Shown: one piece after another, positions 1-64,000 of the stretch
How positions within the stretch are numbered: position 1 is the first letter of the stretch
How the letters are laid out: each line of letters opens with the position of its first letter
Assembly (NCBI GenBank): GCA_026399435.1
Contig: JAPLQX010000019.1
Coordinates: 62,001 to 126,000 of the forward strand
Reading direction: 5' to 3'
Length of the DNA: 64,000 bases
Source: Rhodocyclales bacterium
Lineage (GTDB): Bacteria; Pseudomonadota; Gammaproteobacteria; Burkholderiales; Rhodocyclaceae
Notes under the pieces: generated by a model
The model's database searches: none
Seen by the model: only the letters and a program-made list of their open reading frames with translations
Told to the model about the DNA's origin: nothing
Position numbers and translations under genes: made by a program

Positions 1-246
1 AAACTGGCTGCCCTCGTGGCGATGCCTGTATTGAAATCCTTTCGCCAGCAGTTCGATCCCCGTCGCTACAACGGAGCGAGTCTGCTCGGCCTGAAGGGCA
101 TCGTGGTCAAGAGCCACGGCTCGGCCGATCAACTGGCGTTTCGCTACGCGCTGGACAAGGCCGCCGAAGAGGCGCGCCAGCGCCTGCCGGAAACCATCGC
201 CGCGCGCATGGCCGCCGTGTTGCCGGCGCCGACTCTTTGCGATTGA
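1..246 (+). CDS. plsX: Phosphate acyltransferase PlsX, C-terminal fragment
   Basis: Only the last 81 codons lie in the window; the reading frame is open from base 1, so the start is outside. PlsX makes acyl-phosphate from acyl-ACP at the membrane for phospholipid synthesis. The visible part carries the family's conserved C-terminal segment DPRRYNGA followed by LLGL and GIVVKSHG, then a helix that closes the protein. It ends 13 bases before fabH, the usual plsX-fabH arrangement, so it is the upstream member of the fatty acid operon. The assignment is firm despite truncation by the window edge. Confidence 0.93.
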
Positions 247-259
247 TGGAAGGCAAGTG

Positions 260-1228
260 ATGATCCATACCCGAATCAGCGGTACAGGCAGCTACCTGCC
301 CGGCGAGCCAGTCAGCAACGCAGCCCTGATCGCTGCGCATGGACTCGAATCGTCCGACGAGTGGATTATCGAGCGCACCGGCATTCGCAGCCGGTATCTG
401 GCCGCCGCGGGCGTGACCAGCAGCGATCTGGCGCTGGAAGCCAGCCGGCGCGCGCTGCAGGCCGCAGGTCGCGCGCCCAATGACGTCGATCTCATTATCG
501 TCGCGACCTCGACCCCCGACTACGTGTTTCCCAGTGCGGCGGCACTGTTGCAGAGCAAACTGGGCATTGCCAACGGTGCGCCGGCCTTCGACGTGCAAGC
601 GGTGTGCAGCGGTTTTGTCTACGCGATGACGATCGCCGAGAAGTTCATCCTCTCCGGTTCGCACAAGTGCGCGTTGGTGGTCGGTGCGGAGGTGTTCTCG
701 CGCATCCTCGACTGGACCGATCGCGGCACCTGCGTGCTGTTCGGCGATGGCGCGGGTGCGGTGGTGCTGGAGGCGTCGGACCAACCGGGTCTGCTGGCCA
801 GCGCCCTTCATGCCGACGGCAGCCATCACGGCATTCTTTCGGTGCCGGGGCAGGTCTGCGGCGGCGTCGTCACTGGCGATCCCTTCCTGCGCATGGACGG
901 GCAGGCAGTGTTCAAATTTGCCGTCAAGGTCCTGGCCGATGTTGCCAACGAAGTGCTGGCGACGGCAGGCATGACGGCCGCACAAGTGGACTGGTTGATT
1001 CCGCATCAGGCCAATGTACGCATCCTGCAGGCAACAGCGAAGAAGCTCCACATCCCGCCGGAAAAATGCATCGTGACCGTGGGACAGCACGGCAATACAT
1101 CGGCCGCGTCGATTCCGCTGGCGCTGGACGAAGCGGTGCGTGGCGGACAGATCCAGCGCGGCCAGCATCTACTGCTGGAAGGCGTCGGCGGCGGATTCAC
1201 CTGGGGCGCGACCCTGCTCAAGTTCTGA
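260..1228 (+). CDS. fabH: 3-oxoacyl-ACP synthase III (FabH)
   Basis: Condenses acetyl-CoA with malonyl-ACP to start fatty acid elongation in the cytoplasm. The 322-residue thiolase-fold protein has the catalytic Cys at about residue 116 (DVQAVCSGF), His near 249 (IPHQANVR) and Asn near 279 (HGNTSAAS), the complete Cys-His-Asn triad. I chose the ATG at 260 over the GTG at 257 because GGAAGG at 248-253 is then 6 bases away; with the GTG it would be only 3. It lies between plsX and fabD in a tightly spaced co-directional group. Length and motifs are standard for the family. Confidence 0.96.
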
Positions 1229-1244
1229 ACTAGAGAAAATTGAA

Positions 1245-2210
1245 ATGAAATTCGCGTTAGTGTTTCCCGGTCAAGGCTCGCAATCGCTTGGCATGATGTC
1301 AGCCTACGGTGAGTCGCCGGTGATCCGCGCGACCTTCGACGAAGCTTCGACGGCGCTGGGTCGCGACCTCTGGCAACTGGTGGCCGAAGGCCCGGCCGAG
1401 GCGCTGAGCCAGACCGTCAATACCCAGCCCCTGATGCTCACTGCGGATATCGCGGTCTATCGTCTATGGCTTGAACGAGGCGGCGCACTGCCGGCTCTAG
1501 TGGCCGGCCACAGTCTCGGCGAGTATTCGGCGCTGGTAGCGGCCGGCGTGCTGCAACTGAAAGATGCCGTACCCCTGGTGGAACTGCGTGCCAAGGCGAT
1601 GCAGGCGGCGGTGCCGGCCGGCGAGGGTGCCATGGCGGCGGTCATGGGGCTCGATGCGGCGGCCGTGATCGAGGCCTGCGCCGAGGCCGCGCAGGGGCAG
1701 GTGGTGCAGGCGGTGAATTTCAACGAGCCGAAGCAGACCGTGATTGCCGGGCACAAGGCGGCGGTCGAGCGTGCGGCTGAACTGGTCAAGGCGAAAGGGG
1801 CCAAGCGCGCGCTGATGCTGCCTGTATCGGCACCGTTTCATTGCTCGCTGATGCAGCCGGCTGCCGAAGCGCTGAAGGCGCGACTGGCCGAACTGGATTT
1901 GGCTGCACCGCGCATTCCGGTGATCAACAACGTCGACGTGGCGCAGCTTGCCGATCCGGTCGCGATCAGGGATGCACTGGTACGCCAGGCGGCCTCGCCG
2001 GTGCGCTGGGTCGAGACCATGCAGGCGATGCAGGCGGCAGGCGTAACCCACGTTTTTGAATGCGGTCCGGGCAAGGTCTTGTCCGGACTGGTCAAGCGCT
2101 GCGTCGAAAGCCTCAACGGCGGCGCCATGAATGACTTGGCTGCCATGGATGCAGCTCTGACAGTCCTCTCCCACCAGGGGATACCGTCCCCGGCCCAGCC
2201 GGGAACATAA
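1245..2210 (+). CDS. fabD: Malonyl-CoA:ACP transacylase (FabD) with repeat-derived C-terminal tail
   Basis: Transfers malonyl from CoA to ACP to supply elongation. The 321-residue protein starts MKFALVFPGQGSQS and has the nucleophile elbow GHSLG with Ser at about residue 90. The ordinary end of the family is near NDLAAMDAAL. Here the frame runs on for about 14 more residues (SHQGIPSPAQPGT) encoded by a palindromic repeat that also occurs upstream of comEC and inside another gene; the stop codon itself falls inside the repeat. The start at 1245 gives the canonical N-terminus and lies 16 bases after fabH. Enzyme identity is certain; the tail is probably neutral. Confidence 0.95.
   Translation: MKFALVFPGQGSQSLGMMSAYGESPVIRATFDEASTALGRDLWQLVAEGPAEALSQTVNTQPLMLTADIAVYRLWLERGGALPALVAGHSLGEYSALVAAGVLQLKDAVPLVELRAKAMQAAVPAGEGAMAAVMGLDAAAVIEACAEAAQGQVVQAVNFNEPKQTVIAGHKAAVERAAELVKAKGAKRALMLPVSAPFHCSLMQPAAEALKARLAELDLAAPRIPVINNVDVAQLADPVAIRDALVRQAASPVRWVETMQAMQAAGVTHVFECGPGKVLSGLVKRCVESLNGGAMNDLAAMDAALTVLSHQGIPSPAQPGT
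2169..2210 (+). repeat. Palindromic repeat family A, copy inside the fabD 3' end
   Basis: This 42-base element reads as two adjacent hairpins, TCCC-ACCA-GGGGA and GTCCCCGGC-...-GCCGGGAAC, and ends in ACATAA. The same arrangement occurs three times in tandem at 60944-61071. It encodes the last residues and the stop codon of FabD. Confidence 0.85.
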
Positions 2211-2222
2211 AAGGAAACTGAT

Positions 2223-2969
2223 ATGGCCGATTTGAAGGGACAGATTGCCCTGGTGACGGGCGCTTCGCGTGGCCTCGGCCGCGCCATCGCTCTGGAACTG
2301 GGCGCGCAGGGTGCGACCGTGATAGGTACCGCGACGTCGGATGCGGGTGCCGCCGAGATTCAGAAGGCGCTGGATGCCGCCGGCATCACCGGCTGGGGCG
2401 CGACCGCGAACGTCACCGAAGCGGCGGCCTGCGACGTACTGATCGGCGAGATCGAGAAGAAATTCGGGCCGGTTTCGGTACTGGTGAATAACGCCGGCAT
2501 CACCCGCGACAATCTTGCCATGCGCATGAAGGACGACGAATGGGATCTCGTCATCGAAACCAATCTCAAAGCGGTGTTTCGCCTGTCCAAACTGGTCATG
2601 CGCGGCATGATGAAGGCGCGCTTCGGGCGCATCATCAACATCACCTCGGTGGTGGGCGAAGCCGGCAATCCGGGCCAGGCCAACTACGCTGCGGCCAAGG
2701 CCGGTGTGGCGGGCATGAGCCGCGCCCTGGCGCAGGAACTCGGCAGCCGCAACATCACCGTGAATTGCGTGGCGCCTGGCTTCATCGATACCGACATGAC
2801 CCGCGCCCTGCCGGATGCCCAGCGCGACGCATTGCTGGGCAAGATTCCGCTGGGTCGTCTGGGACAGCCGGACGAGATCGCGGCGACCGTGGCGTTTCTT
2901 GCATCGAAGCAGGCCGGATACATCACGGGCAGCACGCTGAATGTCAATGGCGGCATGTATATGGCTTGA
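2223..2969 (+). CDS. fabG: 3-oxoacyl-ACP reductase (FabG)
   Basis: NADPH-dependent reductase of the second elongation step. The 248-residue short-chain dehydrogenase has the N-terminal TGASRGLGRAIA nucleotide-binding motif (residues about 12-23), the NNAGITRDN segment, and the Ser...Tyr-x3-Lys active site (NITSVVGEAG then NYAAAKAG). The ending GGMYMA is typical of FabG. It begins 12 bases after the fabD stop with AAGGAAACTG upstream of the ATG, consistent with co-transcription. Nothing is unusual. Confidence 0.96.
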   Translation: MADLKGQIALVTGASRGLGRAIALELGAQGATVIGTATSDAGAAEIQKALDAAGITGWGATANVTEAAACDVLIGEIEKKFGPVSVLVNNAGITRDNLAMRMKDDEWDLVIETNLKAVFRLSKLVMRGMMKARFGRIINITSVVGEAGNPGQANYAAAKAGVAGMSRALAQELGSRNITVNCVAPGFIDTDMTRALPDAQRDALLGKIPLGRLGQPDEIAATVAFLASKQAGYITGSTLNVNGGMYMA

Positions 2970-3004
2970 CCGGCTGTCAAACTCGCGAGGGCATCCGGCG
3001 TTTT

Positions 3005-3013
3005 TGTTAAAAT
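3005..3013 (+). promoter_or_regulatory. Possible extended -10 promoter for acpP
   Basis: TG-T-TAAAAT fits an extended -10 hexamer 45 bases before the acpP start, in the only sizeable gap inside the fab cluster (88 bases). No good -35 is present at 16-18 bases upstream. A separate promoter for the abundant acyl carrier protein is plausible but unproven. Confidence 0.3.
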
Positions 3014-3057
3014 AGGCAGGTTTTTACCACCCGATCAATCAGGGAAGGAGTTTCAAG

Positions 3058-3297
3058 ATGGAGAACATCGAACAACGCGTCAAGAAGATCGTCGCCGAGC
3101 AACTGGGCGTCAATGAAGCTGATATCAAGAACGAATCCAACTTCGTGGACGATCTCGGTGCCGACTCGCTCGACACCGTGGAGCTGGTGATGGCGCTGGA
3201 GGAGGAGTTCGAGTGCGAGATTCCTGACGAAGACGCAGAGAAGATCACCACCGTGCAGCAGGCAATTGACTACGTCAACGCCAACATCAAGAAGTAA
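3058..3297 (+). CDS. acpP: Acyl carrier protein
   Basis: The 79-residue acidic carrier holds acyl chains on a phosphopantetheine arm attached to Ser37 in the [10 protein letters not shown] motif. A strong ribosome site (GGAAGGAG, 3043-3050) lies 7 bases before the ATG, fitting high expression. It sits between fabG and fabF as in most proteobacteria. The pantetheine transferase that activates it, acpS, is in this window at 17423-17806. Identity is unambiguous. Confidence 0.98.
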
Positions 3298-3336
3298 TCC
3301 TTACCCCCGTTTCAATCCTTTCTTTCGGAGTTCATC

Positions 3337-4572
3337 GTGTCGCGACGCCGTGTGGTCGTCACCGGTCTGGGCCTTGTCTCGCCGGTTGGCAATAGCGTTC
3401 CAGAAGCTTGGGACAACCTGATTGCCGGCAAGAGCGGTGTCGGACCGATCACCCGCTTTGATGCATCGGCTTTTTCGGCGCGCATCGCGGGTGAGGTGAA
3501 GAACTTCGATGTCGCGGCCTATCTGTCGGCCAAGGAAGCGCGCCGGATGGATACCTTCATCCATTTCGGCATGGCGGCCGGCATTCAGGCTTTCCGCGAT
3601 TCCGGGATCGAGGTCAACGCGGAAAATGCCTACCGCATCGGGGTCAACATCGGATCGGGCATCGGCGGATTGCCGATGATCGAGGATACGCACAACGACT
3701 ACCTGGCCGGCGGGCCGCGCAAGATTTCGCCTTTCTTCATTCCAGGCACCATCATCAACATGATCTCGGGCAACCTCTCGATCATGCTGGGTCTGAAGGG
3801 GCCGAACATTGCGGTAGTCACGGCCTGCACTACGGGCTTGCACGCAATCGGCCTGTCGGCGCGGATGATCGAGTACGGCGATGCCGACGTGATGGTGTGC
3901 GGCGGCTCCGAAGCGACGACCACGCCGCTGGCGGTGGGCGGCTTCGCCTCGGCCAAGGCCTTGTCCACGCGCAACGACGATCCGGCGACGGCGAGCCGTC
4001 CCTGGGACAAGGATCGCGACGGTTTCGTCCTCGGTGAAGGCTCCGGCGTGATGGTGCTCGAGGAATACGAACATGCCAAGGCGCGCGGCGCGAAGATCTA
4101 CGCCGAACTGGCCGGTTTCGGCATGAGCGGCGATGCATACCACATGACTGCACCGGACACCGACGGTCCGCGGCGCAGCATGGTGAACGCGCTGAAGAAT
4201 GCCGGTGTCAATCCCGATGAAGTGCAGTATGTCAATGCTCACGGCACCTCGACGCCGCTGGGCGACAAGAACGAGACCGAGGCCATCAAGCTGGCTTTCG
4301 GCGTCGATGCGGCGAAGAAACTGGTGGTCAATTCGACCAAGTCGATGACCGGGCATCTGCTGGGCGGTGCCGGTGGTCTCGAGTCGGTGGTCACGGTGCT
4401 CGCCGTGCATCATCAGATATCGCCGCCGACCATCAATATCTTCAACCAGGATCCGGAGTGCGATCTGGATTACTGCGCCAATACTGCAAGGCCGATGAAG
4501 ATCGATGTCGCGCTGAAGAATAATTTCGGCTTTGGCGGCACCAACGGCTCACTGGTCTTCCGCCGCATATAG
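3337..4572 (+). CDS. fabF: 3-oxoacyl-ACP synthase II (FabF)
   Basis: Elongating condensing enzyme of type II fatty acid synthesis. The 411-residue protein has the Cys-His-His active site: Cys in [11 protein letters not shown], His in [11 protein letters not shown] and His in [13 protein letters not shown]. It ends [13 protein letters not shown] as usual. The start is a GTG at 3337 with CGGAG 6 bases upstream; the N-terminus [17 protein letters not shown] fits the family. It closes the fatty acid operon; a short hairpin lies downstream at 4632-4649. Confidence 0.97.
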
Positions 4573-4631
4573 CGTGAAATGGCTCGTTCGGAGCTACGGG
4601 TGATAGTCGAGCGAAGCGAGCTGATCAGAAG

Positions 4632-4649
4632 CCTCCCCGTGAGGGGAGG
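4632..4649. repeat. Short perfect hairpin downstream of fabF
   Basis: CCTCCCC-GTGA-GGGGAGG forms a perfect 7-bp stem with a 4-base loop. It is followed by GGGAGGGG rather than a T run, so it is not a classical terminator. It may be a dispersed intergenic repeat or an mRNA 3'-end stabiliser. Confidence 0.55.
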
Positions 4650-4738
4650 ATGGGAGGGGCGGGCCTTCAATTCGCCTTTCGCGTGTTTCATCATCGGTGG
4701 ATGGCTCTTGCTGCCATGAGCGTTAGGCGATCGGGGCG

Positions 4739-5161
4739 ATGAAGCCGGTCGCCCCTCTGTCGGTTTCCATCAGGCCGTCGCGTCGGCTGCTGTCGATCCA
4801 GCTGGCCGCCCATGTTGTGGCCGTTGGCGCAGTGCTGGCGGCCACCCTTCCGTCTTGGCTGGCGGTGGTTCTCCTGCTACTGATCGGAGCCTCGCTGGCA
4901 CGCCTGCGCGCGGCGTCGCCGGTCGCAAGCCTGGTCCTGCGCGGTGACGGTCGGCTTGAAACAGTCGGCGCTGACGGCACGGTGACCGAAGTCATCGTGC
5001 ATCCTCACACCCTGGTGCTGTCCTTCCTGGTGGTGCTGCTGTATCGGCAGCAAGGCCGTTTGCGCGCCCTGACCCTGCTGGCGGACAGTCTTGCCGCGGA
5101 AGATTGCCGTCAGTTGCGGCTCTGGCTGCGCTGGCGGTCGACCGCCGCGAATCCAGCCTGA
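4739..5161 (+). CDS. YgfX/CptA-family small membrane protein
   Basis: A 140-residue protein with two adjacent hydrophobic segments (about residues 20-55) followed by a soluble domain of L-x-L-x-GDGRLE type and a C-terminal DSLAAEDCRQLRLWLRW helix. This layout matches the YgfX (CptA) family, which in gammaproteobacteria lies next to sdhE and nadB; here it is next to and convergent with nadB. CptA has been reported as a toxin acting on cell-division and shape proteins, but function in betaproteobacteria is not settled. No sdhE-like antitoxin gene is beside it. Family call moderate, function open. Confidence 0.6.
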   Translation: MKPVAPLSVSIRPSRRLLSIQLAAHVVAVGAVLAATLPSWLAVVLLLLIGASLARLRAASPVASLVLRGDGRLETVGADGTVTEVIVHPHTLVLSFLVVLLYRQQGRLRALTLLADSLAAEDCRQLRLWLRWRSTAANPA

Positions 5162-5191
5162 TACGGCCTGATTCTGCCAGATTCGGCCGGC

Positions 5192-6784
5192 TCAGATTTC
5201 GGGCGGGTGCAGCACGGTTTCCAGCGCGCGCGGCAGGGTTTCCGGGTAGTCGCGGCTGAAGTGCAGCCCGCGGCTTTCATGCCGGCGCTGAGCGCTCTTC
5301 ACGATCAGATGGGCGGTCAGCACCAGGTTGCGCAATTCGATGAGATCGTTGCCGACGCGGTAGTTTGCGTAGTACTCGTCGATTTCCTTTTGCAGCAGGT
5401 GGATGCGATGCAGGGCGCGTTCCAGCCGCTTGTTGGTGCGCACGATGCCGACGTAATCCCACATGAAGCGCCGCAACTCGGCCCAGTTGTGGGAAATGAC
5501 GATTTCCTCGTCGGCGTCGCGCACCCGGCTCTCGTCCCATTGCGGCAGGTGCGGCAGGGGCTCCACCGGCGCGGCGAGGATGTCCTTTGCCGCCGAGGCG
5601 GAGAAGACCACGCATTCGAGCAGCGAATTCGAGGCGAGGCGATTGGCGCCGTGCAGCCCGGTGAAGGTGGTCTCGCCGATCGCATAGAGCCCGGTCAGAT
5701 CGGTGCGTGCCGCCAGATCGGTGACCACGCCGCCGCAGGCGTAATGCGCGGCGGGTACCACCGGAATCGGTTCCCTCGTGATGTCGATGCCCAGTTCCAG
5801 GCAGCGGGCGAGGATGGTCGGAAAGTGTTCCTTGAGGAACTCCGGCGACTTGTGCGTCATGTCGAGGAACACGCAGTCGAGGCCGTGGCGCTTCATTTCG
5901 AAGTCGATCGCGCGGGCCACGATGTCGCGTGGCGCGAGTTCGGCGCGGCTGTCGTGGTTGGGCATGAAGCGCGTGCCGTCGGGCAGGCGCAGCAGTCCGC
6001 CCTCGCCGCGCAGCGCCTCGGAAATCAGGAAGGATTTAGCGTGCGGGTGATACAGACAGGTCGGATGGAACTGGATGAACTCCATGTTCGCCACCCGGCA
6101 ACCGGCGCGCCAGGCCATGGCCACACCGTCGCCCGTGGCGGTGTCCGGATTCGTGGTGTAGACATAGACCTTGCCGGCTCCCCCCGTGGCCAATGCCGTA
6201 TGGCTGGCACCCAGGGTCAGCACGCGATCATGGACGATGTCCAGCACGTAGGCGCCGAGGCAGCGGTTGCGCGGCAGCCCGAGCTTGGCGGCGGTGATCA
6301 GATCGACTGCAATGTGCCGTTCCAGAACCGTGATGTTGGGATGATTCTTCACCTGTTCGGTCAGTGTCTGCTGCACGGCGGTACCCGTCGCATCGGCGGC
6401 ATGAATGATGCGGCGCTGGCCATGGCCGCCCTCGCGGGTCAAATGGAAGCCCAGGGGCGTGTTGTCGGCGGTGAACGGAACTCCGCGTTCAATCAGCCAC
6501 TCTATGGCCTCGCGGCCATGTTCGACTACGAAGCGGGTGGCATCAGGGTCGCACAGGCCGGCACCCGCAGTGAAGGTGTCGTTGACATGGGCCTCGACGC
6601 TGTCGGCGGGGTCGAGTACCGCGGCGATTCCACCCTGCGCCCAGGCAGAGGCCGAGTCTGCCAGCGTCTTCTTGGTGACCAGTGCCACGCGGCGGGTATC
6701 GGCGAGCCTCAATGCGAGGGACTGACCCGCCAGGCCGCTGCCGATGATGAGGACGTCGAAATGCTGAACTGCGGCTGGATTCAT
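5192..6784 (-). CDS. nadB: L-aspartate oxidase (NadB)
   Basis: Flavoprotein that oxidises L-aspartate to iminoaspartate, the first step of de novo NAD synthesis. The 530-residue protein has the FAD-binding [14 protein letters not shown] motif at about residues 16-29, the [11 protein letters not shown] flavin-contact segment, the active-site region [16 protein letters not shown], and the succinate-dehydrogenase-like [24 protein letters not shown] motif. The C-terminal helical domain ends with the [14 protein letters not shown] signature. It is transcribed alone, divergent from rpoE and convergent with the YgfX-like gene. Length is normal. Confidence 0.96.
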
Positions 6785-6917
6785 GGGGCGGGACTATATC
6801 ACTGCGCGGAGTGTGGAACTATTTCGAAGGCCTCCGGTCACTGTGGGCAGCGGCTGGCGTTAGGGCGGCCGGAACAGTGAGGAAAGTGGGCGGAGAGGCT
6901 TGTTATACTCGCTTGCG

Positions 6918-6946
6918 GTGAACTAGAAGCCGCGAATTTTTTCATC
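6918..6946 (+). promoter_or_regulatory. Candidate sigma-E type promoter of the rpoE operon
   Basis: GTGAACTA (6918-6925) resembles the sigma-E -35 element GGAACTT, and TCATC (6942-6946) the -10 element TCAAA, separated by 16 bases. It ends about 25 bases before the rpoE ATG. rpoE operons are commonly autoregulated, so such a site is expected. A TTATACT sequence at 6903-6909 could be a second, housekeeping -10 but lacks a clear -35. Confidence 0.45.
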
Positions 6947-6970
6947 TGGCGAGAACAAACAGCAAAGCCC

Positions 6971-7570
6971 ATGGGAGATCGCGAAGCGGACCGGATACTG
7001 GTCGAGCGGGTGCAGGCGGGCGACAAGCAGGCTTTTGGCCTCCTGGTTGCCAAGTACCAGCGCAAGCTCGCGCGTCTGATTTCGCGCATGGTGCGTGATT
7101 CAGCCGAGGTGGAGGATATTGTTCAGGACAGTTTTATCCGGGCCTATAGGGCGTTGCCGGGGTTTCGCAACGACAGCGCGTTTTATACCTGGCTGTACCG
7201 GATTGGCGTCAACACCGCAAAAAACTGGCTGATGACCCATGGTCGGCGCGCGTCGGCGACGACCGGGGTGGATAGCGAGGAGGCGGAGACTTATGACGAT
7301 GCCGACCAGTTGCGCGACAACGATACTCCCGAGCGGCTGTTGATGACGAAGCAGATCGGTCAGGTGGTGAATGCCGCGATGGAAGCGCTGCCCGAGGAGT
7401 TGCGCACCGCGATTACCCTGCGCGAAATAGAGGGCTTGTCGTATGAGGAAATTGCGCAAGTGATGGATTGTCCGATCGGCACCGTGCGTTCGCGGATTTT
7501 CCGCGCCCGTGATGCGATTTCAGCGAAGTTGAGGCCCATGCTCGATGCGGCCCCGGATAAGAGATGGTGA
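6971..7570 (+). CDS. rpoE: RNA polymerase sigma factor RpoE (AlgU type)
   Basis: Extracytoplasmic-function sigma factor of the envelope stress response. The 199-residue protein has region 2 (QAFGLLVAKYQRKLARLISRMV, then EVEDIVQDSFIRAYRALPGF and FYTWLYRIGVNTAKNWL) and region 4 (LPEELRTAITLREIEGLSYEEIAQVMDCPIGTVRSRIFRAR). It is followed directly by rseA, rseB, rseC and a mucD-type protease, the classic regulatory cassette. A sigma-E-like promoter is visible upstream, suggesting self-activation. Identity is secure from both sequence and neighbours. Confidence 0.96.
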   Translation: MGDREADRILVERVQAGDKQAFGLLVAKYQRKLARLISRMVRDSAEVEDIVQDSFIRAYRALPGFRNDSAFYTWLYRIGVNTAKNWLMTHGRRASATTGVDSEEAETYDDADQLRDNDTPERLLMTKQIGQVVNAAMEALPEELRTAITLREIEGLSYEEIAQVMDCPIGTVRSRIFRARDAISAKLRPMLDAAPDKRW

Positions 7571-7574
7571 CGAC

Positions 7575-8078
7575 ATGAAGACACGGATTTCGGCACTGAT
7601 GGACGGCGAACTCGAAGCCCACGAGACTGCGGAGACGCTGCGGGCGCTGCGCCGCAGCGGGGAGTTGCGCCGCGAATGGTGCGATTGCCAACTGATCGGC
7701 GCTGCCTTGCGCGGCGAACGCGAACTCGACGTCGATGTCGCTGCGCGAGTCATGGCGGCGCTCGATCTGGAGCCTACCGTAATGGCGCCGGCGACCCGAC
7801 GCATGGCCGAATGGCAGCGGCCGGTACTGGCCCTCGCCGCATCCGCTGCGGGCGTCGCAGTGGTGGCATGGCTGGCCCTGACGCCGGTGGGCGAAGGAGT
7901 GCCGGCGGTGGCAACGGTGACGCCCAGCGCGAAACAGGAAACGGTGCTGGCGCAATCGCGGTCGACGCCGCGCCTGCAGGAATATCTGCTGGCGCATCAG
8001 GCGTACTCGCCGGGCGGCGCCGTCGTCGGTGGTGCACGCAATATTCGTACGGTGGCTGCATCGGGTGAGGGTCGCTGA
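7575..8078 (+). CDS. rseA: Anti-sigma-E factor RseA (MucA-like)
   Basis: Inner-membrane protein that holds RpoE inactive until periplasmic proteolysis. The 167-residue sequence opens with the RseA signature ISALMDGELEAHE, continues through a cytoplasmic helical domain (RREWCDCQLIGAALRGE), has one membrane span at about residues 80-100 and a periplasmic tail. It starts 4 bases after the rpoE stop; its own stop overlaps the rseB start by one base. I preferred ATG 7575 over an upstream in-frame start inside rpoE because it gives the family N-terminus. Confidence 0.88.
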   Translation: MKTRISALMDGELEAHETAETLRALRRSGELRREWCDCQLIGAALRGERELDVDVAARVMAALDLEPTVMAPATRRMAEWQRPVLALAASAAGVAVVAWLALTPVGEGVPAVATVTPSAKQETVLAQSRSTPRLQEYLLAHQAYSPGGAVVGGARNIRTVAASGEGR

Positions 8079-9046
8079 TGGCCGGTGCCGGAATTTCGCG
8101 GCTGGTCTGGCTGGCAGTTCTGCTGGCACCGGCACTGGCAATTGCGCCGGCCCTGGCCGAAGACGGGCTGGCCTTGTTGCAGCGTATCGCACAAGGATCG
8201 CGGCAACTGACCTACAGCGGCACCTTCGTCTATCGCAGCGGCGACAAGGTAGATACCTCGCGCATTGCGCATTCGCTGAGCAACGGCCTTGAAGTGGAGC
8301 GAATCGAGGCCCTCGACGGCAGTCCGCGCGAGGTTCTGCGCGCCGGCAGCGAAGTGAAATGCTTCTTCCCGGAAGAGAAGCTGGTCATCATCGAGAACCG
8401 TTCGAGCCAGCGCGGATTTCCCGCCTTGCTGCCCGCCGGTTTGGGCAGTCTCCCGGAGCACTATGCAATCCGCAGTGGTGGCGAGGGACGAATCGCCGGC
8501 ATCAAGAGTCGCGCCGTGCTGCTGGAGCCGCGCGACGCCTTGCGTTTCGGGCATGAGTTCTGGATGGATGCGGCCAGTGGCCTGCTGTTGAAGGCCAACC
8601 TGCTCGGCGAACGCGGGGAAACGCTGGAGTCGTTTGCCTTCACGCAAGTCACGATCGGTCCCCTTGAACAGGGGGCGCTGAAGCCGCGTTTCGACAGCGA
8701 GCGCGTGCGGGTGCAGCAGGTGCGGGCGACCGAGATGAAGCCGGACGATATGGGTTGGACTTTCCGCACCGTGCTGCCCGGGTTCCGCAGGGTGGCGACG
8801 ATGCGGCGACAGACGGCTCCCGGGAATCCCGAGAGCCTGCATGTAGTGTTTTCTGACGGGCTGGCATCGATCTCGGTGTTCATCGAGCCCGGCGGCTCGA
8901 GTGGAGAGGCGGAGCCCGTCTCCACGGTCGGTCCGGTAAATGTGTATCGTCGCCAAGTGGGCGAGCACCGCCTGGTGGTCATGGGCGAGGTACCGGCGCT
9001 TGCCGTCAAGCGCCTCGGTGACGGCATCGAGCAGAGGCGCAAATGA
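8078..9046 (+). CDS. rseB: Sigma-E regulatory protein RseB (MucB)
   Basis: Periplasmic lipid-sensing protein that binds RseA and shields it from proteolysis. The 322-residue precursor has a signal peptide ending about residue 27 (APALA-ED), then the LolA-like N-terminal domain (LLQRIAQGSRQLTYSGTFVYRSG) and the smaller C-terminal domain (GWTFRTVLPGFRRV ... HVVFSDGLASISVFIEP). The TGA of rseA overlaps its ATG, implying coupled translation. Standard length and position in the cassette. Confidence 0.93.
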   Translation: MAGAGISRLVWLAVLLAPALAIAPALAEDGLALLQRIAQGSRQLTYSGTFVYRSGDKVDTSRIAHSLSNGLEVERIEALDGSPREVLRAGSEVKCFFPEEKLVIIENRSSQRGFPALLPAGLGSLPEHYAIRSGGEGRIAGIKSRAVLLEPRDALRFGHEFWMDAASGLLLKANLLGERGETLESFAFTQVTIGPLEQGALKPRFDSERVRVQQVRATEMKPDDMGWTFRTVLPGFRRVATMRRQTAPGNPESLHVVFSDGLASISVFIEPGGSSGEAEPVSTVGPVNVYRRQVGEHRLVVMGEVPALAVKRLGDGIEQRRK

Positions 9047-9489
9047 GTCAGTGCGACGCCGTGGTCGTGGAAGCTTCGGGCAACGAGGTCCTGGTCGAGG
9101 TGGCCGGACGCGCACCGGCCTGCGGCAGTTGCCAGACACAGGACGCGTGTCAGACCGGGCTGCTCGGCTTGAGCGCAGGGCCGCGCAGGTACCGGCTGGA
9201 CAATCTGATTGGAGCCCGGGTCGGCGACCGCGTCAGCCTGACGGTGGCGGATGGCACGCTCTGGAGCGCCTCGCTGGCCTCCTATGGGCTGCCGGTGTTG
9301 CTGGCCATCGCCGGTGCTGCCATCGGGCAGTCTCTGGCAGCAGATCCTGGAGCCGTGACAGGAACCCTGGCGGGCCTTGGCTGCGGCCTGGTCCTGCTGC
9401 GCCGCAAGGAGGTCCGTGCGCGGCACGACGCCAGTCTGTTTTCGTTGCAAGTCCAAACCAAGGAAGTACGTTTCAAGGAAAAATCATGA
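9043..9489 (+). CDS. rseC: RseC/MucC-family membrane regulator
   Basis: A 148-residue inner-membrane protein of the sigma-E cassette. The N-terminal soluble part carries the Cys cluster ACGSCQTQDACQTG (about residues 26-39), typical of the family; two membrane spans follow at about residues 79-95 and 102-118, then a basic tail. In Rhodobacter and E. coli relatives it is tied to positive modulation of sigma-E and to SoxR reduction. The start overlaps the rseB end and the stop overlaps the protease start, so the whole group is translationally linked. Exact role here is inferred. Confidence 0.85.
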   Translation: MSQCDAVVVEASGNEVLVEVAGRAPACGSCQTQDACQTGLLGLSAGPRRYRLDNLIGARVGDRVSLTVADGTLWSASLASYGLPVLLAIAGAAIGQSLAADPGAVTGTLAGLGCGLVLLRRKEVRARHDASLFSLQVQTKEVRFKEKS

Positions 9490-10919
9490 AGAAACTTCTC
9501 GTCTCTCTCGTTGTTGCCTTTTCCTCCCTGCTGTCTTTTCAGGCACAAGCGGGCGATTTGCCTGACTTTACCGAACTGGTCGAAAAGCAGGGTGCGACGG
9601 TAGTCAATATCAGTACCACCCAGATCATCAAGGGCCGCCGTGGCGGCCACCAGTTCCAGTTCGATGGCGACGAAGCGATGCAGGAGTTCCTCCGCCGCTT
9701 CTTTCCGGGACAGATACCGGGTGTTCCGGGCGCACCGCAGGAGTTCAAGAGCCGCTCGCTGGGTTCGGGCTTCATCGTCAGCGCCGACGGCCACATCCTG
9801 ACCAATGCCCATGTGGTCGATGGCGCGGACGAGGTGCTGGTCAAGCTCACCGACAAGCGCGAGTTCAAGGCCAAGGTGCTCGGTGCCGACAAGCGCACCG
9901 ACGTGGCGCTGATCAAGATCGAGGCCAGCAATCTGCCGGTGGCGAAACTCGGCGATTCGGTCAAGCTCAAGGTTGGCGAATGGGTCGTGGCGATCGGTTC
10001 GCCTTTCGGCTTCGAGAATTCCGTTACGGCCGGCATCGTCAGTGCCAAGGGCCGTTCGCTGGCCCACGAGAATTTCGTGCCCTTCATCCAGACCGATGTG
10101 GCGATCAATCCGGGCAATTCCGGCGGGCCGCTGTTCAACATGAAGGGTGAGGTGATCGGCATCAATTCGCAGATCTATTCGCGTTCCGGTGGCTCCATGG
10201 GCTTGTCTTTTGCGATCCCCATCGATCTGGCGATGGACGTCCAGAGCCAGTTGCGGGCAAAGGGCAAGGTCAGTCGCGGGCGCCTCGGTGTTGGCATCCA
10301 GGAGGTGAGCAAGGATCTGGCGGAGTCCTTCGGTCTCGGCAAGCCGCAGGGCGCGCTGGTGGCATCGGTGGAGAAGGGCGCGCCGGCTGACAAGGCGGGG
10401 GTTGAAGTGGGCGACATCATTCTCAAGTTCGATGGCAAGGTGGTGACGGAATCGAGTGACTTGCCGCGCATGGTGGGAGCGACCCGGCCGGGCAGCAAGG
10501 TCGTGGTCCAACTCTGGCGCAAGGGCGCGAGCCGCGACCTGAGCGTGACTGTGGGCGAGATACCGGATGATGAAGCCGGCACGCGCACTGCCAGCCGCGG
10601 CGGCAAGTCCGTCGAGCCGGCGGCAGCCAACCGGCTCGGGTTGGTGCTGGCGGTGCCGACGGCGGAGCAGAAGCGCAGCCTGGGCATCCTGCACGGACTG
10701 ATCGTCGAGGAAGTCAGGAATGGCGGCACGCGCACCGAACTGCGCTCCGGAGACATCATCCTGTCGGTGATCCTCAAGGGCGGCCAGACCGACGTCAAGT
10801 CGGTGTCGCAGTTCAACGACCTGCTGCAAGGTGTCGACAAGGGCGCCACGATTACCCTGCTGGTGCGGCGCGGCGATTCGCAGACTTTCGTCACGATCAA
10901 GGGCCCGTCTGAAAAATAG
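9486..10919 (+). CDS. mucD: Periplasmic serine endoprotease DegP/MucD-like
   Basis: Do-family protease-chaperone degrading misfolded periplasmic proteins. The 477-residue precursor has a signal peptide (MKKLLVSLVVAFSS to QAQA), a trypsin-like domain with His in TNAHVVDGADEV, Asp in KRTDVALIKI and Ser in NPGNSGGPLFN, and two PDZ domains (from about residue 270 and 385). The ATG at 9486 gives the signal peptide; longer open reading upstream lies inside rseB/rseC and is not real. Position after rseC is the MucD arrangement in Pseudomonas and betaproteobacteria. Confidence 0.95.
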   Translation: MKKLLVSLVVAFSSLLSFQAQAGDLPDFTELVEKQGATVVNISTTQIIKGRRGGHQFQFDGDEAMQEFLRRFFPGQIPGVPGAPQEFKSRSLGSGFIVSADGHILTNAHVVDGADEVLVKLTDKREFKAKVLGADKRTDVALIKIEASNLPVAKLGDSVKLKVGEWVVAIGSPFGFENSVTAGIVSAKGRSLAHENFVPFIQTDVAINPGNSGGPLFNMKGEVIGINSQIYSRSGGSMGLSFAIPIDLAMDVQSQLRAKGKVSRGRLGVGIQEVSKDLAESFGLGKPQGALVASVEKGAPADKAGVEVGDIILKFDGKVVTESSDLPRMVGATRPGSKVVVQLWRKGASRDLSVTVGEIPDDEAGTRTASRGGKSVEPAAANRLGLVLAVPTAEQKRSLGILHGLIVEEVRNGGTRTELRSGDIILSVILKGGQTDVKSVSQFNDLLQGVDKGATITLLVRRGDSQTFVTIKGPSEK

Positions 10920-10947
10920 CCGGCATGCGGGAGGGCCGGTAGTACCG

Positions 10948-11193
10948 CTGACGCTGTTCAGCCGCGAATACTGCCACCTCTGCCACGACATGCTCGCTGC
11001 GCTGGAAGCCTTGCGCGGCGAGCCCGGCGTGCCGCATTTCGACATCGCCGTGGTGGATGTCGATGCCGATCCGGTGCTGGAAGCGAAATACAACGAACTG
11101 GTGCCGGTGCTGGTCGATGGCGAGGGTCGCGAACTCTGCCACTACTTCCTCGATGCCGCGAAAGTACGTGAGTATTTGGGTGCTTTAGGCTAA
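10948..11193 (+). CDS. Glutaredoxin-like protein (DUF836 type), start uncertain
   Basis: About 80 residues with a thioredoxin-like fold: beta strand LTLFSREYCHLC with a redox CHLC motif, helix, then VVDVDADP and ELVPVLVDGEGREL with the cis-Pro-like VPV and a C-terminal helix. It is a member of the small glutaredoxin-like family often found before lepA. The start is odd: no ATG, GTG or TTG occurs in frame between the mucD stop and the conserved strand; the nearest is a GTG at 10831, 89 bases inside mucD. A good GGGAGGG at 10929-10935 precedes GTA codons at 10939 and 10942 and a CTG at 10948. I give the CTG as a placeholder. Confidence 0.72.
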   Translation: MTLFSREYCHLCHDMLAALEALRGEPGVPHFDIAVVDVDADPVLEAKYNELVPVLVDGEGRELCHYFLDAAKVREYLGALG

Positions 11194-11219
11194 AATCCGC
11201 CCCTTGCTTTAATGCCTCC

Positions 11220-11254
11220 AAGGTGCTCAAGGGCTTGAATGAGCGCCTTTTTTT
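11220..11254 (+). terminator. Rho-independent terminator immediately before lepA
   Basis: AAGGTGCTC pairs with GAGCGCCTT (9 bp with one G-U) around a 12-base loop and is followed by seven T residues (11248-11254). It ends only 9 bases before the lepA ATG. It would end the rpoE operon transcript and could also act as an attenuator for lepA. Confidence 0.8.
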
Positions 11255-11263
11255 ATTGTCCCC

Positions 11264-13053
<1,790 letters not shown>

Positions 13054-13057
<4 letters not shown>

Positions 13058-13842
13058 ACTTTGCGCTGATTCTTTTCATACTCGTCGTCGCCACCGGCAT
13101 CGTCTGGTGCTTCGATTATTTCTACGCCAGGAAGAAGCGCCCGGCCGACGCCAAGGATCCGTGGTGGGTCGAATATGGCGGCAGCTTTTTCCCCGTCATC
13201 CTTGCGGTTTTCCTGTTGCGCTCCTTTCTCGTGGAGCCGTTCAAGATTCCTTCGGGCTCGATGATCCCGACCCTGCTGGTGGGCGATTTCATCCTGGTGA
13301 ACAAGTACACCTACGGGGTGCGCCTGCCGGTGATCAACAAGAAGATTGTCGAACTCAACTCCCCGCAGCGCGGTGACGTCGTGGTGTTCCGTTATCCGCC
13401 GGATCCCTCGCTCGACTACATCAAGCGCGTGATCGGCCTGCCGGGCGACAAAATCGTCTATCGCAACAAGAAGCTGACCGTCAACGGCCAGGAGATCGCG
13501 CAGACGAAGACCGACGACTATCTCGATCGTGACCGGCTGTTCTATACGCCGCGCTTCGTGGAAACCCTGGGCAGCGTGGAACACCACATCCTGATCGAAC
13601 CCGAGGCGCCTCCCTTCATTCAGCAAATCGTTCGCTTTCCGCATGCCGACAAATGTCACTACAATAGCGAGGGCGTCAGTTGCGAGGTTCCGCCCGGACA
13701 CTATTTCATGATGGGCGACAATCGCGACAACTCGCAGGACAGCCGTTTCTGGGGCTTCGTCCCCGACGAAAACCTGGTCGGCAAGGCATTCTTCATCTGG
13801 TTCAATTTCAGCGATCTGAAACGGATCGGTTCGTTTCGCTAG
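13054..13842 (+). CDS. lepB: Signal peptidase I (LepB)
   Basis: Inner-membrane protease that removes Sec and Tat signal peptides. The 262-residue protein has two N-terminal membrane segments (residues about 3-22 and 47-65), the catalytic Ser in [10 protein letters not shown] (about residue 69), the general-base Lys in [12 protein letters not shown], and the box E motif [16 protein letters not shown]. The ATG overlaps the lepA stop. Downstream comes a DUF4845 gene and rnc, a typical proteobacterial order. Confidence 0.97.
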
Positions 13843-13850
13843 GGGGTAGC

Positions 13851-14210
13851 ATGAAACTTCAGCGTGGTCTCAGTCTGAACACACTCTTGGTCGGCAGCGC
13901 GGTTTTGGCCGTGGTAGCACTGTTCGGGATGAAGGCAGTACCGCCCTGGATCGAGTACGGCAATGCCGTCAAGGCGATCAAGGGGACCGCTGCCGACAGC
14001 AGCCTCAAGGACGCTTCGGTGAGGCAGGTGCGTGATGCGTATGGCAGGCGTGCCGACATGGACGATGTCAAGAGCATCGGGCCGCAGGATATTGAAATCA
14101 CCAAGGAAGGCGGCGAACTGGTAATTGCCTTTGCCTATGTGAAAAAGGTGCCGCTGTTCGGCAATGCCAGCCTGGTATTCGATTTCGAGGCGAGCAGCGC
14201 CAAACAATGA
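13851..14210 (+). CDS. DUF4845 single-span membrane protein
   Basis: A 119-residue protein with a short basic N-terminus, one membrane span ([20 protein letters not shown], about residues 9-28) and a soluble domain with repeated short strands ending [15 protein letters not shown]. This matches the DUF4845 family found between lepB and rnc in many beta- and gammaproteobacteria. ATG 13851 is preceded by GGGGGT. The stop overlaps rnc by 4 bases. Function is unknown; the pilin-like N-terminal hydrophobic segment has no prepilin cleavage motif that I can see. Confidence 0.8.
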
Positions 14211-14875
14211 AGCCGCAGCGTCTGGAGGCAGCGCTTGGGCACGGCTTCGGCCGGCCGGAGTTGCTGCGCCAGGCGCTCACCCATCGCAGTTTCGGGTCTC
14301 CCCACAACGAGCGCCTCGAGTTCCTCGGTGACTCGGTGCTCAATTGTGCCGTCGCCGGTTGCCTCTACCAGCGTTTTGCCGAACTGAAGGAAGGCGAGCT
14401 TTCCCGCTTGCGCGCAAGCCTGGTCAGGCAGGAAACGCTGGCCGACATCGCCCGGGGCCTGGCTCTCGGCGACTTGCTCCATCTCGGCGAAGGCGAGCTG
14501 AAGAGTGGCGGCGCCAAACGCCCTTCGATTCTTGCCGATGCGTTGGAGGCGATTTTCGGCGCGATCTATGTCGATGCCGGCTTCGATGCGGCGCGGGCCG
14601 TCATCGAGCGATTGCTCGAGCCGGCCATGACCCGCATCGATCCCAGTGACCCCGGCAAGGACCCGAAAACCGCCTTGCAGGAAATCCTGCAGGGACGGCA
14701 TCTGCCCCTGCCGCGCTATGGCCTGGTGGCAACGCACGGCGAGGCGCATGTCCAGCAGTTCGAAGTCGAATGCGTCATTGCGGAACTGGGCATCCGCAGC
14801 GCTGGCACCGGCGGCAGTCGCCGCATTGCCGAACAGCAGGCCGCGCAGCGGGCCATTGCCGAGATCAAGCCATGA
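14207..14875 (+). CDS. rnc: Ribonuclease III
   Basis: Double-strand-specific endonuclease for rRNA processing and mRNA decay. The 222-residue protein has the nuclease signature [13 protein letters not shown] (about residues 33-45), second metal site [16 protein letters not shown], and the C-terminal dsRNA-binding domain ([23 protein letters not shown] to [17 protein letters not shown]). It overlaps the preceding DUF4845 gene and the following era by 4 bases each, so rnc-era are co-translated as usual. Confidence 0.97.
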
Positions 14876-15759
14876 ATCCAGCATTTCGCACCGGCTACCT
14901 GGCGGTCATCGGCCGCCCCAATGTCGGCAAATCGACCCTGACCAATCGTCTGGTCGGCGCCAAGGTCAGCATCACCTCGAAAAAGGCGCAGACCACGCGG
15001 CACCGCATTCACGGCGTGCTGACCACCGACGACGCCCAGTTCATTTTCGTCGATACGCCGGGCTTCCAGATGACGCACAAAAATGCGCTCAATCGCCTGA
15101 TGAACCGCAGCGTGACATCGACTTTTGCCGATGTCGACGTGATCCTGCTGGTGGTCGAAGCGGGCAATTGGGGCAATGGCGAAAGCGAAATCCTGCGCAT
15201 GCTGCCGGCCGGCACGCCGGTGGTGCTGGTGATCAACAAGATAGACCGGATGGCCGACAAGGCCGAGTTGCTGCCCTTCATTGCCAAGATTTCCGCGCTG
15301 CACGAGTTCGCCGACCTGATTCCGGTGTCAGCCGAGAAGGGCCTCGGCACCAACGAATTGCTGGCCACCGTTGCCCGCTACCTGCCGGAGGGGCCGCCGG
15401 TATTCGATGCCGACGACATCACCGACCGCTCCGAGCGATTCATGGCCTCCGAAATCCTGCGTGAAAAGCTGTTCCGCAACCTGGGAGAGGAACTGCCCTA
15501 CGGCATCGCCGTGGAAATCGAGAAGTTCGAACAGGAAGGCGACCTGCGCCGGATTCACGCCGCGGTGATCGTCGACCGGGCGGGGCATCGGGCCATCGTC
15601 ATCGGCAAGGGCGGCGAACGGATGAAGCGCATCTCGACCGACGCCCGCAAGGAAATGGAAACGCTGTTCGGCGGCAAGGTCTGGCTCGAGACTTGGGTCA
15701 AGGTCAAAGGCGGCTGGGCCGACGATGAACGCGCGCTCAAATCGCTTGGATACGATTGA
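14872..15759 (+). CDS. era: GTPase Era
   Basis: Ribosome-assembly GTPase acting on the 30S subunit and 16S rRNA 3' end. The 295-residue protein has G1 [10 protein letters not shown] (about residues 14-23), G3 DTPGF, G4 NKIDRM, and a C-terminal KH domain with the [19 protein letters not shown] motif. The ATG overlaps the rnc stop. The gap to recO carries two REP-like hairpins. Length and motifs are standard. Confidence 0.97.
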
Positions 15760-15801
15760 AGGTCATGGTATCTGGCGCCACCCCGGAGGATGAGGCTCGT
15801 C

Positions 15802-15860
15802 ATTCCGGCGAAAGCCGGAATCCAGCAGGGCGACCATCTGGACACCGGCATTCGCCGGTG
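15802..15860. repeat. REP-like pair of hairpins between era and recO
   Basis: ATTCCGGC-GAAA-GCCGGAAT (15802-15821) is a perfect 8-bp stem with a GAAA tetraloop. CACCGGC-ATTC-GCCGGTG (15843-15860) is a second perfect 7-bp hairpin 21 bases later. The paired arrangement between co-directional genes resembles bacterial REP/BIME elements. Confidence 0.75.
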
Positions 15861-15919
15861 AGACGGGCTTGGGGTGTTGTGGCGACCGATCATGCTGTTC
15901 CGCGTATCACGGTAAGGCC

Positions 15920-16654
15920 GTGAGCAAGCGCGTCGACGGGCAGGCGGCCTACGTCCTGCACCTGCATCCCTTCAGCGAGACCAGCCTCGTGGTCGATGTG
16001 TTCACCCGCGATCACGGCCGCGTCCCGCTGCTGGCGCGCGGCGCCAGGCGCCCGCGTTCCGCCATGCGCGGCATGCTGATGTCCTTTCAGCCGCTGGAGC
16101 TGGGCTGGTTCGGCGGCGGCGAGGTCAAGACCCTGGCAAAGGCCGAATGGCTCGGCGGCATGCCGCTGCTGGGCGGGCGTTGCCTGCTGCTCGGCTACTA
16201 CCTCAACGAGCTGTTGCTGAAAATGCTGCCGCGCGAGGACGCCCACAGTGCGTTGTTCGACGCCTATGCCTCGGCCTTGCGCGCGCTGGCCGCAGGCGGC
16301 GCCGACGCGCCGGAACTGCGCCGCTTCGAGAAAACCCTGCTGAAGGAACTTGGCTACGGCCTGACGCTCGATATCGACATGGACACCGGCGAGCCCGTGG
16401 TGCCGGAGGGCGAATACACCTACCTGATCGAGCGCGGTCCGGTCAGAAGAGTTCCCGCAGGGACGCACAGCGCTGGCGCTGGCGATACGGCGGCACTATG
16501 CGGCAAGACCCTGCTCGACATGGCGGCGGACGATTATGCCGACCCGCGCACGCGGCTCGAAAGCCGGCAACTGATGCGCCAGCTCATCGCCCATCATCTG
16601 GGCGGCAAGCCGCTGCAATCGCGGCGCGTATTCATCGAATTGCAGGAACTGTGA
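15920..16654 (+). CDS. recO: DNA repair protein RecO with in-frame repeat insertion
   Basis: Recombination mediator that helps load RecA with RecR. The 244-residue protein opens with [29 protein letters not shown] (OB-fold domain) and has the helical C-terminal part ([14 protein letters not shown] ... YLIERGP). At about residues 177-189 the sequence [13 protein letters not shown] is encoded by a palindromic repeat found almost identically in a flavoprotein gene at 43814-43850. It falls in the variable loop before [13 protein letters not shown], where homologs are short, so function is probably kept. The GTG at 15920 was chosen because it yields the family N-terminus. Confidence 0.93.
16448..16485 (+). 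repeat. Palindromic repeat family B, copy inside recO
   Basis: The 38-base element begins AGAGTTCCC, continues GCAGGGACGCA and ends in AGCGCTGGCGCTGGCGA. It differs at only about three positions from the copy in the minus-strand flavoprotein gene (43814-43850), and a looser copy lies upstream of prfC (50081-50120). It is read as [12 protein letters not shown] in RecO. Confidence 0.85.
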
Positions 16655-16682
16655 TCCAATCGCCCATCCTTGCGGAGGCAGC

Positions 16683-17432
16683 ATGATAGAACTTGGCGTC
16701 AACATTGACCACGTGGCGACGGTGCGCGAAGCGCGCAAGACCCACGAACCCGACCCGGTATGGGCGGCCGTCGAGGCGCATCTGGGCGGGGCCGACGGCA
16801 TCACCGTGCATCTGCGCGAAGATCGCCGCCACATCCAGGACCGCGACGTGCGGCGGCTGCGCGAGCTGACCCACATCAAGCTCAATCTCGAAATGGCGGC
16901 CACCGAGGAGATGGTCGGCATCGCCTGCCAGATCAAGCCCGAGATGGCCATGCTGGTGCCCGAGGGCCGGCATGAGGTCACCACCGAGGGCGGGCTCGAT
17001 GTGGCAGGCCAGGAGGCGCGCCTGCGCGAGGTGGTGGCGCGGCTGGCCCACGAGGGCATCGTCACCAGCGCCTTCATCGACGCCGAATTGGTACAGGTGG
17101 AAGCCGCCGCCCGCATCGGCGTGCGCGTCTGCGAAATCCACACCGGGCCGTATGCGCATGCCTTCTACAGCCGCGGCCGCGATGCCGAAAGTCCGTCGGT
17201 GGTTGCCGAGCTGGACAAGATCCGCATCGCCGGCAAGGCGATTCGCGACGCCGGCATGCGCTTCAATGCCGGCCACGCGCTCAACTACTTCAACGTACAG
17301 CCGGTGGCGGCCCTGCCCGGCATCCGCGAACTGCACATCGGCCACGCCATCGTCAGCCGCGCTATATTCGTCGGCATGCGCGAAGCCGTGGCGGAAATGA
17401 AGCGGCTGATGCGGGAAGCCCAGTGCCAGTGA
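16683..17432 (+). CDS. pdxJ: Pyridoxine 5'-phosphate synthase (PdxJ)
   Basis: Forms pyridoxine 5'-phosphate from 1-deoxyxylulose 5-phosphate and aminoacetone phosphate in the DXP-dependent vitamin B6 route. The 249-residue TIM barrel starts [16 protein letters not shown], then [20 protein letters not shown], the catalytic-region LNLEMAAT and the phosphate-binding end [17 protein letters not shown]. It follows recO and overlaps acpS, the common recO-pdxJ-acpS order. Confidence 0.97.
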
Positions 17433-17806
17433 TCTCCGGCATCGGCACCGACATTGTTGCCGTAGCGCGCATGGCCGACTACTGGCAGCGCCATGGCGAG
17501 CGCGGGCTGGAGAAAATGCTGGCGCCCGACGAGCGCGAGGCCTGCCGCAGCAGCCACGATCCGGCGCGCTTCCTCGCCAAGCGCTTCGCCGCCAAGGAGG
17601 CGCTGGGCAAGGCGCTCGGCACCGGCGTGCGCGCCCCCGTGCTGCTGCCCGACATCGCCGTCGAGCACGACGAGCTCGGCAAGCCGAGTTTCGCCTTCGC
17701 GCCGCTGCTCGCCGCCCATCTTGCCGAGCGCGGGCTGACTGCACACCTTTCCATCAGCGACGAGCAGGACTACGCCGTCGCCTTCGTCATTCTGGAGAAG
17801 CCATGA
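17423..17806 (+). CDS. acpS: Holo-[acyl-carrier-protein] synthase (AcpS)
   Basis: Transfers 4'-phosphopantetheine from CoA to acyl carrier protein. The 127-residue protein has [12 protein letters not shown] near the start with the Mg-binding Asp, and the [20 protein letters not shown] signature, then DELGKPSF. Both GTG 17423 and GTG 17429 are possible starts; the GGGAAG at 17413-17418 is 4 or 10 bases away. It overlaps pdxJ by 10 bases and nagZ by 4, so translation is coupled. Its substrate acpP is at 3058. Confidence 0.95.
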
Positions 17807-18807
17807 AAACCCTGCCGCTCGGCCCGCTGATGATCGACGTCGCCGGTCTCGAACTGTCCGACCTCGATCGCGAACGCCTCGCGCATCCGCTGGTCGGCGG
17901 CGTGATCCTGTTCAAGCGCAACTACCGCGACACGCAGCAACTTGCTGCCTTGTGTTCGGCCATCCATGCCCTGCGTGTCCCGGCGCTGCCGATCGCCATC
18001 GACCATGAAGGCGGCCGCGTGCAGCGCTGCCGCGAGGGCTTCACCCATGTGTCGCCGATGCGCCGTCTCGGCGAATTGTGGGATCGCGATGCTGCCGCCG
18101 CGCGCGCAGCGGCCGCCGACATCGGCTACCTGCTGGCGGCGGAACTGCGCGCCTGCGGCGTCGATCTTTCCTTCACTCCGGTGCTCGATCTCGACTGGGG
18201 CCCCAGCGGCGTCATCGGTGATCGCGCCTTCCACCGCGATCCGGTGGCGGTCGCCGAACTGGCCGGCGCCCTGATCGACGGCTTGCGCGCCGCCGGCATG
18301 GGCTGCTGCGGCAAGCATTTCCCCGGCCACGGCTGGGTCGCGGCGGATTCGCACTTGGCGATCCCGGTCGACGAACGCAACCTGGCCGAGATGGCGCCCG
18401 ACCTCGAACCCTACCGCCGCCTCAGGCTCGATGGCGTGATGCCGGCGCACGTGATCTACCCGCAAGTCGACAGCCGGCCCGCCGGTTTCTCGCCGGTCTG
18501 GCTGGAAAAATTGCGCAAGGAATTCGCCTTCGACGGCGTGATCTTCAGCGACGACCTGTCGATGGAAGGCGCAAGCTTCGCCGGCGACATGGTTCACCGC
18601 GCCGACGCGGCCTGGGTCGCGGGCTGCGACATGCTGCTGATCTGCAATGCGCCGGATGCCGTGGCCCAGGTGCTGGACAACTGGAAGCCTGCACACGATC
18701 CCGTGAGAGCGGCGAGGCTGGCGCGGCTCTCGCCAACCGGCCGCTGGCAGCAGGATGCCGCGCGCTATGCGGCGGGCAGGGCGGCGGTGCAAAGTCTGGC
18801 CGCCTGA
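17803..18807 (+). CDS. nagZ: Beta-N-acetylhexosaminidase (NagZ)
   Basis: Cytoplasmic glycoside hydrolase family 3 enzyme that removes GlcNAc from anhydromuropeptides in cell-wall recycling. The 334-residue protein has IDHEGGRVQR, the catalytic loop KHFPGHGWVAADSHLAIP with the Asp-His pair, and the nucleophile region FSDDLSMEGA. The last 27 residues, from RLSPTGRWQQDAARYAAG, are encoded by DNA duplicated with divergence at 19350-19432, on the other side of an inserted nucleotidyltransferase gene. The present 3' end may have been exchanged when that insert arrived. Confidence 0.95.
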   Translation: MKTLPLGPLMIDVAGLELSDLDRERLAHPLVGGVILFKRNYRDTQQLAALCSAIHALRVPALPIAIDHEGGRVQRCREGFTHVSPMRRLGELWDRDAAAARAAAADIGYLLAAELRACGVDLSFTPVLDLDWGPSGVIGDRAFHRDPVAVAELAGALIDGLRAAGMGCCGKHFPGHGWVAADSHLAIPVDERNLAEMAPDLEPYRRLRLDGVMPAHVIYPQVDSRPAGFSPVWLEKLRKEFAFDGVIFSDDLSMEGASFAGDMVHRADAAWVAGCDMLLICNAPDAVAQVLDNWKPAHDPVRAARLARLSPTGRWQQDAARYAAGRAAVQSLAA

Positions 18808-18868
18808 CCAGATAAGGGTGCTGCCTGCCTTTTCGTTCAGGCCGGAAACCATTATCATCGCAGCCATC

Positions 18869-19171
18869 ATGAATGCGCCCGACCTGCCTATACCCGAGAG
18901 TCTGCATAAATACTGTCGCGATCACCATGTCCGGCGGCTTTCGCTTTTCGGCTCGTATGCGAAAGGTACCGCGAGAGCGGACAGCGATATTGATCTGCTT
19001 GTCGAATTCGATGGCGGTATGGAGCCAGGGCTGATAGGTCTGGCGGCAATGGAGTCGGAACTATCGGCCCTGATGGGAGGGCGGAAGGTGGATCTGCGAA
19101 CGCCGCGCGAATTGAGCCGTCATTTCCGCGATCAGGTCATGCTCGATGCCGTAGTGCAATATGCCGCCTGA
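18869..19171 (+). CDS. MNT-type nucleotidyltransferase (MntA-like antitoxin)
   Basis: A 100-residue minimal nucleotidyltransferase. The polymerase-beta motif GS-x10-DxD is complete: LSLFGSYAKGTARADSDIDLLVEF at about residues 24-47. In HepT/MntA systems this enzyme AMPylates the HepT ribonuclease and so blocks it. ATG 18869 gives the usual N-terminus IPESLHKYCRDHHVRRLSLFGSYA. The following hepT-like frame, which overlaps its end, is degenerate, so this may be an orphan antitoxin. The gene lies between two copies of the nagZ 3' end, a sign of insertion. Confidence 0.82.
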   Translation: MNAPDLPIPESLHKYCRDHHVRRLSLFGSYAKGTARADSDIDLLVEFDGGMEPGLIGLAAMESELSALMGGRKVDLRTPRELSRHFRDQVMLDAVVQYAA

Positions 19172-19331
19172 AGACCGGGTTCGCCTGTTGCATATGATCG
19201 AGGCCGATCTGGTCTGGAAGACGACCAGCGTTGAACTGTCGGCGCTCAAGGCGCGCTTGCAGGCGCTGATTTTACGGGTTTGGCGGCGAAAGTCGGCGCT
19301 GGCGGGACGGCGTTGCGCAACCTGTAATTGA
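19161..19331 (+). pseudogene. Truncated hepT-like toxin remnant
   Basis: A 56-codon frame overlapping the nucleotidyltransferase end begins MPPEDRVRLLHMIEA, which matches the N-terminal helix of HepT/DUF86 proteins. After about residue 15 resemblance stops: the rest (DLVWKTTSVELSALKAR ...) is unlike the family and the frame ends at 19331, far short of the usual 110-140 residues and without the RX4-6HXY nuclease motif. I read it as a broken toxin gene. Confidence 0.6.
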
Positions 19332-19349
19332 TGCTCTCCCCATAACATT

Positions 19350-19432
19350 CGGCTCTCGCCACCGGCCGCTGGCAGCAGGATGCTGCGCGCTACGCGGCGG
19401 GCAAGGCGGCCGTCGATAGCCTGCTGGCCTAG
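19350..19432 (+). pseudogene. Duplicated 3' end of nagZ
   Basis: These 83 bases match the last 84 bases of nagZ (18724-18807), starting CGGCTCTCGCC and including ACCGGCCGCTGGCAGCAGG, with one gap and scattered substitutions. In the nagZ frame they would encode TGRWQQDAARYAAGKAAVDSLLA and a stop. No start or upstream nagZ sequence is attached. The pair brackets the MNT/hepT segment. Confidence 0.85.
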
Positions 19433-19496
19433 CCCCGAGTCAAAGCAGCGACGACGATTCCTGGGGCCGAAGGCATCCGGGCGACTGCCTTCCGGG

Positions 19497-19913
19497 TCAG
19501 AGCATGAGCTGGCGGATGGAGCCGCAAACGGAAAGCAACTGCGGGCTGTCCATGCGACCGATGATCTGACGCACCACCGAGCCCATGACCTGTTGTACGC
19601 CGGCCAATCCAAGCTTCGCCGACTGCTCGACGAGAAAACCCGGCTTGGCGAGCTTGAGCGGTTTGATGAAGTAGTAGTCCATGCCGCTGTCTGTCAACTC
19701 GATCACGAGATTCGAGAGTGCGTCGCGGTGCGTGGTGGCATCCCGGGCCTGCTCGATCGTGCCGAGCAGCGTCAGTGTCTTCTTGCGCAGCGCCTCGGAG
19801 TGATAGAAGCGAAGAAACGGCTTGGAGGCCGTAGTCGATTTCGCCGGCAGTTTGGGCGACGGCTTGTCCTTCGTGGGAGCTGCGCGCTTTGCGGTAGTAG
19901 TCATGTTGGCCAT
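19497..19913 (-). CDS. Conserved hypothetical protein
   Basis: A 138-residue protein with a basic, Pro/Lys/Thr-rich N-terminus (about residues 5-30) and a helical body beginning PFLRFYHSEALRKKTLTLLGTIEQA, followed by DSGMDYYFIKPLKLAKPGFLVEQSA and a C-terminal helix. It resembles an unnamed proteobacterial family of the same length that I know only as hypothetical. There is no signal peptide or clear membrane span; the C-terminal helix is amphipathic. It ends 64 bases from the nagZ 3' duplicate. The function is unknown to me. Confidence 0.68.
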   Translation of the reverse strand: MANMTTTAKRAAPTKDKPSPKLPAKSTTASKPFLRFYHSEALRKKTLTLLGTIEQARDATTHRDALSNLVIELTDSGMDYYFIKPLKLAKPGFLVEQSAKLGLAGVQQVMGSVVRQIIGRMDSPQLLSVCGSIRQLML

Positions 19914-19993
19914 GATACGGCGTGGAGCGACGGCGGCGAACAGCTAAGTGACGCTGAGGTAGATCGGCTTTCCCGGACGGCTTAATCACTCTG

Positions 19994-20021
19994 ACCCCTT
20001 TGGTTCGACCCCTTTGGTTCG
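19994..20021. repeat. Tandem 14-bp direct repeat
   Basis: ACCCCTTTGGTTCG occurs twice in direct succession (19994-20007 and 20008-20021), exactly between the GC-rich hypothetical gene and the low-GC two-gene module. It could be a junction scar of an insertion or simple slippage. Confidence 0.8.
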
Positions 20022-20030
20022 AATAAATTG

Positions 20031-21374
20031 CTAGGACACACTGTGATCCTCTGAAAGACTATCCGTATCCAACGCGTTCCAGTCAATACCGAGGGCGAGA
20101 CTCAGTTGCATTGGCCCTTCAAGATGCGCTTCAAGCCGTCGACGTTTTTGGGGATCCGCAAGGTAAACCCGTAGTGTGTGGGCCCAGCTAGGATTCTTTA
20201 CAAACAGCTTCTCGTTTGATGCTCCGGTCATCACTAGGAACTCGTGCTTCCAAAGAGAGAGTATCGCATCCTCAACCAGACCCCTACCTAAACTCTCGAG
20301 AGCATCAATGATCTTGTTGCGATCATGGACTTGTCCGAGTCCATGGTTGTTGATGTGAAGAAGGACAGCGGCAACGGCAGGGTTCAATGCCGACAGGTTG
20401 TGAAATTTCGAGAACTGGGTACGATATTTTGAAAAATTATTCGCTTCCATTTCAGCACATACACGGCGAATGGTTGCGAGCGAAATCTCTCTACAATTTG
20501 GCCCGGCCGCTTTGCAGATTTCGACACCTAGCTCGGTCAGGGTTTTGAAGAGCCCGTCGGCCGCACCATATACGCACTGCATGGCATCGACTACGGCTGG
20601 TCTATCTTGGATGTTGCTGAATCCAGGGTGGAACTTTCGGAGCTTCTTGAAGCCCATTGCCAAATACGCCCATGAGTCGCGAGGATCTGGAAGTGTTGGA
20701 ATGCTGATGTGAATCAGACGACTATCCAGCGTGGAGTATGTGTCGTAGAGTTTTTTATAAACGTCGTCAGCTCCAAGGATGACAAATTTTCCCATCTCGG
20801 ATCTGAAGGTTTGTGAAAGGATTTTGCAGACCTCGGATACGCTATTGGCCAGTTCTGGTTGTGCGCGCTCAAACTCGTCTAGTAGAACAATGCTGTTCTG
20901 CTGCGCGATTGCCTGTGCGATGTCATGCTCTGTAGCGGCAGCGACCTTTCGCTCCCAAAGTTCGAGCGTTTGCTTCTCGTCGGGACTATTTCCGATCGAG
21001 AACTCGATCTTTGCTGTTGGAAGCAGGCCACTCCATTCGGCAGAGCCTCCAGCCCTTATCTCACGGTCCTTGCGATGGGGCTTGGCAAGAAGCTGTTTGC
21101 AGAATCCATGCCAATCCATTCGCCTCCCGATCTGCACGGACGTAAACGGAATCTGATGTTTTAGTAGCGTTGTGATTACGAGTGATGACTTCCCAGCGCC
21201 GGAACAACCGTCTATGCAGATGTGCCTGCCACGCGTGAAAAGGTCTGCTTCAAGTTGGCGTTCGAGTGTGCCTCTTTTAAGCCAGACTGTCGAAGTCTTA
21301 TTCCCGTTTCTGGGGTCGACGTCAAAAACCTCTGAAACGGACGTCATCCAGTCTTTGACCGTTGTTGCCGCCAT
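20031..21374 (-). CDS. STAND/AAA-like ATPase of a two-gene accessory module
   Basis: A 447-residue P-loop protein: Walker A GCSGAGKSSL near residues 57-66, Walker B NSIVLLDEFERA, then a sensor-like FVILGADDVYKKLYDT and a helical C-terminal region with a winged-helix-like stretch. A short N-terminal part (VKDWMTSVSEVFDVDPRN) precedes the P-loop. The ATG at 21374 is preferred because AGGAAG lies 5 bases upstream; an upstream in-frame start lacks one. Codon use and GC are lower than in neighbours, suggesting transfer. It follows the 291-residue gene by 77 bases, so both form a likely operon. Conflict-system role is only inferred. Confidence 0.72.
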   Translation of the reverse strand: MAATTVKDWMTSVSEVFDVDPRNGNKTSTVWLKRGTLERQLEADLFTRGRHICIDGCSGAGKSSLVITTLLKHQIPFTSVQIGRRMDWHGFCKQLLAKPHRKDREIRAGGSAEWSGLLPTAKIEFSIGNSPDEKQTLELWERKVAAATEHDIAQAIAQQNSIVLLDEFERAQPELANSVSEVCKILSQTFRSEMGKFVILGADDVYKKLYDTYSTLDSRLIHISIPTLPDPRDSWAYLAMGFKKLRKFHPGFSNIQDRPAVVDAMQCVYGAADGLFKTLTELGVEICKAAGPNCREISLATIRRVCAEMEANNFSKYRTQFSKFHNLSALNPAVAAVLLHINNHGLGQVHDRNKIIDALESLGRGLVEDAILSLWKHEFLVMTGASNEKLFVKNPSWAHTLRVYLADPQKRRRLEAHLEGPMQLSLALGIDWNALDTDSLSEDHSVS

Positions 21375-21451
21375 ATTGCTTCCTTTGAACTGGTTAAAGT
21401 GGAGTTGAGGCAACGACGCTGTTTTGGTTACACCTCGGGTCGAATTGATGT

Positions 21452-22327
21452 CTAGGGTTCAACGCTAATTACTTGAAAACGGACAATGGTCTCAGGAGAG
21501 AACGGATTTGGCGCAATTTCCCGAAGGCAATTGACCGTGACCTGCTTACGGAGCATAGCTTCGATGAACAAAGTAACGTCTTGGTCGCCAATTACCTCGA
21601 ACCGGTAATCCCCCTCCTTGGCGGGTTCACCGGAATAGACGTGAAGCTTTCCGACGTTCTCGAATTTATTGAAGTCGAATATTTCGCATCGCAGACGCAG
21701 AGGTGTAGTTTCAATTTGAGAGGGTAAGGAAAATATCTCGGCTATAGAAGCATCAAGCACTATGGCGCCAATATCGGTATCTCCAAAGGCAACCAAGTCG
21801 ACAACCTTGTCTTCGATTGGCCTTACTAGGGATTGGTAGTTGTTGACGCTCATTTGCCCAATGTTCAACACTGGAGCGTTGTAGATGTTGCTTTGGGTTC
21901 CGGTGTTAACTTGGAACTGTGAGTTGTCTCCAGACCACGAGTAAGTCGGTTGATTACCTGCCTTCATCGCCGAGTAGACGAACGTCAGAAAATCGAAAGT
22001 CTGTTTAGCATATTCCCAAAGGCCAGTCGGGCCAAGTGCGCTAAAAAATGGGAATGCTGTCTGAATTCCCGTGAGTACGATGCCAAGATCAGTTTCGGCA
22101 GATCCATGCGTGATGTCTTTTGACAATAGATAGTAGCGGGATCTGTCATCGCGGGACAGTCGCTTTCGTTGGGTAAGGCCGAGATACGTTTTATCAAGCA
22201 GAGACTGAAAATCAGATAATCCCGATGTAAGTAGATGAAGTGGGATGCCTTCTATAAATCCGGGGCCGTCCATTTTGAAGTGGACGGAAATTGGCGAATT
22301 CGGATTTTCGAGTTCGATCAATGACAC
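21452..22327 (-). CDS. Unknown protein, partner of the adjacent ATPase
   Basis: A 291-residue protein I do not recognise. It starts at a GTG with GGGAG about 8 bases upstream. Visible features are a beta-rich N-terminus (SPISVHFKMDGPGFIEG), a charged segment (TQRKRLSRDDRSRYYLLS), a central hydrophobic stretch around residues 90-120 (FPFFSALGPTGLWEYAK ... FLTFVYSAM), an Asn/Gln/Thr-rich linker (NSQFQVNTGTQSNIYNAP) and a strand-rich C-terminal domain. No catalytic motif is apparent. Low GC like its ATPase neighbour and same orientation suggest one transferred module. It could be a sensor or effector, but sequence alone does not show which. Confidence 0.65.
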   Translation of the reverse strand: MSLIELENPNSPISVHFKMDGPGFIEGIPLHLLTSGLSDFQSLLDKTYLGLTQRKRLSRDDRSRYYLLSKDITHGSAETDLGIVLTGIQTAFPFFSALGPTGLWEYAKQTFDFLTFVYSAMKAGNQPTYSWSGDNSQFQVNTGTQSNIYNAPVLNIGQMSVNNYQSLVRPIEDKVVDLVAFGDTDIGAIVLDASIAEIFSLPSQIETTPLRLRCEIFDFNKFENVGKLHVYSGEPAKEGDYRFEVIGDQDVTLFIEAMLRKQVTVNCLREIAPNPFSPETIVRFQVISVEP

Positions 22328-22713
22328 GAGCGTTCTCCCTTTTGAACTCTAACCTTAAGTCGGCCATCTAAATGACGGGAATCAACCCACAAAAATGGCG
22401 TCAAGACATTGGAATCATGTCGGTGCGATATCTAGTATTGATCTTTTCGATTTGGTTGGGCCTAACAGCTTGACTTGATACCAGTGTTTTTCGATGGGGT
22501 TGAGAGGCTCAATAAACTGGATTTGGTGGCGGGCTCACATCGGTCCGGCGTTGTATGACGCCAATAACTGAATACGACGTCGGAATTAAACGACTTATCC
22601 GGCATTTTGGCAAGGGCACGGAAATCGCCGTGGCCCGGAATCGCCGTATCACCAGCGCCGACTTTCAGCGCAACGCTTGCCAGCAAGCGCGGTCGGCTCA
22701 ACGGCGCCGCGGC
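22328..22713. other. Intergenic stretch at the edge of the low-GC module
   Basis: These 386 bases separate the GTG of the unknown minus-strand gene from the 3' end of the EamA exporter gene. The left two thirds are AT-richer like the module; GC rises after about 22610. I see no convincing gene, tRNA or palindromic repeat. The promoter of the two-gene module must lie in its left part, but I cannot place it confidently. Confidence 0.5.
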
Positions 22714-23640
22714 TCAGGCGGCGATCTGCCCGACCTTGCTGCGCTGGTGCCGGTTGTTGGCGATCAGGGCGACCAGCACGATGGCGGCGCCCACCAGCTC
22801 CAGCGTTGCCGGGCGGCGGCCCTGGGCGATGGCGATCAGGTAGGTGATGACCGGGGTGAAGTTGGCGAACAGGCCCGCGCTCAGGGGGCCGAGCTTGGCC
22901 ACGCCCATGTTCCAGAACAGGATGCCGAACACCGAGACGCAGAGGATGATGAAGGCGAGTTGCGGCCAGACTTCCATCATCTTCGCGGGGCTCGGCGGGT
23001 GGCTGTGGCCGGCCAGCGTGGCGATGATGAGCGCGGCGGCGATGCCGAACAGGCCGAGCGAGCAGGAGAGTGCGCTGTAGCGCACCGGCGACCAGCCGGG
23101 GAATTGCTGGCCGCCCAAGGTGTAGGCGGTCCAGAACAGCGAGGCGAGGAAGACCAGGCCGTTGCCCAGCGCGTCGCCGCCGACCAGTCGCGTGATGTCG
23201 CCGGCGGTGATGACGAACAGTTCGCCGACCAGCGCGAGGGCGATGGCACCGAGCGTGAAGTTGTCGGGCCGGCGATGCGTGCGCCACCACTGGAACAGGG
23301 CGACCTGGATCGGCCCCAGCGCGAGGATCATGCCGCTGATTTCGGGTCGCGTCAGTTTGAGGCCCTCGAACAGACAGACGCCGAAGCCGGCGAAGCCGAG
23401 GCTGCCGAACAGGGCGATCTTCCACAGATGGCCTTCGGTGCGCAGGGCCGCGCGGCCTTCGCGCACCCAGAGCAGGCCGATGAACACGAAGCTTGCGGTG
23501 ACGAAGCGCATCGCCGTCAGCCAGTAGGGATCGACTGCCTGCAGGGCGGACTTGCCGACCGGCAGGAAGCAGCCCCAGATGGCGATCACCAGCAACATGT
23601 AAAGCGTGCCGCGGCGGTGGTTCTTGTGTGCTTGCGTCAT
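22714..23640 (-). CDS. EamA/DMT-family transporter
   Basis: A 308-residue inner-membrane protein with about ten hydrophobic segments arranged as two EamA repeats (first from YMLLVIAIWGCFLPVGKSAL, second from GNGLVFLASLFWTAYTLGGQ). Such drug/metabolite transporters usually export amino acids or related small molecules; the substrate cannot be told here. The ATG at 23640 removes an implausible Cys-rich upstream extension. It starts 7 bases after the stop of the spermidine-synthase-like gene, so it may be the last gene of an hslO-led transcript. Confidence 0.85.
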   Translation of the reverse strand: MTQAHKNHRRGTLYMLLVIAIWGCFLPVGKSALQAVDPYWLTAMRFVTASFVFIGLLWVREGRAALRTEGHLWKIALFGSLGFAGFGVCLFEGLKLTRPEISGMILALGPIQVALFQWWRTHRRPDNFTLGAIALALVGELFVITAGDITRLVGGDALGNGLVFLASLFWTAYTLGGQQFPGWSPVRYSALSCSLGLFGIAAALIIATLAGHSHPPSPAKMMEVWPQLAFIILCVSVFGILFWNMGVAKLGPLSAGLFANFTPVITYLIAIAQGRRPATLELVGAAIVLVALIANNRHQRSKVGQIAA

Positions 23641-23647
23641 GTTCGGC

Positions 23648-24421
23648 TCACAGCTGCAGCACGCCGTCGACAAGATGTCGCGATTGCGCGAGGCGGGTGA
23701 GGGCGGGCAGCAGGTTGAGGCCGGTTTCCTGCTTCAGGTGCTTGGCCGCTGCCTTGAGTTCATTGAGCGTTATGCGAAGCGGTATCCCCTGGTGGGACGG
23801 TGCTGGCGAGACTTCGATTGCGGCCATGGCGATGGCATTGCCGCTGTCGCAGGAGGGGATGGCGATGGCGTGGCCGTCGAAGGCTTCTTCGAGGCGCTTC
23901 ACGCTCTTGTTGAAATCCTTGCGCCGCGACAGCAGGTTCACGCACAGCAGTCCGTCATCGGCCAGCCGGGCACGGCAGTCGAGGTAAAAGGGCAGGGTAT
24001 CGAGCCGGCCGGTGCGCGCGTCGGCATCGAAGCCGTCGACCAGGATCAGGTCGTAGCGCTGTTTCGACTCGATCATGAAATCGGCTCCGTCGCCATGGCG
24101 AATGTCGATGCGCGCGGGGTCGTCGGGCAACTTGAAGAACTGCCGGGCAGCAGCTTCCACGCGCGGCTCGATTTCGATCACGGTCAGCTTGGCCCGCGGC
24201 CGGTAGCGGTAGAGAAACTTGGTCACCGACGCCGCGCCCAGCCCGATCTGCAACACCTTGCGCGGCCAGTCGTCGCCATGCAGCAGCAGCGGCAGCATCA
24301 TTTCGCGGGTGTATTCCAGTTCCAGCGCAAACGGCCGCGCGATGCGCATCGCGCCCTGGATCCAGCTCGAACCGAAATGCAGGTAGCGGACGCCGGCTTC
24401 CTCGCTGATGTCGATGTTCAA
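23648..24421 (-). CDS. Spermidine-synthase-like methyltransferase-fold protein with repeat insertion
   Basis: A 257-residue Rossmann-fold protein related to SpeE. It has KVLQIGLGAASVTKFLYRY (nucleotide-type loop), VIEIEPRVEAAAR, and the DLILVDGFDADARTG segment where SpeE has its catalytic Asp. It lacks the N-terminal beta domain of true spermidine synthases, so polyamine activity is doubtful. At about residues 206-214 SPAPSHQGIP includes SHQGIP encoded by a repeat half-site shared with the fabD tail. The start appears to be a TTG overlapping the hslO stop (TTGA); no better in-frame start lies upstream. Confidence 0.75.
   Translation of the reverse strand: MNIDISEEAGVRYLHFGSSWIQGAMRIARPFALELEYTREMMLPLLLHGDDWPRKVLQIGLGAASVTKFLYRYRPRAKLTVIEIEPRVEAAARQFFKLPDDPARIDIRHGDGADFMIESKQRYDLILVDGFDADARTGRLDTLPFYLDCRARLADDGLLCVNLLSRRKDFNKSVKRLEEAFDGHAIAIPSCDSGNAIAMAAIEVSPAPSHQGIPLRITLNELKAAAKHLKQETGLNLLPALTRLAQSRHLVDGVLQL
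23781..23797 (-). repeat. Half-copy of palindromic repeat family A inside a coding region
   Basis: Read on the minus strand, TCCCACCAGGGGATACC is identical over 17 bases to the first arm of the fabD copy (2169-2185). It is translated as SHQGIP in both genes. The second hairpin arm is missing here. Confidence 0.65.
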
Positions 24422-25278
24422 TGTAACAAGCGCCCGTCGGGCGGGAACAGCTCGTCGACGATCTCGGCGCCGAAACGGTATTCGTGGCCGCAGATCTCGT
24501 CCTCAATGGAGATCATCTCGGCATCGGCGAGCATGGATTCGAGTTCCTCGCGGCCCAGCGAGAGCAGCATGCTGCGCACTTTCTCCTCGTCGCGCGGACA
24601 GTGCCAGCTGGCCTGGCGCGGCGCGAAGAGGCGCACGCTTTCCTCGCCGAACAGCCGCGTCAGCAGGGTTTCCGGCGGCAGCGCCAGTTCGTCGGGACGC
24701 ACGGTGTCGGCGAGTTGTTCGATGCGGTTCCAGCCGTCCGCATCGCGCTGGTCGGCATCGGGCATTTTTTGCAGGAACAGGCCGCAGGCCGTGTCGGCGG
24801 TTGCCGCGAGCCACAGGCGGGTCGGCTGCTGTTCGGATTGCGCCAGATAGTGCTCGAATACCTTCGCCAGCGTGTTGCCGACGATCGGCACCACGCTCTG
24901 GTAGGGCGTCTCGGCTGTTTTCGGCTGCAGCGTCAGCACCAGTTGCCCGTCGCCGAGCAGGGTGGCGACGCCGGCGATGTTCGTTTCGGCATCCGCGGCC
25001 AGCTCGCTCTTGGCCATGCCGCGCAGTTGCAGCTGTTCGTTGCAGTCCATCACCAACATCGACACCGGGCCATGGCCTTGCAGCTGGAAACTCAGGCGCC
25101 CGGGTGTCTTGAGGTTGCTGCCGATCAGCGCGGTGACGGCCGCCAGCTCGCCCAGCAGCTCGCGCACCGGCGCGGCATAGCTGCGCCGTCCGGTCATGGT
25201 TGCCCAGGACGGGCCGAGTTGCACCAGCACGCCGCGGATGTCGAGGTCTTCCAGCAGGAAGGGATGAACCGCATCCAT
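24418..25278 (-). CDS. hslO: Hsp33-family chaperonin (HslO) with incomplete Cys switch
   Basis: Redox-regulated holdase chaperone family. The 286-residue protein has the N-terminal fold (FLLEDLDIRGVLVQLGPSW ... GRLSFQLQGHGPVSMLVMDC) and the LFGEESVRLF linker. The C-terminal zinc domain should have CxC and CxxC; here they read WHCPRDEEKV and EDEICGHEY, so only the first Cys of the first pair and the second Cys of the second pair remain. Zinc binding by four thiolates is therefore not possible in this chain; a simple two-Cys disulfide could still form. It heads a minus-strand group with the SpeE-like and exporter genes. Confidence 0.9.
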   Translation of the reverse strand: MDAVHPFLLEDLDIRGVLVQLGPSWATMTGRRSYAAPVRELLGELAAVTALIGSNLKTPGRLSFQLQGHGPVSMLVMDCNEQLQLRGMAKSELAADAETNIAGVATLLGDGQLVLTLQPKTAETPYQSVVPIVGNTLAKVFEHYLAQSEQQPTRLWLAATADTACGLFLQKMPDADQRDADGWNRIEQLADTVRPDELALPPETLLTRLFGEESVRLFAPRQASWHCPRDEEKVRSMLLSLGREELESMLADAEMISIEDEICGHEYRFGAEIVDELFPPDGRLLH

Positions 25279-25292
25279 GGACTCTTGGACGC

Positions 25293-25640
25293 TCAGCGCA
25301 CGAAGCTGTCGAACAGGGTCGGATCGAAACCCACCAGAACCTCTCCGGCCTCGTTTTCCGTTACCGGCCGGCGAATCACGCTGGAATGTTCCATCATCAG
25401 CGCCACGGCCTGGCCTTGCGTGGTGACGGCCTTCTGCTCGGGCGTCAGATTGCGCCAGGTGGGGCCCTTGCTATTGACCAGCGCCTGCCAGCCCAGCGTG
25501 CGGCACCAGTGCACCAGCCGCTCGCGCGGCACACCCTGTTTCTTGTAGTCGTGGAATTCGTAGCCGATGCCGTTGGAATCGCACCAGGCAAAGGCCTTCT
25601 TCATGGTGTCGCAATTCTTGATGCCGTAGATTTTGATCAT
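25293..25640 (-). CDS. ArsC/Spx-family reductase (YffB-like)
   Basis: A 115-residue thioredoxin-fold protein. It starts IKIYGIKNCDTMKKAFAWCD, with one Cys at residue 10 and another at about 20, and has YEFHDYKKQGV and the C-terminal KRPV-like segment VIRRPVTEN near residue 90. These are the marks of the YffB branch of the ArsC/Spx family, whose substrate is unknown; glutathione-dependent reduction has been proposed for it. It ends 14 bases before hslO on the same strand and may share its transcript, which is sensible for thiol-stress genes. Confidence 0.85.
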   Translation of the reverse strand: MIKIYGIKNCDTMKKAFAWCDSNGIGYEFHDYKKQGVPRERLVHWCRTLGWQALVNSKGPTWRNLTPEQKAVTTQGQAVALMMEHSSVIRRPVTENEAGEVLVGFDPTLFDSFVR

Positions 25641-25708
25641 TGCAGTGCGTGGAGCGAAACCGGGGAGTGGGATGGCGAATCATAACAAACGAGGCATAAT
25701 CGACCGCC

Positions 25709-26797
25709 ATGAATACCCCTCTTCGCAGCGAGGCGCAGCAACGCGCCGACGAGATCGGAATCTTCCAGGTGGAGCTGGCCCGCCTCGAAGCCGAGGGCGT
25801 GCTGCGGCTCGATCCCGCCCAGCAGCAGGCGCTGCGCGAACACCACGCGGCTTTGCTCGCAGGTTTCGCCAGTCGCTTCGACATCGACCGCGACCTGCAG
25901 GCCAAGCAGCTGTCGCTCGGCATGCGGGTGGCTTCCTTCCTCGGCGCACTGGCGCTGGCGGCGAGCGTTTTCTTTCTTTTCTATCAGTTCTGGGGACACT
26001 TCGACGAAGCCGCCCAGGTCGCGATCCTGCTCGGCGCCGCGCTGGGCAGCATGGGTCTGACGGTCTGGATCCAGACGCGCGACGCCTCGGGTTATTTCAC
26101 CAAGCTGGCTGCACTGGTGGCTTTTGCCTGCTTCGTGCTCAACCTGTCCATGCTCGGCCAGATCTTCAACATCACGCCCACCGACCGCGTCCTGATTCCG
26201 TGGGCGGCGCTGGCCTTCCTGCTGGCCTATGCCTGCGATCTGCGCCTCTTGCTGGCCGCGGGCATCTGCTGCGTGATTGCCTTCGTCGCCGCTCGCGTCG
26301 GTTCATGGAACGGCATCTACTGGCTGCATGCCGGCGAGCGGCCGGAGAATTTCTTTCCCGTCGCTGCGCTGCTATTCGCTTTTCCGTCCCTGGTCGCGCA
26401 CCGCCACCTCACGGGTTTTGCCTCCATCTACCGCGTCTTCGGCTTGCTCTGCCTGCTGGTGCCGATGCTGGTGCTCGGACACTGGGGCTACGGCAGCTAT
26501 CTGGCCGGCTATGAGGGATTCGAAACGCGCACCATCGAAGGCGGCTACGAGCTTGCCGGCTTCGTCGCCAGCGCATTGGCGATCTGGCTCGGCGCGCGCC
26601 GGCAGTGGTCCGACACGGTCAACACCGGCATCACCTTCTTCGTCATCTTTCTGTACACCAAGTTCTTCGACTGGTGGTGGGAACTGATGCCGAAGTACCT
26701 GTTCTTCCTGGTTCTCGGGCTCGCCGCGATCCTGATCCTGTTGGTGCTCAAACGCCTGCGCCGGGTCGGCCAGGGCGCGGGGGAGGGCGCGCCATGA
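25709..26797 (+). CDS. DUF2157 polytopic membrane protein
   Basis: A 362-residue protein. Residues 1-70 are a cytoplasmic helical region (RADEIGIFQVELARLEAEGVL, then QQALREHHAALLAGFASRFDI), typical of the DUF2157 N-terminus. The remainder has about ten membrane spans from FLGALALAASVFFLFYQFWG to YLFFLVLGLAAILILLVL. No transport motif is visible. A CATAAT hexamer at 25695-25700 lies only 8 bases before the ATG, so the leader could be very short. It overlaps the DUF4824 gene by 4 bases; the two families usually occur together, function unknown. Confidence 0.78.
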   Translation: MNTPLRSEAQQRADEIGIFQVELARLEAEGVLRLDPAQQQALREHHAALLAGFASRFDIDRDLQAKQLSLGMRVASFLGALALAASVFFLFYQFWGHFDEAAQVAILLGAALGSMGLTVWIQTRDASGYFTKLAALVAFACFVLNLSMLGQIFNITPTDRVLIPWAALAFLLAYACDLRLLLAAGICCVIAFVAARVGSWNGIYWLHAGERPENFFPVAALLFAFPSLVAHRHLTGFASIYRVFGLLCLLVPMLVLGHWGYGSYLAGYEGFETRTIEGGYELAGFVASALAIWLGARRQWSDTVNTGITFFVIFLYTKFFDWWWELMPKYLFFLVLGLAAILILLVLKRLRRVGQGAGEGAP

Positions 26798-27660
26798 AGC
26801 TCACCCCCTGGAAAACGCTCGCGGCCGGCGCACTGTTGATCCTGCTCGCCAACGCCGTGGCGCTCATCGGCGTCTATCTCAATCGCAGCGGCGAGCCCGA
26901 CAGCCGGCTCACGCTCTCGCAGCGCGAACTGGTCATGCCTTGGGGCTGGGGCATGACCAGGGAGAACAGCGGGCTGGCACCGGGACTGAGCTGGCGGGTT
27001 TTCGATCCGGGCGTCGGCGATCAATACTATGGCGGCGGCATCGGTTTCAGCGGCGGCACGCCGGAATGGCTGGATGCTGCCCACATGGCGGCCCTCGGTT
27101 TCGATACGGAAGCGTTGGCGGAAACCAATGCCGGTCACCGTCGCTTCGAGCGAGCTTTGCCGCGCGAAGTACTGTTGGTGCTGGAACTCGCGGGTCCGGC
27201 CTGGCAACAGGCACTGGAACGGGCGCGGCAGAACGCGGCCCGGCACGAGGCGGCGCGATTGGCGAATGCCGACAGCAAGGAATTCGCCGAAAGGGCCAAG
27301 CGCGCGCAGGAGCAGTTGAAGCGCGAGGAGACATCGAGCAGCCGCCTTTTCGCCATTGATGCGGGGCTGGACCGCGCCGCGTTGCGCGCCAAATATCCGG
27401 ATCGCAGCCGCTACCTCATTCTCAAAGGGACGGTGCGCCCGCGGCTGGTGATCCAGGACAAGAAGACGCGGGTTACCGGCTATGTCAGCGCGCTGGCCGT
27501 GACGCAGATCAACGTCCCGCATGCCCTGCGTCCGCTGCTGGAGCCGGCGCTCGATGCCCGCCGGCGCACGGCGGGTGATACCGGCCCGCACTTCGAGGCG
27601 ACGCTTGCGGTCGGCCGGCGCCTGGAACCGTGGTTGGAGTCGGTGCTGGCGGCACGCTGA
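26794..27660 (+). CDS. DUF4824-family membrane-anchored protein
   Basis: A 288-residue protein with one N-terminal membrane span (TLAAGALLILLANAVALIGVYL, about residues 8-29) followed by NRSGEPDSRLTLSQRELVMPWG, the family's hallmark, and a periplasmic domain. An Ala/Glu/Arg-rich segment (about residues 145-180) looks like a coiled coil. The ATG overlaps the DUF2157 stop, so the pair is co-translated and probably forms one complex. The biochemical role is not known. Confidence 0.75.
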   Translation: MKLTPWKTLAAGALLILLANAVALIGVYLNRSGEPDSRLTLSQRELVMPWGWGMTRENSGLAPGLSWRVFDPGVGDQYYGGGIGFSGGTPEWLDAAHMAALGFDTEALAETNAGHRRFERALPREVLLVLELAGPAWQQALERARQNAARHEAARLANADSKEFAERAKRAQEQLKREETSSSRLFAIDAGLDRAALRAKYPDRSRYLILKGTVRPRLVIQDKKTRVTGYVSALAVTQINVPHALRPLLEPALDARRRTAGDTGPHFEATLAVGRRLEPWLESVLAAR

Positions 27661-27700
27661 ACCGAGCCGTGGAGGCCGCAAACACGGCATAATCGTCGGC

Positions 27701-28867
27701 ATGAATACATCCACTTTCCTGCGCCGTGTCCTGCCGGCCTTGCTTATTGTCGCCATCGCGGTCGGCGTCTTTTTCTGGACCACGCGTGCCAAGCCGGTGA
27801 ACGTGGTGTTGAAAACCGTCGATCGCGGCAACGTCGAATCCACTGTCGTCAATACCCGCGCCGGCACGGTCGAAGCCTGCCTGCGCACCAAGCTGTCTAC
27901 CATCATGGGCGGCCGCATCGAGTTCCTCGGCGTCAAGGAAGGCGACAAGGTGAAGAAGGGCCAGCTCCTGCTGAAGCTGTGGAACGACGACCAGAAGGCG
28001 CAGCAGACTCTGGCCGAAGCCCAGCGCGCCTCCGCGGTGCAACGGGTGAAGGAGGTGTGCACCACGGCAGCCAGTTCGTTGCGCGAGGCCGAGCGCCAGA
28101 CCTCGTTGCGTGGTCGCGGCTTTGTTTCGGAAGCCAAGGAGGACTCCGCGCGCAGCGAGGCCGACGCGCGCAGTGCCGCGTGCAACACGGCGCGGGCCGA
28201 CATCGTCCAGGCCGATGCGCGGATCAACGTGACGAAGGTCGAGCAGGGCCGCATGACGCTCTATGCGCCTTTCGACGGCACGGTGGCGAAGATCGTCGGC
28301 GAACTCGGCGAGTATTCGACACCCTCGCCGCCGGGCGTGCCGACCCCGCCGGCAATTGACCTGATCGATGATTCCTGCCTCTACATCAACGCGCCGATGG
28401 ATGAAGTCGATGCGCCCAAGATCAAGGCCGGCCTGCCGGTGCGCGTGTCGCTCGATGCGATGCCCAAGAAGCCGCTGAAGGGCAAGGTGCGGCGCGTGGC
28501 GCCTTATGTCGTGGCGGTGGAAAAGCAGGCCCGCACCGTCGACGTCGAGGTCGATTTCGAGATGCCGGCGACGGGCAACCTGCTGGTCGGCTACAGCGCC
28601 GATGTCGAGATCGTGCTCGACACGCGCACCAATGTGCTGCGGGTGCCGACGGCGGCGCTGATCGAGGGCGGTCGCGTGATGGTGCTGAACTTGGACACCG
28701 GCAAGCTCGAAGAGCGCAAGGTCAAGACCGGGACCGCCAACTGGGAGTTCACGGAAATCGTCGAAGGGCTGACCGAGGGTGAGCGCATCGTCACCTCGCT
28801 GGAGCGCGAGGGCGTGAAAGTCGGCGCCAGGGCCACGGCGGCTACGGCGGACGAAAAATCGAAATAG
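27701..28867 (+). CDS. MacA-like periplasmic adaptor (membrane fusion protein)
   Basis: A 388-residue adaptor for an ABC exporter. It has an N-terminal membrane anchor (VLPALLIVAIAVGVFFWTT), a lipoyl half-motif GGRIEFLGVKEGDKVKKGQLLLKL, a long alpha-helical hairpin (about residues 95-175), the second lipoyl half LYAPFDGTVAKIVGELGE, and beta-barrel and membrane-proximal domains ending VVEGLTEGERIVTS. Four cysteines in the periplasmic part (AGTVEACL, KEVCTT, SAACNT, DDSCLY) are unusual for the family. It is followed at once by an ATPase and two permeases, forming a MacAB-like export system with unknown substrate. Confidence 0.88.
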   Translation: MNTSTFLRRVLPALLIVAIAVGVFFWTTRAKPVNVVLKTVDRGNVESTVVNTRAGTVEACLRTKLSTIMGGRIEFLGVKEGDKVKKGQLLLKLWNDDQKAQQTLAEAQRASAVQRVKEVCTTAASSLREAERQTSLRGRGFVSEAKEDSARSEADARSAACNTARADIVQADARINVTKVEQGRMTLYAPFDGTVAKIVGELGEYSTPSPPGVPTPPAIDLIDDSCLYINAPMDEVDAPKIKAGLPVRVSLDAMPKKPLKGKVRRVAPYVVAVEKQARTVDVEVDFEMPATGNLLVGYSADVEIVLDTRTNVLRVPTAALIEGGRVMVLNLDTGKLEERKVKTGTANWEFTEIVEGLTEGERIVTSLEREGVKVGARATAATADEKSK

Positions 28868-28868
28868 C

Positions 28869-29711
28869 ATGAGCGTAATCCAGCTTGCCGGCATCGAGCG
28901 CGTCTTCCATCTGGGCGACAGCGTGGTGCATGCGTTGACCGGCCTCGACGTCGGCATCGAGGCCGGCGAATACGTGGCGATCATGGGGCCGTCGGGTTCC
29001 GGCAAGTCCACGCTGCTGAACCTGCTGGGCCTGCTCGATAGGCCCGATGCCGGCTCCTATCATCTCGAAGGCCGCGATGTGACCACGCTGTCGCCGGACG
29101 AACAGGCCGCCGTGCGCAGCCACCGGATCGGCTTCGTGTTCCAGAGCTTTCATCTGGTGCCGCGCCTGACGGCCGCGGAGAACATCGCCCTGCCCATGAT
29201 GCTGGCCGGCATCCCGGCGGCGGAGCGGGCACAGCGGGTGGCGCAGGCGCTCAAGGATTTCGGCCTCGACCAGCGCGCCGACCATCGCCCCGACCAGCTT
29301 TCCGGCGGCCAACGGCAGCGCGTCGCCATCGCCCGCGCGACCATCATGCAGCCCGCCGTGCTGCTGGCCGACGAGCCGACCGGCAACCTCGACCGCGCTA
29401 CCGGCGATGAAGTCATCCACTTGCTGGAAGTCCTCAACGAACGCGGCATGACCCTGATCATCGTCACCCATGACCCGAAAATCGGCACGCGGGCGCGGCG
29501 GCAACTGATGATGGAAGATGGCGAGTTGAGGCATGACAGCGCCTCAACTCGCCTTCGGCAATTGGACGACAATCCCCCCGGCCCCCTTTCCGGGATGCCC
29601 GCCGCGAAGCGGAATCCCGGGTACGCAGAGCGAGGGGGTGACGGTGTTTCGCCGGCTGCGCCGGCCCCGGGGACGCCAAGTCCGCCGTTGGCGGATCCGG
29701 CAGCGAGCTGA
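28869..29711 (+). CDS. ABC transporter ATPase, MacB/LolD class, with repeat-derived C-terminal tail
   Basis: ATP-hydrolysing subunit for the FtsX-type permeases that follow. The 280-residue protein has Walker A GPSGSGKST, Q-loop VFQSFHLVPRL, signature LSGGQRQRVAIARA, Walker [13 protein letters not shown] and H-loop VTHDPK. The catalytic domain ends about residue 225. Residues from about 236 (PPGPLSGMPAAKRNPGYAE and on through GGDGVSP) are translated from a palindromic repeat that also extends LolD. A perfect 12-bp inverted repeat (29521-29552) marks the boundary. Unlike true MacB, ATPase and permease are separate chains here. Confidence 0.9.
   Translation: MSVIQLAGIERVFHLGDSVVHALTGLDVGIEAGEYVAIMGPSGSGKSTLLNLLGLLDRPDAGSYHLEGRDVTTLSPDEQAAVRSHRIGFVFQSFHLVPRLTAAENIALPMMLAGIPAAERAQRVAQALKDFGLDQRADHRPDQLSGGQRQRVAIARATIMQPAVLLADEPTGNLDRATGDEVIHLLEVLNERGMTLIIVTHDPKIGTRARRQLMMEDGELRHDSASTRLRQLDDNPPGPLSGMPAAKRNPGYAERGGDGVSPAAPAPGTPSPPLADPAAS
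29521..29552. repeat. Perfect 12-bp inverted repeat in the 3' end of the ABC ATPase gene
   Basis: GCGAGTTGAGGC pairs perfectly with GCCTCAACTCGC across an 8-base loop. It lies in coding sequence at the point where the conserved ATPase domain stops and the repeat-derived tail begins. Confidence 0.85.
29573..29663 (+). repeat. Palindromic repeat family C, interrupted copy in the ABC ATPase gene
   Basis: The flanks (CCCCCCGGCCCCCTTTCCGG and AGGGGGTGACGGTGTTTCGC) match the copy at the start of lolD (58650-58695). Between them sit about 38 extra bases with their own palindrome (CGGGAT ... ATCCCG), as if one element had inserted into another. The whole is in frame with the ATPase. Confidence 0.75.
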
Positions 29712-29720
29712 GGCGACGCC

Positions 29721-30932
29721 ATGCGCAACGCCGACGTCCTGCGTTTTGCCCGCGATGCGGCGGCCGGCTATCCGCTGCGCACCGCGCTCTCGGTGCTCGC
29801 CATGGCCATCGGCGTGGCGGCGGTGGTGGTGCTGACCTCGCTGGGTGACGGTGCGCGCCGCTACGTGGTCGAACAGTTTTCCTCTCTCGGCAGCAACCTG
29901 GTCATCGTCCTGCCCGGACGCTCGGCCACCGGCGGTTTCAGCCCGGCCAATGCGGTCACCACCACGCCGCGCGACCTGACGGTGGACGATGCATTTGCGC
30001 TGACCCGGCTGTCCTCGGTGCGGCGCGTGGCACCGCTGGCCGCGGGCAACTCGGAGATCAAGGCCAACGGGCGACTGCGGGAAGTCGTGGTGGCCGGCAC
30101 CGCCTCGACCTATTTCGAGATTCGCAGCTTCAAGATGGCGCAGGGGGCTTTCCTGCCGGAAGCCGACTGGAGCCGCGGCGCGCCGGTGGCCGTGATCGGC
30201 GGCAAGATCCAGGAGGAGATTTTTGGCGGCCGTTCGGCAGTCGGGGAAGTCATTCGGCTCGGTGACCGGCGCCTGCGCATCGTCGGCGTGCTGAAGGCCA
30301 CCGGCCAGGGGGTGGGGGGCATGAACACCGACGAGGTGATCTTCGTCCCCGTCAGCATCGCCCAGAGCCTGTTCAATACCCATACTCTGTTTCGTGTCCT
30401 GATCGAGGCCAGGAGCCGCGACGAGATAGCGGCGGTCAAGCGCGAGGTGACAGCCTTGCTAAAGGCCCGCCATGGCGGTGAGGAAGACATCACGGTGATT
30501 ACCCAGGATGCCGTGCTCGCTACCTTCGACAAGCTGCTGCGCGCGCTGACCGCCGGGGTGGCGGGCATCGCCGCGATCAGCCTGGCCGTGGCCGGCATTC
30601 TGGTGATGAACGTGATGCTGGTGGCGGTGACCCAGCGCACGGCGGAGATCGGCCTGCTCAAGGCGCTAGGCGCGCGCGGCGCCACGATCCGCGACGCCTT
30701 CCTGGCCGAAGCGGCGATGATTTCACTGGCCGGCGCGCTGACCGGATACGGCCTCGGCCTTTTCGGCGCCTTCGTCCTGCGCCAGATTTACCCGGTGTTT
30801 CCCGCCTATCCGCCTGACTGGGCCGTGATCGCGGCACTTGCCACGGCGCTTACGACCGGCCTGCTGTTCGGCATCATGCCGGCACGGCGCGCGGCCCGGC
30901 TTGATCCGGTACAAGCCCTGATGAAACATTGA
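29721..30932 (+). CDS. ABC transporter permease, MacB/FtsX type (first)
   Basis: A 403-residue inner-membrane permease with one N-terminal span (GYPLRTALSVLAMAIGVAAVVVL), a large periplasmic MacB_PCD domain (about residues 50-250) and three C-terminal spans forming the FtsX domain (ALTAGVAGIAAISLAVAGILVMNVM ... EIGLLKALGARGATIRDAFLAEA). It ends PARRAARLDPVQALMKH as MacB proteins do. It follows the ATPase by 9 bases. With the next permease it probably makes a heterodimer, in contrast to the homodimer of canonical MacB. Confidence 0.88.
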   Translation: MRNADVLRFARDAAAGYPLRTALSVLAMAIGVAAVVVLTSLGDGARRYVVEQFSSLGSNLVIVLPGRSATGGFSPANAVTTTPRDLTVDDAFALTRLSSVRRVAPLAAGNSEIKANGRLREVVVAGTASTYFEIRSFKMAQGAFLPEADWSRGAPVAVIGGKIQEEIFGGRSAVGEVIRLGDRRLRIVGVLKATGQGVGGMNTDEVIFVPVSIAQSLFNTHTLFRVLIEARSRDEIAAVKREVTALLKARHGGEEDITVITQDAVLATFDKLLRALTAGVAGIAAISLAVAGILVMNVMLVAVTQRTAEIGLLKALGARGATIRDAFLAEAAMISLAGALTGYGLGLFGAFVLRQIYPVFPAYPPDWAVIAALATALTTGLLFGIMPARRAARLDPVQALMKH

Positions 30933-30944
30933 TGAAGCACTGAG

Positions 30945-32144
30945 ATGCTGCTCGCCGACTCCCTCACCCTCGCCATCCGCGCCATCAGCGCCCAGCGCCT
31001 GCGCAGCTTCCTGACCCTGCTTGGCATCGCCGTCGGCATCGCCGCGGTGATCCTGCTGACTTCTATCGGCGAGGGCATCCACCGCTACGTGCTGTCCGAG
31101 TTCACCCAGTTCGGCACCAATGTCGTCGGCATCCATCCGGGACGCACCAAGACCGGCGGCGTGACGTCCGGCCTGCCCAGCAGCGCCCGGCCGCTGTCGC
31201 TGGAGGACGCCGAGGCGCTGACGCGGCTGCCCAACGTGGTGGCGGGTACGCCCAGTGTCTTTGGCAATGCGGAAGTCGGCGGCAACGGTCGCCTGCGGCG
31301 CGTCGTGGTCTATGGCGTCGGCCCCGGCCTGCTCACCGTGTTCAGGGCCAAGGTGCGCAGCGGCCAGTTCCTGCCGGCGGACGAGGCCGGCAGCGCCCGT
31401 GCCCAGGTGGTGCTCGGTCCCAAGCTGAAGAACGAACTGTTCGGCGCCGAGAATGCGCTCGGCGCGCGGCTTCGCATCGGCGGCCTGCAATTTCGCGTGA
31501 TCGGCATCATGGAACCCAAGGGCCAGTTTCTCGGCATTGATCTCGACGACACGGCCTACGTCCCGGCGGCACGCGCCCTCGAACTGTTCAATCGCGAGGG
31601 CCTCAACGAAATCAACCTCTCCGTGGCCGAGGGGGTGCCCGCCGCGAGCGTGGTAGCGGCGGCCAAGGAGGTGATCAAGGCCCGCCACGGCAGCGAGGAC
31701 GTCACCATCATCAGCCAGGAGGAAATGATGAGCACGATGTCGAACATCCTCGACGTGCTGACCATGGCCGTCGGCGCGCTGGGCGGCATCTCGCTGCTGG
31801 TCGGCGGCGTCGGCATCGTCACCATCATGACCATCGCCGTGACCGAACGCACCAACGAGATCGGCCTGCTGGTCGCGCTCGGCGCGCGGCGACAGACCAT
31901 CCTCGGCCTCTTCCTCGGCGAAGCCGTGGCGCTCGCCGCGATCGGCGGGTTGGTCGGCCTGTTGCTGGGTATCGGCCTGGCGCAGACGATCAGCTTCTTC
32001 GTCCCGGCCCTGCCGGTGCATACGCCGATGTCATTCGTGCTGCTGGCGGAGGCCTTGGCGGCCGCCATCGGGCTGGCCGCAGGCGTGCTACCCGCGCGGC
32101 GCGCGGCCCTGCTCGATCCGGTGGAGGCGCTGCGGACGGAGTGA
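30945..32144 (+). CDS. ABC transporter permease, MacB/FtsX type (second)
   Basis: A 399-residue paralogue of the preceding gene with the same plan: N-terminal span (FLTLLGIAVGIAAVILLTSIGEGIHRYV), periplasmic domain with NVVGIHPGRTKTGG, and three C-terminal spans (VGALGGISLLVGGVGIVTIMTIAV ... TNEIGLLVALGARRQTILGLFLGEA). It ends PARRAALLDPVEALRTE. It starts 12 bases after the first permease and closes the adaptor-ATPase-permease-permease operon. Substrate unknown; MacB relatives move lipoproteins, peptides or antibiotics. Confidence 0.88.
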   Translation: MLLADSLTLAIRAISAQRLRSFLTLLGIAVGIAAVILLTSIGEGIHRYVLSEFTQFGTNVVGIHPGRTKTGGVTSGLPSSARPLSLEDAEALTRLPNVVAGTPSVFGNAEVGGNGRLRRVVVYGVGPGLLTVFRAKVRSGQFLPADEAGSARAQVVLGPKLKNELFGAENALGARLRIGGLQFRVIGIMEPKGQFLGIDLDDTAYVPAARALELFNREGLNEINLSVAEGVPAASVVAAAKEVIKARHGSEDVTIISQEEMMSTMSNILDVLTMAVGALGGISLLVGGVGIVTIMTIAVTERTNEIGLLVALGARRQTILGLFLGEAVALAAIGGLVGLLLGIGLAQTISFFVPALPVHTPMSFVLLAEALAAAIGLAAGVLPARRAALLDPVEALRTE

Positions 32145-32250
32145 AGCGGGAGGGGGTGGCGTCCAATCCCAGATGACTCGCGTCGCAGCGGGGGACTTTG
32201 CCGGGTTAAGACTGAGGTTAAACCGATTTGTTTGACCTACCCAGCGATTG

Positions 32251-33528
32251 TCAAATCATTCCACAAGCGGAAAGATAATCGTCCCGGTCATCCGGTTTGA
32301 GTTCTGAAGAATCTTTCAGCCCAAGTCGAAGTTCCAGGCACGTCCGAATCCTTTGCCGCCCCGACCCAGATGCATTCTGGAAGAACGCCCCGGAGAAATT
32401 GATCAGTGCTGCCTCCTTCAATCGCGCTGCAAAAAACTTTTCGCTCAAATCTTTTGCTGCAAATCCTTCGGCCGCCAACTTCCTTAACAGGTCGAACAGC
32501 GCTTGCAAACCGACCGTTTTGACAATGAAAGAGTTCAGGCTTGCCTGGCTCCAAATCATTTCCTCTACCACGCACAAAAAGTTCTTCACAGTTGCCAATA
32601 AGACTATGTCATTTCCATCCAAATAAACGGATCGAAGTGGCGCATTGTCCCCTGGTCCTTCCGTCAATACGGAACGTCGTCTTGCGCTTCCTTTGCACTT
32701 CAACAGAGTGGTGCTGTCTCTCTTGGGATTTTGAGATACAAGGCGAGCAATTCCTTCAACGACGGTAGCCATCGAAATCATCCAACGTCCTTCGCGCTTT
32801 GCCTCCGACCGCGACGGCATGAAATCGTTCTCAGCTGCCACGAGTATCCTGTCGTGCAGCGGAGAATCTTTTTCCGCATTCAGTTTCCGCGCAAGAAACA
32901 CCGCCAACTTGTCCGGACTCCACGACTCAGGGGGTTCCTTGTCAATGTTGTATCCGAAAAGGTCATACGTGAGACTCTTGGGGACGGGCTTTTGTGTCGA
33001 ATTGATTGTCGCGAAAAGAAACGCTTGGTAGGGCTTTGGTAGGTCGAGAAATACCGAACAAACCAACTCTGTGTCTAAGCGGTCAGGTCTCTCCGCAAAG
33101 TTGAATCCGAAAAGACGATGCTGCCCGTCGATTATCGGGGCCAATTTCTTTTCGCTGGGCACGACGAGAAAATGAGTTTCACCATCCGGAGAATCGGGGT
33201 CATTTTTGGTCGCTATTATCCAGCGATCTGACTCCTCTTCAATAAGAAAACCAGTGTTCTCATCAAAATTCGGCGCCAAGATGATCGAGTTGGGAAACGC
33301 CGACTCTTCGGTATCGATGTAGGCGCCGATGTCCTTCAGTCGTGGCTCGTGAAGTTCGCGTTGAGACCCTTCCAGCACGTAGGTTTTCTTGTCGTCGTCT
33401 CGCGTGGCTCGAAGGCGGTCACTATATGCGGTATCGAGAAGCACGCGCGCCGGCAACGAAACGACGTAGAAGACGCCAATTGGCTGCTTGACTCGCAATG
33501 CTGGAACTTTGATGGGGTACGTCGGCAT
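32251..33528 (-). CDS. DGQHR-domain protein (DndB-like)
   Basis: A 425-residue protein with the DGQHR signature in LAPIIDGQHRLFGF (about residues 132-145) and the companion segment FLFATINSTQKPVPKSL. These mark the DndB/DGQHR family, in which DndB regulates DNA phosphorothioation genes. A ribosome site GGGGAGA precedes ATG 33528. It is the last gene of a three-gene minus-strand group with a DndE-like and a DndD-derived reading frame, which supports a link to Dnd-type systems. GC is lower than in flanking genes. No dndC or dndA is nearby, so the set cannot modify DNA on its own. Confidence 0.78.
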   Translation of the reverse strand: MPTYPIKVPALRVKQPIGVFYVVSLPARVLLDTAYSDRLRATRDDDKKTYVLEGSQRELHEPRLKDIGAYIDTEESAFPNSIILAPNFDENTGFLIEEESDRWIIATKNDPDSPDGETHFLVVPSEKKLAPIIDGQHRLFGFNFAERPDRLDTELVCSVFLDLPKPYQAFLFATINSTQKPVPKSLTYDLFGYNIDKEPPESWSPDKLAVFLARKLNAEKDSPLHDRILVAAENDFMPSRSEAKREGRWMISMATVVEGIARLVSQNPKRDSTTLLKCKGSARRRSVLTEGPGDNAPLRSVYLDGNDIVLLATVKNFLCVVEEMIWSQASLNSFIVKTVGLQALFDLLRKLAAEGFAAKDLSEKFFAARLKEAALINFSGAFFQNASGSGRQRIRTCLELRLGLKDSSELKPDDRDDYLSACGMI

Positions 33529-33532
33529 TTGC

Positions 33533-34339
33533 TCATCTCCCCGTCACGTCGAAGCCGCCCGAATTACCACTGGCGCGATCCGACGGATTTGCACCTAACG
33601 CGTCGCTCGCAATCACTACGTCGAGAAGACTTAAATTTTTTCCATTTGCAATCCACCACAAAGCCAGTGCAGCGACGCTCCAAATCGTGCCGATAAGCAA
33701 TGACGTACTTTCGCATTTCATTACACCTACCGCATGCAGGAACGCCGGCAGTATGCATAAAACAAATGACAAGAAGGCGAATGATAGGACATACCTTCTG
33801 GAGTTCGCGTCAAGAGCGATCTGAAAAGCGGCACCGGCCGCTATAGCTAGATAATACGTATAGATCGCCGTGATGACCCCATGCATGTTGGGTGCCTTCG
33901 TCATTTTGTATAGTTCAACCCAGATGCCAAGCCCGCCCGCACCTAGTATTGCGACGAGGAAATCCTCTCCGGCCTCGGTCCAGTCCTCCATCAAGAGTTC
34001 GATACCACGGTGCCAATGACGCTTTACCACGTTTTGCAAAGTAGCCAGATTCAATTCGGCGCGCGGATTGACCGTTCGCGTGTGCGTGAACAACAGGCCG
34101 ACCCACAACGACAATTCGTTCATGCCAAAAAGCAGTTCGCCCTTAATCGTCTTTCCTTGTGCGTCTATGTTTTGCGTTGGGAAGGTGGGTTCGGACAGAG
34201 AGCGCCCCAAGGCAAGCCTCGCAACACGATAGCGAGCCGAAAGTCCCAAGTTCGATTTCAAATATTCAGTGCGCTTGTCGGCATCGGCAGAAGTCTGGAA
34301 GTTCGCCAGCAAAACGGCTTCAAGGCTGAGATCGCTCAT
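33533..34339 (-). CDS. DndE-like domain fused to a membrane domain
   Basis: A 268-residue protein. Residues about 10-90 (KRTEYLKSNLGLSARYRVARLALGRSLSEP, then GKTIKGELLFGMNELSLWVGLL) resemble DndE, normally a 110-130 residue soluble protein that binds nicked DNA. The second half has four hydrophobic segments (DFLVAILGAGGLGIWVELYK; YTYYLAIAAGAAFQIAL; LSFAFLSFVLCILPAFLHAVG; LIGTIWSVAALALWWIANG), so this form should be membrane-bound. It overlaps the DndD-derived frame by 4 bases. The DndE assignment rests on pattern recall and is moderate; the membrane half has no name I know. Confidence 0.58.
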   Translation of the reverse strand: MSDLSLEAVLLANFQTSADADKRTEYLKSNLGLSARYRVARLALGRSLSEPTFPTQNIDAQGKTIKGELLFGMNELSLWVGLLFTHTRTVNPRAELNLATLQNVVKRHWHRGIELLMEDWTEAGEDFLVAILGAGGLGIWVELYKMTKAPNMHGVITAIYTYYLAIAAGAAFQIALDANSRRYVLSFAFLSFVLCILPAFLHAVGVMKCESTSLLIGTIWSVAALALWWIANGKNLSLLDVVIASDALGANPSDRASGNSGGFDVTGR

Positions 34340-35472
34340 GCCGGGATCTCCTGAAAATAAGCGTTTTCAACCGCTGTGGTTTTGCCTACGCCATTTCCGA
34401 TTTCCTGATGCTGGAGCAGGTAGGTCTTGGCTACTGCCCCCTGCATGGAGCCATACGTCGCTCGGTCGATTTCTTTGTCCTGCGAAAGCAGAATGACCTG
34501 ACGATTCTTGTCCGACACCCAATACTTGAGAATGTTGTTGCGGTGGCTACTGTCCAATCGCCCCAGCGGGGTATCGACGATCAACGGCGCTTCCAATCCT
34601 GAAATCTTTGCAAGACCTGCCAATAGGGCGGTTGCAAACACCTGATTTTCTCCGGCCGACTTGTCGAAAACTATCTCGTCCCCTTCATGGCTTAGAACGC
34701 GTGCTGTACCATTTTCGTCAATGTCGATCTTGTCCACGTGCTTTTTGTGTGCGAGTCTTTTGTAGACCTCGGTCATCGCTTCGCCCAGGTGTTTGATCTT
34801 CAATGAATACAGCTGTGGAATTAGATCGTGGATTAGATTTACCACGCGCTGCGCCTTGGCAACAACGGACTTAACCGGATTGGCGTTCAGAAACTTCTCA
34901 TGTTCGCGCTGGTAGACCGCCCGTTCCTGGTTTATGTTTGCAGATAATGCGGTAAGTTGCCGTTCCGCATCGCCCGATTCTTTCATTTTTTGATCGAGGG
35001 TATTGCTGACGGTCACCAATTGTGCGTTGAGTTTTGCAAGTGTTCCGTCGCGGTCAACACCTTCGATTCTTGCATAGCGATTTTTCAAATCACGAATTTT
35101 TCGCTGCAATTCGTCTCGCTTCGTCATCAATCCCAGAATGTCCTGGGCGCCGACCAGTTGCCACGGCACGGTGCGGGCGAAGCCGTGACCGGGGAACTGG
35201 GCGTTGCTCGGGTGCGCGCCGAACCAGGGCCAGCATACCGGCACGCCGCCGCGGATCGACTTGCCGAGCGCAAACTTGGCAAGCTTGCTGAGCCAGATAA
35301 GCGGCGCATGGCCGGCCGGCTGGTAGCTCATGACATGGGCCCCCTGCAGCGCTATGCTGGCGGTGGCGTAGCGGGTAGTGATGTGCGCCACGGCGAAGGC
35401 GCCCGGTAGTTCCTCGAAGGCAAGAATGTCGGCAATGGCGAGACGGCGATTCAGTTCAGCGACTTGGCTCAT
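34336..35472 (-). pseudogene. Chimeric reading frame: hexose-6-phosphate mutarotase front fused to DndD C-terminal part
   Basis: One open frame of 378 codons joins two unrelated genes. Residues 1 to about 112 (RRLAIADILAFEELPGAFAV ... GVPVCWPWFGAHP ... PGHGFARTVPWQLV) are the N-terminal third of a YeaD-type glucose-6-phosphate 1-epimerase. From about residue 116 (TKRDELQRKIRDLKNRYARI) it is the coiled-coil and C-terminal ATPase half of DndD, with signature FDKSAGENQVFATALLAGLA and Walker B APLIVDTPLGRLDS. The epimerase lacks its catalytic C-terminal part and DndD lacks its Walker A, so neither should work. The join near 35125 coincides with a drop in GC. Confidence 0.8.
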
Positions 35473-35686
35473 GGGGATGGTTCCGGGAAAAAAAGGGCTA
35501 AAAAATTGTTGGACTCATGGGCGATATGATAGCCACCGCTCAAAGGGATCGAATTCGGTTTTGTTTCGACAACATTGGTCGTTCCCCAAGCGTAGGCGCT
35601 GGCGGGACAGCGATTCATGTTCTTATGGAAATCAATGCGAACCCGACCCATTATGGCTACAAGAATGGCGACGGATGGCTGCCAGC

Positions 35687-35947
35687 CTACGCCGCACGCT
35701 CAAGCGAAACCTCCCAGCCGGGAAACACCAGCACGGCGGGATGGCACTTGAGGGCTCGAGCAAGAACCTTCGCACGCTCGACACCCAGATTCACTCGACC
35801 GTTCTCGATGGCCGAGATAGTGGCTTGAGGGATGCTGCTGAGTTCGGAAAGCTGGCTCTGTGTGAGTTCCTGGAGTTCGCGCAGGATACGAACAGACTCG
35901 CCCACAGAGACCTCAACTCGCTTTTTCGCCGGACGGAACTCTTTCAT
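35687..35947 (-). CDS. higA: HigA-like antitoxin (XRE-family HTH)
   Basis: An 86-residue helix-turn-helix protein; the Xre-type domain runs from VGESVRILRELQELTQSQLSELSSI to ISAIENGRVNLGVERAKVLARAL. The ATG at 35947 is supported by AGGAG 8 bases upstream and lies 1 base after the toxin stop, the toxin-first order of higBA. It should neutralise HigB and repress the operon through the palindrome at 36248-36263. Confidence 0.88.
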   Translation of the reverse strand: MKEFRPAKKRVEVSVGESVRILRELQELTQSQLSELSSIPQATISAIENGRVNLGVERAKVLARALKCHPAVLVFPGWEVSLERAA

Positions 35948-35948
35948 T

Positions 35949-36233
35949 TCATGGTCTCCTGTAATCGTGGGCGGTAACTTGCACAACCTGGATCAGCAAC
36001 ACATTGGCAATAACCCGGTAAATCACCCGCCATTGAAGGCCGAGCCGGGAAGACCGATAGCCTTTCCACTCACCAGACAGAGCTTCGTCGTGGAACCCCT
36101 TGATGGCTCGCAATCCGGGTGGCCCCGACACTCTGGCAATGTCTTTCCATATCTCGTAGCGTTTCAGAACCTCAATAGGTGTGGAAGCCGAGAGTTGCTT
36201 GTCGACGCGACGGTGTTCTTCGATCTGCCACAT
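35949..36233 (-). CDS. higB: HigB/RelE-family toxin
   Basis: A 94-residue ParE/RelE-fold mRNA interferase. The C-terminal half is diagnostic: GYRSSRLGLQWRVIYRVIANVLLIQVVQVTAHDYRRP, with the basic and His residues typical of ribosome-dependent HigB/YafQ-like toxins. It is first in a two-gene operon with the HTH antitoxin. A promoter with TTGACA and CATAAT is directly upstream. The pair sits between the mutarotase-DndD chimera and a sensor gene, in an accessory stretch. Confidence 0.87.
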   Translation of the reverse strand: MWQIEEHRRVDKQLSASTPIEVLKRYEIWKDIARVSGPPGLRAIKGFHDEALSGEWKGYRSSRLGLQWRVIYRVIANVLLIQVVQVTAHDYRRP

Positions 36234-36238
36234 AGCCT

Positions 36239-36268
36239 ATTATGTATATACCAATAATGGTATGTCAA
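36239..36268 (-). promoter_or_regulatory. higBA promoter with operator in the spacer
   Basis: On the minus strand TTGACA (36268-36263) and CATAAT (36244-36239) are separated by 18 bases. The perfect inverted repeat ATACCA-ATAA-TGGTAT (36248-36263) fills the spacer and touches the -35, so HigA binding there would block polymerase. Confidence 0.75.
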
Positions 36269-36361
36269 GTGCGCTCGTTGGCGAATGCGGCGAGACAGAG
36301 CAATGCCCACCACGCGTAGAATTCATAAATTTGGAATATTCGATTGGTAAGCTCGCACACC

Positions 36362-37318
36362 ATGCTGAACGGCGGCAATACACTGCAAGAGAGCGTTGCC
36401 CTGCAACGCGCGGCGCTGAAGAAAATCATCGAGGAACCGCTGCGTTGCGCGGCGCAGGCCAGCGCGGCCGCCTGGGGCAACCGCGCCGGCCTCAACGCCG
36501 AGCTGGCCGGATTGTTCCCGAGCGTGCCCCACTGCCGCTACCTGTACGCCATGAATATCGATGGCGTGCAGATTTCCGACAATGTCAGCGCAACTGGAGT
36601 CAACGAGGCCGATTTCGGTCGCAACCGCTCGCATCGGCCCTACATGCGCGAATCCCAGCCGGCCACGGGTTTCCTGCTTTCGCGCTCCTACATCACGCTG
36701 CGTGAGCGACGCCCCGGGCTGACCGCCATCCAGCTCGTGCGTAACGCCGCCGGTGCTGCCATCGGTTTTCTCGGCGCCGATTTCTACCTTCACGACCTGC
36801 CGCTGACGCGGGAGCGCTTCGAGGAGAAGCGCCAGTGGCGGCAGCTGCGCGGCGATCCGTCGATCCGCAGCCAGGTCTTCCATCAGACGCGCAGCGAGAG
36901 CGAGATGGATCGCCAGTTGAGCACCGTGCTCGGTATCGTCGAGGAGTTGATGGTCGATCACGGCATGTACCACATCATGCTGCACTTCTCGAGCAGCCGC
37001 GCGGTGTATTGGATGCTCGACGATCCCTACCGCTATCGTCTGTTCGACATTCAGGCGCTGGTCGATGCGGACACCTGCCTCGCCTATCCGAAGCACCCCT
37101 ATCCGGCCGATGCGCTGGTGCCGAAGGAGCGCATCCGCGCCATTCTCGACACACTGAGCTCGCTGCGTTTCATCGACGAGACTTTCTATCTTCGCACCGG
37201 CACGCTCAACCTCTTCAACGGCATGGTCGGCCTGACCTTCTCCTGCGACGGTTCCCACTACATGCCCTGGGACGAGTTCCTCAAGATGGATGTGGCGTTC
37301 TGGCTGGGGACGGTTTAG
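36362..37318 (+). CDS. Cache/PDC-like sensor protein without visible output domain
   Basis: A 318-residue protein. The N-terminal half resembles a PDC/Cache sensory domain: CRYLYAMNIDGVQISDNVSATGVNEADFGRNRSHRPYM, then SRSYITLRERRPGLTAIQLVRNAAGAAIGFLGADFYLHDLPL, the pattern of chemoreceptor ligand domains. The C-terminal half (RFIDETFYLRTGTLNLFNGMVGLTFSCDGSHYMPWDEF) is unfamiliar. There is no membrane span, kinase, GGDEF or methyl-accepting domain, so it is a soluble sensor that must signal through a partner. The start may be ATG 36362 or an in-frame TTG at 36344. No obvious partner is adjacent. Confidence 0.7.
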   Translation: MLNGGNTLQESVALQRAALKKIIEEPLRCAAQASAAAWGNRAGLNAELAGLFPSVPHCRYLYAMNIDGVQISDNVSATGVNEADFGRNRSHRPYMRESQPATGFLLSRSYITLRERRPGLTAIQLVRNAAGAAIGFLGADFYLHDLPLTRERFEEKRQWRQLRGDPSIRSQVFHQTRSESEMDRQLSTVLGIVEELMVDHGMYHIMLHFSSSRAVYWMLDDPYRYRLFDIQALVDADTCLAYPKHPYPADALVPKERIRAILDTLSSLRFIDETFYLRTGTLNLFNGMVGLTFSCDGSHYMPWDEFLKMDVAFWLGTV

Positions 37319-37382
37319 GAGCCGGTGCCGACCCGCGTCGCGCTGACCCCGAAAAGCCAACTCCCTCGTTTACACTTCAGGC

Positions 37383-37952
37383 GTGGATGAATCGCGCACT
37401 GACGAGACGCTCATGCTGGCCTATCGCGATGGCGATGCGGCGGCTTTCGAGGCGCTCTACGCCCGTCATCGCGGCCGCCTGTTCCGTTATTTGCTGCACC
37501 AGTGCGGCAGGCGCGAGCAGGCGGATGAAATGTTTCAGGAGATATGGATGTCGGTGATTCGCGCCCGCAGCGGCTACGAGGTGTCGGCCAGGTTTGCGAC
37601 CTGGCTCTACCGCATCGCCCATAACCGGCTGATCGATGGTTTTCGTGCGCGCGGCCGGCTGGCTGAATTCGAGGTCGATGCCGGCGATGCCGAGGGCGAC
37701 CCGCCCGATTGCCCGGCACCTGCCAGCGAACAGCCGGAGCGTCTGCTCGAGCGCGCGCAACTGGCGGGCCGCCTGCTGGCCGCCATCGCGACCTTGCCGG
37801 CTGCGCAGCGTGAAGCCTTCCTGCTGGCGACAGAGGGCGGCCTGACGGTCGAGGAAATCGGCAATGCCACGGGCACCGGCTTCGAGACCGCAAAAAGCCG
37901 TTTGCGTTACGCCTATTCGCGGCTGCGCACCGAACTGGGGGATCTGCAATGA
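37383..37952 (+). CDS. ECF-type RNA polymerase sigma factor
   Basis: A 189-residue sigma-70 family protein with region 2 (AAFEALYARHRGRLFRYLLHQC, EQADEMFQEIWMSVIRARSGY, FATWLYRIAHNRLIDGFRA) and region 4 (LPAAQREAFLLATEGGLTVEEIGNATGTGFETAKSRLRYAYSRL). It starts at GTG 37383 and overlaps the next gene by 4 bases. That gene has a single membrane span and fits an anti-sigma role. It is distinct from rpoE at 6971. The signal is unknown. Confidence 0.9.
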   Translation: MDESRTDETLMLAYRDGDAAAFEALYARHRGRLFRYLLHQCGRREQADEMFQEIWMSVIRARSGYEVSARFATWLYRIAHNRLIDGFRARGRLAEFEVDAGDAEGDPPDCPAPASEQPERLLERAQLAGRLLAAIATLPAAQREAFLLATEGGLTVEEIGNATGTGFETAKSRLRYAYSRLRTELGDLQ

Positions 37953-38821
37953 GCCGTCCCAACCTGCCACCGGGGCCCGAGGTGCCGCAGTCGACCGTGA
38001 GCGCACTCCATGCGCTTTATCACGAAGCGGCCGGGGCCGAGCCCGGGCCCATGCTTGATCGCAGCATCCTCGATGCGGCGCGGGCCGAACTGCGGGTTGA
38101 TCGCGCCACCCAATCAAGGCGGCCGATACCGTGGTGGAAGGGCTGGCTGCCCGTGACATCTGTCATTGCCCTTGCGGTCGTGGGGCTGTCGGTCACTTGG
38201 CGCGTGATGGACGAACAGGAGCGCCACCTGCGCGAGGAAATGAGCGCAGCGCAGACGGCAGGTGAAACCGCGGGGAGAGCCACACCGGCGGAACGCCCCG
38301 CTGAAGCCAAGCCGTCGCTTGATGCCCCCGCGCCGGCGGCGGAGAAAAGTCGCCGCGTCGAATCGACAGCGGCCAGGGATGCGCCGGTTGGCGTGCCAAT
38401 GCCTGCAGCGATGCCAGCCCCCGCCGCCCCGGCAACGATGGCACCCGCGTTGGTCGAGGAGGCCGTGAAAAAAAGCCAGCGCGCCGAAAAGGATGAACCG
38501 CGGGAAAGGCGCGACACAGGTGCTGCCGCGGAATCCGCTTCGAGCTCGGCGCGCGCCCTGGGCAAGCTCGAAGCTCAACGCCTCGGCACCAGCGCCAGCG
38601 GCGGAACAACTGCTGACTCGTTGGCCAAGCCGTCTACCAACTCATCCGCCAAATCCGTCGCCGCGCCTATAGCCGATCCCGCGACGCCCGAAGCTTGGCT
38701 GCAACACATCCGCGAACTGCGTGCCGCCGGACGCAGCGCAGAAGCGGCGCAAAGCCTTGCGCGGTTTCGGGCGCGTTACCCTGACTTTGTGCTGCCGGAT
38801 GATCTGCTCAACCTGAAATAG
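37949..38821 (+). CDS. Putative anti-sigma factor, single-span membrane protein
   Basis: A 290-residue protein. A short cytoplasmic part (VSALHALYHEAAGAEPGPMLDRSILDAAR) resembles the N-terminus of proteobacterial anti-sigma factors; a membrane span follows at about residues 66-86 (WLPVTSVIALAVVGLSVTW), then a long Ala/Pro/Glu-rich periplasmic linker (about residues 95-240) and a C-terminal module EAWLQHIRELRAAGRSAEAAQSLARFRARYPDF. It overlaps the sigma factor gene, the normal arrangement for sigma/anti-sigma pairs. It lacks the zinc-type HxxxCxxC motif. Function is inferred from position. Confidence 0.7.
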   Translation: MSRPNLPPGPEVPQSTVSALHALYHEAAGAEPGPMLDRSILDAARAELRVDRATQSRRPIPWWKGWLPVTSVIALAVVGLSVTWRVMDEQERHLREEMSAAQTAGETAGRATPAERPAEAKPSLDAPAPAAEKSRRVESTAARDAPVGVPMPAAMPAPAAPATMAPALVEEAVKKSQRAEKDEPRERRDTGAAAESASSSARALGKLEAQRLGTSASGGTTADSLAKPSTNSSAKSVAAPIADPATPEAWLQHIRELRAAGRSAEAAQSLARFRARYPDFVLPDDLLNLK

Positions 38822-38913
38822 GCCGAGCCCCGCCGCTGTTTAACCCCGTTTCTTGAACTCCTCCGTTTATAGGCTTGCGGACATCGCAAACCTTTTCCAC
38901 CACGGAGGACATC

Positions 38914-39867
38914 ATGAAAAACCCCACGCTTGCATCCTGCATTCTCGGCGCGGCGAGTTTCCTGGCATTGCTCGGCTGCACCCAGCCCACGCTTGCCGCG
39001 CGACTGGTCGATGTTTCGATTGTCAATCGCGGCACGGGCGAGCGGCTCCAGCCCTGGCGACACGGCGGCAAGCTGTATGTCGTCGGTACGCCGGGCGACC
39101 GCTACGCCGTCGAACTCAAGGGCAAGCGCGGCGAACGTGTGCTCACCGTCCTGTCGGTGGACGGCATCAACGTGCTCACCGGCCAGACCGCCGCCATGCT
39201 GCAATCCGGCTATGTGATCGATGGCGGCCGAAGCTATGCGGTCAGCGGCTGGCGCAAGAGCATGGACGATGTCGCCCAGTTCGTGTTTACCACGCTGCCC
39301 AACAGCTACGCCGCGCGCACCGGCCGCCCGGGCAATGTGGGCGTGATCGGTGTTGCCGTCTATCGCGAAAAGGCTGCGCCGGCGCAACCGATCACGATGG
39401 CGCCGTATTCGCTGCCTGCGGAGCCCTGGCGCGCTGAATCGCGCCCACAGGCCAAGGACGAGTCTTCGCGCGATGCCCTCGACGGTGCTGCGTGGCAGGC
39501 GGATTCCGCGCCTTCTGCAATGGCCAGGAAAGCTGACAGCGACCTGAGTGGCTCCGGCAGCAACGCGCCTGCCGCCGCCGGCATGCTTGCCGAGCGACGT
39601 GCCGACCAGTCGGAATCCCGCGCAGCGTTGCGTGCAGAGGCTGAGTTGAAGTCCATGAAACTCGGCACCGGCCACGGCGAGCGCGAATATTCGCCGACGC
39701 GCCACACCGAGTTCGTGCGCAACAGCGATTCGCCCGATGAAATCATCACCATCTACTATGATTCCCGCACCAATCTCATCGCTCGCGGCATCATCCCCGC
39801 GCCGCGGCTGGCCGACCCCACGCCCTTCCCCGCAGGCGCCGGGTTTGTGCCCGATCCGTGCGGCTGA
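38914..39867 (+). CDS. Putative lipoprotein of the ECF operon
   Basis: A 317-residue exported protein. The N-terminus has a hydrophobic signal ending in a lipobox-like ALLGC (Cys about residue 22), though a Sec cleavage at TLAA is also possible. The first domain (VDVSIVNRGTGERLQPWRHGGKLYVVG ... VDGINVLTGQTA) is conserved in proteins near similar sigma factors; the middle is low-complexity, and the end (TIYYDSRTNLIARGIIPA) is short and conserved. ATG 38914 follows GGAGG. A 92-base gap separates it from the anti-sigma gene, so it is the probable target or a third operon member. Confidence 0.68.
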   Translation: MKNPTLASCILGAASFLALLGCTQPTLAARLVDVSIVNRGTGERLQPWRHGGKLYVVGTPGDRYAVELKGKRGERVLTVLSVDGINVLTGQTAAMLQSGYVIDGGRSYAVSGWRKSMDDVAQFVFTTLPNSYAARTGRPGNVGVIGVAVYREKAAPAQPITMAPYSLPAEPWRAESRPQAKDESSRDALDGAAWQADSAPSAMARKADSDLSGSGSNAPAAAGMLAERRADQSESRAALRAEAELKSMKLGTGHGEREYSPTRHTEFVRNSDSPDEIITIYYDSRTNLIARGIIPAPRLADPTPFPAGAGFVPDPCG

Positions 39868-39879
39868 ATATTTGGAGGA

Positions 39880-41163
39880 TCAGACCAGCCCATTCATCAG
39901 CTGCACATTCACCGTATCGCCTGCGCCGACTGTTTCGCGCTCGTGTTCCAGCACGATGAAGCAGTCGGCGTCGGCCATCGAGCGCAGCACGCCGGAACCC
40001 TGCGCGCCGGTGGGGCGCACGCACCACTCGCCGTTTTCCTGGAACAGGATGCCGCGCTGGAATTCGGTGCGGCCGCGGCCCTTCTTCATGGCCTCCACGC
40101 AGCGCGCGGGAAAGGCCGGGAAGGGCGGCACGGGATCGAGGCCCGCCAGCTTGAGAAGCGCCGGCCGCACGAACTGGTAGAAGGTGACCATCACCGCCAC
40201 CGGGTTGCCCGGCAGGCCGAACAGCCAGGCGCCGGGGCGTTCTGCGCCGTCCGGTTGGATGCGGCCGAAGGCCATCGGACGGCCTGGCTTCATGGCGATT
40301 TTCCAGAACGCCACTTCGCCGAGCTGGGCCATCAGCTGCTTGATGAAGTCGGCTTCGCCGACCGAGACGCCGCCGCTGGTGATGATCGCATCGGCGCAGC
40401 CGGCGGCTTCGCGAAACGCCGCTTCAAGCGCGGCCGGGTCGTCCCTGACCACGCCCATGTCGATCACGTCGCAGCCGAGCCGGGTGAGCATGCCCCACAG
40501 CGTGTAACGGTTGCTGTCATACACGGCGCCGGGCGCCAGCGGCGTGCCGATCGAGCACAATTCGTCGCCGGTGGAAAACAGCGCGACGCGCACACGGCGG
40601 CGCACCGAGACTTCGCCGATGCCCAACGACGCGATGATGCCGATCTCGGCCGGGCGCAGCTTCCTGCCGGCAGGAACAGCGGGGCGCCCCGCCTGGAGGT
40701 CTTCGCCGGCGCGGCGGGTGTTCTGGTTGCGGCGCTGGCCGGGCGGGATGATGACGGCATCGCCTTCGACGCGCACCACTTCCTGGATCGCCACGCAATC
40801 GACACCTTGCGGCAGGATCGCGCCGGTCATGATCCTCACCGTCTCGCCGGCGCCGACTCTTCCCTCGAAGGCGCGGCCGGCGAAGGCGGTGCCGATGTTC
40901 TTCAGGCGCGTTTCGCCCGTCGCGGCCAGATCGCCGAAGCGCACGGCCCAGCCGTCCATGGCCGAGTTGTCGTGGCTCGGCACGTCGATCGGCGAAATGA
41001 CATCCACGGCCAGCACGCGATCGAGGGCCTGGCGCACGAAGACCCGCTCATGGCCGGTGACGGGGCTCAACAAATCGAGGATCAGTTCGCGGGCACGATC
41101 GACGTGCAGCGAATTGGGGTCGTAGTTGTCGGCACAGGACAGGGTCTGGAGGATGGAGGTCAT
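39880..41163 (-). CDS. moeA: Molybdopterin molybdenumtransferase (MoeA)
   Basis: Inserts molybdate into adenylylated molybdopterin. The 427-residue protein has the N-terminal VDRARELILDLLSPVTGHERVFVRQALDRVLA, the PSHDNSAMDGWAV active-site loop, IMTGAILPQGVDCVA, the domain III motif TSGGVSVGEADF and LFGLPGNPVAVMVTF. ATG 41163 gives the usual N-terminus; longer upstream reading overlaps moaA. It ends 12 bases from the convergent lipoprotein gene and follows moaA by 28 bases on the same strand. Confidence 0.95.
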   Translation of the reverse strand: MTSILQTLSCADNYDPNSLHVDRARELILDLLSPVTGHERVFVRQALDRVLAVDVISPIDVPSHDNSAMDGWAVRFGDLAATGETRLKNIGTAFAGRAFEGRVGAGETVRIMTGAILPQGVDCVAIQEVVRVEGDAVIIPPGQRRNQNTRRAGEDLQAGRPAVPAGRKLRPAEIGIIASLGIGEVSVRRRVRVALFSTGDELCSIGTPLAPGAVYDSNRYTLWGMLTRLGCDVIDMGVVRDDPAALEAAFREAAGCADAIITSGGVSVGEADFIKQLMAQLGEVAFWKIAMKPGRPMAFGRIQPDGAERPGAWLFGLPGNPVAVMVTFYQFVRPALLKLAGLDPVPPFPAFPARCVEAMKKGRGRTEFQRGILFQENGEWCVRPTGAQGSGVLRSMADADCFIVLEHERETVGAGDTVNVQLMNGLV

Positions 41164-41191
41164 GACGGAGGATTTTGCGGACGGTAGAGGA

Positions 41192-42286
41192 TCAACCGCC
41201 GATATAGGACATTTCAATTTTTCCGGGACCGCCCGGCAGTGCCGTGGCGGCGGTGCGGATCTCGGAATAGCGGTCATCGCGTTCGCGCCAGACGGCGGCG
41301 ATGACGCGTCGCAGTTGCTCATTGCCGGCACCCTTGCGCAGCATGTCGCGCAGGTCGTGGCCGCTCTGGGCGAAGAGGCAGGTATAGAGCTGGCCCTCGG
41401 TGGATAGCCGGATGCGGGTGCAGCTGGAACAGAAGGCCTGCGTGACCGAGGAGATGACGCCGATCTCGCCCGCACCGTCCTTGTAGCGCCAGCGCTCGGC
41501 GACCTCTCCGGGGTAGTTGGCGTCGATCGCTTCCAGCGGAAACTCGGCGTTGATGCGGGCGATCACGTCGGCGGATGGCAGCACCTCGTCCATGCGCCAG
41601 CCGTTGGAAGTGCCGACGTCCATGAACTCTATGAAGCGCAGGATGTGGCCGCTGTTGCGGAAGTGGCGCGCCAGCGGCAGGATCTGGTCGTCGTTGCTGC
41701 CGCGCTTGACCACGCAATTCACCTTGATCGGCGCGAGGCCGGCCGCTGCGGCGGCGGCAATGCCGTCGAGCACGTCGCTGACCGGGTAATCGACGTCGTT
41801 CATGCGCTTGAATACGGCGTCATCGATGCCATCGAGACTGACCGTGACGCGCTTCAGCCCGGCATCCTTCAGCGCCTGCGCCTTCTTTACCAGCAGCGAG
41901 CCGTTGGTGGTCAGCGTCAATTCCACCGGCAGCTTCGCCAGTTGCTCGATCAGGTTCTCTATATGTCGGCGCAACAGCGGCTCGCCGCCGGTGATGCGGA
42001 TCTTCTCGACGCCCTGATCGACGAAGATGCGCGCGATACGGCCTATTTCCTCGAAGGAGAGCAGTTCCGCGCGCGGCAGGAAGGCGTGGTCATGGCCGAA
42101 CACTTCTTTCGGCATGCAATACACGCAGCGGAAATTGCAGCGGTCTGTAACCGAGATGCGCAGGTCGCGCACGCGCCGGTCGCGCCGGTCGAGCAGGGGG
42201 CCGTCGAGCGGAGCCAGGTCGTGGGTGGAGAGCGGCACGGCCTTGGGCGTACTGGCAATAGGGATAATTCGGGCCTTGGTTTTCAT
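41192..42286 (-). CDS. moaA: GTP 3',8-cyclase (MoaA)
   Basis: Radical SAM enzyme for the first step of molybdenum cofactor synthesis. The 364-residue protein has the N-terminal cluster motif CNFRCVYC, the SAM-binding [11 protein letters not shown], and the C-terminal second cluster [20 protein letters not shown] with Cys-x2-Cys-x13-Cys. It ends with the essential Gly-Gly (YIGG). It lies upstream of moeA on the same strand. The ATG at 42286 is preferred over one 14 codons upstream. Confidence 0.96.
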
Positions 42287-42475
42287 CTGGTTCCGGACTA
42301 TAAGCCGCGCGGGCGCTGGAGACAACACCTGCCGGCGCGGCAGCCGGACCCGCGCCGAAACATGGTTTTACACATCTCCGTTTTCGTTCAACAATTCGCT
42401 TACAGCTTGGGCCGAGCATCACAGTCTGGATAATCGGAATCGATCTGTTTCATTCACCCGAGAGGAGAAACACAA

Positions 42476-42832
42476 ATGAAAGTCCGCAAACTGATTGCCG
42501 CATCGCTGTTGTCACTTGGCGTCTGTGCCGCCTTCGCCCAAGCGCCGGGACCGGGTGCCGGCCCGGGTCCCGGTCAGCGGCCGAGCGCCGAAGAGAAGGA
42601 AAAGCGCTGCCAGGCCAATCCCGAGAAGTGTGCGCAGATCAAGGAGAACATCGAGAAGCGGCGCGCGGAAAATCAGGCCAGGCGCGACGAGTTCAAGAAG
42701 AAGTGCGATGCCGACCCCAAGGCCTGCGAAGAGAAGAAGGCGCAGATACGGGAGAAGGTCGAGGAGCGTCGCGAACAGCGGCAGGAACGGCGCGAGAACA
42801 TGCAGAACGCACCGCGCCCGCCCGTCAAATAG
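42476..42832 (+). CDS. Small secreted charged helical protein
   Basis: A 118-residue precursor with a clear signal peptide (KLIAASLLSLGVCAAFAQ, cleavage about residue 21), a Gly/Pro-rich linker and a highly charged Lys/Glu/Arg helix containing two spaced Cys pairs (RCQANPEKC and KCDADPKAC), each with Cys separated by seven residues. The repeated Cx7C helical units could form a helical hairpin held by disulfides. GAGGAG lies upstream of the ATG. Divergent from moaA and convergent with the flavoprotein gene. I do not recognise a named family. Confidence 0.7.
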   Translation: MKVRKLIAASLLSLGVCAAFAQAPGPGAGPGPGQRPSAEEKEKRCQANPEKCAQIKENIEKRRAENQARRDEFKKKCDADPKACEEKKAQIREKVEERREQRQERRENMQNAPRPPVK

Positions 42833-42836
42833 GCGC

Positions 42837-44072
42837 TTAGCTGAGCAGCGAAGCGAGGTCGAAAGCAGGATCGGCCGCTTGCTCCGGCGTGGGCGAGATG
42901 TCCTTGTCGAAGAGCTTGCGGCCGTTCATGTGATCGGCCGGCTGGTTCAGCGAGTCGATCGCGATCAGCTTGTCGGCGCGGTAGTAGTAGGCGGAGAACT
43001 TCTGTGTCGTGGCATCGCCGCGCGTGACCACCTGATCGAAGCCGGTCGTCAGTCCCAGCATTTGCAGCTTGACGTCGTATTGATCGGACCAGAACCACGG
43101 CGCCGCATGGAAGGGTCGTTCGCGGCCGAGCAGTGCCGCAGCGGCCGACCTGCCCTGCTCGAGGGCGTTCTGCACCGATTCGAGCCGGCGCAGGCTGCCG
43201 TCGTCGAGGCGCCGTGCGGTGCAGTCGCCTGCGGCAACGATGGCCGGGTCGGAGGTACGGCCGCAAGCATCGACCACGATGCCGCCATTGACTTCGAGGC
43301 CCGCGGCCTGGGCCAGTTCGGCATTGGGGATGATGCCGATGCCGACCAGCACCAGGTCGGCGGGAAATTCGCGGCCGTCCTTGGTTCTTACCGCCGCGAT
43401 CCTGCCTTCATGGCCGACCAGTTCCGAAACCATGGCGCCGAGCACCACTTCGGCTCCGTGGCGGGTGTGCAGGTCGAGGTAGAACTGCGAAATCAGCGGC
43501 GGCACGACGCGCGCCATGAGGCGGTCCGCCGCTTCCAGCACGGTGACCTTCTTGTCCTTCTTGCGGGCGACGGCGGCGACTTCAAGGCCGATGAACCCGC
43601 CGCCGATGATCACCACGTTCTGCGCGGTCTCCAGCGCCGCTGCGATCGCTTTCGCGTCGTCCAGTGTGCGCAGACCCTGCACGCCCTGCCAGTCGGCGCC
43701 CGCCAGCGGCAGCGGGCGCAGGCGCGACCCGGTGCATAGCGCGAGGCAGTCGTAGGCCAGCGTCGAACCGTCGCCCAGCGTGACCTGCTTCGCGGCGCGG
43801 TCGATCGTCGTGGCGCCAGTGCCAGCGCTCTGCGTCCCTGTGGGAACTCTCAGTGCAATGTTCTTCTTCGCCAGTACTTCTGCGGGTCGCATCATCAGTT
43901 GCGCTTCAGCGGTCTGACCGAGCAGAAAACCCTTGGACAGCGGCGGGCGCTGATAGGGGGCGTGCGCTTCGTTGCCGATCAGGGTGATGTGTCCCTCGTA
44001 GCCTTCGCTGCGCAGCGTCTCGGCGACGGTAAGGCCCGCCAGACCGGCCCCGATGATCAACATCCCGCTCAT
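42837..44072 (-). CDS. FAD-dependent ferredoxin/rubredoxin reductase-like protein with in-frame repeat insertion
   Basis: A 411-residue pyridine-nucleotide-disulfide-oxidoreductase-fold enzyme of the BphA4/ferredoxin reductase type. It has FAD motif IIGAGLAGLTVAETL at the start, YQRPPLSKGFL, NAD motif VVIIGGGFIGLEVAAVA, the second FAD motif IVAAGDCTA, and the C-terminal reductase domain APWFWSDQYDVKLQMLG. Such enzymes pass electrons from NADH to a ferredoxin partner; none is adjacent. At about residues 75-86 the peptide RVPTGTQSAGTG interrupts the conserved NIAL...ATTIDRAAKQV stretch and is encoded by a repeat shared with recO. Confidence 0.9.
   Translation of the reverse strand: MSGMLIIGAGLAGLTVAETLRSEGYEGHITLIGNEAHAPYQRPPLSKGFLLGQTAEAQLMMRPAEVLAKKNIALRVPTGTQSAGTGATTIDRAAKQVTLGDGSTLAYDCLALCTGSRLRPLPLAGADWQGVQGLRTLDDAKAIAAALETAQNVVIIGGGFIGLEVAAVARKKDKKVTVLEAADRLMARVVPPLISQFYLDLHTRHGAEVVLGAMVSELVGHEGRIAAVRTKDGREFPADLVLVGIGIIPNAELAQAAGLEVNGGIVVDACGRTSDPAIVAAGDCTARRLDDGSLRRLESVQNALEQGRSAAAALLGRERPFHAAPWFWSDQYDVKLQMLGLTTGFDQVVTRGDATTQKFSAYYYRADKLIAIDSLNQPADHMNGRKLFDKDISPTPEQAADPAFDLASLLS
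43814..43850 (-). repeat. Palindromic repeat family B, copy inside the flavoprotein gene
   Basis: On the minus strand the element starts AGAGTTCCCACAGGGACGCA and ends GCGCTGGCACTGGCG. It is nearly identical to the recO copy at 16448-16485 and is read in the same frame (RVPTGTQSAGTG here, [12 protein letters not shown] there). Confidence 0.85.
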
Positions 44073-44273
44073 GAGTGTGTCTCCAGAAAGTGTGCAAGCT
44101 CGTCGAGGCAGGACTTTAACTTAGTACTCGTCGCAGCGCAGCCAGCAACTCCCTTTCGCGCGGCCTGGCCGCCGGCGATAGGTAGAATGCCGGTATCCGG
44201 ATCGGCGAGCTTGCCTGGGCCGGGCTTGCAGCGGGTTTGGCGGGCATCTTTTTCCAGAAGGGACAGGTAAGTC

Positions 44274-44963
44274 ATGAAATTCTTTTTTGCGGTCTTTATG
44301 CTTCTTTGCGCCAGCGCCGGCTGGAGCGCCGACCAGCCGATGCCGCCTGCGGCGGCAGTGCTCAAGGGCGAGGTTCTGGAAGCCAAGGATGTCGACAGTT
44401 ATACCTACCTGCGCCTCAAGACCGCGGACGGCGAAATGTGGGCGGCGGTTGGCAAGGCGCCGCTGAAGAAGGGGGCCAAGGTCACGATTGAAAACGTGAT
44501 GGTCATGAACAATTTCGAAAGCAAGGCGCTGAAGAGAACCTTCCCGAAGATCGTGTTCGGCAATCTGGCCGGCACGGGTGCCGCGAGCGGGACAATCGCT
44601 GGGCATTCGGGCATGCCCAAGGCCGAGTATGCCGGCGACGTCAAGGTGCCGAAGGCCAGCGGCCCGGAGGCGCGAACCGTTGCGGAAGTCGTGACGAAGA
44701 GCGCCGAACTCAAGGACAAGGCGGTGCTGATTCGCGGCAAGGTCGTGAAGTACTCGCCGGGGATCATGGGCAAGAACTGGATCCATTTGCGCGATGGATC
44801 GGGTTCGGCTGCGGACCAGACGAATGACCTGCTGGTGACGACCATGGATCCGGCCAAGGTCGGCGATGTTGTCGTGGTCAAGGGTGTAGTTCGCACCGAC
44901 AAGGACTTCGGGTCCGGCTATGCGTACAAGGTGCTCGTCGAAGAGGCCAAGCTGCAGCAGTGA
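44274..44963 (+). CDS. Periplasmic protein with OB-fold-like domains
   Basis: A 229-residue precursor with a signal peptide (FFFAVFMLLCASAGWSA). Two strand-rich segments follow: KGEVLEAKDVDSYTYLRLKTADGEMWAAVGKAPLKKGAKVTI and, after a linker, LKDKAVLIRGKVVKYSPGIMGKNWIHLRDGSG ... VGDVVVVKGVVRTDKDFGSGYAYKVLVEEA. Both look like OB folds of the kind found in periplasmic NrfJ-like proteins; the second is the clearer one. The stop overlaps the GTG of the transglycosylase gene. Ligand unknown. Confidence 0.72.
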   Translation: MKFFFAVFMLLCASAGWSADQPMPPAAAVLKGEVLEAKDVDSYTYLRLKTADGEMWAAVGKAPLKKGAKVTIENVMVMNNFESKALKRTFPKIVFGNLAGTGAASGTIAGHSGMPKAEYAGDVKVPKASGPEARTVAEVVTKSAELKDKAVLIRGKVVKYSPGIMGKNWIHLRDGSGSAADQTNDLLVTTMDPAKVGDVVVVKGVVRTDKDFGSGYAYKVLVEEAKLQQ

Positions 44964-45832
44964 GTCGTCGCCTGCCTGAAAGTTGTCCGTGTTGGCAGGC
45001 GCTCTGCCTGGGCCTGCTGTCGGCTTTGGCGTTGCTGCTTTCGGCATCCATGGTGCGTGCCGAGGCCATCCATGAGGAAGCGCCGCGCATAGTGGCGGCG
45101 CTGGAACAGGGGCTGGCCGCCGAAATGGGGGTCGGCCTGAAGAAGGATGCGCGACTGGCCCTGGCGCTCTATTGCGACGCCGGCACCATGGGCAGTGCCG
45201 AGGGATTTTTTCGCATCGGCCGGATTCTCGCGCAGGGTCCGGTCTTTCTGCGCAATCCGGCGCTGGCCAATGCCTATTTCGCCCTTGCGGCGAGACTCGG
45301 CCATCGCGATGCGGTCGATCACCATGATGAAAGCGTGGGCAACGCACCGCTCGGCGACGACTGCGGCAACTTCGAGGCCAGCCTGGTGGCGGGGCACTTC
45401 GATCTCGACGGCTATCTGTCGGCGGTATCGCCGGCAAAACGAAAGGTTTCCGACTTGATCCGCCGTCATGCGGCGAGCTATGGCGTCGATGTGCGCATCG
45501 CCCTGGCGGTTGCGCTGGCCGAATCGAATCTGAATTCGCAGGCGGTCTCGCCGAAGAACGCACAGGGCGTGATGCAACTGATACCGGGGACGCAGGAGCG
45601 CTTTGGCGTCAGGCATCCCTTCGATCCGCAATCCAACATCATGGGCGGACTGGCCTATCTGAAATGGCTGAAGGCGCGCTTTGGCGGCGACTGGGCGCTG
45701 GTCGCCGCCGCCTACAACGCCGGGGAAGGCGCGGTCGAGCGGTACGGCGGAATCCCCCCGTTTCGTGAAACCCAGGCCTATGTGCGGCGGGTGCTGTTCT
45801 TCGCAGGCTTTGCGCTGCCGAAGAAGGGTTGA
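44960..45832 (+). CDS. Lytic transglycosylase (SLT domain)
   Basis: A 290-residue peptidoglycan-cleaving enzyme. After an N-terminal signal or anchor segment (LCLGLLSALALLLSASMVRAEA) comes a short Sel1-like helical region (LALALYCDAGTMGSAEGFFRIGRILAQGP). The SLT domain follows, with the catalytic Glu in ALAESNLNSQAVSPKNAQGVMQLIPGT and the AAYNAGEGAVERYGGIPPFRETQAYVRRV motif. The GTG start at 44960 overlaps the upstream stop. It is the second gene of a two-gene unit. Confidence 0.88.
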   Translation: MSRRLPESCPCWQALCLGLLSALALLLSASMVRAEAIHEEAPRIVAALEQGLAAEMGVGLKKDARLALALYCDAGTMGSAEGFFRIGRILAQGPVFLRNPALANAYFALAARLGHRDAVDHHDESVGNAPLGDDCGNFEASLVAGHFDLDGYLSAVSPAKRKVSDLIRRHAASYGVDVRIALAVALAESNLNSQAVSPKNAQGVMQLIPGTQERFGVRHPFDPQSNIMGGLAYLKWLKARFGGDWALVAAAYNAGEGAVERYGGIPPFRETQAYVRRVLFFAGFALPKKG

Positions 45833-45966
45833 CCACAACCCCGGTCTCGCTGTCTGGACCCAAAGAACGTCTTGTAAGGATTTCCGGTCGGCCCCGACGA
45901 AGCTGCAGGAGTCGATTCGGCTCCGCAATCAATTGACCCGACGAAATATTCCAACAGGAGAACAAC

Positions 45967-46278
45967 ATGAAAGATCAGCGCACCTTGATTCAGAATACCA
46001 TTCAGGCTTCCATAGCCGGCTTGATGGCCTTGGGCATCGCGGCGACGGCCGGTTCGGCTTTTGCCGCAGATGACGCCAAGGCGAAGGAAAAGTGCTTCGG
46101 CATCGCCGAGGCAGGCAAGAACGACTGCGGCGGCACTTCCAGCAAGCATGCGTGTGCCGGCCAGTCCAAGGTGGACAAGGATCCGGACTCCTTCAAGTTC
46201 GTTGCCAAGGGCACCTGCGAGAAGATGGGCGGCAAGCTGTCGGCCATGACGCCGCCCAAGATGGACAAGAAGTCCTGA
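45967..46278 (+). CDS. bufA: Bufferin BufA-family peptide (DUF2282)
   Basis: A 103-residue precursor of a copper-binding ribosomally made peptide. It has a long signal sequence ([20 protein letters not shown], cleavage about residue 33) and four conserved Cys in [25 protein letters not shown] and KGTCEKMGG, the typical bufferin core in which Cys residues are converted to thiooxazole by the BufB/BufC pair that follows. A TGTAAGGA ... CGACGA arrangement at 45873-45900 might be an ECF-type promoter but is weak. Metal-stress role is from family knowledge. Confidence 0.88.
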
Positions 46279-46301
46279 CTCGACTGGCCGCTCTTCAACT
46301 C

Positions 46302-47162
46302 ATGAGTGAGCTGCCCGCGCAGGCCGGAATCGGCCTGCGCGCCCCACACTACAGCGAAGTGCTCGCCACCCGGCCGGATATTGCCTGGCTCGAAGTGCAT
46401 AGCGAGAACTTCTTCGTTCCCGGCGGTGAAGCGCTGCGGGTGCTCGATGCGGTGCGCCAGAGCTATCCCGTAAGCCTGCACGGCGTCGGTCTCTCGCTGG
46501 GTTCGAGCGACGAGCTCAACCAGGAGCATTTACGCAAGTTGAAGGTGCTGATTGAACGTGTGCAGCCGGCTGCGGTATCCGAGCATTTGTGCTGGTCGTC
46601 CATCGGCGGGCGCTATCTCAACGACTTGCTGCCCCTGCCGTACAGCGAGGAAGCCCTGACCGGAGTCTGCGAACGAATTCGCCGGGCGCAGGATTTTATC
46701 GGACGCCGCATCATGATCGAAAACGTATCGAGCTATGTGCGTTTCAGGGGTGCCGCGATGCCCGAATGGGAATTCCTGGTGGAAGTGGCGCGGCGCAGCG
46801 ATTGCGACATCCTGCTCGACGTGAACAATATCTTCGTCAGCGCAGCCAACCACGGCTTCGACGCGCTCGACTATCTGCATGCAATTCCGGCCGAGCGGGT
46901 CGGCGAGATTCACCTGGCCGGCTACGAAACAGACGAGAGCGAGCCGACCGACGAGGATTTCCTGGTGGATACCCATTCCCGACCTGTGTCCGATGCGGTG
47001 TGGGCCTTGTATGCCGAAACCTTGAGACGCCTCGGTCCGCAGCCGACGCTGATCGAATGGGACAACGACATTCCGGCCTTGGCAGTACTGCTGGCGGAGG
47101 CCGGCAAGGCTCAGGCATTGCTCGAAACCTGCGAGGAGCACCTGCATGCTCGCGCTGCCTGA
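46302..47162 (+). CDS. bufB: BufB, multinuclear iron oxygenase (MNIO, DUF692)
   Basis: Iron-dependent TIM-barrel enzyme that modifies cysteines of the bufferin precursor. The 286-residue protein has the metal-ligand segments LEVHSENFF, VSLHGVGLSLGS, SEHLCWS, MIENVSSYV, LLDVNNIFVSAANHG and GEIHLAGYE, with conserved His, Glu and Asp. ATG 46302 lies 23 bases after the bufA stop. Its end overlaps bufC. Position between precursor and DUF2063 partner is diagnostic. Confidence 0.93.
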   Translation: MSELPAQAGIGLRAPHYSEVLATRPDIAWLEVHSENFFVPGGEALRVLDAVRQSYPVSLHGVGLSLGSSDELNQEHLRKLKVLIERVQPAAVSEHLCWSSIGGRYLNDLLPLPYSEEALTGVCERIRRAQDFIGRRIMIENVSSYVRFRGAAMPEWEFLVEVARRSDCDILLDVNNIFVSAANHGFDALDYLHAIPAERVGEIHLAGYETDESEPTDEDFLVDTHSRPVSDAVWALYAETLRRLGPQPTLIEWDNDIPALAVLLAEAGKAQALLETCEEHLHARAA

Positions 47163-47937
47163 AATCCAGTCGCGGTTCTACGCCGCGATCATGGCCGGGA
47201 CGGAACCGGTCGAAGTCGCCGTGCTGCAGGTGCTGGAAGAAGATGCCCGGCGGGGGCGGCGCCGGCTCGCGGCCTACCGTCGCGGCATTTTCGGCAATCT
47301 GTGCAATGCCCTCGTTGCTACGTATCCGCTAGTCAGCCGCATCGTCGGACTGCCGTTCTTTCGCGAAGCGGCACGCCACTACATAGTGGCGAACCCGAGC
47401 CGCAGCGGTGACCTGAATGACTACGGTGAAAGCTTTGCCGGCTTTATCGGCGATTACCCGCACGCCCGCGAACTGCCCTACTTGGCAGACGTGGCCCGGC
47501 TGGAATGGCTGGTGCAGTCGACGCGCCACGCCGCCGACTGCGGACCGGCCGATCTCTCGATTCTCGCCGGCATTCCTGCCGAGCGCTATGGCGACCTTGT
47601 GTTCGAACTCGATCCGACGTGCGCACGCATGGATTCCGTCTGGCCGGTGCACGCGGTCTGGCGGGTGAACCAGGAAGCTTACATCGGCGATATGCAGGTG
47701 GACTTCTCGCGGGGCTGCCGGATATTGCTGCGGCGTCACATGGGCGCCGTCTCGTTGGAATCGCTGAGCGCTGCCGAGGCGGCCTTCCTCGATGCATTGG
47801 CCGGCAGGATGCCGCTGGCACAGGCAGCAGCGGCGGCATTGCACGAGGACGCCGATTTTGATTTCGGCACAAGACTGCAGGAATGGATGGCCAGCGGATT
47901 GTTGTACAAGACCATGCTTGAGACATCGATGGAGTAA
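47146..47937 (+). CDS. bufC: BufC, DUF2063 partner protein
   Basis: A 263-residue protein of the DNA-binding-domain-like DUF2063 family, thought to bind the precursor and recruit it to the MNIO enzyme. It has the typical start IQSRFYAAIMAGTEP and RRLAAYRRGIFGNLCNALVATYPLVSRIVG, then LPYLADVARLEWLVQST. The C-terminal half contains the strand-rich domain with AVWRVNQEAY. It overlaps bufB by 17 bases and is followed after 4 bases by a DoxX gene, completing the usual buf operon. Confidence 0.9.
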   Translation: MLALPEIQSRFYAAIMAGTEPVEVAVLQVLEEDARRGRRRLAAYRRGIFGNLCNALVATYPLVSRIVGLPFFREAARHYIVANPSRSGDLNDYGESFAGFIGDYPHARELPYLADVARLEWLVQSTRHAADCGPADLSILAGIPAERYGDLVFELDPTCARMDSVWPVHAVWRVNQEAYIGDMQVDFSRGCRILLRRHMGAVSLESLSAAEAAFLDALAGRMPLAQAAAAALHEDADFDFGTRLQEWMASGLLYKTMLETSME

Positions 47938-47941
47938 GCGA

Positions 47942-48424
47942 ATGAACCCCGCAACCACGCAGTTGTTGCCCCTTGTGATGCGACGCGCAAACGCCCTTGC
48001 CGCGCATCTTGAAAACTGGCTGACTCCGCTGTTCGATCTCGGCATCCGGCTTTATGTGGCCAGCGTGTTCTTCCGCTCCGGCTGGCTAAAGATATCTGAT
48101 TGGGATTCGACCCTGGTGTTGTTCGAGAACGAGTACCACGTGCCGGTCCTGTCGCCCAATGCCGCCGCCATCATGGGTGCAGGTGGCGAACTGCTGCTGC
48201 CGGTGCTGCTGGCTCTGGGGCTGGCCGGGCGCTTCGGCGCCGCCGGGTTGTTCGTGGTCAACGTCGTCGCGGTGCTGTCCTACCCCGACCTGTCGGACCT
48301 GGGGCGCGCAGACCACTTGTTGTGGGGCGTGCTGCTGCTCGTCACCCTGCTGCATGGCCCGGGCCGGCTGTCAGTCGATTGCTGGCTGACGCGCCGGCTG
48401 GACCGTGGTCGCCAGACCGGTTGA
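47942..48424 (+). CDS. DoxX-family membrane protein (BufD-like)
   Basis: A 160-residue protein with four hydrophobic segments: DLGIRLYVASVFFRSGWLKI, GGELLLPVLLALGLAGRFGA, GLFVVNVVAVLSYP and HLLWGVLLLVTLLHG. The FFRSGWLKISDWDSTLVLFENEY motif is typical of DoxX proteins encoded at the end of DUF2282-DUF692-DUF2063 operons. It starts 4 bases after bufC. It probably supplies a membrane redox or transport step for the bufferin pathway; the exact role is not established. Confidence 0.87.
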   Translation: MNPATTQLLPLVMRRANALAAHLENWLTPLFDLGIRLYVASVFFRSGWLKISDWDSTLVLFENEYHVPVLSPNAAAIMGAGGELLLPVLLALGLAGRFGAAGLFVVNVVAVLSYPDLSDLGRADHLLWGVLLLVTLLHGPGRLSVDCWLTRRLDRGRQTG

Positions 48425-48456
48425 GAGCGTCCGGCCTTGCCAGGTCAGCCCCGGTC

Positions 48457-50031
<1,575 letters not shown>

Positions 50032-50080
50032 GGCGGCAGGGATATCGATGCGAAGGGCCGCGATTATACGGTGCCGGCGA

Positions 50081-50120
50081 GGAGTTCCCAAAGGGACGCA
50101 CCGCGCTGGCGCTACGGCGA
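50081..50120. repeat. Palindromic repeat family B, intergenic copy upstream of prfC
   Basis: GGAGTTCCC-AAAGGGACGCAC followed by CGCGCTGGCGCTACGGCGA matches the intragenic copies in recO and the flavoprotein gene, with a few changes and an extra two bases near the end. It lies in the gap between prfC and the RHH gene, in the opposite orientation to both. Confidence 0.75.
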
Positions 50121-50135
50121 TCCGCCGCCTTGCGG

Positions 50136-50537
50136 TCAGCTTGTGGCTTGTGCGATCCCCATGCGCCGCGAGGACGCCGGAAAGGCGGTGGGACGCGCGG
50201 CTTTTTCGCCCGCCAGCACCCAGTCGGCGTCGAGCGAGCGGATCGGCACGGCGGTATCGGCCGGAATGCGCCCCGACACCTGCAGCGCCAGATAGCGGCC
50301 GCAACTGACGCGCAGGAAGGAGCTGAAGTTGGCACAGTCGCCGCCGGCTTCGGCCAGTTCGTCGTAGAGGCGGGTGATCAACTGCGCCACGCTGAGGCCG
50401 TCGCGTGCGCCGATTTCCTCAAGCACCTGCCAGAACAGGTTCTCCAGCCGGATGCTGGTGGCGACACCGGAAAGCCGCAGGGAACGCGAACGGCAGCGAT
50501 ACAGCTCGGGATCGGCGCTAATGAAAATCCTGCACAT
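50136..50537 (-). CDS. Ribbon-helix-helix domain protein
   Basis: A 133-residue protein. It starts [60 protein letters not shown], the signature of the RHH_4 family, and continues [17 protein letters not shown]. The C-terminal 35 residues are variable. Members are probable DNA-binding regulators of unknown target. A ribosome site (AAGGAG) is close to the ATG. It stands alone between prfC and the PfpI-family gene on the same strand. Confidence 0.85.
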
Positions 50538-50620
50538 CGCCTTTTCTCCTCAAGGTCGGCAGGGATGCGGGTGCATCCCTGCCGTGCAATGTAGCACCGC
50601 TGCCGCGACGAACGGAGAAA

Positions 50621-51202
50621 TCAAGGTTCGATGCGGGTACCGAGCAGTTTCAGGAACTGGCTGATCCAGGCCGGATGCGCGGGCCAGGCGGGCGCCGTGA
50701 CCAGGTTGCCGTCGGTGACGGCGGCGTCGATCGCGATCTCGGCGAACTTTCCCTCGGCCAACACCACCTCGGCGCTGCACGCTGGATAGGCCGAGCAGCG
50801 GCGGCCCTTGAGCACGCCGGCCGCGGCCAGAATCTGTGCGCCATGGCAAATGGCGGCCACCGGTTTGTTGGCGCTGAAGAAGTGCCGCACCATGTCGAGC
50901 ACCACGGGGTTGAGGCGCAGGTATTCCGGCGCGCGGCCGCCGGGGATCACCAGCGCATCGTAGTTTTCGGCTTTCGTTTCGGCGAAGCTGGCGTTCAGCG
51001 CAAAGTTGTGGCCGCGCTTTTCCGAATAGGTTTGCTGCCCCTCGAAATCATGGATCGCCGTGGCGACGCTGTCGCCGGCTTTCTTGTCGGGGCAGACCGC
51101 ATGTACGCTGTGGCCGACCGCCAGCAGTGCCTGGAAGGGCACCATGACTTCATAATCCTCGACGTAATCGCCGACCAGCATCAGTATCCTCTTGGCTGCC
51201 AT
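50621..51202 (-). CDS. DJ-1/PfpI-family protein
   Basis: A 193-residue flavodoxin-like protein of the DJ-1/PfpI superfamily. It has [23 protein letters not shown] with the conserved Glu, [13 protein letters not shown], and the nucleophile elbow [13 protein letters not shown] with the reactive Cys in CHG. AAGGAG precedes ATG 51202. Relatives include YhbO and PfpI, described variously as protease or glyoxal-damage repair enzymes, so exact activity is open. It is divergent from the large GGDEF-EAL gene. Confidence 0.85.
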
Positions 51203-51424
51203 GTCTCTCTCCTTGTAGTGGCGGGGCATGCACCGCACACCCGCGAGGCATTCTTGCAGCGGCGCAGCGGCGGCGGGTAGTAGCCGGCTAACGCATGGGG
51301 GCGGTTGGCGCAGTGCAGCAAGCGTCGTGCGCCGCCGGCATGCGTTTTGGGAGGGGGTGGGGTGTAACATCGGCGTCGCTAGAATTCTGCGACAAGCCAC
51401 CGATGCTGACAGCCGCACTCAACG

Positions 51425-54400
51425 ATGCCGACAGCCGCGCTCTCTGAAGCGACCAGACGTTTGTTTCAATCCCGAGCGGGCGTCTGGGCGGCTTGGATCG
51501 CTCTTGCCAGCTCGCTGGCACTGACGGCTGTCGCCTGGCGCTACACCCAGCAGGATGTCGAGCGGGAGATGCGTCGTGAGTTCGATGCCGAGGTTATCCA
51601 GGTACGGGCCGACCTCAATACGCGCATTGCCGGCTATACGCAGGCCTTGCGCCGCGCTGCGGCGCTGTTTGCCGCCAGCGACGAAGTGACACGCAAGGAC
51701 TGGCGCGATTTTGTGGCCGGGCTCAAGCTGGAGCGCGACTATCCCGCGATGCAGGCGGTGGCTTTCGCGCGTGCCGTGACCGCTGCCGAACTCGGTGCGC
51801 TGGTCCGCGAGGTTCGCCGCAGAGGTGTGCCTGATTTCGCCGTGCGTCCGCCGGGTCGCCGCGACCGCTATGTAGTGAATGTCTATGCCGAACCCTATGC
51901 CGGGCTCAACGTGAAGGCGCTCGGTTACGACATGTGGGAGGATATTGATCGGCGCGAGACCATGGAAAGGGCGCGCGACACCGGCGAGCCGGCGATCACG
52001 CGCAGGACCACGCTGAAGATCGACGAGCAAGGCAACCCGGCCCCTGCGTTCATCATGTACCTGCCGGTGGTTTCGAAGTCGAGCGGCAAGGTCTACGGCT
52101 ACGTGCTCAGTCCTTTTCGCATGCCGATCCTGATGGAGGATCTGTTCAAGGGTAGTCCCCGTGCCGTATCCCTGGAAATCCACGATGGCGCCGATTCGGG
52201 TCCGGAGAGTCTTTTCTACCGCAGCGCCGGGGAGGACCACCCGGCGGCCGCGAAACTGGTCCACAGCGAAACCCTGACGGTTGGCGGCCGACCCTGGACG
52301 CTGGGTTTTGCCAGCCGCCCGGAACTCGAAGCGCGGGCCGACGTGGGGCGCTCGGCGCAGGTGCTGGCGGGAGGCCTGCTGACGAGTTTGCTGCTGTTCA
52401 GCGTCGTCTGGTCGCTGGCCACCACGCGCGACCGCGCCGTGCGTCTGGCGCGCGAGATGACTGGTTCGCTACGCGAGAGCGAGGCCCGCTTCAGGGTATT
52501 GGTGGAGCAGGCGCCCGACGCCATCGTGGTGTACGACATGGATCTGGACCGGTTCGTGGATGCCAATGCACAGGCGGAAAAGCTCTACGGCTGCACGCGC
52601 GAGGAACTGCTGAATGACGGGCCGGACAGGTTCTATCCGCCCGGCCGGTTCAACGGGAAAACCGCGGCGGAAAATGTTCAGGAGATGCTCGATCGGGCTT
52701 TGGCCGGCGAAGAAGTGTTCTTTGAGCGCACCATCCGTAACGCGCAAGGCAGGATCGTGCGCTGTGAAATGCGGCTGGTTCGTCTGCCTTCGGCCGATCA
52801 TCGGCTGATCCGCAGCAGCCTTATCGACATCACCGAGCGCAAGCAGGCAGAGAAGGTACTGGCGCGCCAGCAGGCCGCGCAGCGGGAAAGCGAGGAACGG
52901 CTGCGCCTGCTGCTGAATTCGACCGGCGAAGCGATCTACGGCATTGATATGGATGGCCGTTGCACCTTCTGTAATCCGGCCGGGCTGCGCATGCTCGGCT
53001 GGTGCAGCGAGCAAGACCTTCTCGGCCGCAACATGCATGCTACGACGCACATCCGCAAGCCTGACGGTTCGCCGCATCCGGCCGATTCATGTCCGCTGTG
53101 CGGCGTGCTCGAAACGGGCGTGGAGGTGTCGGTGGATGATGAAGTGTTTCTCCGCGCCGACGGTAGCAGCTTCCCGGTCCGCTACGGCGCGCATCCGATC
53201 CGGCGCGACGGAGAAATCATCGGCGCGGTGGTGACCTTTACCGATGCAACGAGGCGCAAGGCGGCAGAGGACGAAATCAGGAACCTGGCGTTCTATGATC
53301 CGCTGACGCGGCTGCCCAACCGGCGGCTGATGCATGATCGTCTCGAGCGCGCCCTGACCGGTAGTGCGCGGCACACTCGTCATGGCGCCCTGATGCTGTT
53401 CGATCTGGATGATTTCAAGACACTCAACGACACGCTGGGGCATGATGTAGGCGACCAGTTCCTGATCGAAGTGGCGTCCCGCATGGAGTCCTGCATACGC
53501 GAAGGCGATACCGTCGCGCGGCTGGGTGGTGACGAGTTCGTGGTGATTCTCGAAGACCTCGATGCCGAAGCCGTCGCCGCGATGCAGGCAGAGAGCGTGG
53601 CGGTAAAGATTCAGGCGGCGCTGAACCAGCCTTATCTGTTCGACCTGAGTCTCGTCGGTGGGGACGGCGACACGCGCAGCTACCACTGCACCGCGAGCAT
53701 CGGCATTGCGCTGTTTCGCGATCAATCGCTGTCGGTCGAGGAGTTGATGAAGCGCGCCGACACGGCCATGTACCAGGCCAAGGCGGCAGGCCGCAACACG
53801 CTGCGCTTCTTCGACCCCGACATGCAGGCGGTGGTCTCCGCCCGCGCCACGCTGAATGCGGACCTGCGCGCGGCGATACGCGAGAGCCAGTTCCTGCTCC
53901 ACTATCAGTCGCAGTTCGATGGCGAAGGGCGCATGACGGGCGCCGAAGCGCTGGTGCGCTGGCAGCATCCGCGGCGCGGTCTGGTGTTTCCCGCCGAGTT
54001 CATTCCGCTGGCGGAGGACAGTGGGCTGATCCTGCCGCTGGGCCACTGGGTGCTGGAAACGGCCTGCCGGCAATTGCTGGTCTGGGCGCAACAGCCCGAC
54101 ATGGCCCATCTCACGGTCGCGGTAAATGTCAGCGGCCGCCAGTTCTACCAGAGGGATTTCGTCGAGCAGGTGCTCGCGGTGCTGCGCGAGACCGGTGCCG
54201 ATCCGCAGAAACTCAAGCTGGAAGTCACCGAGAGCCTGTTGCTGCACGACATGAAAGACATCATTGCCAAGATGACGGAGCTGAAGAAAGAGGGCATAAG
54301 CTTCGCCCTCGACGATTTCGGCATCGGCTATTCGTCCCTGTCCTACCTGAAGCGCCTGCCTTTGGCCCAGTTGAAGATAGACCAGTCATTCGTGCGCGAC

Positions 54401-54610
54401 GTGCTCACCGACAGCAACGATGCCGCGATTGTCCGCACCATCATCGCCCTTGGCCGGAGTCTCGGCCTGGATGTGATCGCCGAGGGTGTGGAAACCGAGG
54501 GGCAGCGCGAGTTTCTGGCCCGGGAGGGATGTCACGCCTACCAGGGCAATCTGTTCGGCAGGCCGGTCCCGGCGGAGATGCTGCAGGGGACATCGCCTCT
54601 GGCCGTGTAG
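51425..54610 (+). CDS. Membrane CHASE-PAS-PAS-GGDEF-EAL cyclic di-GMP protein
   Basis: A 1061-residue bifunctional signalling protein. An N-terminal span (about residues 20-38) is followed by a periplasmic CHASE domain (about 65-265, with LKLERDYPAMQAVAFARAV), a second span near 310-330, two PAS domains (VLVEQAPDAIVVYDMDLDRF; LLLNSTGEAIYGIDMDGRC), then GGDEF (LGGDEFVVIL near residue 701) with an intact RxxD inhibition site (REGD) five residues before it, and EAL (TGAEALVRWQHP near 838; also NVSGRQFYQ and DDFGIGYSSLSYLKRLP). Both catalytic motifs are complete, so synthesis and breakdown of c-di-GMP are both possible. Transcribed alone, convergent with recJ. Confidence 0.93.
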   Translation: MPTAALSEATRRLFQSRAGVWAAWIALASSLALTAVAWRYTQQDVEREMRREFDAEVIQVRADLNTRIAGYTQALRRAAALFAASDEVTRKDWRDFVAGLKLERDYPAMQAVAFARAVTAAELGALVREVRRRGVPDFAVRPPGRRDRYVVNVYAEPYAGLNVKALGYDMWEDIDRRETMERARDTGEPAITRRTTLKIDEQGNPAPAFIMYLPVVSKSSGKVYGYVLSPFRMPILMEDLFKGSPRAVSLEIHDGADSGPESLFYRSAGEDHPAAAKLVHSETLTVGGRPWTLGFASRPELEARADVGRSAQVLAGGLLTSLLLFSVVWSLATTRDRAVRLAREMTGSLRESEARFRVLVEQAPDAIVVYDMDLDRFVDANAQAEKLYGCTREELLNDGPDRFYPPGRFNGKTAAENVQEMLDRALAGEEVFFERTIRNAQGRIVRCEMRLVRLPSADHRLIRSSLIDITERKQAEKVLARQQAAQRESEERLRLLLNSTGEAIYGIDMDGRCTFCNPAGLRMLGWCSEQDLLGRNMHATTHIRKPDGSPHPADSCPLCGVLETGVEVSVDDEVFLRADGSSFPVRYGAHPIRRDGEIIGAVVTFTDATRRKAAEDEIRNLAFYDPLTRLPNRRLMHDRLERALTGSARHTRHGALMLFDLDDFKTLNDTLGHDVGDQFLIEVASRMESCIREGDTVARLGGDEFVVILEDLDAEAVAAMQAESVAVKIQAALNQPYLFDLSLVGGDGDTRSYHCTASIGIALFRDQSLSVEELMKRADTAMYQAKAAGRNTLRFFDPDMQAVVSARATLNADLRAAIRESQFLLHYQSQFDGEGRMTGAEALVRWQHPRRGLVFPAEFIPLAEDSGLILPLGHWVLETACRQLLVWAQQPDMAHLTVAVNVSGRQFYQRDFVEQVLAVLRETGADPQKLKLEVTESLLLHDMKDIIAKMTELKKEGISFALDDFGIGYSSLSYLKRLPLAQLKIDQSFVRDVLTDSNDAAIVRTIIALGRSLGLDVIAEGVETEGQREFLAREGCHAYQGNLFGRPVPAEMLQGTSPLAV

Positions 54611-54624
54611 CGTCGGCCTGAAAT

Positions 54625-56337
54625 TCAGGCTGCTTCGAAATGCTCCAGCATCAGTTGCACGGTCTGCGTTCCGTTCCATTCGTTGATATCGACGCGGAAC
54701 GCGGCGCGGATGCGCCCCGGCACTCCGCTGGCAAACCCGTCCGCAAAATTGAACTGGATCGCGTCGAAGCGCTGACCGCCTTTTTGCAGCTTGAGTTTGA
54801 GGTGCTTGTCTTTCAGGATGCGCTGGTTGAGCACCTCGAAGCTGTCGGCGAACAGCGGCGCGGGGAAAGCCTGGCCCCAGACTTCCTGTTGCATCAGGCG
54901 CACGGCCTCGAGTGAAAAGTAGCCGGATTCGAGCGGGCCATCGGTTTCCAGCGTGCGCATGAGCTCTGCCGGAGAGAGCAGTTCGCGGCAGACCTTCTCG
55001 AAGCCGGCTTCGAATTCGGCGAGGCGATCTTCGGCGAGCGTCAGGCCGGCCGCTGCCGCATGGCCGCCGAAGCGCAGCAGTAGGCCTGGATGCCGCTTGG
55101 CGACGAGGTCGAGCGCATCGCGCAGATGAAGGCCGGGAATCGAGCGGCCGGAAGCCTTCAGTTCTCCGGCGTTGCCGCGGGCGAAGGCGAAGGTCGGGCG
55201 ATGCAGCTTTTCCTTGACGCGACCGGCGAGGATGCCGATCACGCCCTGATGCCAGCCGGGGTCGAACAGGGTGAGGCTGGCCCGATTGCCGGCGTCGAGC
55301 GAGGCCAGCAGCAGCTCGGCGTCCTCGCGCATGTCGGTTTCGATCACGCGCCGCTCGCGGTTGATGGCGTCCAGCTGCTGGGCGATGTTCATGGCGCGGC
55401 CGGGATCGTCGGTGACCAGGCATTCGATGCCCAGCGACATGTCCGCCAGGCGGCCGGCGGCATTGAGGCGCGGGCCGAGGGCGAAGCCGAGATCGAAGGT
55501 GGCGGCGCGGCCCGGCTCGCGGCCGGCGACGGAAAACAGCGCACGCACGCCGGCCTGCATCTGGCCGCCGCGAATGCGCGCCAGGCCCTGGGCGACGAGG
55601 ATGCGGTTGTTGCGGTCCAGCGGCACCACGTCCGCCACGGTGCCCAGCGCGACCAGATCAAGCAGCGCGGCCAGGTTCGGCTCCGGTTGTTCGCGGTAGG
55701 CGCCACGGCGGCGCAGTTCGGCGCGCAAGGCCAGCGCGACATAGAACATCACGCCGACGCCGGCCAGCGCCTTGCTCGGAAAATCGCACCCGGGCTGGTT
55801 GGGATTCACGATCACCTCGGCGTCGGGCAGCTCCTCGCCCGGCAGATGATGATCGGTAATCAGCGTCGCGATGCCGTGACGTTTGAGCTCCGCCACGCCT
55901 TCGACGCTGGCGATGCCATTGTCAACCGTGATCACCAGGTCAGGCTGCCGCGCCGCCGCCAGCTGCGCTACGTCGGGCGAAAGCCCGTAGCCGAGCGTGA
56001 AGCGGTCCGGTACCAGGTAATCGACCGTGGCGCCCATCATGCGCAGCGCGCGCAGGCCGACAGCGCAGGCGGTGGCGCCGTCGCAGTCGTAGTCGGCCAC
56101 GATCAATATCTTCCTGCCGGCAGCGATGGTATCGGCGAGCAGTGTCGCGGCATCGCGTGCGCCCTTGAGCTGGTCCGGGGGAAGTAGAGCGCTGCTGCGC
56201 GTATCGAGTTCGTCCATGCCGCGGATGCCGCGCGCGGCATAAAGCCTCGCCAGCAGAGGATGCAGGCCGCCCTGCTCGAGCGTCCAGGTGGCTCGGGGCG
56301 GAATGTCGCGCACGGTGATGCGGGTGCCTTGCGTCAT
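54625..56337 (-). CDS. recJ: Single-stranded-DNA-specific exonuclease RecJ
   Basis: 5'-3' exonuclease of recombination and mismatch repair. The 570-residue DHH-family protein has motif I ILIVADYDCDGATA, VITVDNGIAS, motif III LITDHHLPGEELPDAEVIVNP, ALAGVGVMFYVA, and the DHHA1 motif RFGGHAAAAGLTL. The DYDCDG and DHH metal ligands are intact. ATG 56337 overlaps the end of the upstream gene by 4 bases. It ends 14 bases from the convergent GGDEF-EAL gene. Confidence 0.95.
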   Translation of the reverse strand: MTQGTRITVRDIPPRATWTLEQGGLHPLLARLYAARGIRGMDELDTRSSALLPPDQLKGARDAATLLADTIAAGRKILIVADYDCDGATACAVGLRALRMMGATVDYLVPDRFTLGYGLSPDVAQLAAARQPDLVITVDNGIASVEGVAELKRHGIATLITDHHLPGEELPDAEVIVNPNQPGCDFPSKALAGVGVMFYVALALRAELRRRGAYREQPEPNLAALLDLVALGTVADVVPLDRNNRILVAQGLARIRGGQMQAGVRALFSVAGREPGRAATFDLGFALGPRLNAAGRLADMSLGIECLVTDDPGRAMNIAQQLDAINRERRVIETDMREDAELLLASLDAGNRASLTLFDPGWHQGVIGILAGRVKEKLHRPTFAFARGNAGELKASGRSIPGLHLRDALDLVAKRHPGLLLRFGGHAAAAGLTLAEDRLAEFEAGFEKVCRELLSPAELMRTLETDGPLESGYFSLEAVRLMQQEVWGQAFPAPLFADSFEVLNQRILKDKHLKLKLQKGGQRFDAIQFNFADGFASGVPGRIRAAFRVDINEWNGTQTVQLMLEHFEAA

Positions 56338-57344
56338 GGCGGCCCCAGTTTCGTCAATGCGCCCGGTTTGCGCCAGAACTTCCACAGATCATGGCGGCTG
56401 ACATTCAGTTCGAACGCGGCGAGATCGCCGGGCGCCAGCAGGCGCAAGGCGTCGAGCCGTCCGCCGCGCAGGGCGTCGAGCACGGGCGCCAGCCAGTCGG
56501 ATTCGAGGCGCGCCAGTTGCTCGCGCCAGACGATCGCATCGCCGGTGCGGGCAGGGTGCTCCAGCGCGTCGTGTACTGCCAGCGGGCTGCGCGCTGCTGT
56601 GCTGCCGAAGCTGGCCGGCAACGCGGCGCCGTCGATCTGCAGCAAACGAGCAATGCCTTGTGCGACGGGGTCATTGCTCCAGAGAGCGTCATGCGGACTG
56701 CCGGCGGCGCTGTTGTCGAGTTTGGGCAGGCGACCGCCGCCCCAAGGCCAGAGTGAATTCACCACCGGCTGGCCGGTGGCTTGGCGCGCCTGATTCATCG
56801 GATGGGCATGCAGGATCATCTGCGCCTCGTTGAGCGCATGGCGCCACGGCGCATGGGCGGGACCTGCCGGCAGCGGCGCGGCGGAACGGCCGGCGGCTTC
56901 CGGCAAGGCCTGGAAGGCCGGAGCCGTAGCCGAGAGGCGCAGGTTCCAGTTTCCCGGCGAGATCACTTCCAGTTGGCCGAGCGCGGCAAAAATCGGCGCC
57001 AGCGCGACGGCGAGCGCGGTGGCTTCCTCGCTGCTCAGCTGCAAATGCTGCGGATCGTCGACGATTGCGGTGCGTTCCTGGAAGTTCAGCCGCACCGGAT
57101 CGAGACAAAGCCACTCGGCCTCGCCGGTATGCTCCCGCAGCGCAAACCAGCGCAAGGCGGCGGCCGGAAGCGGCGCAGCGAGGCCGGTGAATTCGGCGAG
57201 GATGGCGGCGGTGTCCTCGGGAGGACGCTGACGCAGCCGGCCGCGTCCCAGGAGGGTGGCAAAGGCGGGCAGCGGCAGGTCGTAGGTGAGATCCGCGAGC
57301 GCCTGGCGCGTCCAGATGAGGCCAGGCACGATGAGCGTCAGCAT
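56334..57344 (-). CDS. Uncharacterised protein of the family annotated as phosphoglycerate-mutase-like
   Basis: A 336-residue protein. It starts LTLIVPGLIWTRQALADL and has AEWLCLDPVRLNFQERTAIVDDP, LNEAQMILHAHPMNQARQATGQPVVNSLWPWGGGRLP. This last motif defines a betaproteobacterial family often labelled cofactor-independent phosphoglycerate mutase or regulatory protein, without experimental support that I know of. It lacks obvious catalytic metal motifs of true iPGM. It is co-translated with recJ (4-base overlap) and divergent from lolC. Function unknown. Confidence 0.72.
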   Translation of the reverse strand: MLTLIVPGLIWTRQALADLTYDLPLPAFATLLGRGRLRQRPPEDTAAILAEFTGLAAPLPAAALRWFALREHTGEAEWLCLDPVRLNFQERTAIVDDPQHLQLSSEEATALAVALAPIFAALGQLEVISPGNWNLRLSATAPAFQALPEAAGRSAAPLPAGPAHAPWRHALNEAQMILHAHPMNQARQATGQPVVNSLWPWGGGRLPKLDNSAAGSPHDALWSNDPVAQGIARLLQIDGAALPASFGSTAARSPLAVHDALEHPARTGDAIVWREQLARLESDWLAPVLDALRGGRLDALRLLAPGDLAAFELNVSRHDLWKFWRKPGALTKLGPP

Positions 57345-57383
57345 GGCCGCATGTTAACATGCGCCGCCAACCCAATTTATCGA

Positions 57384-58637
57384 ATGAACTACGAACTCCT
57401 CATCGGTCTGCGCTACACGCGCGCCCAGCCGCGCGAAGGCGTTGCCAACCGATTCATTTCCTTCATCGCGCTGATTTCCATGCTTGGCCTGGCGCTTGGC
57501 GTGGCGGCGCTGATCGTCGTGCTGTCTGTCATGAACGGCTTCCAGAAGGAACTGCGCGAGCGGATCCTCGGCGTCGTCTCCCACGTTCAGGTCAGCAGCG
57601 AGAGCGGCGAACTGGCCGACTGGAGCAAGGTGGTGCAAGGCGTGGCGCGGCATCCGCGGGTGAAGGCTGCCGCCCCCTACGTCCAGGCCCAGGGCATGCT
57701 GACCTTCGACGGCCAGGTGCGCGGCGTCATGGTGCGCGGCATCCTGCCCGACGCCGAAGACAAGGTGGCCGACTTCGCCCGTCACATGAAATCGGGCAAG
57801 CTCGGCCAACTGCTGCCCGACGAGTTCAACATCGTGCTCGGCAGCGAACTGGCCCGCGCGCTGCGGGCCCGGCCCGGCGACAAGGTCACCTTGCTGGCGC
57901 CGCAGGGGCTGGTCACGCCGGCGGCGATCCTGCCGCGGGTCAAACAGTTCCGCGTGGTAGGCATCTTCGAAGCCGGCATGTTCGAGTTCGACTCCGGCCT
58001 GGCCCTGATCCACATGAGCGATGCGCAAAAGCTCTATCGCCTGGATGATCGGGTCTCCGGCGTGCGGCTCAAGGTCGATGACCTCTTCGCCGCGCCGCAG
58101 ATCAGCCGCGAACTGCTGCGCTATCTCGACATGGATGCCTGGGTCAGCGACTGGACGCGCAGCCACGCCAACTTCTTTCGCGCCGTCGAAATCGAAAAAC
58201 GCATGATGTTCCTGATCCTGCTGCTGATCGTCGCGGTGGCCGCCTTCAACATCGTGTCGACCCTGGTCATGGCGGTGACCGACAAGCGCGCCGACATCGC
58301 CATCCTGCGCACCCTCGGCGCGAGTCCGCGGAGCATCATGGCCATCTTCATCGTGCAGGGCACCCTGATCGGGGCCGTGGGACTGGCCGCCGGCATCGCC
58401 GGGGGCGTGGCTCTGGCGCTGAACATCGACATCGTGGTGCCGGCGCTCGAACGGTTGCTGGGCATGCAGTTCCTGGCCAAGGACGTGTATTACATCAGTG
58501 AGCTGCCTTCCGACCTGCATTGGTCGGACGTCGGCACGATCGCTGTGGTGTCCTTCGTCCTCACGCTGCTGGCGACGCTGTATCCGAGCTGGCGTGCGTC
58601 GCGCACGCAACCGGCGGAGGCGCTTCGCTATGAGTGA
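57384..58637 (+). CDS. lolC: Lipoprotein-releasing ABC transporter permease (LolC/LolE)
   Basis: Inner-membrane permease that extracts outer-membrane lipoproteins for LolA. The 417-residue protein has [58 protein letters not shown] at the N-terminus, a periplasmic domain, and three C-terminal spans ([22 protein letters not shown] ... [26 protein letters not shown]). It ends [18 protein letters not shown]. Its end overlaps lolD by 8 bases. A single permease gene suggests a LolF-like homodimer. Confidence 0.94.
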
Positions 58638-59415
58638 CAAGCTTAGCCATCCCCCCGGCCCCCTTCCCGGGGAAGGGGGTGACGGTGGTTCGCCGCTGCG
58701 CGGTTCCGAGGAGAACGATGGCCGCGCCTTGGGGCGGCCCGGCGGCGCGGCTATTCTCGAATGCAACGGCCTGAGCAAGATCTTCCGGCAGGGAGCGGCC
58801 GAGGTGCCGGTCCTCACCGGAGTCGATCTGACAGTCGGCGCTGGCGATACGGTGGCCATCGTCGGCACCAGCGGGTCGGGCAAGAGCACCCTGCTGCATC
58901 TCCTGGGCGGGCTGGACAAGCCGACCGCGGGCCAGGTCTTGCTGCATGGCAGGGATCTGGCGCAGGTCGGCGAGGCGGAGCGCGGACAACTGCGCAACCA
59001 GTCACTGGGCTTTGTCTATCAGTTCCACCATCTGCTGATGGAGTTCACCGCCGTGGAAAACGTCGCCATGCCGCTCCTGATCCGGCGCCTGCCGCGCGCC
59101 GAGGCTGAGCGGCAGGCCACTGCGGTACTGAACCGGGTCGGACTCGGCCATCGCCTGAGTCATCGGCCCGGCGAACTGTCGGGCGGCGAACGCCAGCGTG
59201 TGGCGGTGGCCCGTGCCCTGGTCACGGAACCGGCCTGCCTGCTGGCCGATGAGCCGACCGGCAACCTGGATCGCGGTGCGGCCGATGCCGTGTTCGGCAT
59301 CCTGCTGGAACTTTGTCGCGAGCATCATGCGGCGCTGGTGCTGGTGACCCATGACCTCGATCTGGCGGCGCGGGCGGCCAGGGTCATGCGGCTGCAGGAC
59401 GGGGCGCTGGCTTAG
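58630..59415 (+). CDS. lolD: Lipoprotein-releasing ABC ATPase LolD with repeat-derived N-terminal extension
   Basis: ATPase of the lipoprotein release complex. The 261-residue protein has Walker [11 protein letters not shown]-loop YQFHHLL, signature [14 protein letters not shown] and Walker [12 protein letters not shown]. Ordinary LolD begins a few residues before [10 protein letters not shown]. Here about 35 residues precede it: [19 protein letters not shown] and a Gly/Glu-rich continuation, encoded by a family C palindromic repeat. The ATG at 58630 overlaps the lolC end, and no start closer to the domain has a ribosome site, so the extension is probably translated. Confidence 0.93.
58650..58695 (+). 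repeat. Palindromic repeat family C, copy at the start of lolD
   Basis: CCCCCCGGCCCCCTTCCCGG then GGAAGGGGGTGACGGTGG form a G/C hairpin. The same flanks bracket the interrupted copy at 29573-29663. Both copies are translated in the same frame, giving PPGPLxG and GGDGxSP. Confidence 0.8.
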
Positions 59416-59428
59416 GAACTGTCGCGAT

Positions 59429-59974
59429 TCAGTCCGTGCCGTGCTGCTGGCGCCGCTGATGCCAGACGCGTATCAGGTATATCCGCCAGGCGACGCGAAC
59501 CACCAGATAGCCGGCCAGCGCCAGCCCGGCGGCGAGCAGCACCAGGCCCAGGGCCAGTGGCGCGCCGAGGCCGATCATCCAGTCGATCAATGCGTGCATC
59601 CAGACAATCAGGCCGTCGTCGCCCGGTTCCGGTGGGGCGACAAAGTGCTCGTGCGCACCAGGTAGCACCCATTGGCCGATGGCGTAGGCGACGATGTAGA
59701 GCGGGATGATGGTGAAGGGGTTGGTGTACAGCGTGGTCAGCATCGCCAGCGGCAGATTGACGCGGAAGATGAGGGCGCAGATCGCCGCGCCCAGCATCTG
59801 CAGCGGCCCCGGAATCAGCCCGCAGAACAGGCCTGCCGCAACGGCGCCGGCCGCCGAACGGCGGTTAAGGTGCCACAGCCGCGGATGCAACAGCGTGTTC
59901 TCGAACGGCGCCAGCCAGCGGTTGCCGCGGATCACTTCATGGTCGGGGAGGAACTTGCGAATGCGATGGCGCAT
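59429..59974 (-). CDS. DUF2062 membrane protein
   Basis: A 181-residue protein. It starts RHRIRKFLPDHEVIRGNRWLAPFENTLLHPRLWHLNRRSAAGAVAAGLFCGLIPGPLQML, the DUF2062 signature, then has further spans (VNLPLAMLTTLYTNPFTIIPLYIVAYAIGQWV and LGAPLALGLVLLAAGLALAGYLVV). The family's function is unknown; some members occur with lipopolysaccharide or exopolysaccharide genes. It is convergent with lolD, which ends 13 bases away. Confidence 0.83.
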   Translation of the reverse strand: MRHRIRKFLPDHEVIRGNRWLAPFENTLLHPRLWHLNRRSAAGAVAAGLFCGLIPGPLQMLGAAICALIFRVNLPLAMLTTLYTNPFTIIPLYIVAYAIGQWVLPGAHEHFVAPPEPGDDGLIVWMHALIDWMIGLGAPLALGLVLLAAGLALAGYLVVRVAWRIYLIRVWHQRRQQHGTD

Positions 59975-60003
59975 GTATTGTCTTGATCGAATTCCGCTTC
60001 GTC

Positions 60004-60096
60004 TCAGACGATGCGGATCGACAGTTCGCCGAAGCCGTGGCTGCTGCCGGCGACGGGTAGAGCGGGAATCGCGGCGGGGGGAATGACGTAGCTCAT
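60004..60096 (-). pseudogene. Remnant of a fumarylacetoacetate-hydrolase-family gene
   Basis: A 30-codon frame with a GGAG ribosome site 6 bases before its ATG. Its first residues, SYVIPPAAIPALPVAGSS, match the typical start of FAA-hydrolase proteins in proteobacteria, and its last, GFGELSIRIV, looks like the usual C-terminus of the same family. The whole catalytic middle is missing, as if removed by an internal in-frame deletion. The C-terminal match is from memory and less sure. Confidence 0.5.
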
Positions 60097-60272
60097 GGCG
60101 GCTCCGGTAGAGGTTGGAATGATTATCGCCGATTGCCGGTTCCTCGCGATTGATGCCTCGGATCAATGGCCTCATAGAAATTACGGTTTTGACAGTGGCG
60201 ATCCGGGAGGCGAAGAATGCGGCGAACCTGTCCAAAGAGGCGGACCCGCAACGATTCAATGGAGGAAACAGG

Positions 60273-60863
60273 ATGCGCCAGTATTCCGCTTTGCCCAATC
60301 GGCCGCTGCAGCCACGCACCGGCGTCCATCGCCCATCTCAGGTATTGCCGCCCAGGGTCACGCTCGAAGATCCCGCGCTGGCGGTGATGACCGATTTCCA
60401 GAAAGCCACCGCCTTCGCCATCGACCCGGATGTCAGCGTCGATACCGCCGCGCGCATCATGCGTCGGCGCAACGTGCATCTGCTGCTGGTGATGAGCGGG
60501 GAGAATCATGTGATCGGCATCATCACTTCAAACGATCTCCTCGGCGAAAAAACGCTGCAGTGCATCTCTGCCCGCGGCATATCGCGCGCCGATGCCCTGG
60601 TGAGTGACATCATGACGCCCGAGAGCCGACTCGAAGTCATCAGCATGGACGACGTCGTGTACGCTCATGTCGGTCATGTGGTGGCGACGCTCAAGGCCAA
60701 GGGGCGGCAGCATGCGGCCGTGGTGGACGAGGATGCTTCCGGCCACCAGATCCTGCGCGGGCTGTTCTCCTGCTCCCAGATTGCGCGCCAGCTGGGTGAG
60801 GCGGTAGAGACCCCGGAGATAGCCCAGACCTTCGCCGAGATCAGCGTGGCACTCAAGGCTTGA
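60273..60863 (+). CDS. CBS-domain protein
   Basis: A 196-residue protein with two CBS motifs. The first is in TDFQKATAFAIDPDVSVDTAARIMRRRNVHLLLVMSGENHVIGIITSNDLLGEK, the second in VSDIMTPESRLEVISMDDVVYAHVGHVVATLKAKGRQHAAVVDEDASGHQILRGLFSCSQIARQLG. The first 35 residues are a Pro/Arg-rich extension. CBS pairs bind adenine nucleotides and regulate partners; none is fused here. GGAGG precedes ATG 60273. It stands alone. Confidence 0.85.
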   Translation: MRQYSALPNRPLQPRTGVHRPSQVLPPRVTLEDPALAVMTDFQKATAFAIDPDVSVDTAARIMRRRNVHLLLVMSGENHVIGIITSNDLLGEKTLQCISARGISRADALVSDIMTPESRLEVISMDDVVYAHVGHVVATLKAKGRQHAAVVDEDASGHQILRGLFSCSQIARQLGEAVETPEIAQTFAEISVALKA

Positions 60864-60943
60864 GCCTGTTTCAGCAGGAGTCATGCGCCCGCGCTGCCGG
60901 GCGTTGACCTGCCGCGGCGCCGGCTGATGCCGGGCGCATGGTC

Positions 60944-61071
60944 TATCCCGCCAGGGGATACCGTCCCCGGCGCGCGCCGGGGACATACCCCGCAAGGGGA
61001 TACCGTCCCCAGCCTTCGCCGGGGACATATCCCACCGGGGGATACCGTCCCAGGCAGGCGCCGGGGACATA
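60944..61071 (+). repeat. Three tandem units of palindromic repeat family A upstream of comEC
   Basis: Units at 60944-60987, 60988-61029 and 61030-61071 are 42-44 bases each. Every unit has GGGGATACCGTCCC and ends in GGGGACATA. The last ATA is followed directly by the comEC ATG. Each unit can fold into two hairpins, TCCC-N4-GGGGA and GTCCCCGGC-like with GCCGGGGAC. The units vary in the loops. Confidence 0.9.
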
Positions 61072-63438
61072 ATGCGGGCCATGCGCATTTTTGTCCTCGG
61101 TTTCGCTTGTGGTGTCTGGCTGTTGCAGCAGCAGTCGGTGCTGCCTTCCGTGCCGTGGCTTGCCGGTCTGGGGGCGGGTGCGCTGTTGATTCTGGCGTTG
61201 GCGTCACGCACCCGACCGGGAGAGTCGGCGCCGGTGGCGCGGCGAGCCGGTGCGGCGGCGCTGCTCGTGTCGGCAGCTGCGGCTCTGGGTTTTGTCTGGG
61301 CGGCCGGCTTCGCGCATCTGCGGCTGGCAGAAGAACTTCCGGCGGCGATCGAGGGTCGCGACATCGAGCTGAAGGGCGTCGTGGCCGGTCTGCCGCAGGC
61401 CCTGGAACGCGGCGTGCGCTTCGAGTTCGATGTCGAACAGGCGGCGCCCGGCGTGCCGCCGCATATTTCCCTGGCATGGTATCGCGGCCGCGACGAAGCG
61501 GGCGATGATGCGTCGCCGCTGATCCCCGTCCGCGCCGGGGAGCGTTGGCGCTTCACGGTGCGACTGAAGCGGCCGCACGGCAACCTCAATCCGCATGGCT
61601 TCGATTATGAGGCGTGGCTGTTCGAGCGCGGCATCCGCGCCACCGGCTATGTGCGCCCGCACAGTGCCGAGCGCATCGATGCGCAGGTGTGGCGACCGGG
61701 CTATGCGGTTGAAATGCTGCGCGAAACGATACGCGACCGTTTCCGCGCGGCGCTGCCCGATGCACCCTATGCGGGAATTCTGATCGCGCTGGCGGTCGGC
61801 GACCAGCAGGCGATTGATCCAGACTTGTGGCAAACCTTCGCGCGCACCGGGATCACCCACCTGATGAGCATTTCCGGCCTGCACGTGACCATGTTCGCGG
61901 GGCTGGCCTACGCGCTGATCGGCTGGCTGTGGCGGCGTTCGGCGACTTTGCCACTGCGCCTGCCGGCCCAGCATGCGGCCGCGGCTGGCGGCTTCATCGC
62001 GGCATTCCTGTATTGCCTGTTGGCCGGCTTTGCGGTACCGGCGCAGCGCACGCTCTACATGCTCGGCGTGGTGGCTGCCGCCCGCCTGTCGGGCCGCGAA
62101 ATGGCGGCCTCGCGCGTGCTGCTGCTGGCACTGCTGCTGGTGTTGCTGCTCGATCCGTGGGCGGTGCTGGCGGCCGGCTTCTGGCTTTCTTTCGGCGCGG
62201 TGGCGCTGCTGTTCCACATTGGCAGCGGACGCCTGGGGCCGGCGCACTGGCTGGTCGAATGGGGGCGCGCGCAGTGGGCTGTCACGCTCGGCATGCTGCC
62301 GGCGCTGCTGGCCCTGTTCCAGCAGTTCTCGCTGGTCTCGCCGCTGGCCAACGCCGTGGCGATCCCGCTGGTCAGCTTTGTCATCACGCCTCTGGCCCTG
62401 GCCGGGACACTGCCCTTCCTCACTCCGCTGTTGTCGCTCGCCCACCTCGTCACCGCATGGCTGATGATCTTCATCGACTGGCTCGCCGGCTTGCCGCTGG
62501 CCATGTGGCAGCAGGCCGCGCCGCCGCCGTGGTCGGTATTGCTGGCGCTGGCCGGCGGCGTCTGGCTGTTGCTGCCGCGCGGCTTCCCGGCGCGCTGGCT
62601 GGGAGTGCTGGCGTTTCTGCCGCTGCTGACCGTGGTGCCGCCACGGCCAGAATTCGGTACGGCCGAAGTCACGGTGCTGGATGTCGGCCAGGGGCTGGCG
62701 GTGCATATGCAGACCGCCACGCACGACCTGCTGTTCGATGCCGGGCCGGCCTTTTCGGCGGATGCCGACAGCGGTAATCGCATTATCGCGCCTTACTTGC
62801 GGGCGATGGGTGTGCGCAGCCTGGACACGCTGGTGATCAGCCATGCGGACAAGGATCACGAGGGCGGTGCGGCGTCGGTGCTGGCGGCGCTGCCGGTGGC
62901 GATCCTGAAAAGTTCCCTGCCCTTCGAGCACGCCCTGTCGGCGCAGCCGGTGCCCCAGGAGCCCTGCCGCGACGGCGACCGCTGGAACTGGGACGGCGTG
63001 CGCCTCGAGATGTTGCATCCCGGCACTGATCTGCTCTCGCGCAAGACCAACGACGTGAGCTGCGTGCTGCGCGTCACGGCGGGCGGCAAGTCGGTATTGC
63101 TGACGTCGGACATCGAGGCGGTTTCGGAAAACGCGCTGCTGAAGCGTCATGCGTCCGATCTGGCCGCCGATGTGATGACGGTGCCGCATCACGGCAGCCG
63201 GACCTCATCGACGCCCGGATTCATCGCCGCTGTCGCTGCACGCGATGTGGTTTTCCCGGTCGGCTATCGCAACCATTATGGCCATCCCAAGGATGACGTG
63301 GTGGCGCGCTACGTGCAAAGCGGTGCCCGGCTGCATCGCACGGACACCGACGGCGCGGTGTGGATCGGTTTCGGCAGTGCAGGCATCGCGTTCCGTCACG
63401 AGCGCGTAGAGCGACAGCGTTACTGGCACGTCCGGTAG
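61072..63438 (+). CDS. comEC: DNA uptake channel protein ComEC/Rec2
   Basis: Inner-membrane channel for single-stranded DNA in natural transformation. The 788-residue protein has the N-terminal spans and DUF4131 region, the competence domain (ILIALAVGDQQAIDPDLWQTFARTGITHLMSISGLHVTMFAGLAYALIGW) with about ten spans, and a C-terminal metallo-beta-lactamase-like domain with VISHADKDHEGGAASVLAAL (about residue 590) and TVPHHGSRTSSTPGFI. Starts at 61072 or 61081 are both possible; 61072 abuts the upstream tandem repeats. No other competence genes lie in the window. Confidence 0.94.
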   Translation: MRAMRIFVLGFACGVWLLQQQSVLPSVPWLAGLGAGALLILALASRTRPGESAPVARRAGAAALLVSAAAALGFVWAAGFAHLRLAEELPAAIEGRDIELKGVVAGLPQALERGVRFEFDVEQAAPGVPPHISLAWYRGRDEAGDDASPLIPVRAGERWRFTVRLKRPHGNLNPHGFDYEAWLFERGIRATGYVRPHSAERIDAQVWRPGYAVEMLRETIRDRFRAALPDAPYAGILIALAVGDQQAIDPDLWQTFARTGITHLMSISGLHVTMFAGLAYALIGWLWRRSATLPLRLPAQHAAAAGGFIAAFLYCLLAGFAVPAQRTLYMLGVVAAARLSGREMAASRVLLLALLLVLLLDPWAVLAAGFWLSFGAVALLFHIGSGRLGPAHWLVEWGRAQWAVTLGMLPALLALFQQFSLVSPLANAVAIPLVSFVITPLALAGTLPFLTPLLSLAHLVTAWLMIFIDWLAGLPLAMWQQAAPPPWSVLLALAGGVWLLLPRGFPARWLGVLAFLPLLTVVPPRPEFGTAEVTVLDVGQGLAVHMQTATHDLLFDAGPAFSADADSGNRIIAPYLRAMGVRSLDTLVISHADKDHEGGAASVLAALPVAILKSSLPFEHALSAQPVPQEPCRDGDRWNWDGVRLEMLHPGTDLLSRKTNDVSCVLRVTAGGKSVLLTSDIEAVSENALLKRHASDLAADVMTVPHHGSRTSSTPGFIAAVAARDVVFPVGYRNHYGHPKDDVVARYVQSGARLHRTDTDGAVWIGFGSAGIAFRHERVERQRYWHVR

Positions 63439-63473
63439 GCGATAATCCGCGCCTGAACCTTGCGGTGCTTGCC

Positions 63474-64000
63474 ATGACTCTCAGCGATTCCGTTCCATTT
63501 TCCGGCCTCAGGCCGGAGCGCATTCTCGACGCAGTGGAAAGTCTCGGCTACCGCTGCGACGGTGCCCTGATGGCGCTCAACAGTTACGAGAACCGCGTCT
63601 GGCAGATCGGCATCGACGACAGTCCGCCGCTGATCGCCAAGTTCTACCGGCCCGACCGCTGGAGCGACGCACAGATTGCCGAGGAACACGCCTTCAGCGC
63701 GGCCATGGTGGCAGATGAGCTGCCGGTGGTGGCGCCCATCGTGATCGACGGCAGGACGCTGTTCGTCCATGGCGGTTTCCGCTTTTCGCTTTTCCCGCGG
63801 CAGGGCGGGCGCGCGCCGGAATTCGCCGAGCCGGCGATACTGGAATGGATGGGGCGATTGATGGCACGCATCCACCTGGTGGGCGCGCGCGAACCGTTCG
63901 CGGTGCGCGAGACGCTCGACATACAGCGCTTCGGCATCGATTCGCGCGACTGGCTGCTGGCGAACCATGTGATTCCGCCGGAACTGGAATCGGTCTGGCA
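63474..64000 (+). CDS. srkA: Stress response kinase A (SrkA/YihE), N-terminal fragment
   Basis: The frame is open to the end of the window; 175 codons are visible. The product starts TLSDSVPFSGLRPERILDAVESLGYRCDGALMALNSYENRVWQIGIDD, then PLIAKFYRPDRWSDAQIAEEHAF and SLFPRQGGRAPEF, the clear pattern of SrkA, a bacterial Ser/Thr kinase of the aminoglycoside-phosphotransferase fold that protects from stress-induced death. The catalytic HGD loop lies beyond the window. It starts 35 bases after comEC. Confidence 0.92.
   Translation, partial: MTLSDSVPFSGLRPERILDAVESLGYRCDGALMALNSYENRVWQIGIDDSPPLIAKFYRPDRWSDAQIAEEHAFSAAMVADELPVVAPIVIDGRTLFVHGGFRFSLFPRQGGRAPEFAEPAILEWMGRLMARIHLVGAREPFAVRETLDIQRFGIDSRDWLLANHVIPPELESVW

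What the first reader, a model, noticed from the sequence alone, without database searches (positions are those of the whole stretch)
2169..61071. Several palindromic repeat families are translated inside unrelated genes
Six proteins in 64 kb (FabD, RecO, a SpeE-like protein, an ABC ATPase, a flavoprotein and LolD) carry peptide segments encoded by short palindromic repeats. Three families are visible. Within each family both coding copies are read in the same frame: A gives SHQGIP, B gives RVPxGTxSAGxG, C gives PPGPLxG with GGDGxSP. Insertions fall at termini or in variable loops. This parallels the in-frame palindromic elements of Rickettsia but in a betaproteobacterium and with different sequences. 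I know of no report on these families. The same-frame use could reflect selection for a stop-free frame or mobility of the peptide-coding form.
Basis: partly seen in the sequence, partly recalled or inferred. Interest (0 to 1): 0.85.

Follow-up and report, generated by a model that had tools for sequence, protein, structure and literature searches.

The report
Genome-wide motif carrying in-frame palindrome inserts

Summary
In detail: families A, B and C are genome-wide and translated in frame in FabD, RecO, a SpeE-like protein, an ABC ATPase, a flavoprotein and LolD. B is a 21-nt (7-codon) module inside a shorter, commoner 26-bp motif, here called D (RARAGTCGGCGCTGGCGRYACGGCGA): 102 copies in 731 kb of this genome against 2 for the reversed pattern. 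All 19 exact B inverted repeats there adjoin D sequence, as do 9 of 11 copies of another module, E, and some A copies. Relatives carry plain D at the RecO and flavoprotein sites. D itself is not an insertion: in MoeA (two sites), LolD and a lipoyl domain it is colinear with solved homologues. D is constrained as DNA (wobble bases above codon-usage expectation in four frames) and has species dialects (GTTGG in G150, GTMGACGCYGG in G117...GGCA in genus g19). Dialects, both strands and genic plus intergenic sites resemble DNA uptake sequences; density is lower, length greater, and uptake was not tested. Best reading: an uptake-type motif colonised by in-frame modules. Anatomy about 90% secure, uptake function about 40%. 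My open-access searches found no report of it.

The parts
16451..16492 (+). B (D + 21-nt module) in recO, read [15 protein letters not shown]
   Evidence: G069 and G117 have plain D at the same site, G150 a D; 30 RecO loci aligned
43806..43847 (-). B in the flavoprotein (42840-44072, minus), read RVPTGTQSAGTGATT
   Evidence: G001, G117, G151 have a 21-nt shorter D; 7-8 residue gap in 1q1r and 3fg2
50084..50125 (+). B, not clearly in a gene; G069 carries D + E + A nested at this site
2167..2210 (+). A at the fabD 3' end, supplying SHQGIPSPAQPGT and the stop codon
   Evidence: absent in G069, the one relative compared
23771..23818 (-). short A module inside D in the SpeE-like gene (SPAPSHQGIPLR); relatives carry D, D+A, D+A+E or D+B-like+E
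   Evidence: Pfam PF01564
60944..61071 (+). three tandem A units (42-nt spacing) just upstream of comEC
   Evidence: comEC by PF03772
29572..29711 (+). C at the 3' end of the ABC ATPase gene, with an E module in it; read PPGPLSG...GGDGVSP
   Evidence: G001 has C without E; G069, G157, G150, G152, G154, G155 and G151 have neither; G117 has another sequence there
58645..58756 (+). C at the lolD N-terminus, 37 codons, [19 protein letters not shown]
   Evidence: absent in G069, G155 and G150; longer in G117; the solved chains named LolD align only from query residue 42
58834..58854 (+). D in lolD ([13 protein letters not shown]), colinear with solved LolD
40837..40857 (-). D in moeA (RVGAGETVRIMTGA), colinear with E. 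coli MoeA; same length and 1-3 mismatches to D in the 10 relatives compared
39910..39930 (-). second D in moeA ([11 protein letters not shown]), colinear with E. coli MoeA
213..233 (-). D near a gene 3' end; G069 has D + E (+36 nt) here
4964..4984 (+). D copy inside a called gene
19292..19312 (+). D copy, exact core, context unclear
22642..22662 (-). D copy, context unclear, probably intergenic
35428..35448 (+). D copy near a gene start; D also in G001 and G069
35592..35612 (+). D copy, context unclear, probably intergenic

Best explanation
Two layers. Layer 1 (shown): a 26-bp motif, D, is scattered through these genomes on both strands at about 94-238 copies per Mb, inside and between genes. 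At the sites tested it is in place of homologous sequence, not inserted; it is constrained as DNA whatever frame it is read in, and has a species-specific spelling. Layer 2 (shown): small modules sit in D in frame at two fixed points: B (+21 nt) or short A (+24/27/39/42) after AGT, and E (+36) in the RY spacer. This lengthens the host proteins by 7 or more residues. A and C also occur outside D, A as a double hairpin often at gene ends. Inferred: D is recognised by a sequence-specific factor of the cell's own, most likely the DNA-uptake receptor of natural transformation. Uptake bias would spread and keep D and make dialects as the receptor changes. Modules docked in D would spread between strains on transforming DNA, and those whose length is a multiple of three survive in genes. 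How a module first enters D is unknown.
For: The top 14-mer is a D spelling in each of the six genomes scanned. 102 copies against 2 reversed in 731 kb of G000 (8 of the 102 are right halves of B copies, by the listing). Strands balanced, 104/113 genome-wide. Dialects: GTTGG 25 against GTCGG 2 in G150; GTMGACGCYGG 21 against 10 in G117; in G000 and G069 54 and 49 GTCGG against 1 of the other three spellings each. Colinearity: both MoeA sites, LolD, lipoyl domain; 212 of 286 site-by-genome comparisons have D at the same length and 3 are short. DNA-level constraint: wobble T at position 8 in 31 of 44 against 2.0 expected in frame +0, wobble A at position 15 in 17 of 19 against 1.8 in frame -0. 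Docking: of 19 exact B inverted repeats in G000, 14 have the full right half of D and 5 its GCGCTGGCGCTGG start; 9 of 11 E copies lie in D by my reading of the listing; B lengths +21 in 77 of 81; four module states at one SpeE-like site. No B, A or E in 180 kb of G080, which has D.
Against: No uptake or binding was tested. D is rarer and longer than known uptake sequences (2245-5918 copies of about 10-mers per genome in the passages of PMC3630211 that I saw). Spacing is no more even than random. D is not depleted in segments without a match in relatives: 5 in 48 kb against 22 in 154 kb (G000), 21 in 113 kb against 41 in 187 kb (G069), 4 in 7 kb against 11 in 96 kb (G117). No inverted D pairs as at neisserial terminators were seen in three stretches (closest copies 64 nt apart). 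B and E, as folded, are no better than shuffles (z -0.32 and -0.10), so a hairpin role for them is not supported. D lies within 200 bp after the 3' end of 4 of 7 Y1-transposase genes inspected, base rate 105 of 1050 genes, which could point to a transposase; two of the four share one context.
Confidence: 0.5

Rival explanations
1. D is the binding site of another conserved factor, such as a nucleoid, segregation or DNA-processing protein, that co-evolves with the site. The modules merely tolerate or exploit D.
For: Dialects, DNA-level constraint and in-place evolution need only a co-evolving binder. Random spacing and lack of core/accessory contrast do not favour uptake over it.
Against: Hundreds of long sites, many in proteins, with dialect change inside one genus, are unusual for such proteins (general knowledge, not from a call). 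No clustering or strand bias was seen.
Confidence: 0.25
2. All elements, D included, are one group of REP/RPE-like mobile elements spread by Y1 (RAYT/TIRYT) transposases; D is the shortest member.
For: In-gene REPs are known, also in Thauera (PMC3733652, passages). D lies within 200 bp after the 3' end of 4 of 7 Y1 genes inspected. A folds as two strong hairpins (z -5.77).
Against: D does not fold better than shuffles (z -0.86, one representative) and is colinear in proteins. G080 has 159 D copies and no Y1_Tnp match; G050 has 3 Y1_Tnp matches and no D. In six stretches around Y1 genes the nearest A is about 5 kb away and there is no B inverted repeat; the G000 pair has GGGGTCAGA boxes instead.
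Confidence: 0.15
3. D is rewritten in place by a copy-and-replace process (gene conversion from ssDNA or RNA copies), which also converts D into B, D+A or D+E.
For: Dialect uniformity at many loci, and different modules at identical positions in the same D.
Against: Shared sequence on either side of the module is only about 6 and 17 nt. Neither reverse transcriptases nor recombinases were looked for. A stretch with D but no modules exists.
Confidence: 0.08
4. Chance or codon bias in a GC-rich genome.
For: GAGDTV-like peptides are natural in some folds (MoeA, LolD, lipoyl domain).
Against: Reversed-pattern controls of 0-2 copies at the thresholds used (8 for D when 3 mismatches are allowed); wobble test; dialects.
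Confidence: 0.01

Closest known systems
DNA uptake sequences and their dialects (Neisseriaceae, Frye 2013 PMC3630211; Treangen 2008 PMC2397512)
   Same: High-copy, both strands, genic and intergenic, conserved at orthologous sites, species dialects.
   Different: 26 bp against about 10; about 94-238 per Mb against thousands per genome; another family of betaproteobacteria; hosts inserted modules; core enrichment not seen; uptake not shown.
Rickettsia palindromic elements (RPE; review PMC10969869, passages)
   Same: Repeat DNA translated in frame inside unrelated proteins, absent from orthologues.
   Different: B adds 21 nt, not about 150; B and most E sit inside a pre-existing motif; B does not fold better than shuffles; other sequences (not compared with RPE here) and another class of bacteria.
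GTAG/CGTC REPs and RAYT/TIRYT transposases (PMC3733652, passages)
   Same: A is a double hairpin, often tandem and at gene ends, giving the stop codon in fabD; in-gene REPs were reported in Thauera.
   Different: No GTAG tag in A; A is not beside the Y1 genes inspected; D is not a hairpin.

Membership tests
DNA uptake sequence (for D) | strong over-representation in one lineage | tested here: met
   102 vs 2 in 731 kb; 217 vs 0 genome-wide at <=1 mismatch; 62 or more copies in 4 of 300 genomes of the order
DNA uptake sequence (for D) | species dialects | tested here: met
DNA uptake sequence (for D) | in-place evolution, conserved at orthologous sites | tested here: met
   a variable loop in RecO
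DNA uptake sequence (for D) | enriched in core, absent from recently acquired DNA | tested here: inconclusive
   no depletion in unaligned segments, in G117 even a higher rate; those segments include fast-evolving spacers
DNA uptake sequence (for D) | thousands of copies per genome | tested here: not met
   about 94-238 per Mb
DNA uptake sequence (for D) | promotes binding and uptake in competence | not testable with these tools
   needs experiment
Rickettsia palindromic element (for B) | in-frame insertion absent from orthologues | tested here: met
Rickettsia palindromic element (for B) | free-standing element of about 150 bp | tested here: not met
   +21 nt, next to D sequence in 19 of 19 held G000 copies
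Rickettsia palindromic element (for B) | sequence similarity to an RPE family | not tested
   no RPE sequences were compared
REP/RAYT element (for D) | hairpin | tested here: not met
   one representative, z -0.86
REP/RAYT element (for D) | occurrence follows Y1 transposase | tested here: not met
   G080 has D without a Y1_Tnp match, G050 Y1_Tnp without D
REP/RAYT element (for D) | flanks a Y1 transposase gene | tested here: inconclusive
   within 200 bp after 4 of 7 genes, base rate 10%
REP/RAYT element (for A) | GTAG or CGTC foot outside the stem | tested here: inconclusive
   CGTC is present in A, but GTC is paired in the fold
REP/RAYT element (for A and B) | flanks a Y1 transposase gene | tested here: not met
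   six stretches of 12-17 kb: no B inverted repeat at <=1 mismatch, one A about 5 kb away

The most novel reading that the evidence does not exclude
D is a DNA uptake sequence of a third bacterial lineage (Sulfuritalea and relatives), with dialects that isolate species. B, E and short A are parasitic modules that dock in uptake sequences, so they ride on transforming DNA and are tuned to be translated.
Probability: 0.3. Interest if true: 0.87.

Novelty: new variant of a known kind. Interest (0 to 1): 0.72.

Why it matters
In the papers I saw, uptake-biased DNA is described only for Neisseriaceae and Pasteurellaceae. A dialect-bearing candidate in an unrelated environmental lineage would give an independent test of how such motifs arise and isolate species. 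The docking of in-frame modules in that motif offers a concrete route by which small repeats keep adding peptides to core proteins such as RecO, without breaking them.

Tried and rejected
Chance and composition: rejected by reversed-pattern controls, letter-shuffled patterns and the wobble test. RAYT as source of D: Y1_Tnp presence does not follow D; no A or B close to the Y1 genes. D sits just after 4 of 7 Y1 genes; two further Y1 loci (L309, L311) were only scanned for D. This is kept as evidence for a rival. Even spacing and core/accessory contrast: no support for uptake. A first codon model could not tell strands apart and was replaced. Of 9 'left A' rows I dropped three (lengths 13, 13 and 28), which look like anchor artefacts; the other six are 24, 27, 27, 39, 39 and 42. 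Papers: PMC3630211 (abstract and passages); PMC2397512, PMC10969869 and PMC3733652 (passages only). Searches listed no paper whose title or abstract start reports D, A, B, C or E; subscription papers and preprints were not searched.
Full report
CHECK. The window is G000:C19:62001-126000 of an unnamed 2.88-Mb draft genome, 80.9% complete. Families A, B and C are genome-wide: 43, 33 and 12 copies against 2, 0 and 1 for reversed patterns.

THE MISSING ELEMENT. A k-mer scan of 731 kb of G000 (25% of the genome) showed that the commonest repeat is a shorter one, D: RARAGTCGGCGCTGGCGRYACGGCGA, with sharp edges. It has 102 copies at <=2 mismatches against 2 for the reversed pattern; at 0, 1, 2 and 3 mismatches 19, 35, 48 and 29 against 0, 0, 2 and 6. 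By the listing, 8 of the 102 are the right half of a B. Genome-wide, 104 forward and 113 reverse copies match at <=1 mismatch, against 0. In stretches of four genomes of the genus 139 of 211 copies lie in called genes, while called coding sequence is 86% of the DNA, so D is commoner between genes than expected but mostly in them. Of the 102 in G000, 51 are clearly inside genes: 25 in frame +0 (VGAGDTA), 12 in -0, 8 in -1, 6 in +1 and none in +2 or -2.

B IS D PLUS A MODULE. Against syntenic relatives, the B of RecO faces D in G069, G117 and G150; that of the flavoprotein faces D in G001, G117 and G151; that at C19:149595 faces D in eight relatives, with a 53-nt B-like form in G154. The flavoprotein's extra residues are a 7-8 residue gap in 1q1r and 3fg2. 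In 30 RecO loci (of 41 genomes searched) the site is a loop of variable length; D-like peptides occur in G001 and in three other genera (G038, G008, G014), 25 loci lack them, and only G000 has the B form. In several D-free orthologues (such as G002, G022, G029, G032) the loop is as long as the D loop; in others it is longer, in G027 longer than the B loop. Of 81 B modules measured, 77 add 21 nt and 4 add 15, in genes and outside alike, so the in-frame length belongs to the module and is not only the result of selection after insertion. By my reading of the listing 9 of 11 E copies in G000 sit in the spacer of D; E adds 36 nt in 7 of 8 measured, 38 in one. Six short A modules in D add 24, 27, 27, 39, 39 and 42 nt. 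At the SpeE-like site relatives show D (G069, G117, G150, G152), D+A (G000, G154), D+A+E (G001), a B-like module with E (G151), and the plain length without D (G155). Of 43 A copies listed, 32 are in held stretches: 4 show D remnants and 2 are nested in E by script label; 26 have neither label.

D IS NOT AN INSERTION AT THE SITES TESTED. It is colinear with E. coli MoeA at two sites, with solved LolD, and with lipoyl domains. Of 286 site-by-genome comparisons within the genus 212 keep D at the same length, 48 keep it at another length, 9 have the same length without D, 14 are longer or otherwise different and 3 are short.

D IS KEPT AS DNA, WITH DIALECTS. Leaving out one wobble base at a time and asking how often it has the motif base: T at position 8 in 31 of 44 (2.0 expected) in frame +0, 17 of 25 (0.9) in -1; A at position 15 in 11 of 14 (0.7) in +1, 17 of 19 (1.8) in -0; the other wobble positions also exceed expectation, some only moderately. 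At 38 orthologous groups (344 pairs) identity is 0.857 in the core and 0.803 in flanks. The top 14-mer is a D spelling in each of G117, G150, G151, G148, G101 and G069. Dialects: GTTGG 25 against GTCGG 2 in G150; GTMGACGCYGG 21 against 10 in G117; CTCGG 6 against 5 in G151; 54 and 49 GTCGG against one other spelling each in G000 and G069. Genus g19 (G080) spells the end GGGACGGCA, g64 (G148) has TGGTGA. In 300 genomes of the order 24 match; G000 (217), G080 (159), G046 (130) and G019 (62) are the only ones drawn with many copies, the other 20 have 1-5. B occurs in 12 of 150 family genomes, A in 8 of 150, G000 included in both.

FRAMES. Of 81 B copies in 80 named loci (of 106 found) 5 lay at edges; of 42 clearly inside genes 33 are in +0, 4 in -1, 2 in +1, 2 in -0, 1 in -2. 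In G000, unfiltered, 16 of 33 score best in +0 and 8 in -1. B is open in 0.76-1.00 of copies in every frame, so stop avoidance does not explain the bias. B in named genomes is more biased to +0 than D in G000 (33/42 against 25/51, Fisher p 0.005; four of the 25 are B halves by the listing).

READING. Layer 1, D, behaves like a DNA uptake sequence in its dialects (PMC3630211, abstract and passages), sites and conservation (PMC2397512, passages). Against: lower density, greater length, random spacing, no core enrichment (in G117 the unaligned 7 kb even has the higher rate), no experiment. Layer 2 is a set of in-frame modules, some of which dock in D at two fixed points. A folds as two strong hairpins (z -5.77); D, B, E and C do not fold better than shuffles (z -0.86, -0.32, -0.10, -1.35), so 'palindromic' is well supported for A only. 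Y1 transposase genes occur in some genomes but do not follow D, and A or B do not flank them; D follows 4 of 7 of them within 200 bp, base rate 105 of 1050 genes, which I cannot explain away fully. Insertion route, receptor and benefit are inferred.

Noticed in passing
window 60944-61071 and 61072-63438: Three tandem A units directly precede comEC, the DNA channel gene of natural transformation; G069 has one A unit there, G150 and G155 none.
   Followed up: partly
L343 5,300-8,000; L356; L357: Y1-transposase genes followed by CTGACCCC or CTGTCCCC boxes (GGGGWSAG-like), with a D copy just after the 3' end in four of seven genes inspected.
   Followed up: partly
window 18736-18805 and 19361-19430: A 70-nt direct repeat, 84% identical, 625 nt apart, origin unknown.
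   Followed up: no
G239, G169, G192, G445: Three to five near-exact D copies in genomes of other families of the order; these may hold a weaker or differently spelled version.
   Followed up: no
L100 2606, L064, L107, L086 and window 58645-58756: C is a long modular element of roughly 105 nt (my estimate from the listing); at lolD G117 has an internally expanded copy.
   Followed up: partly
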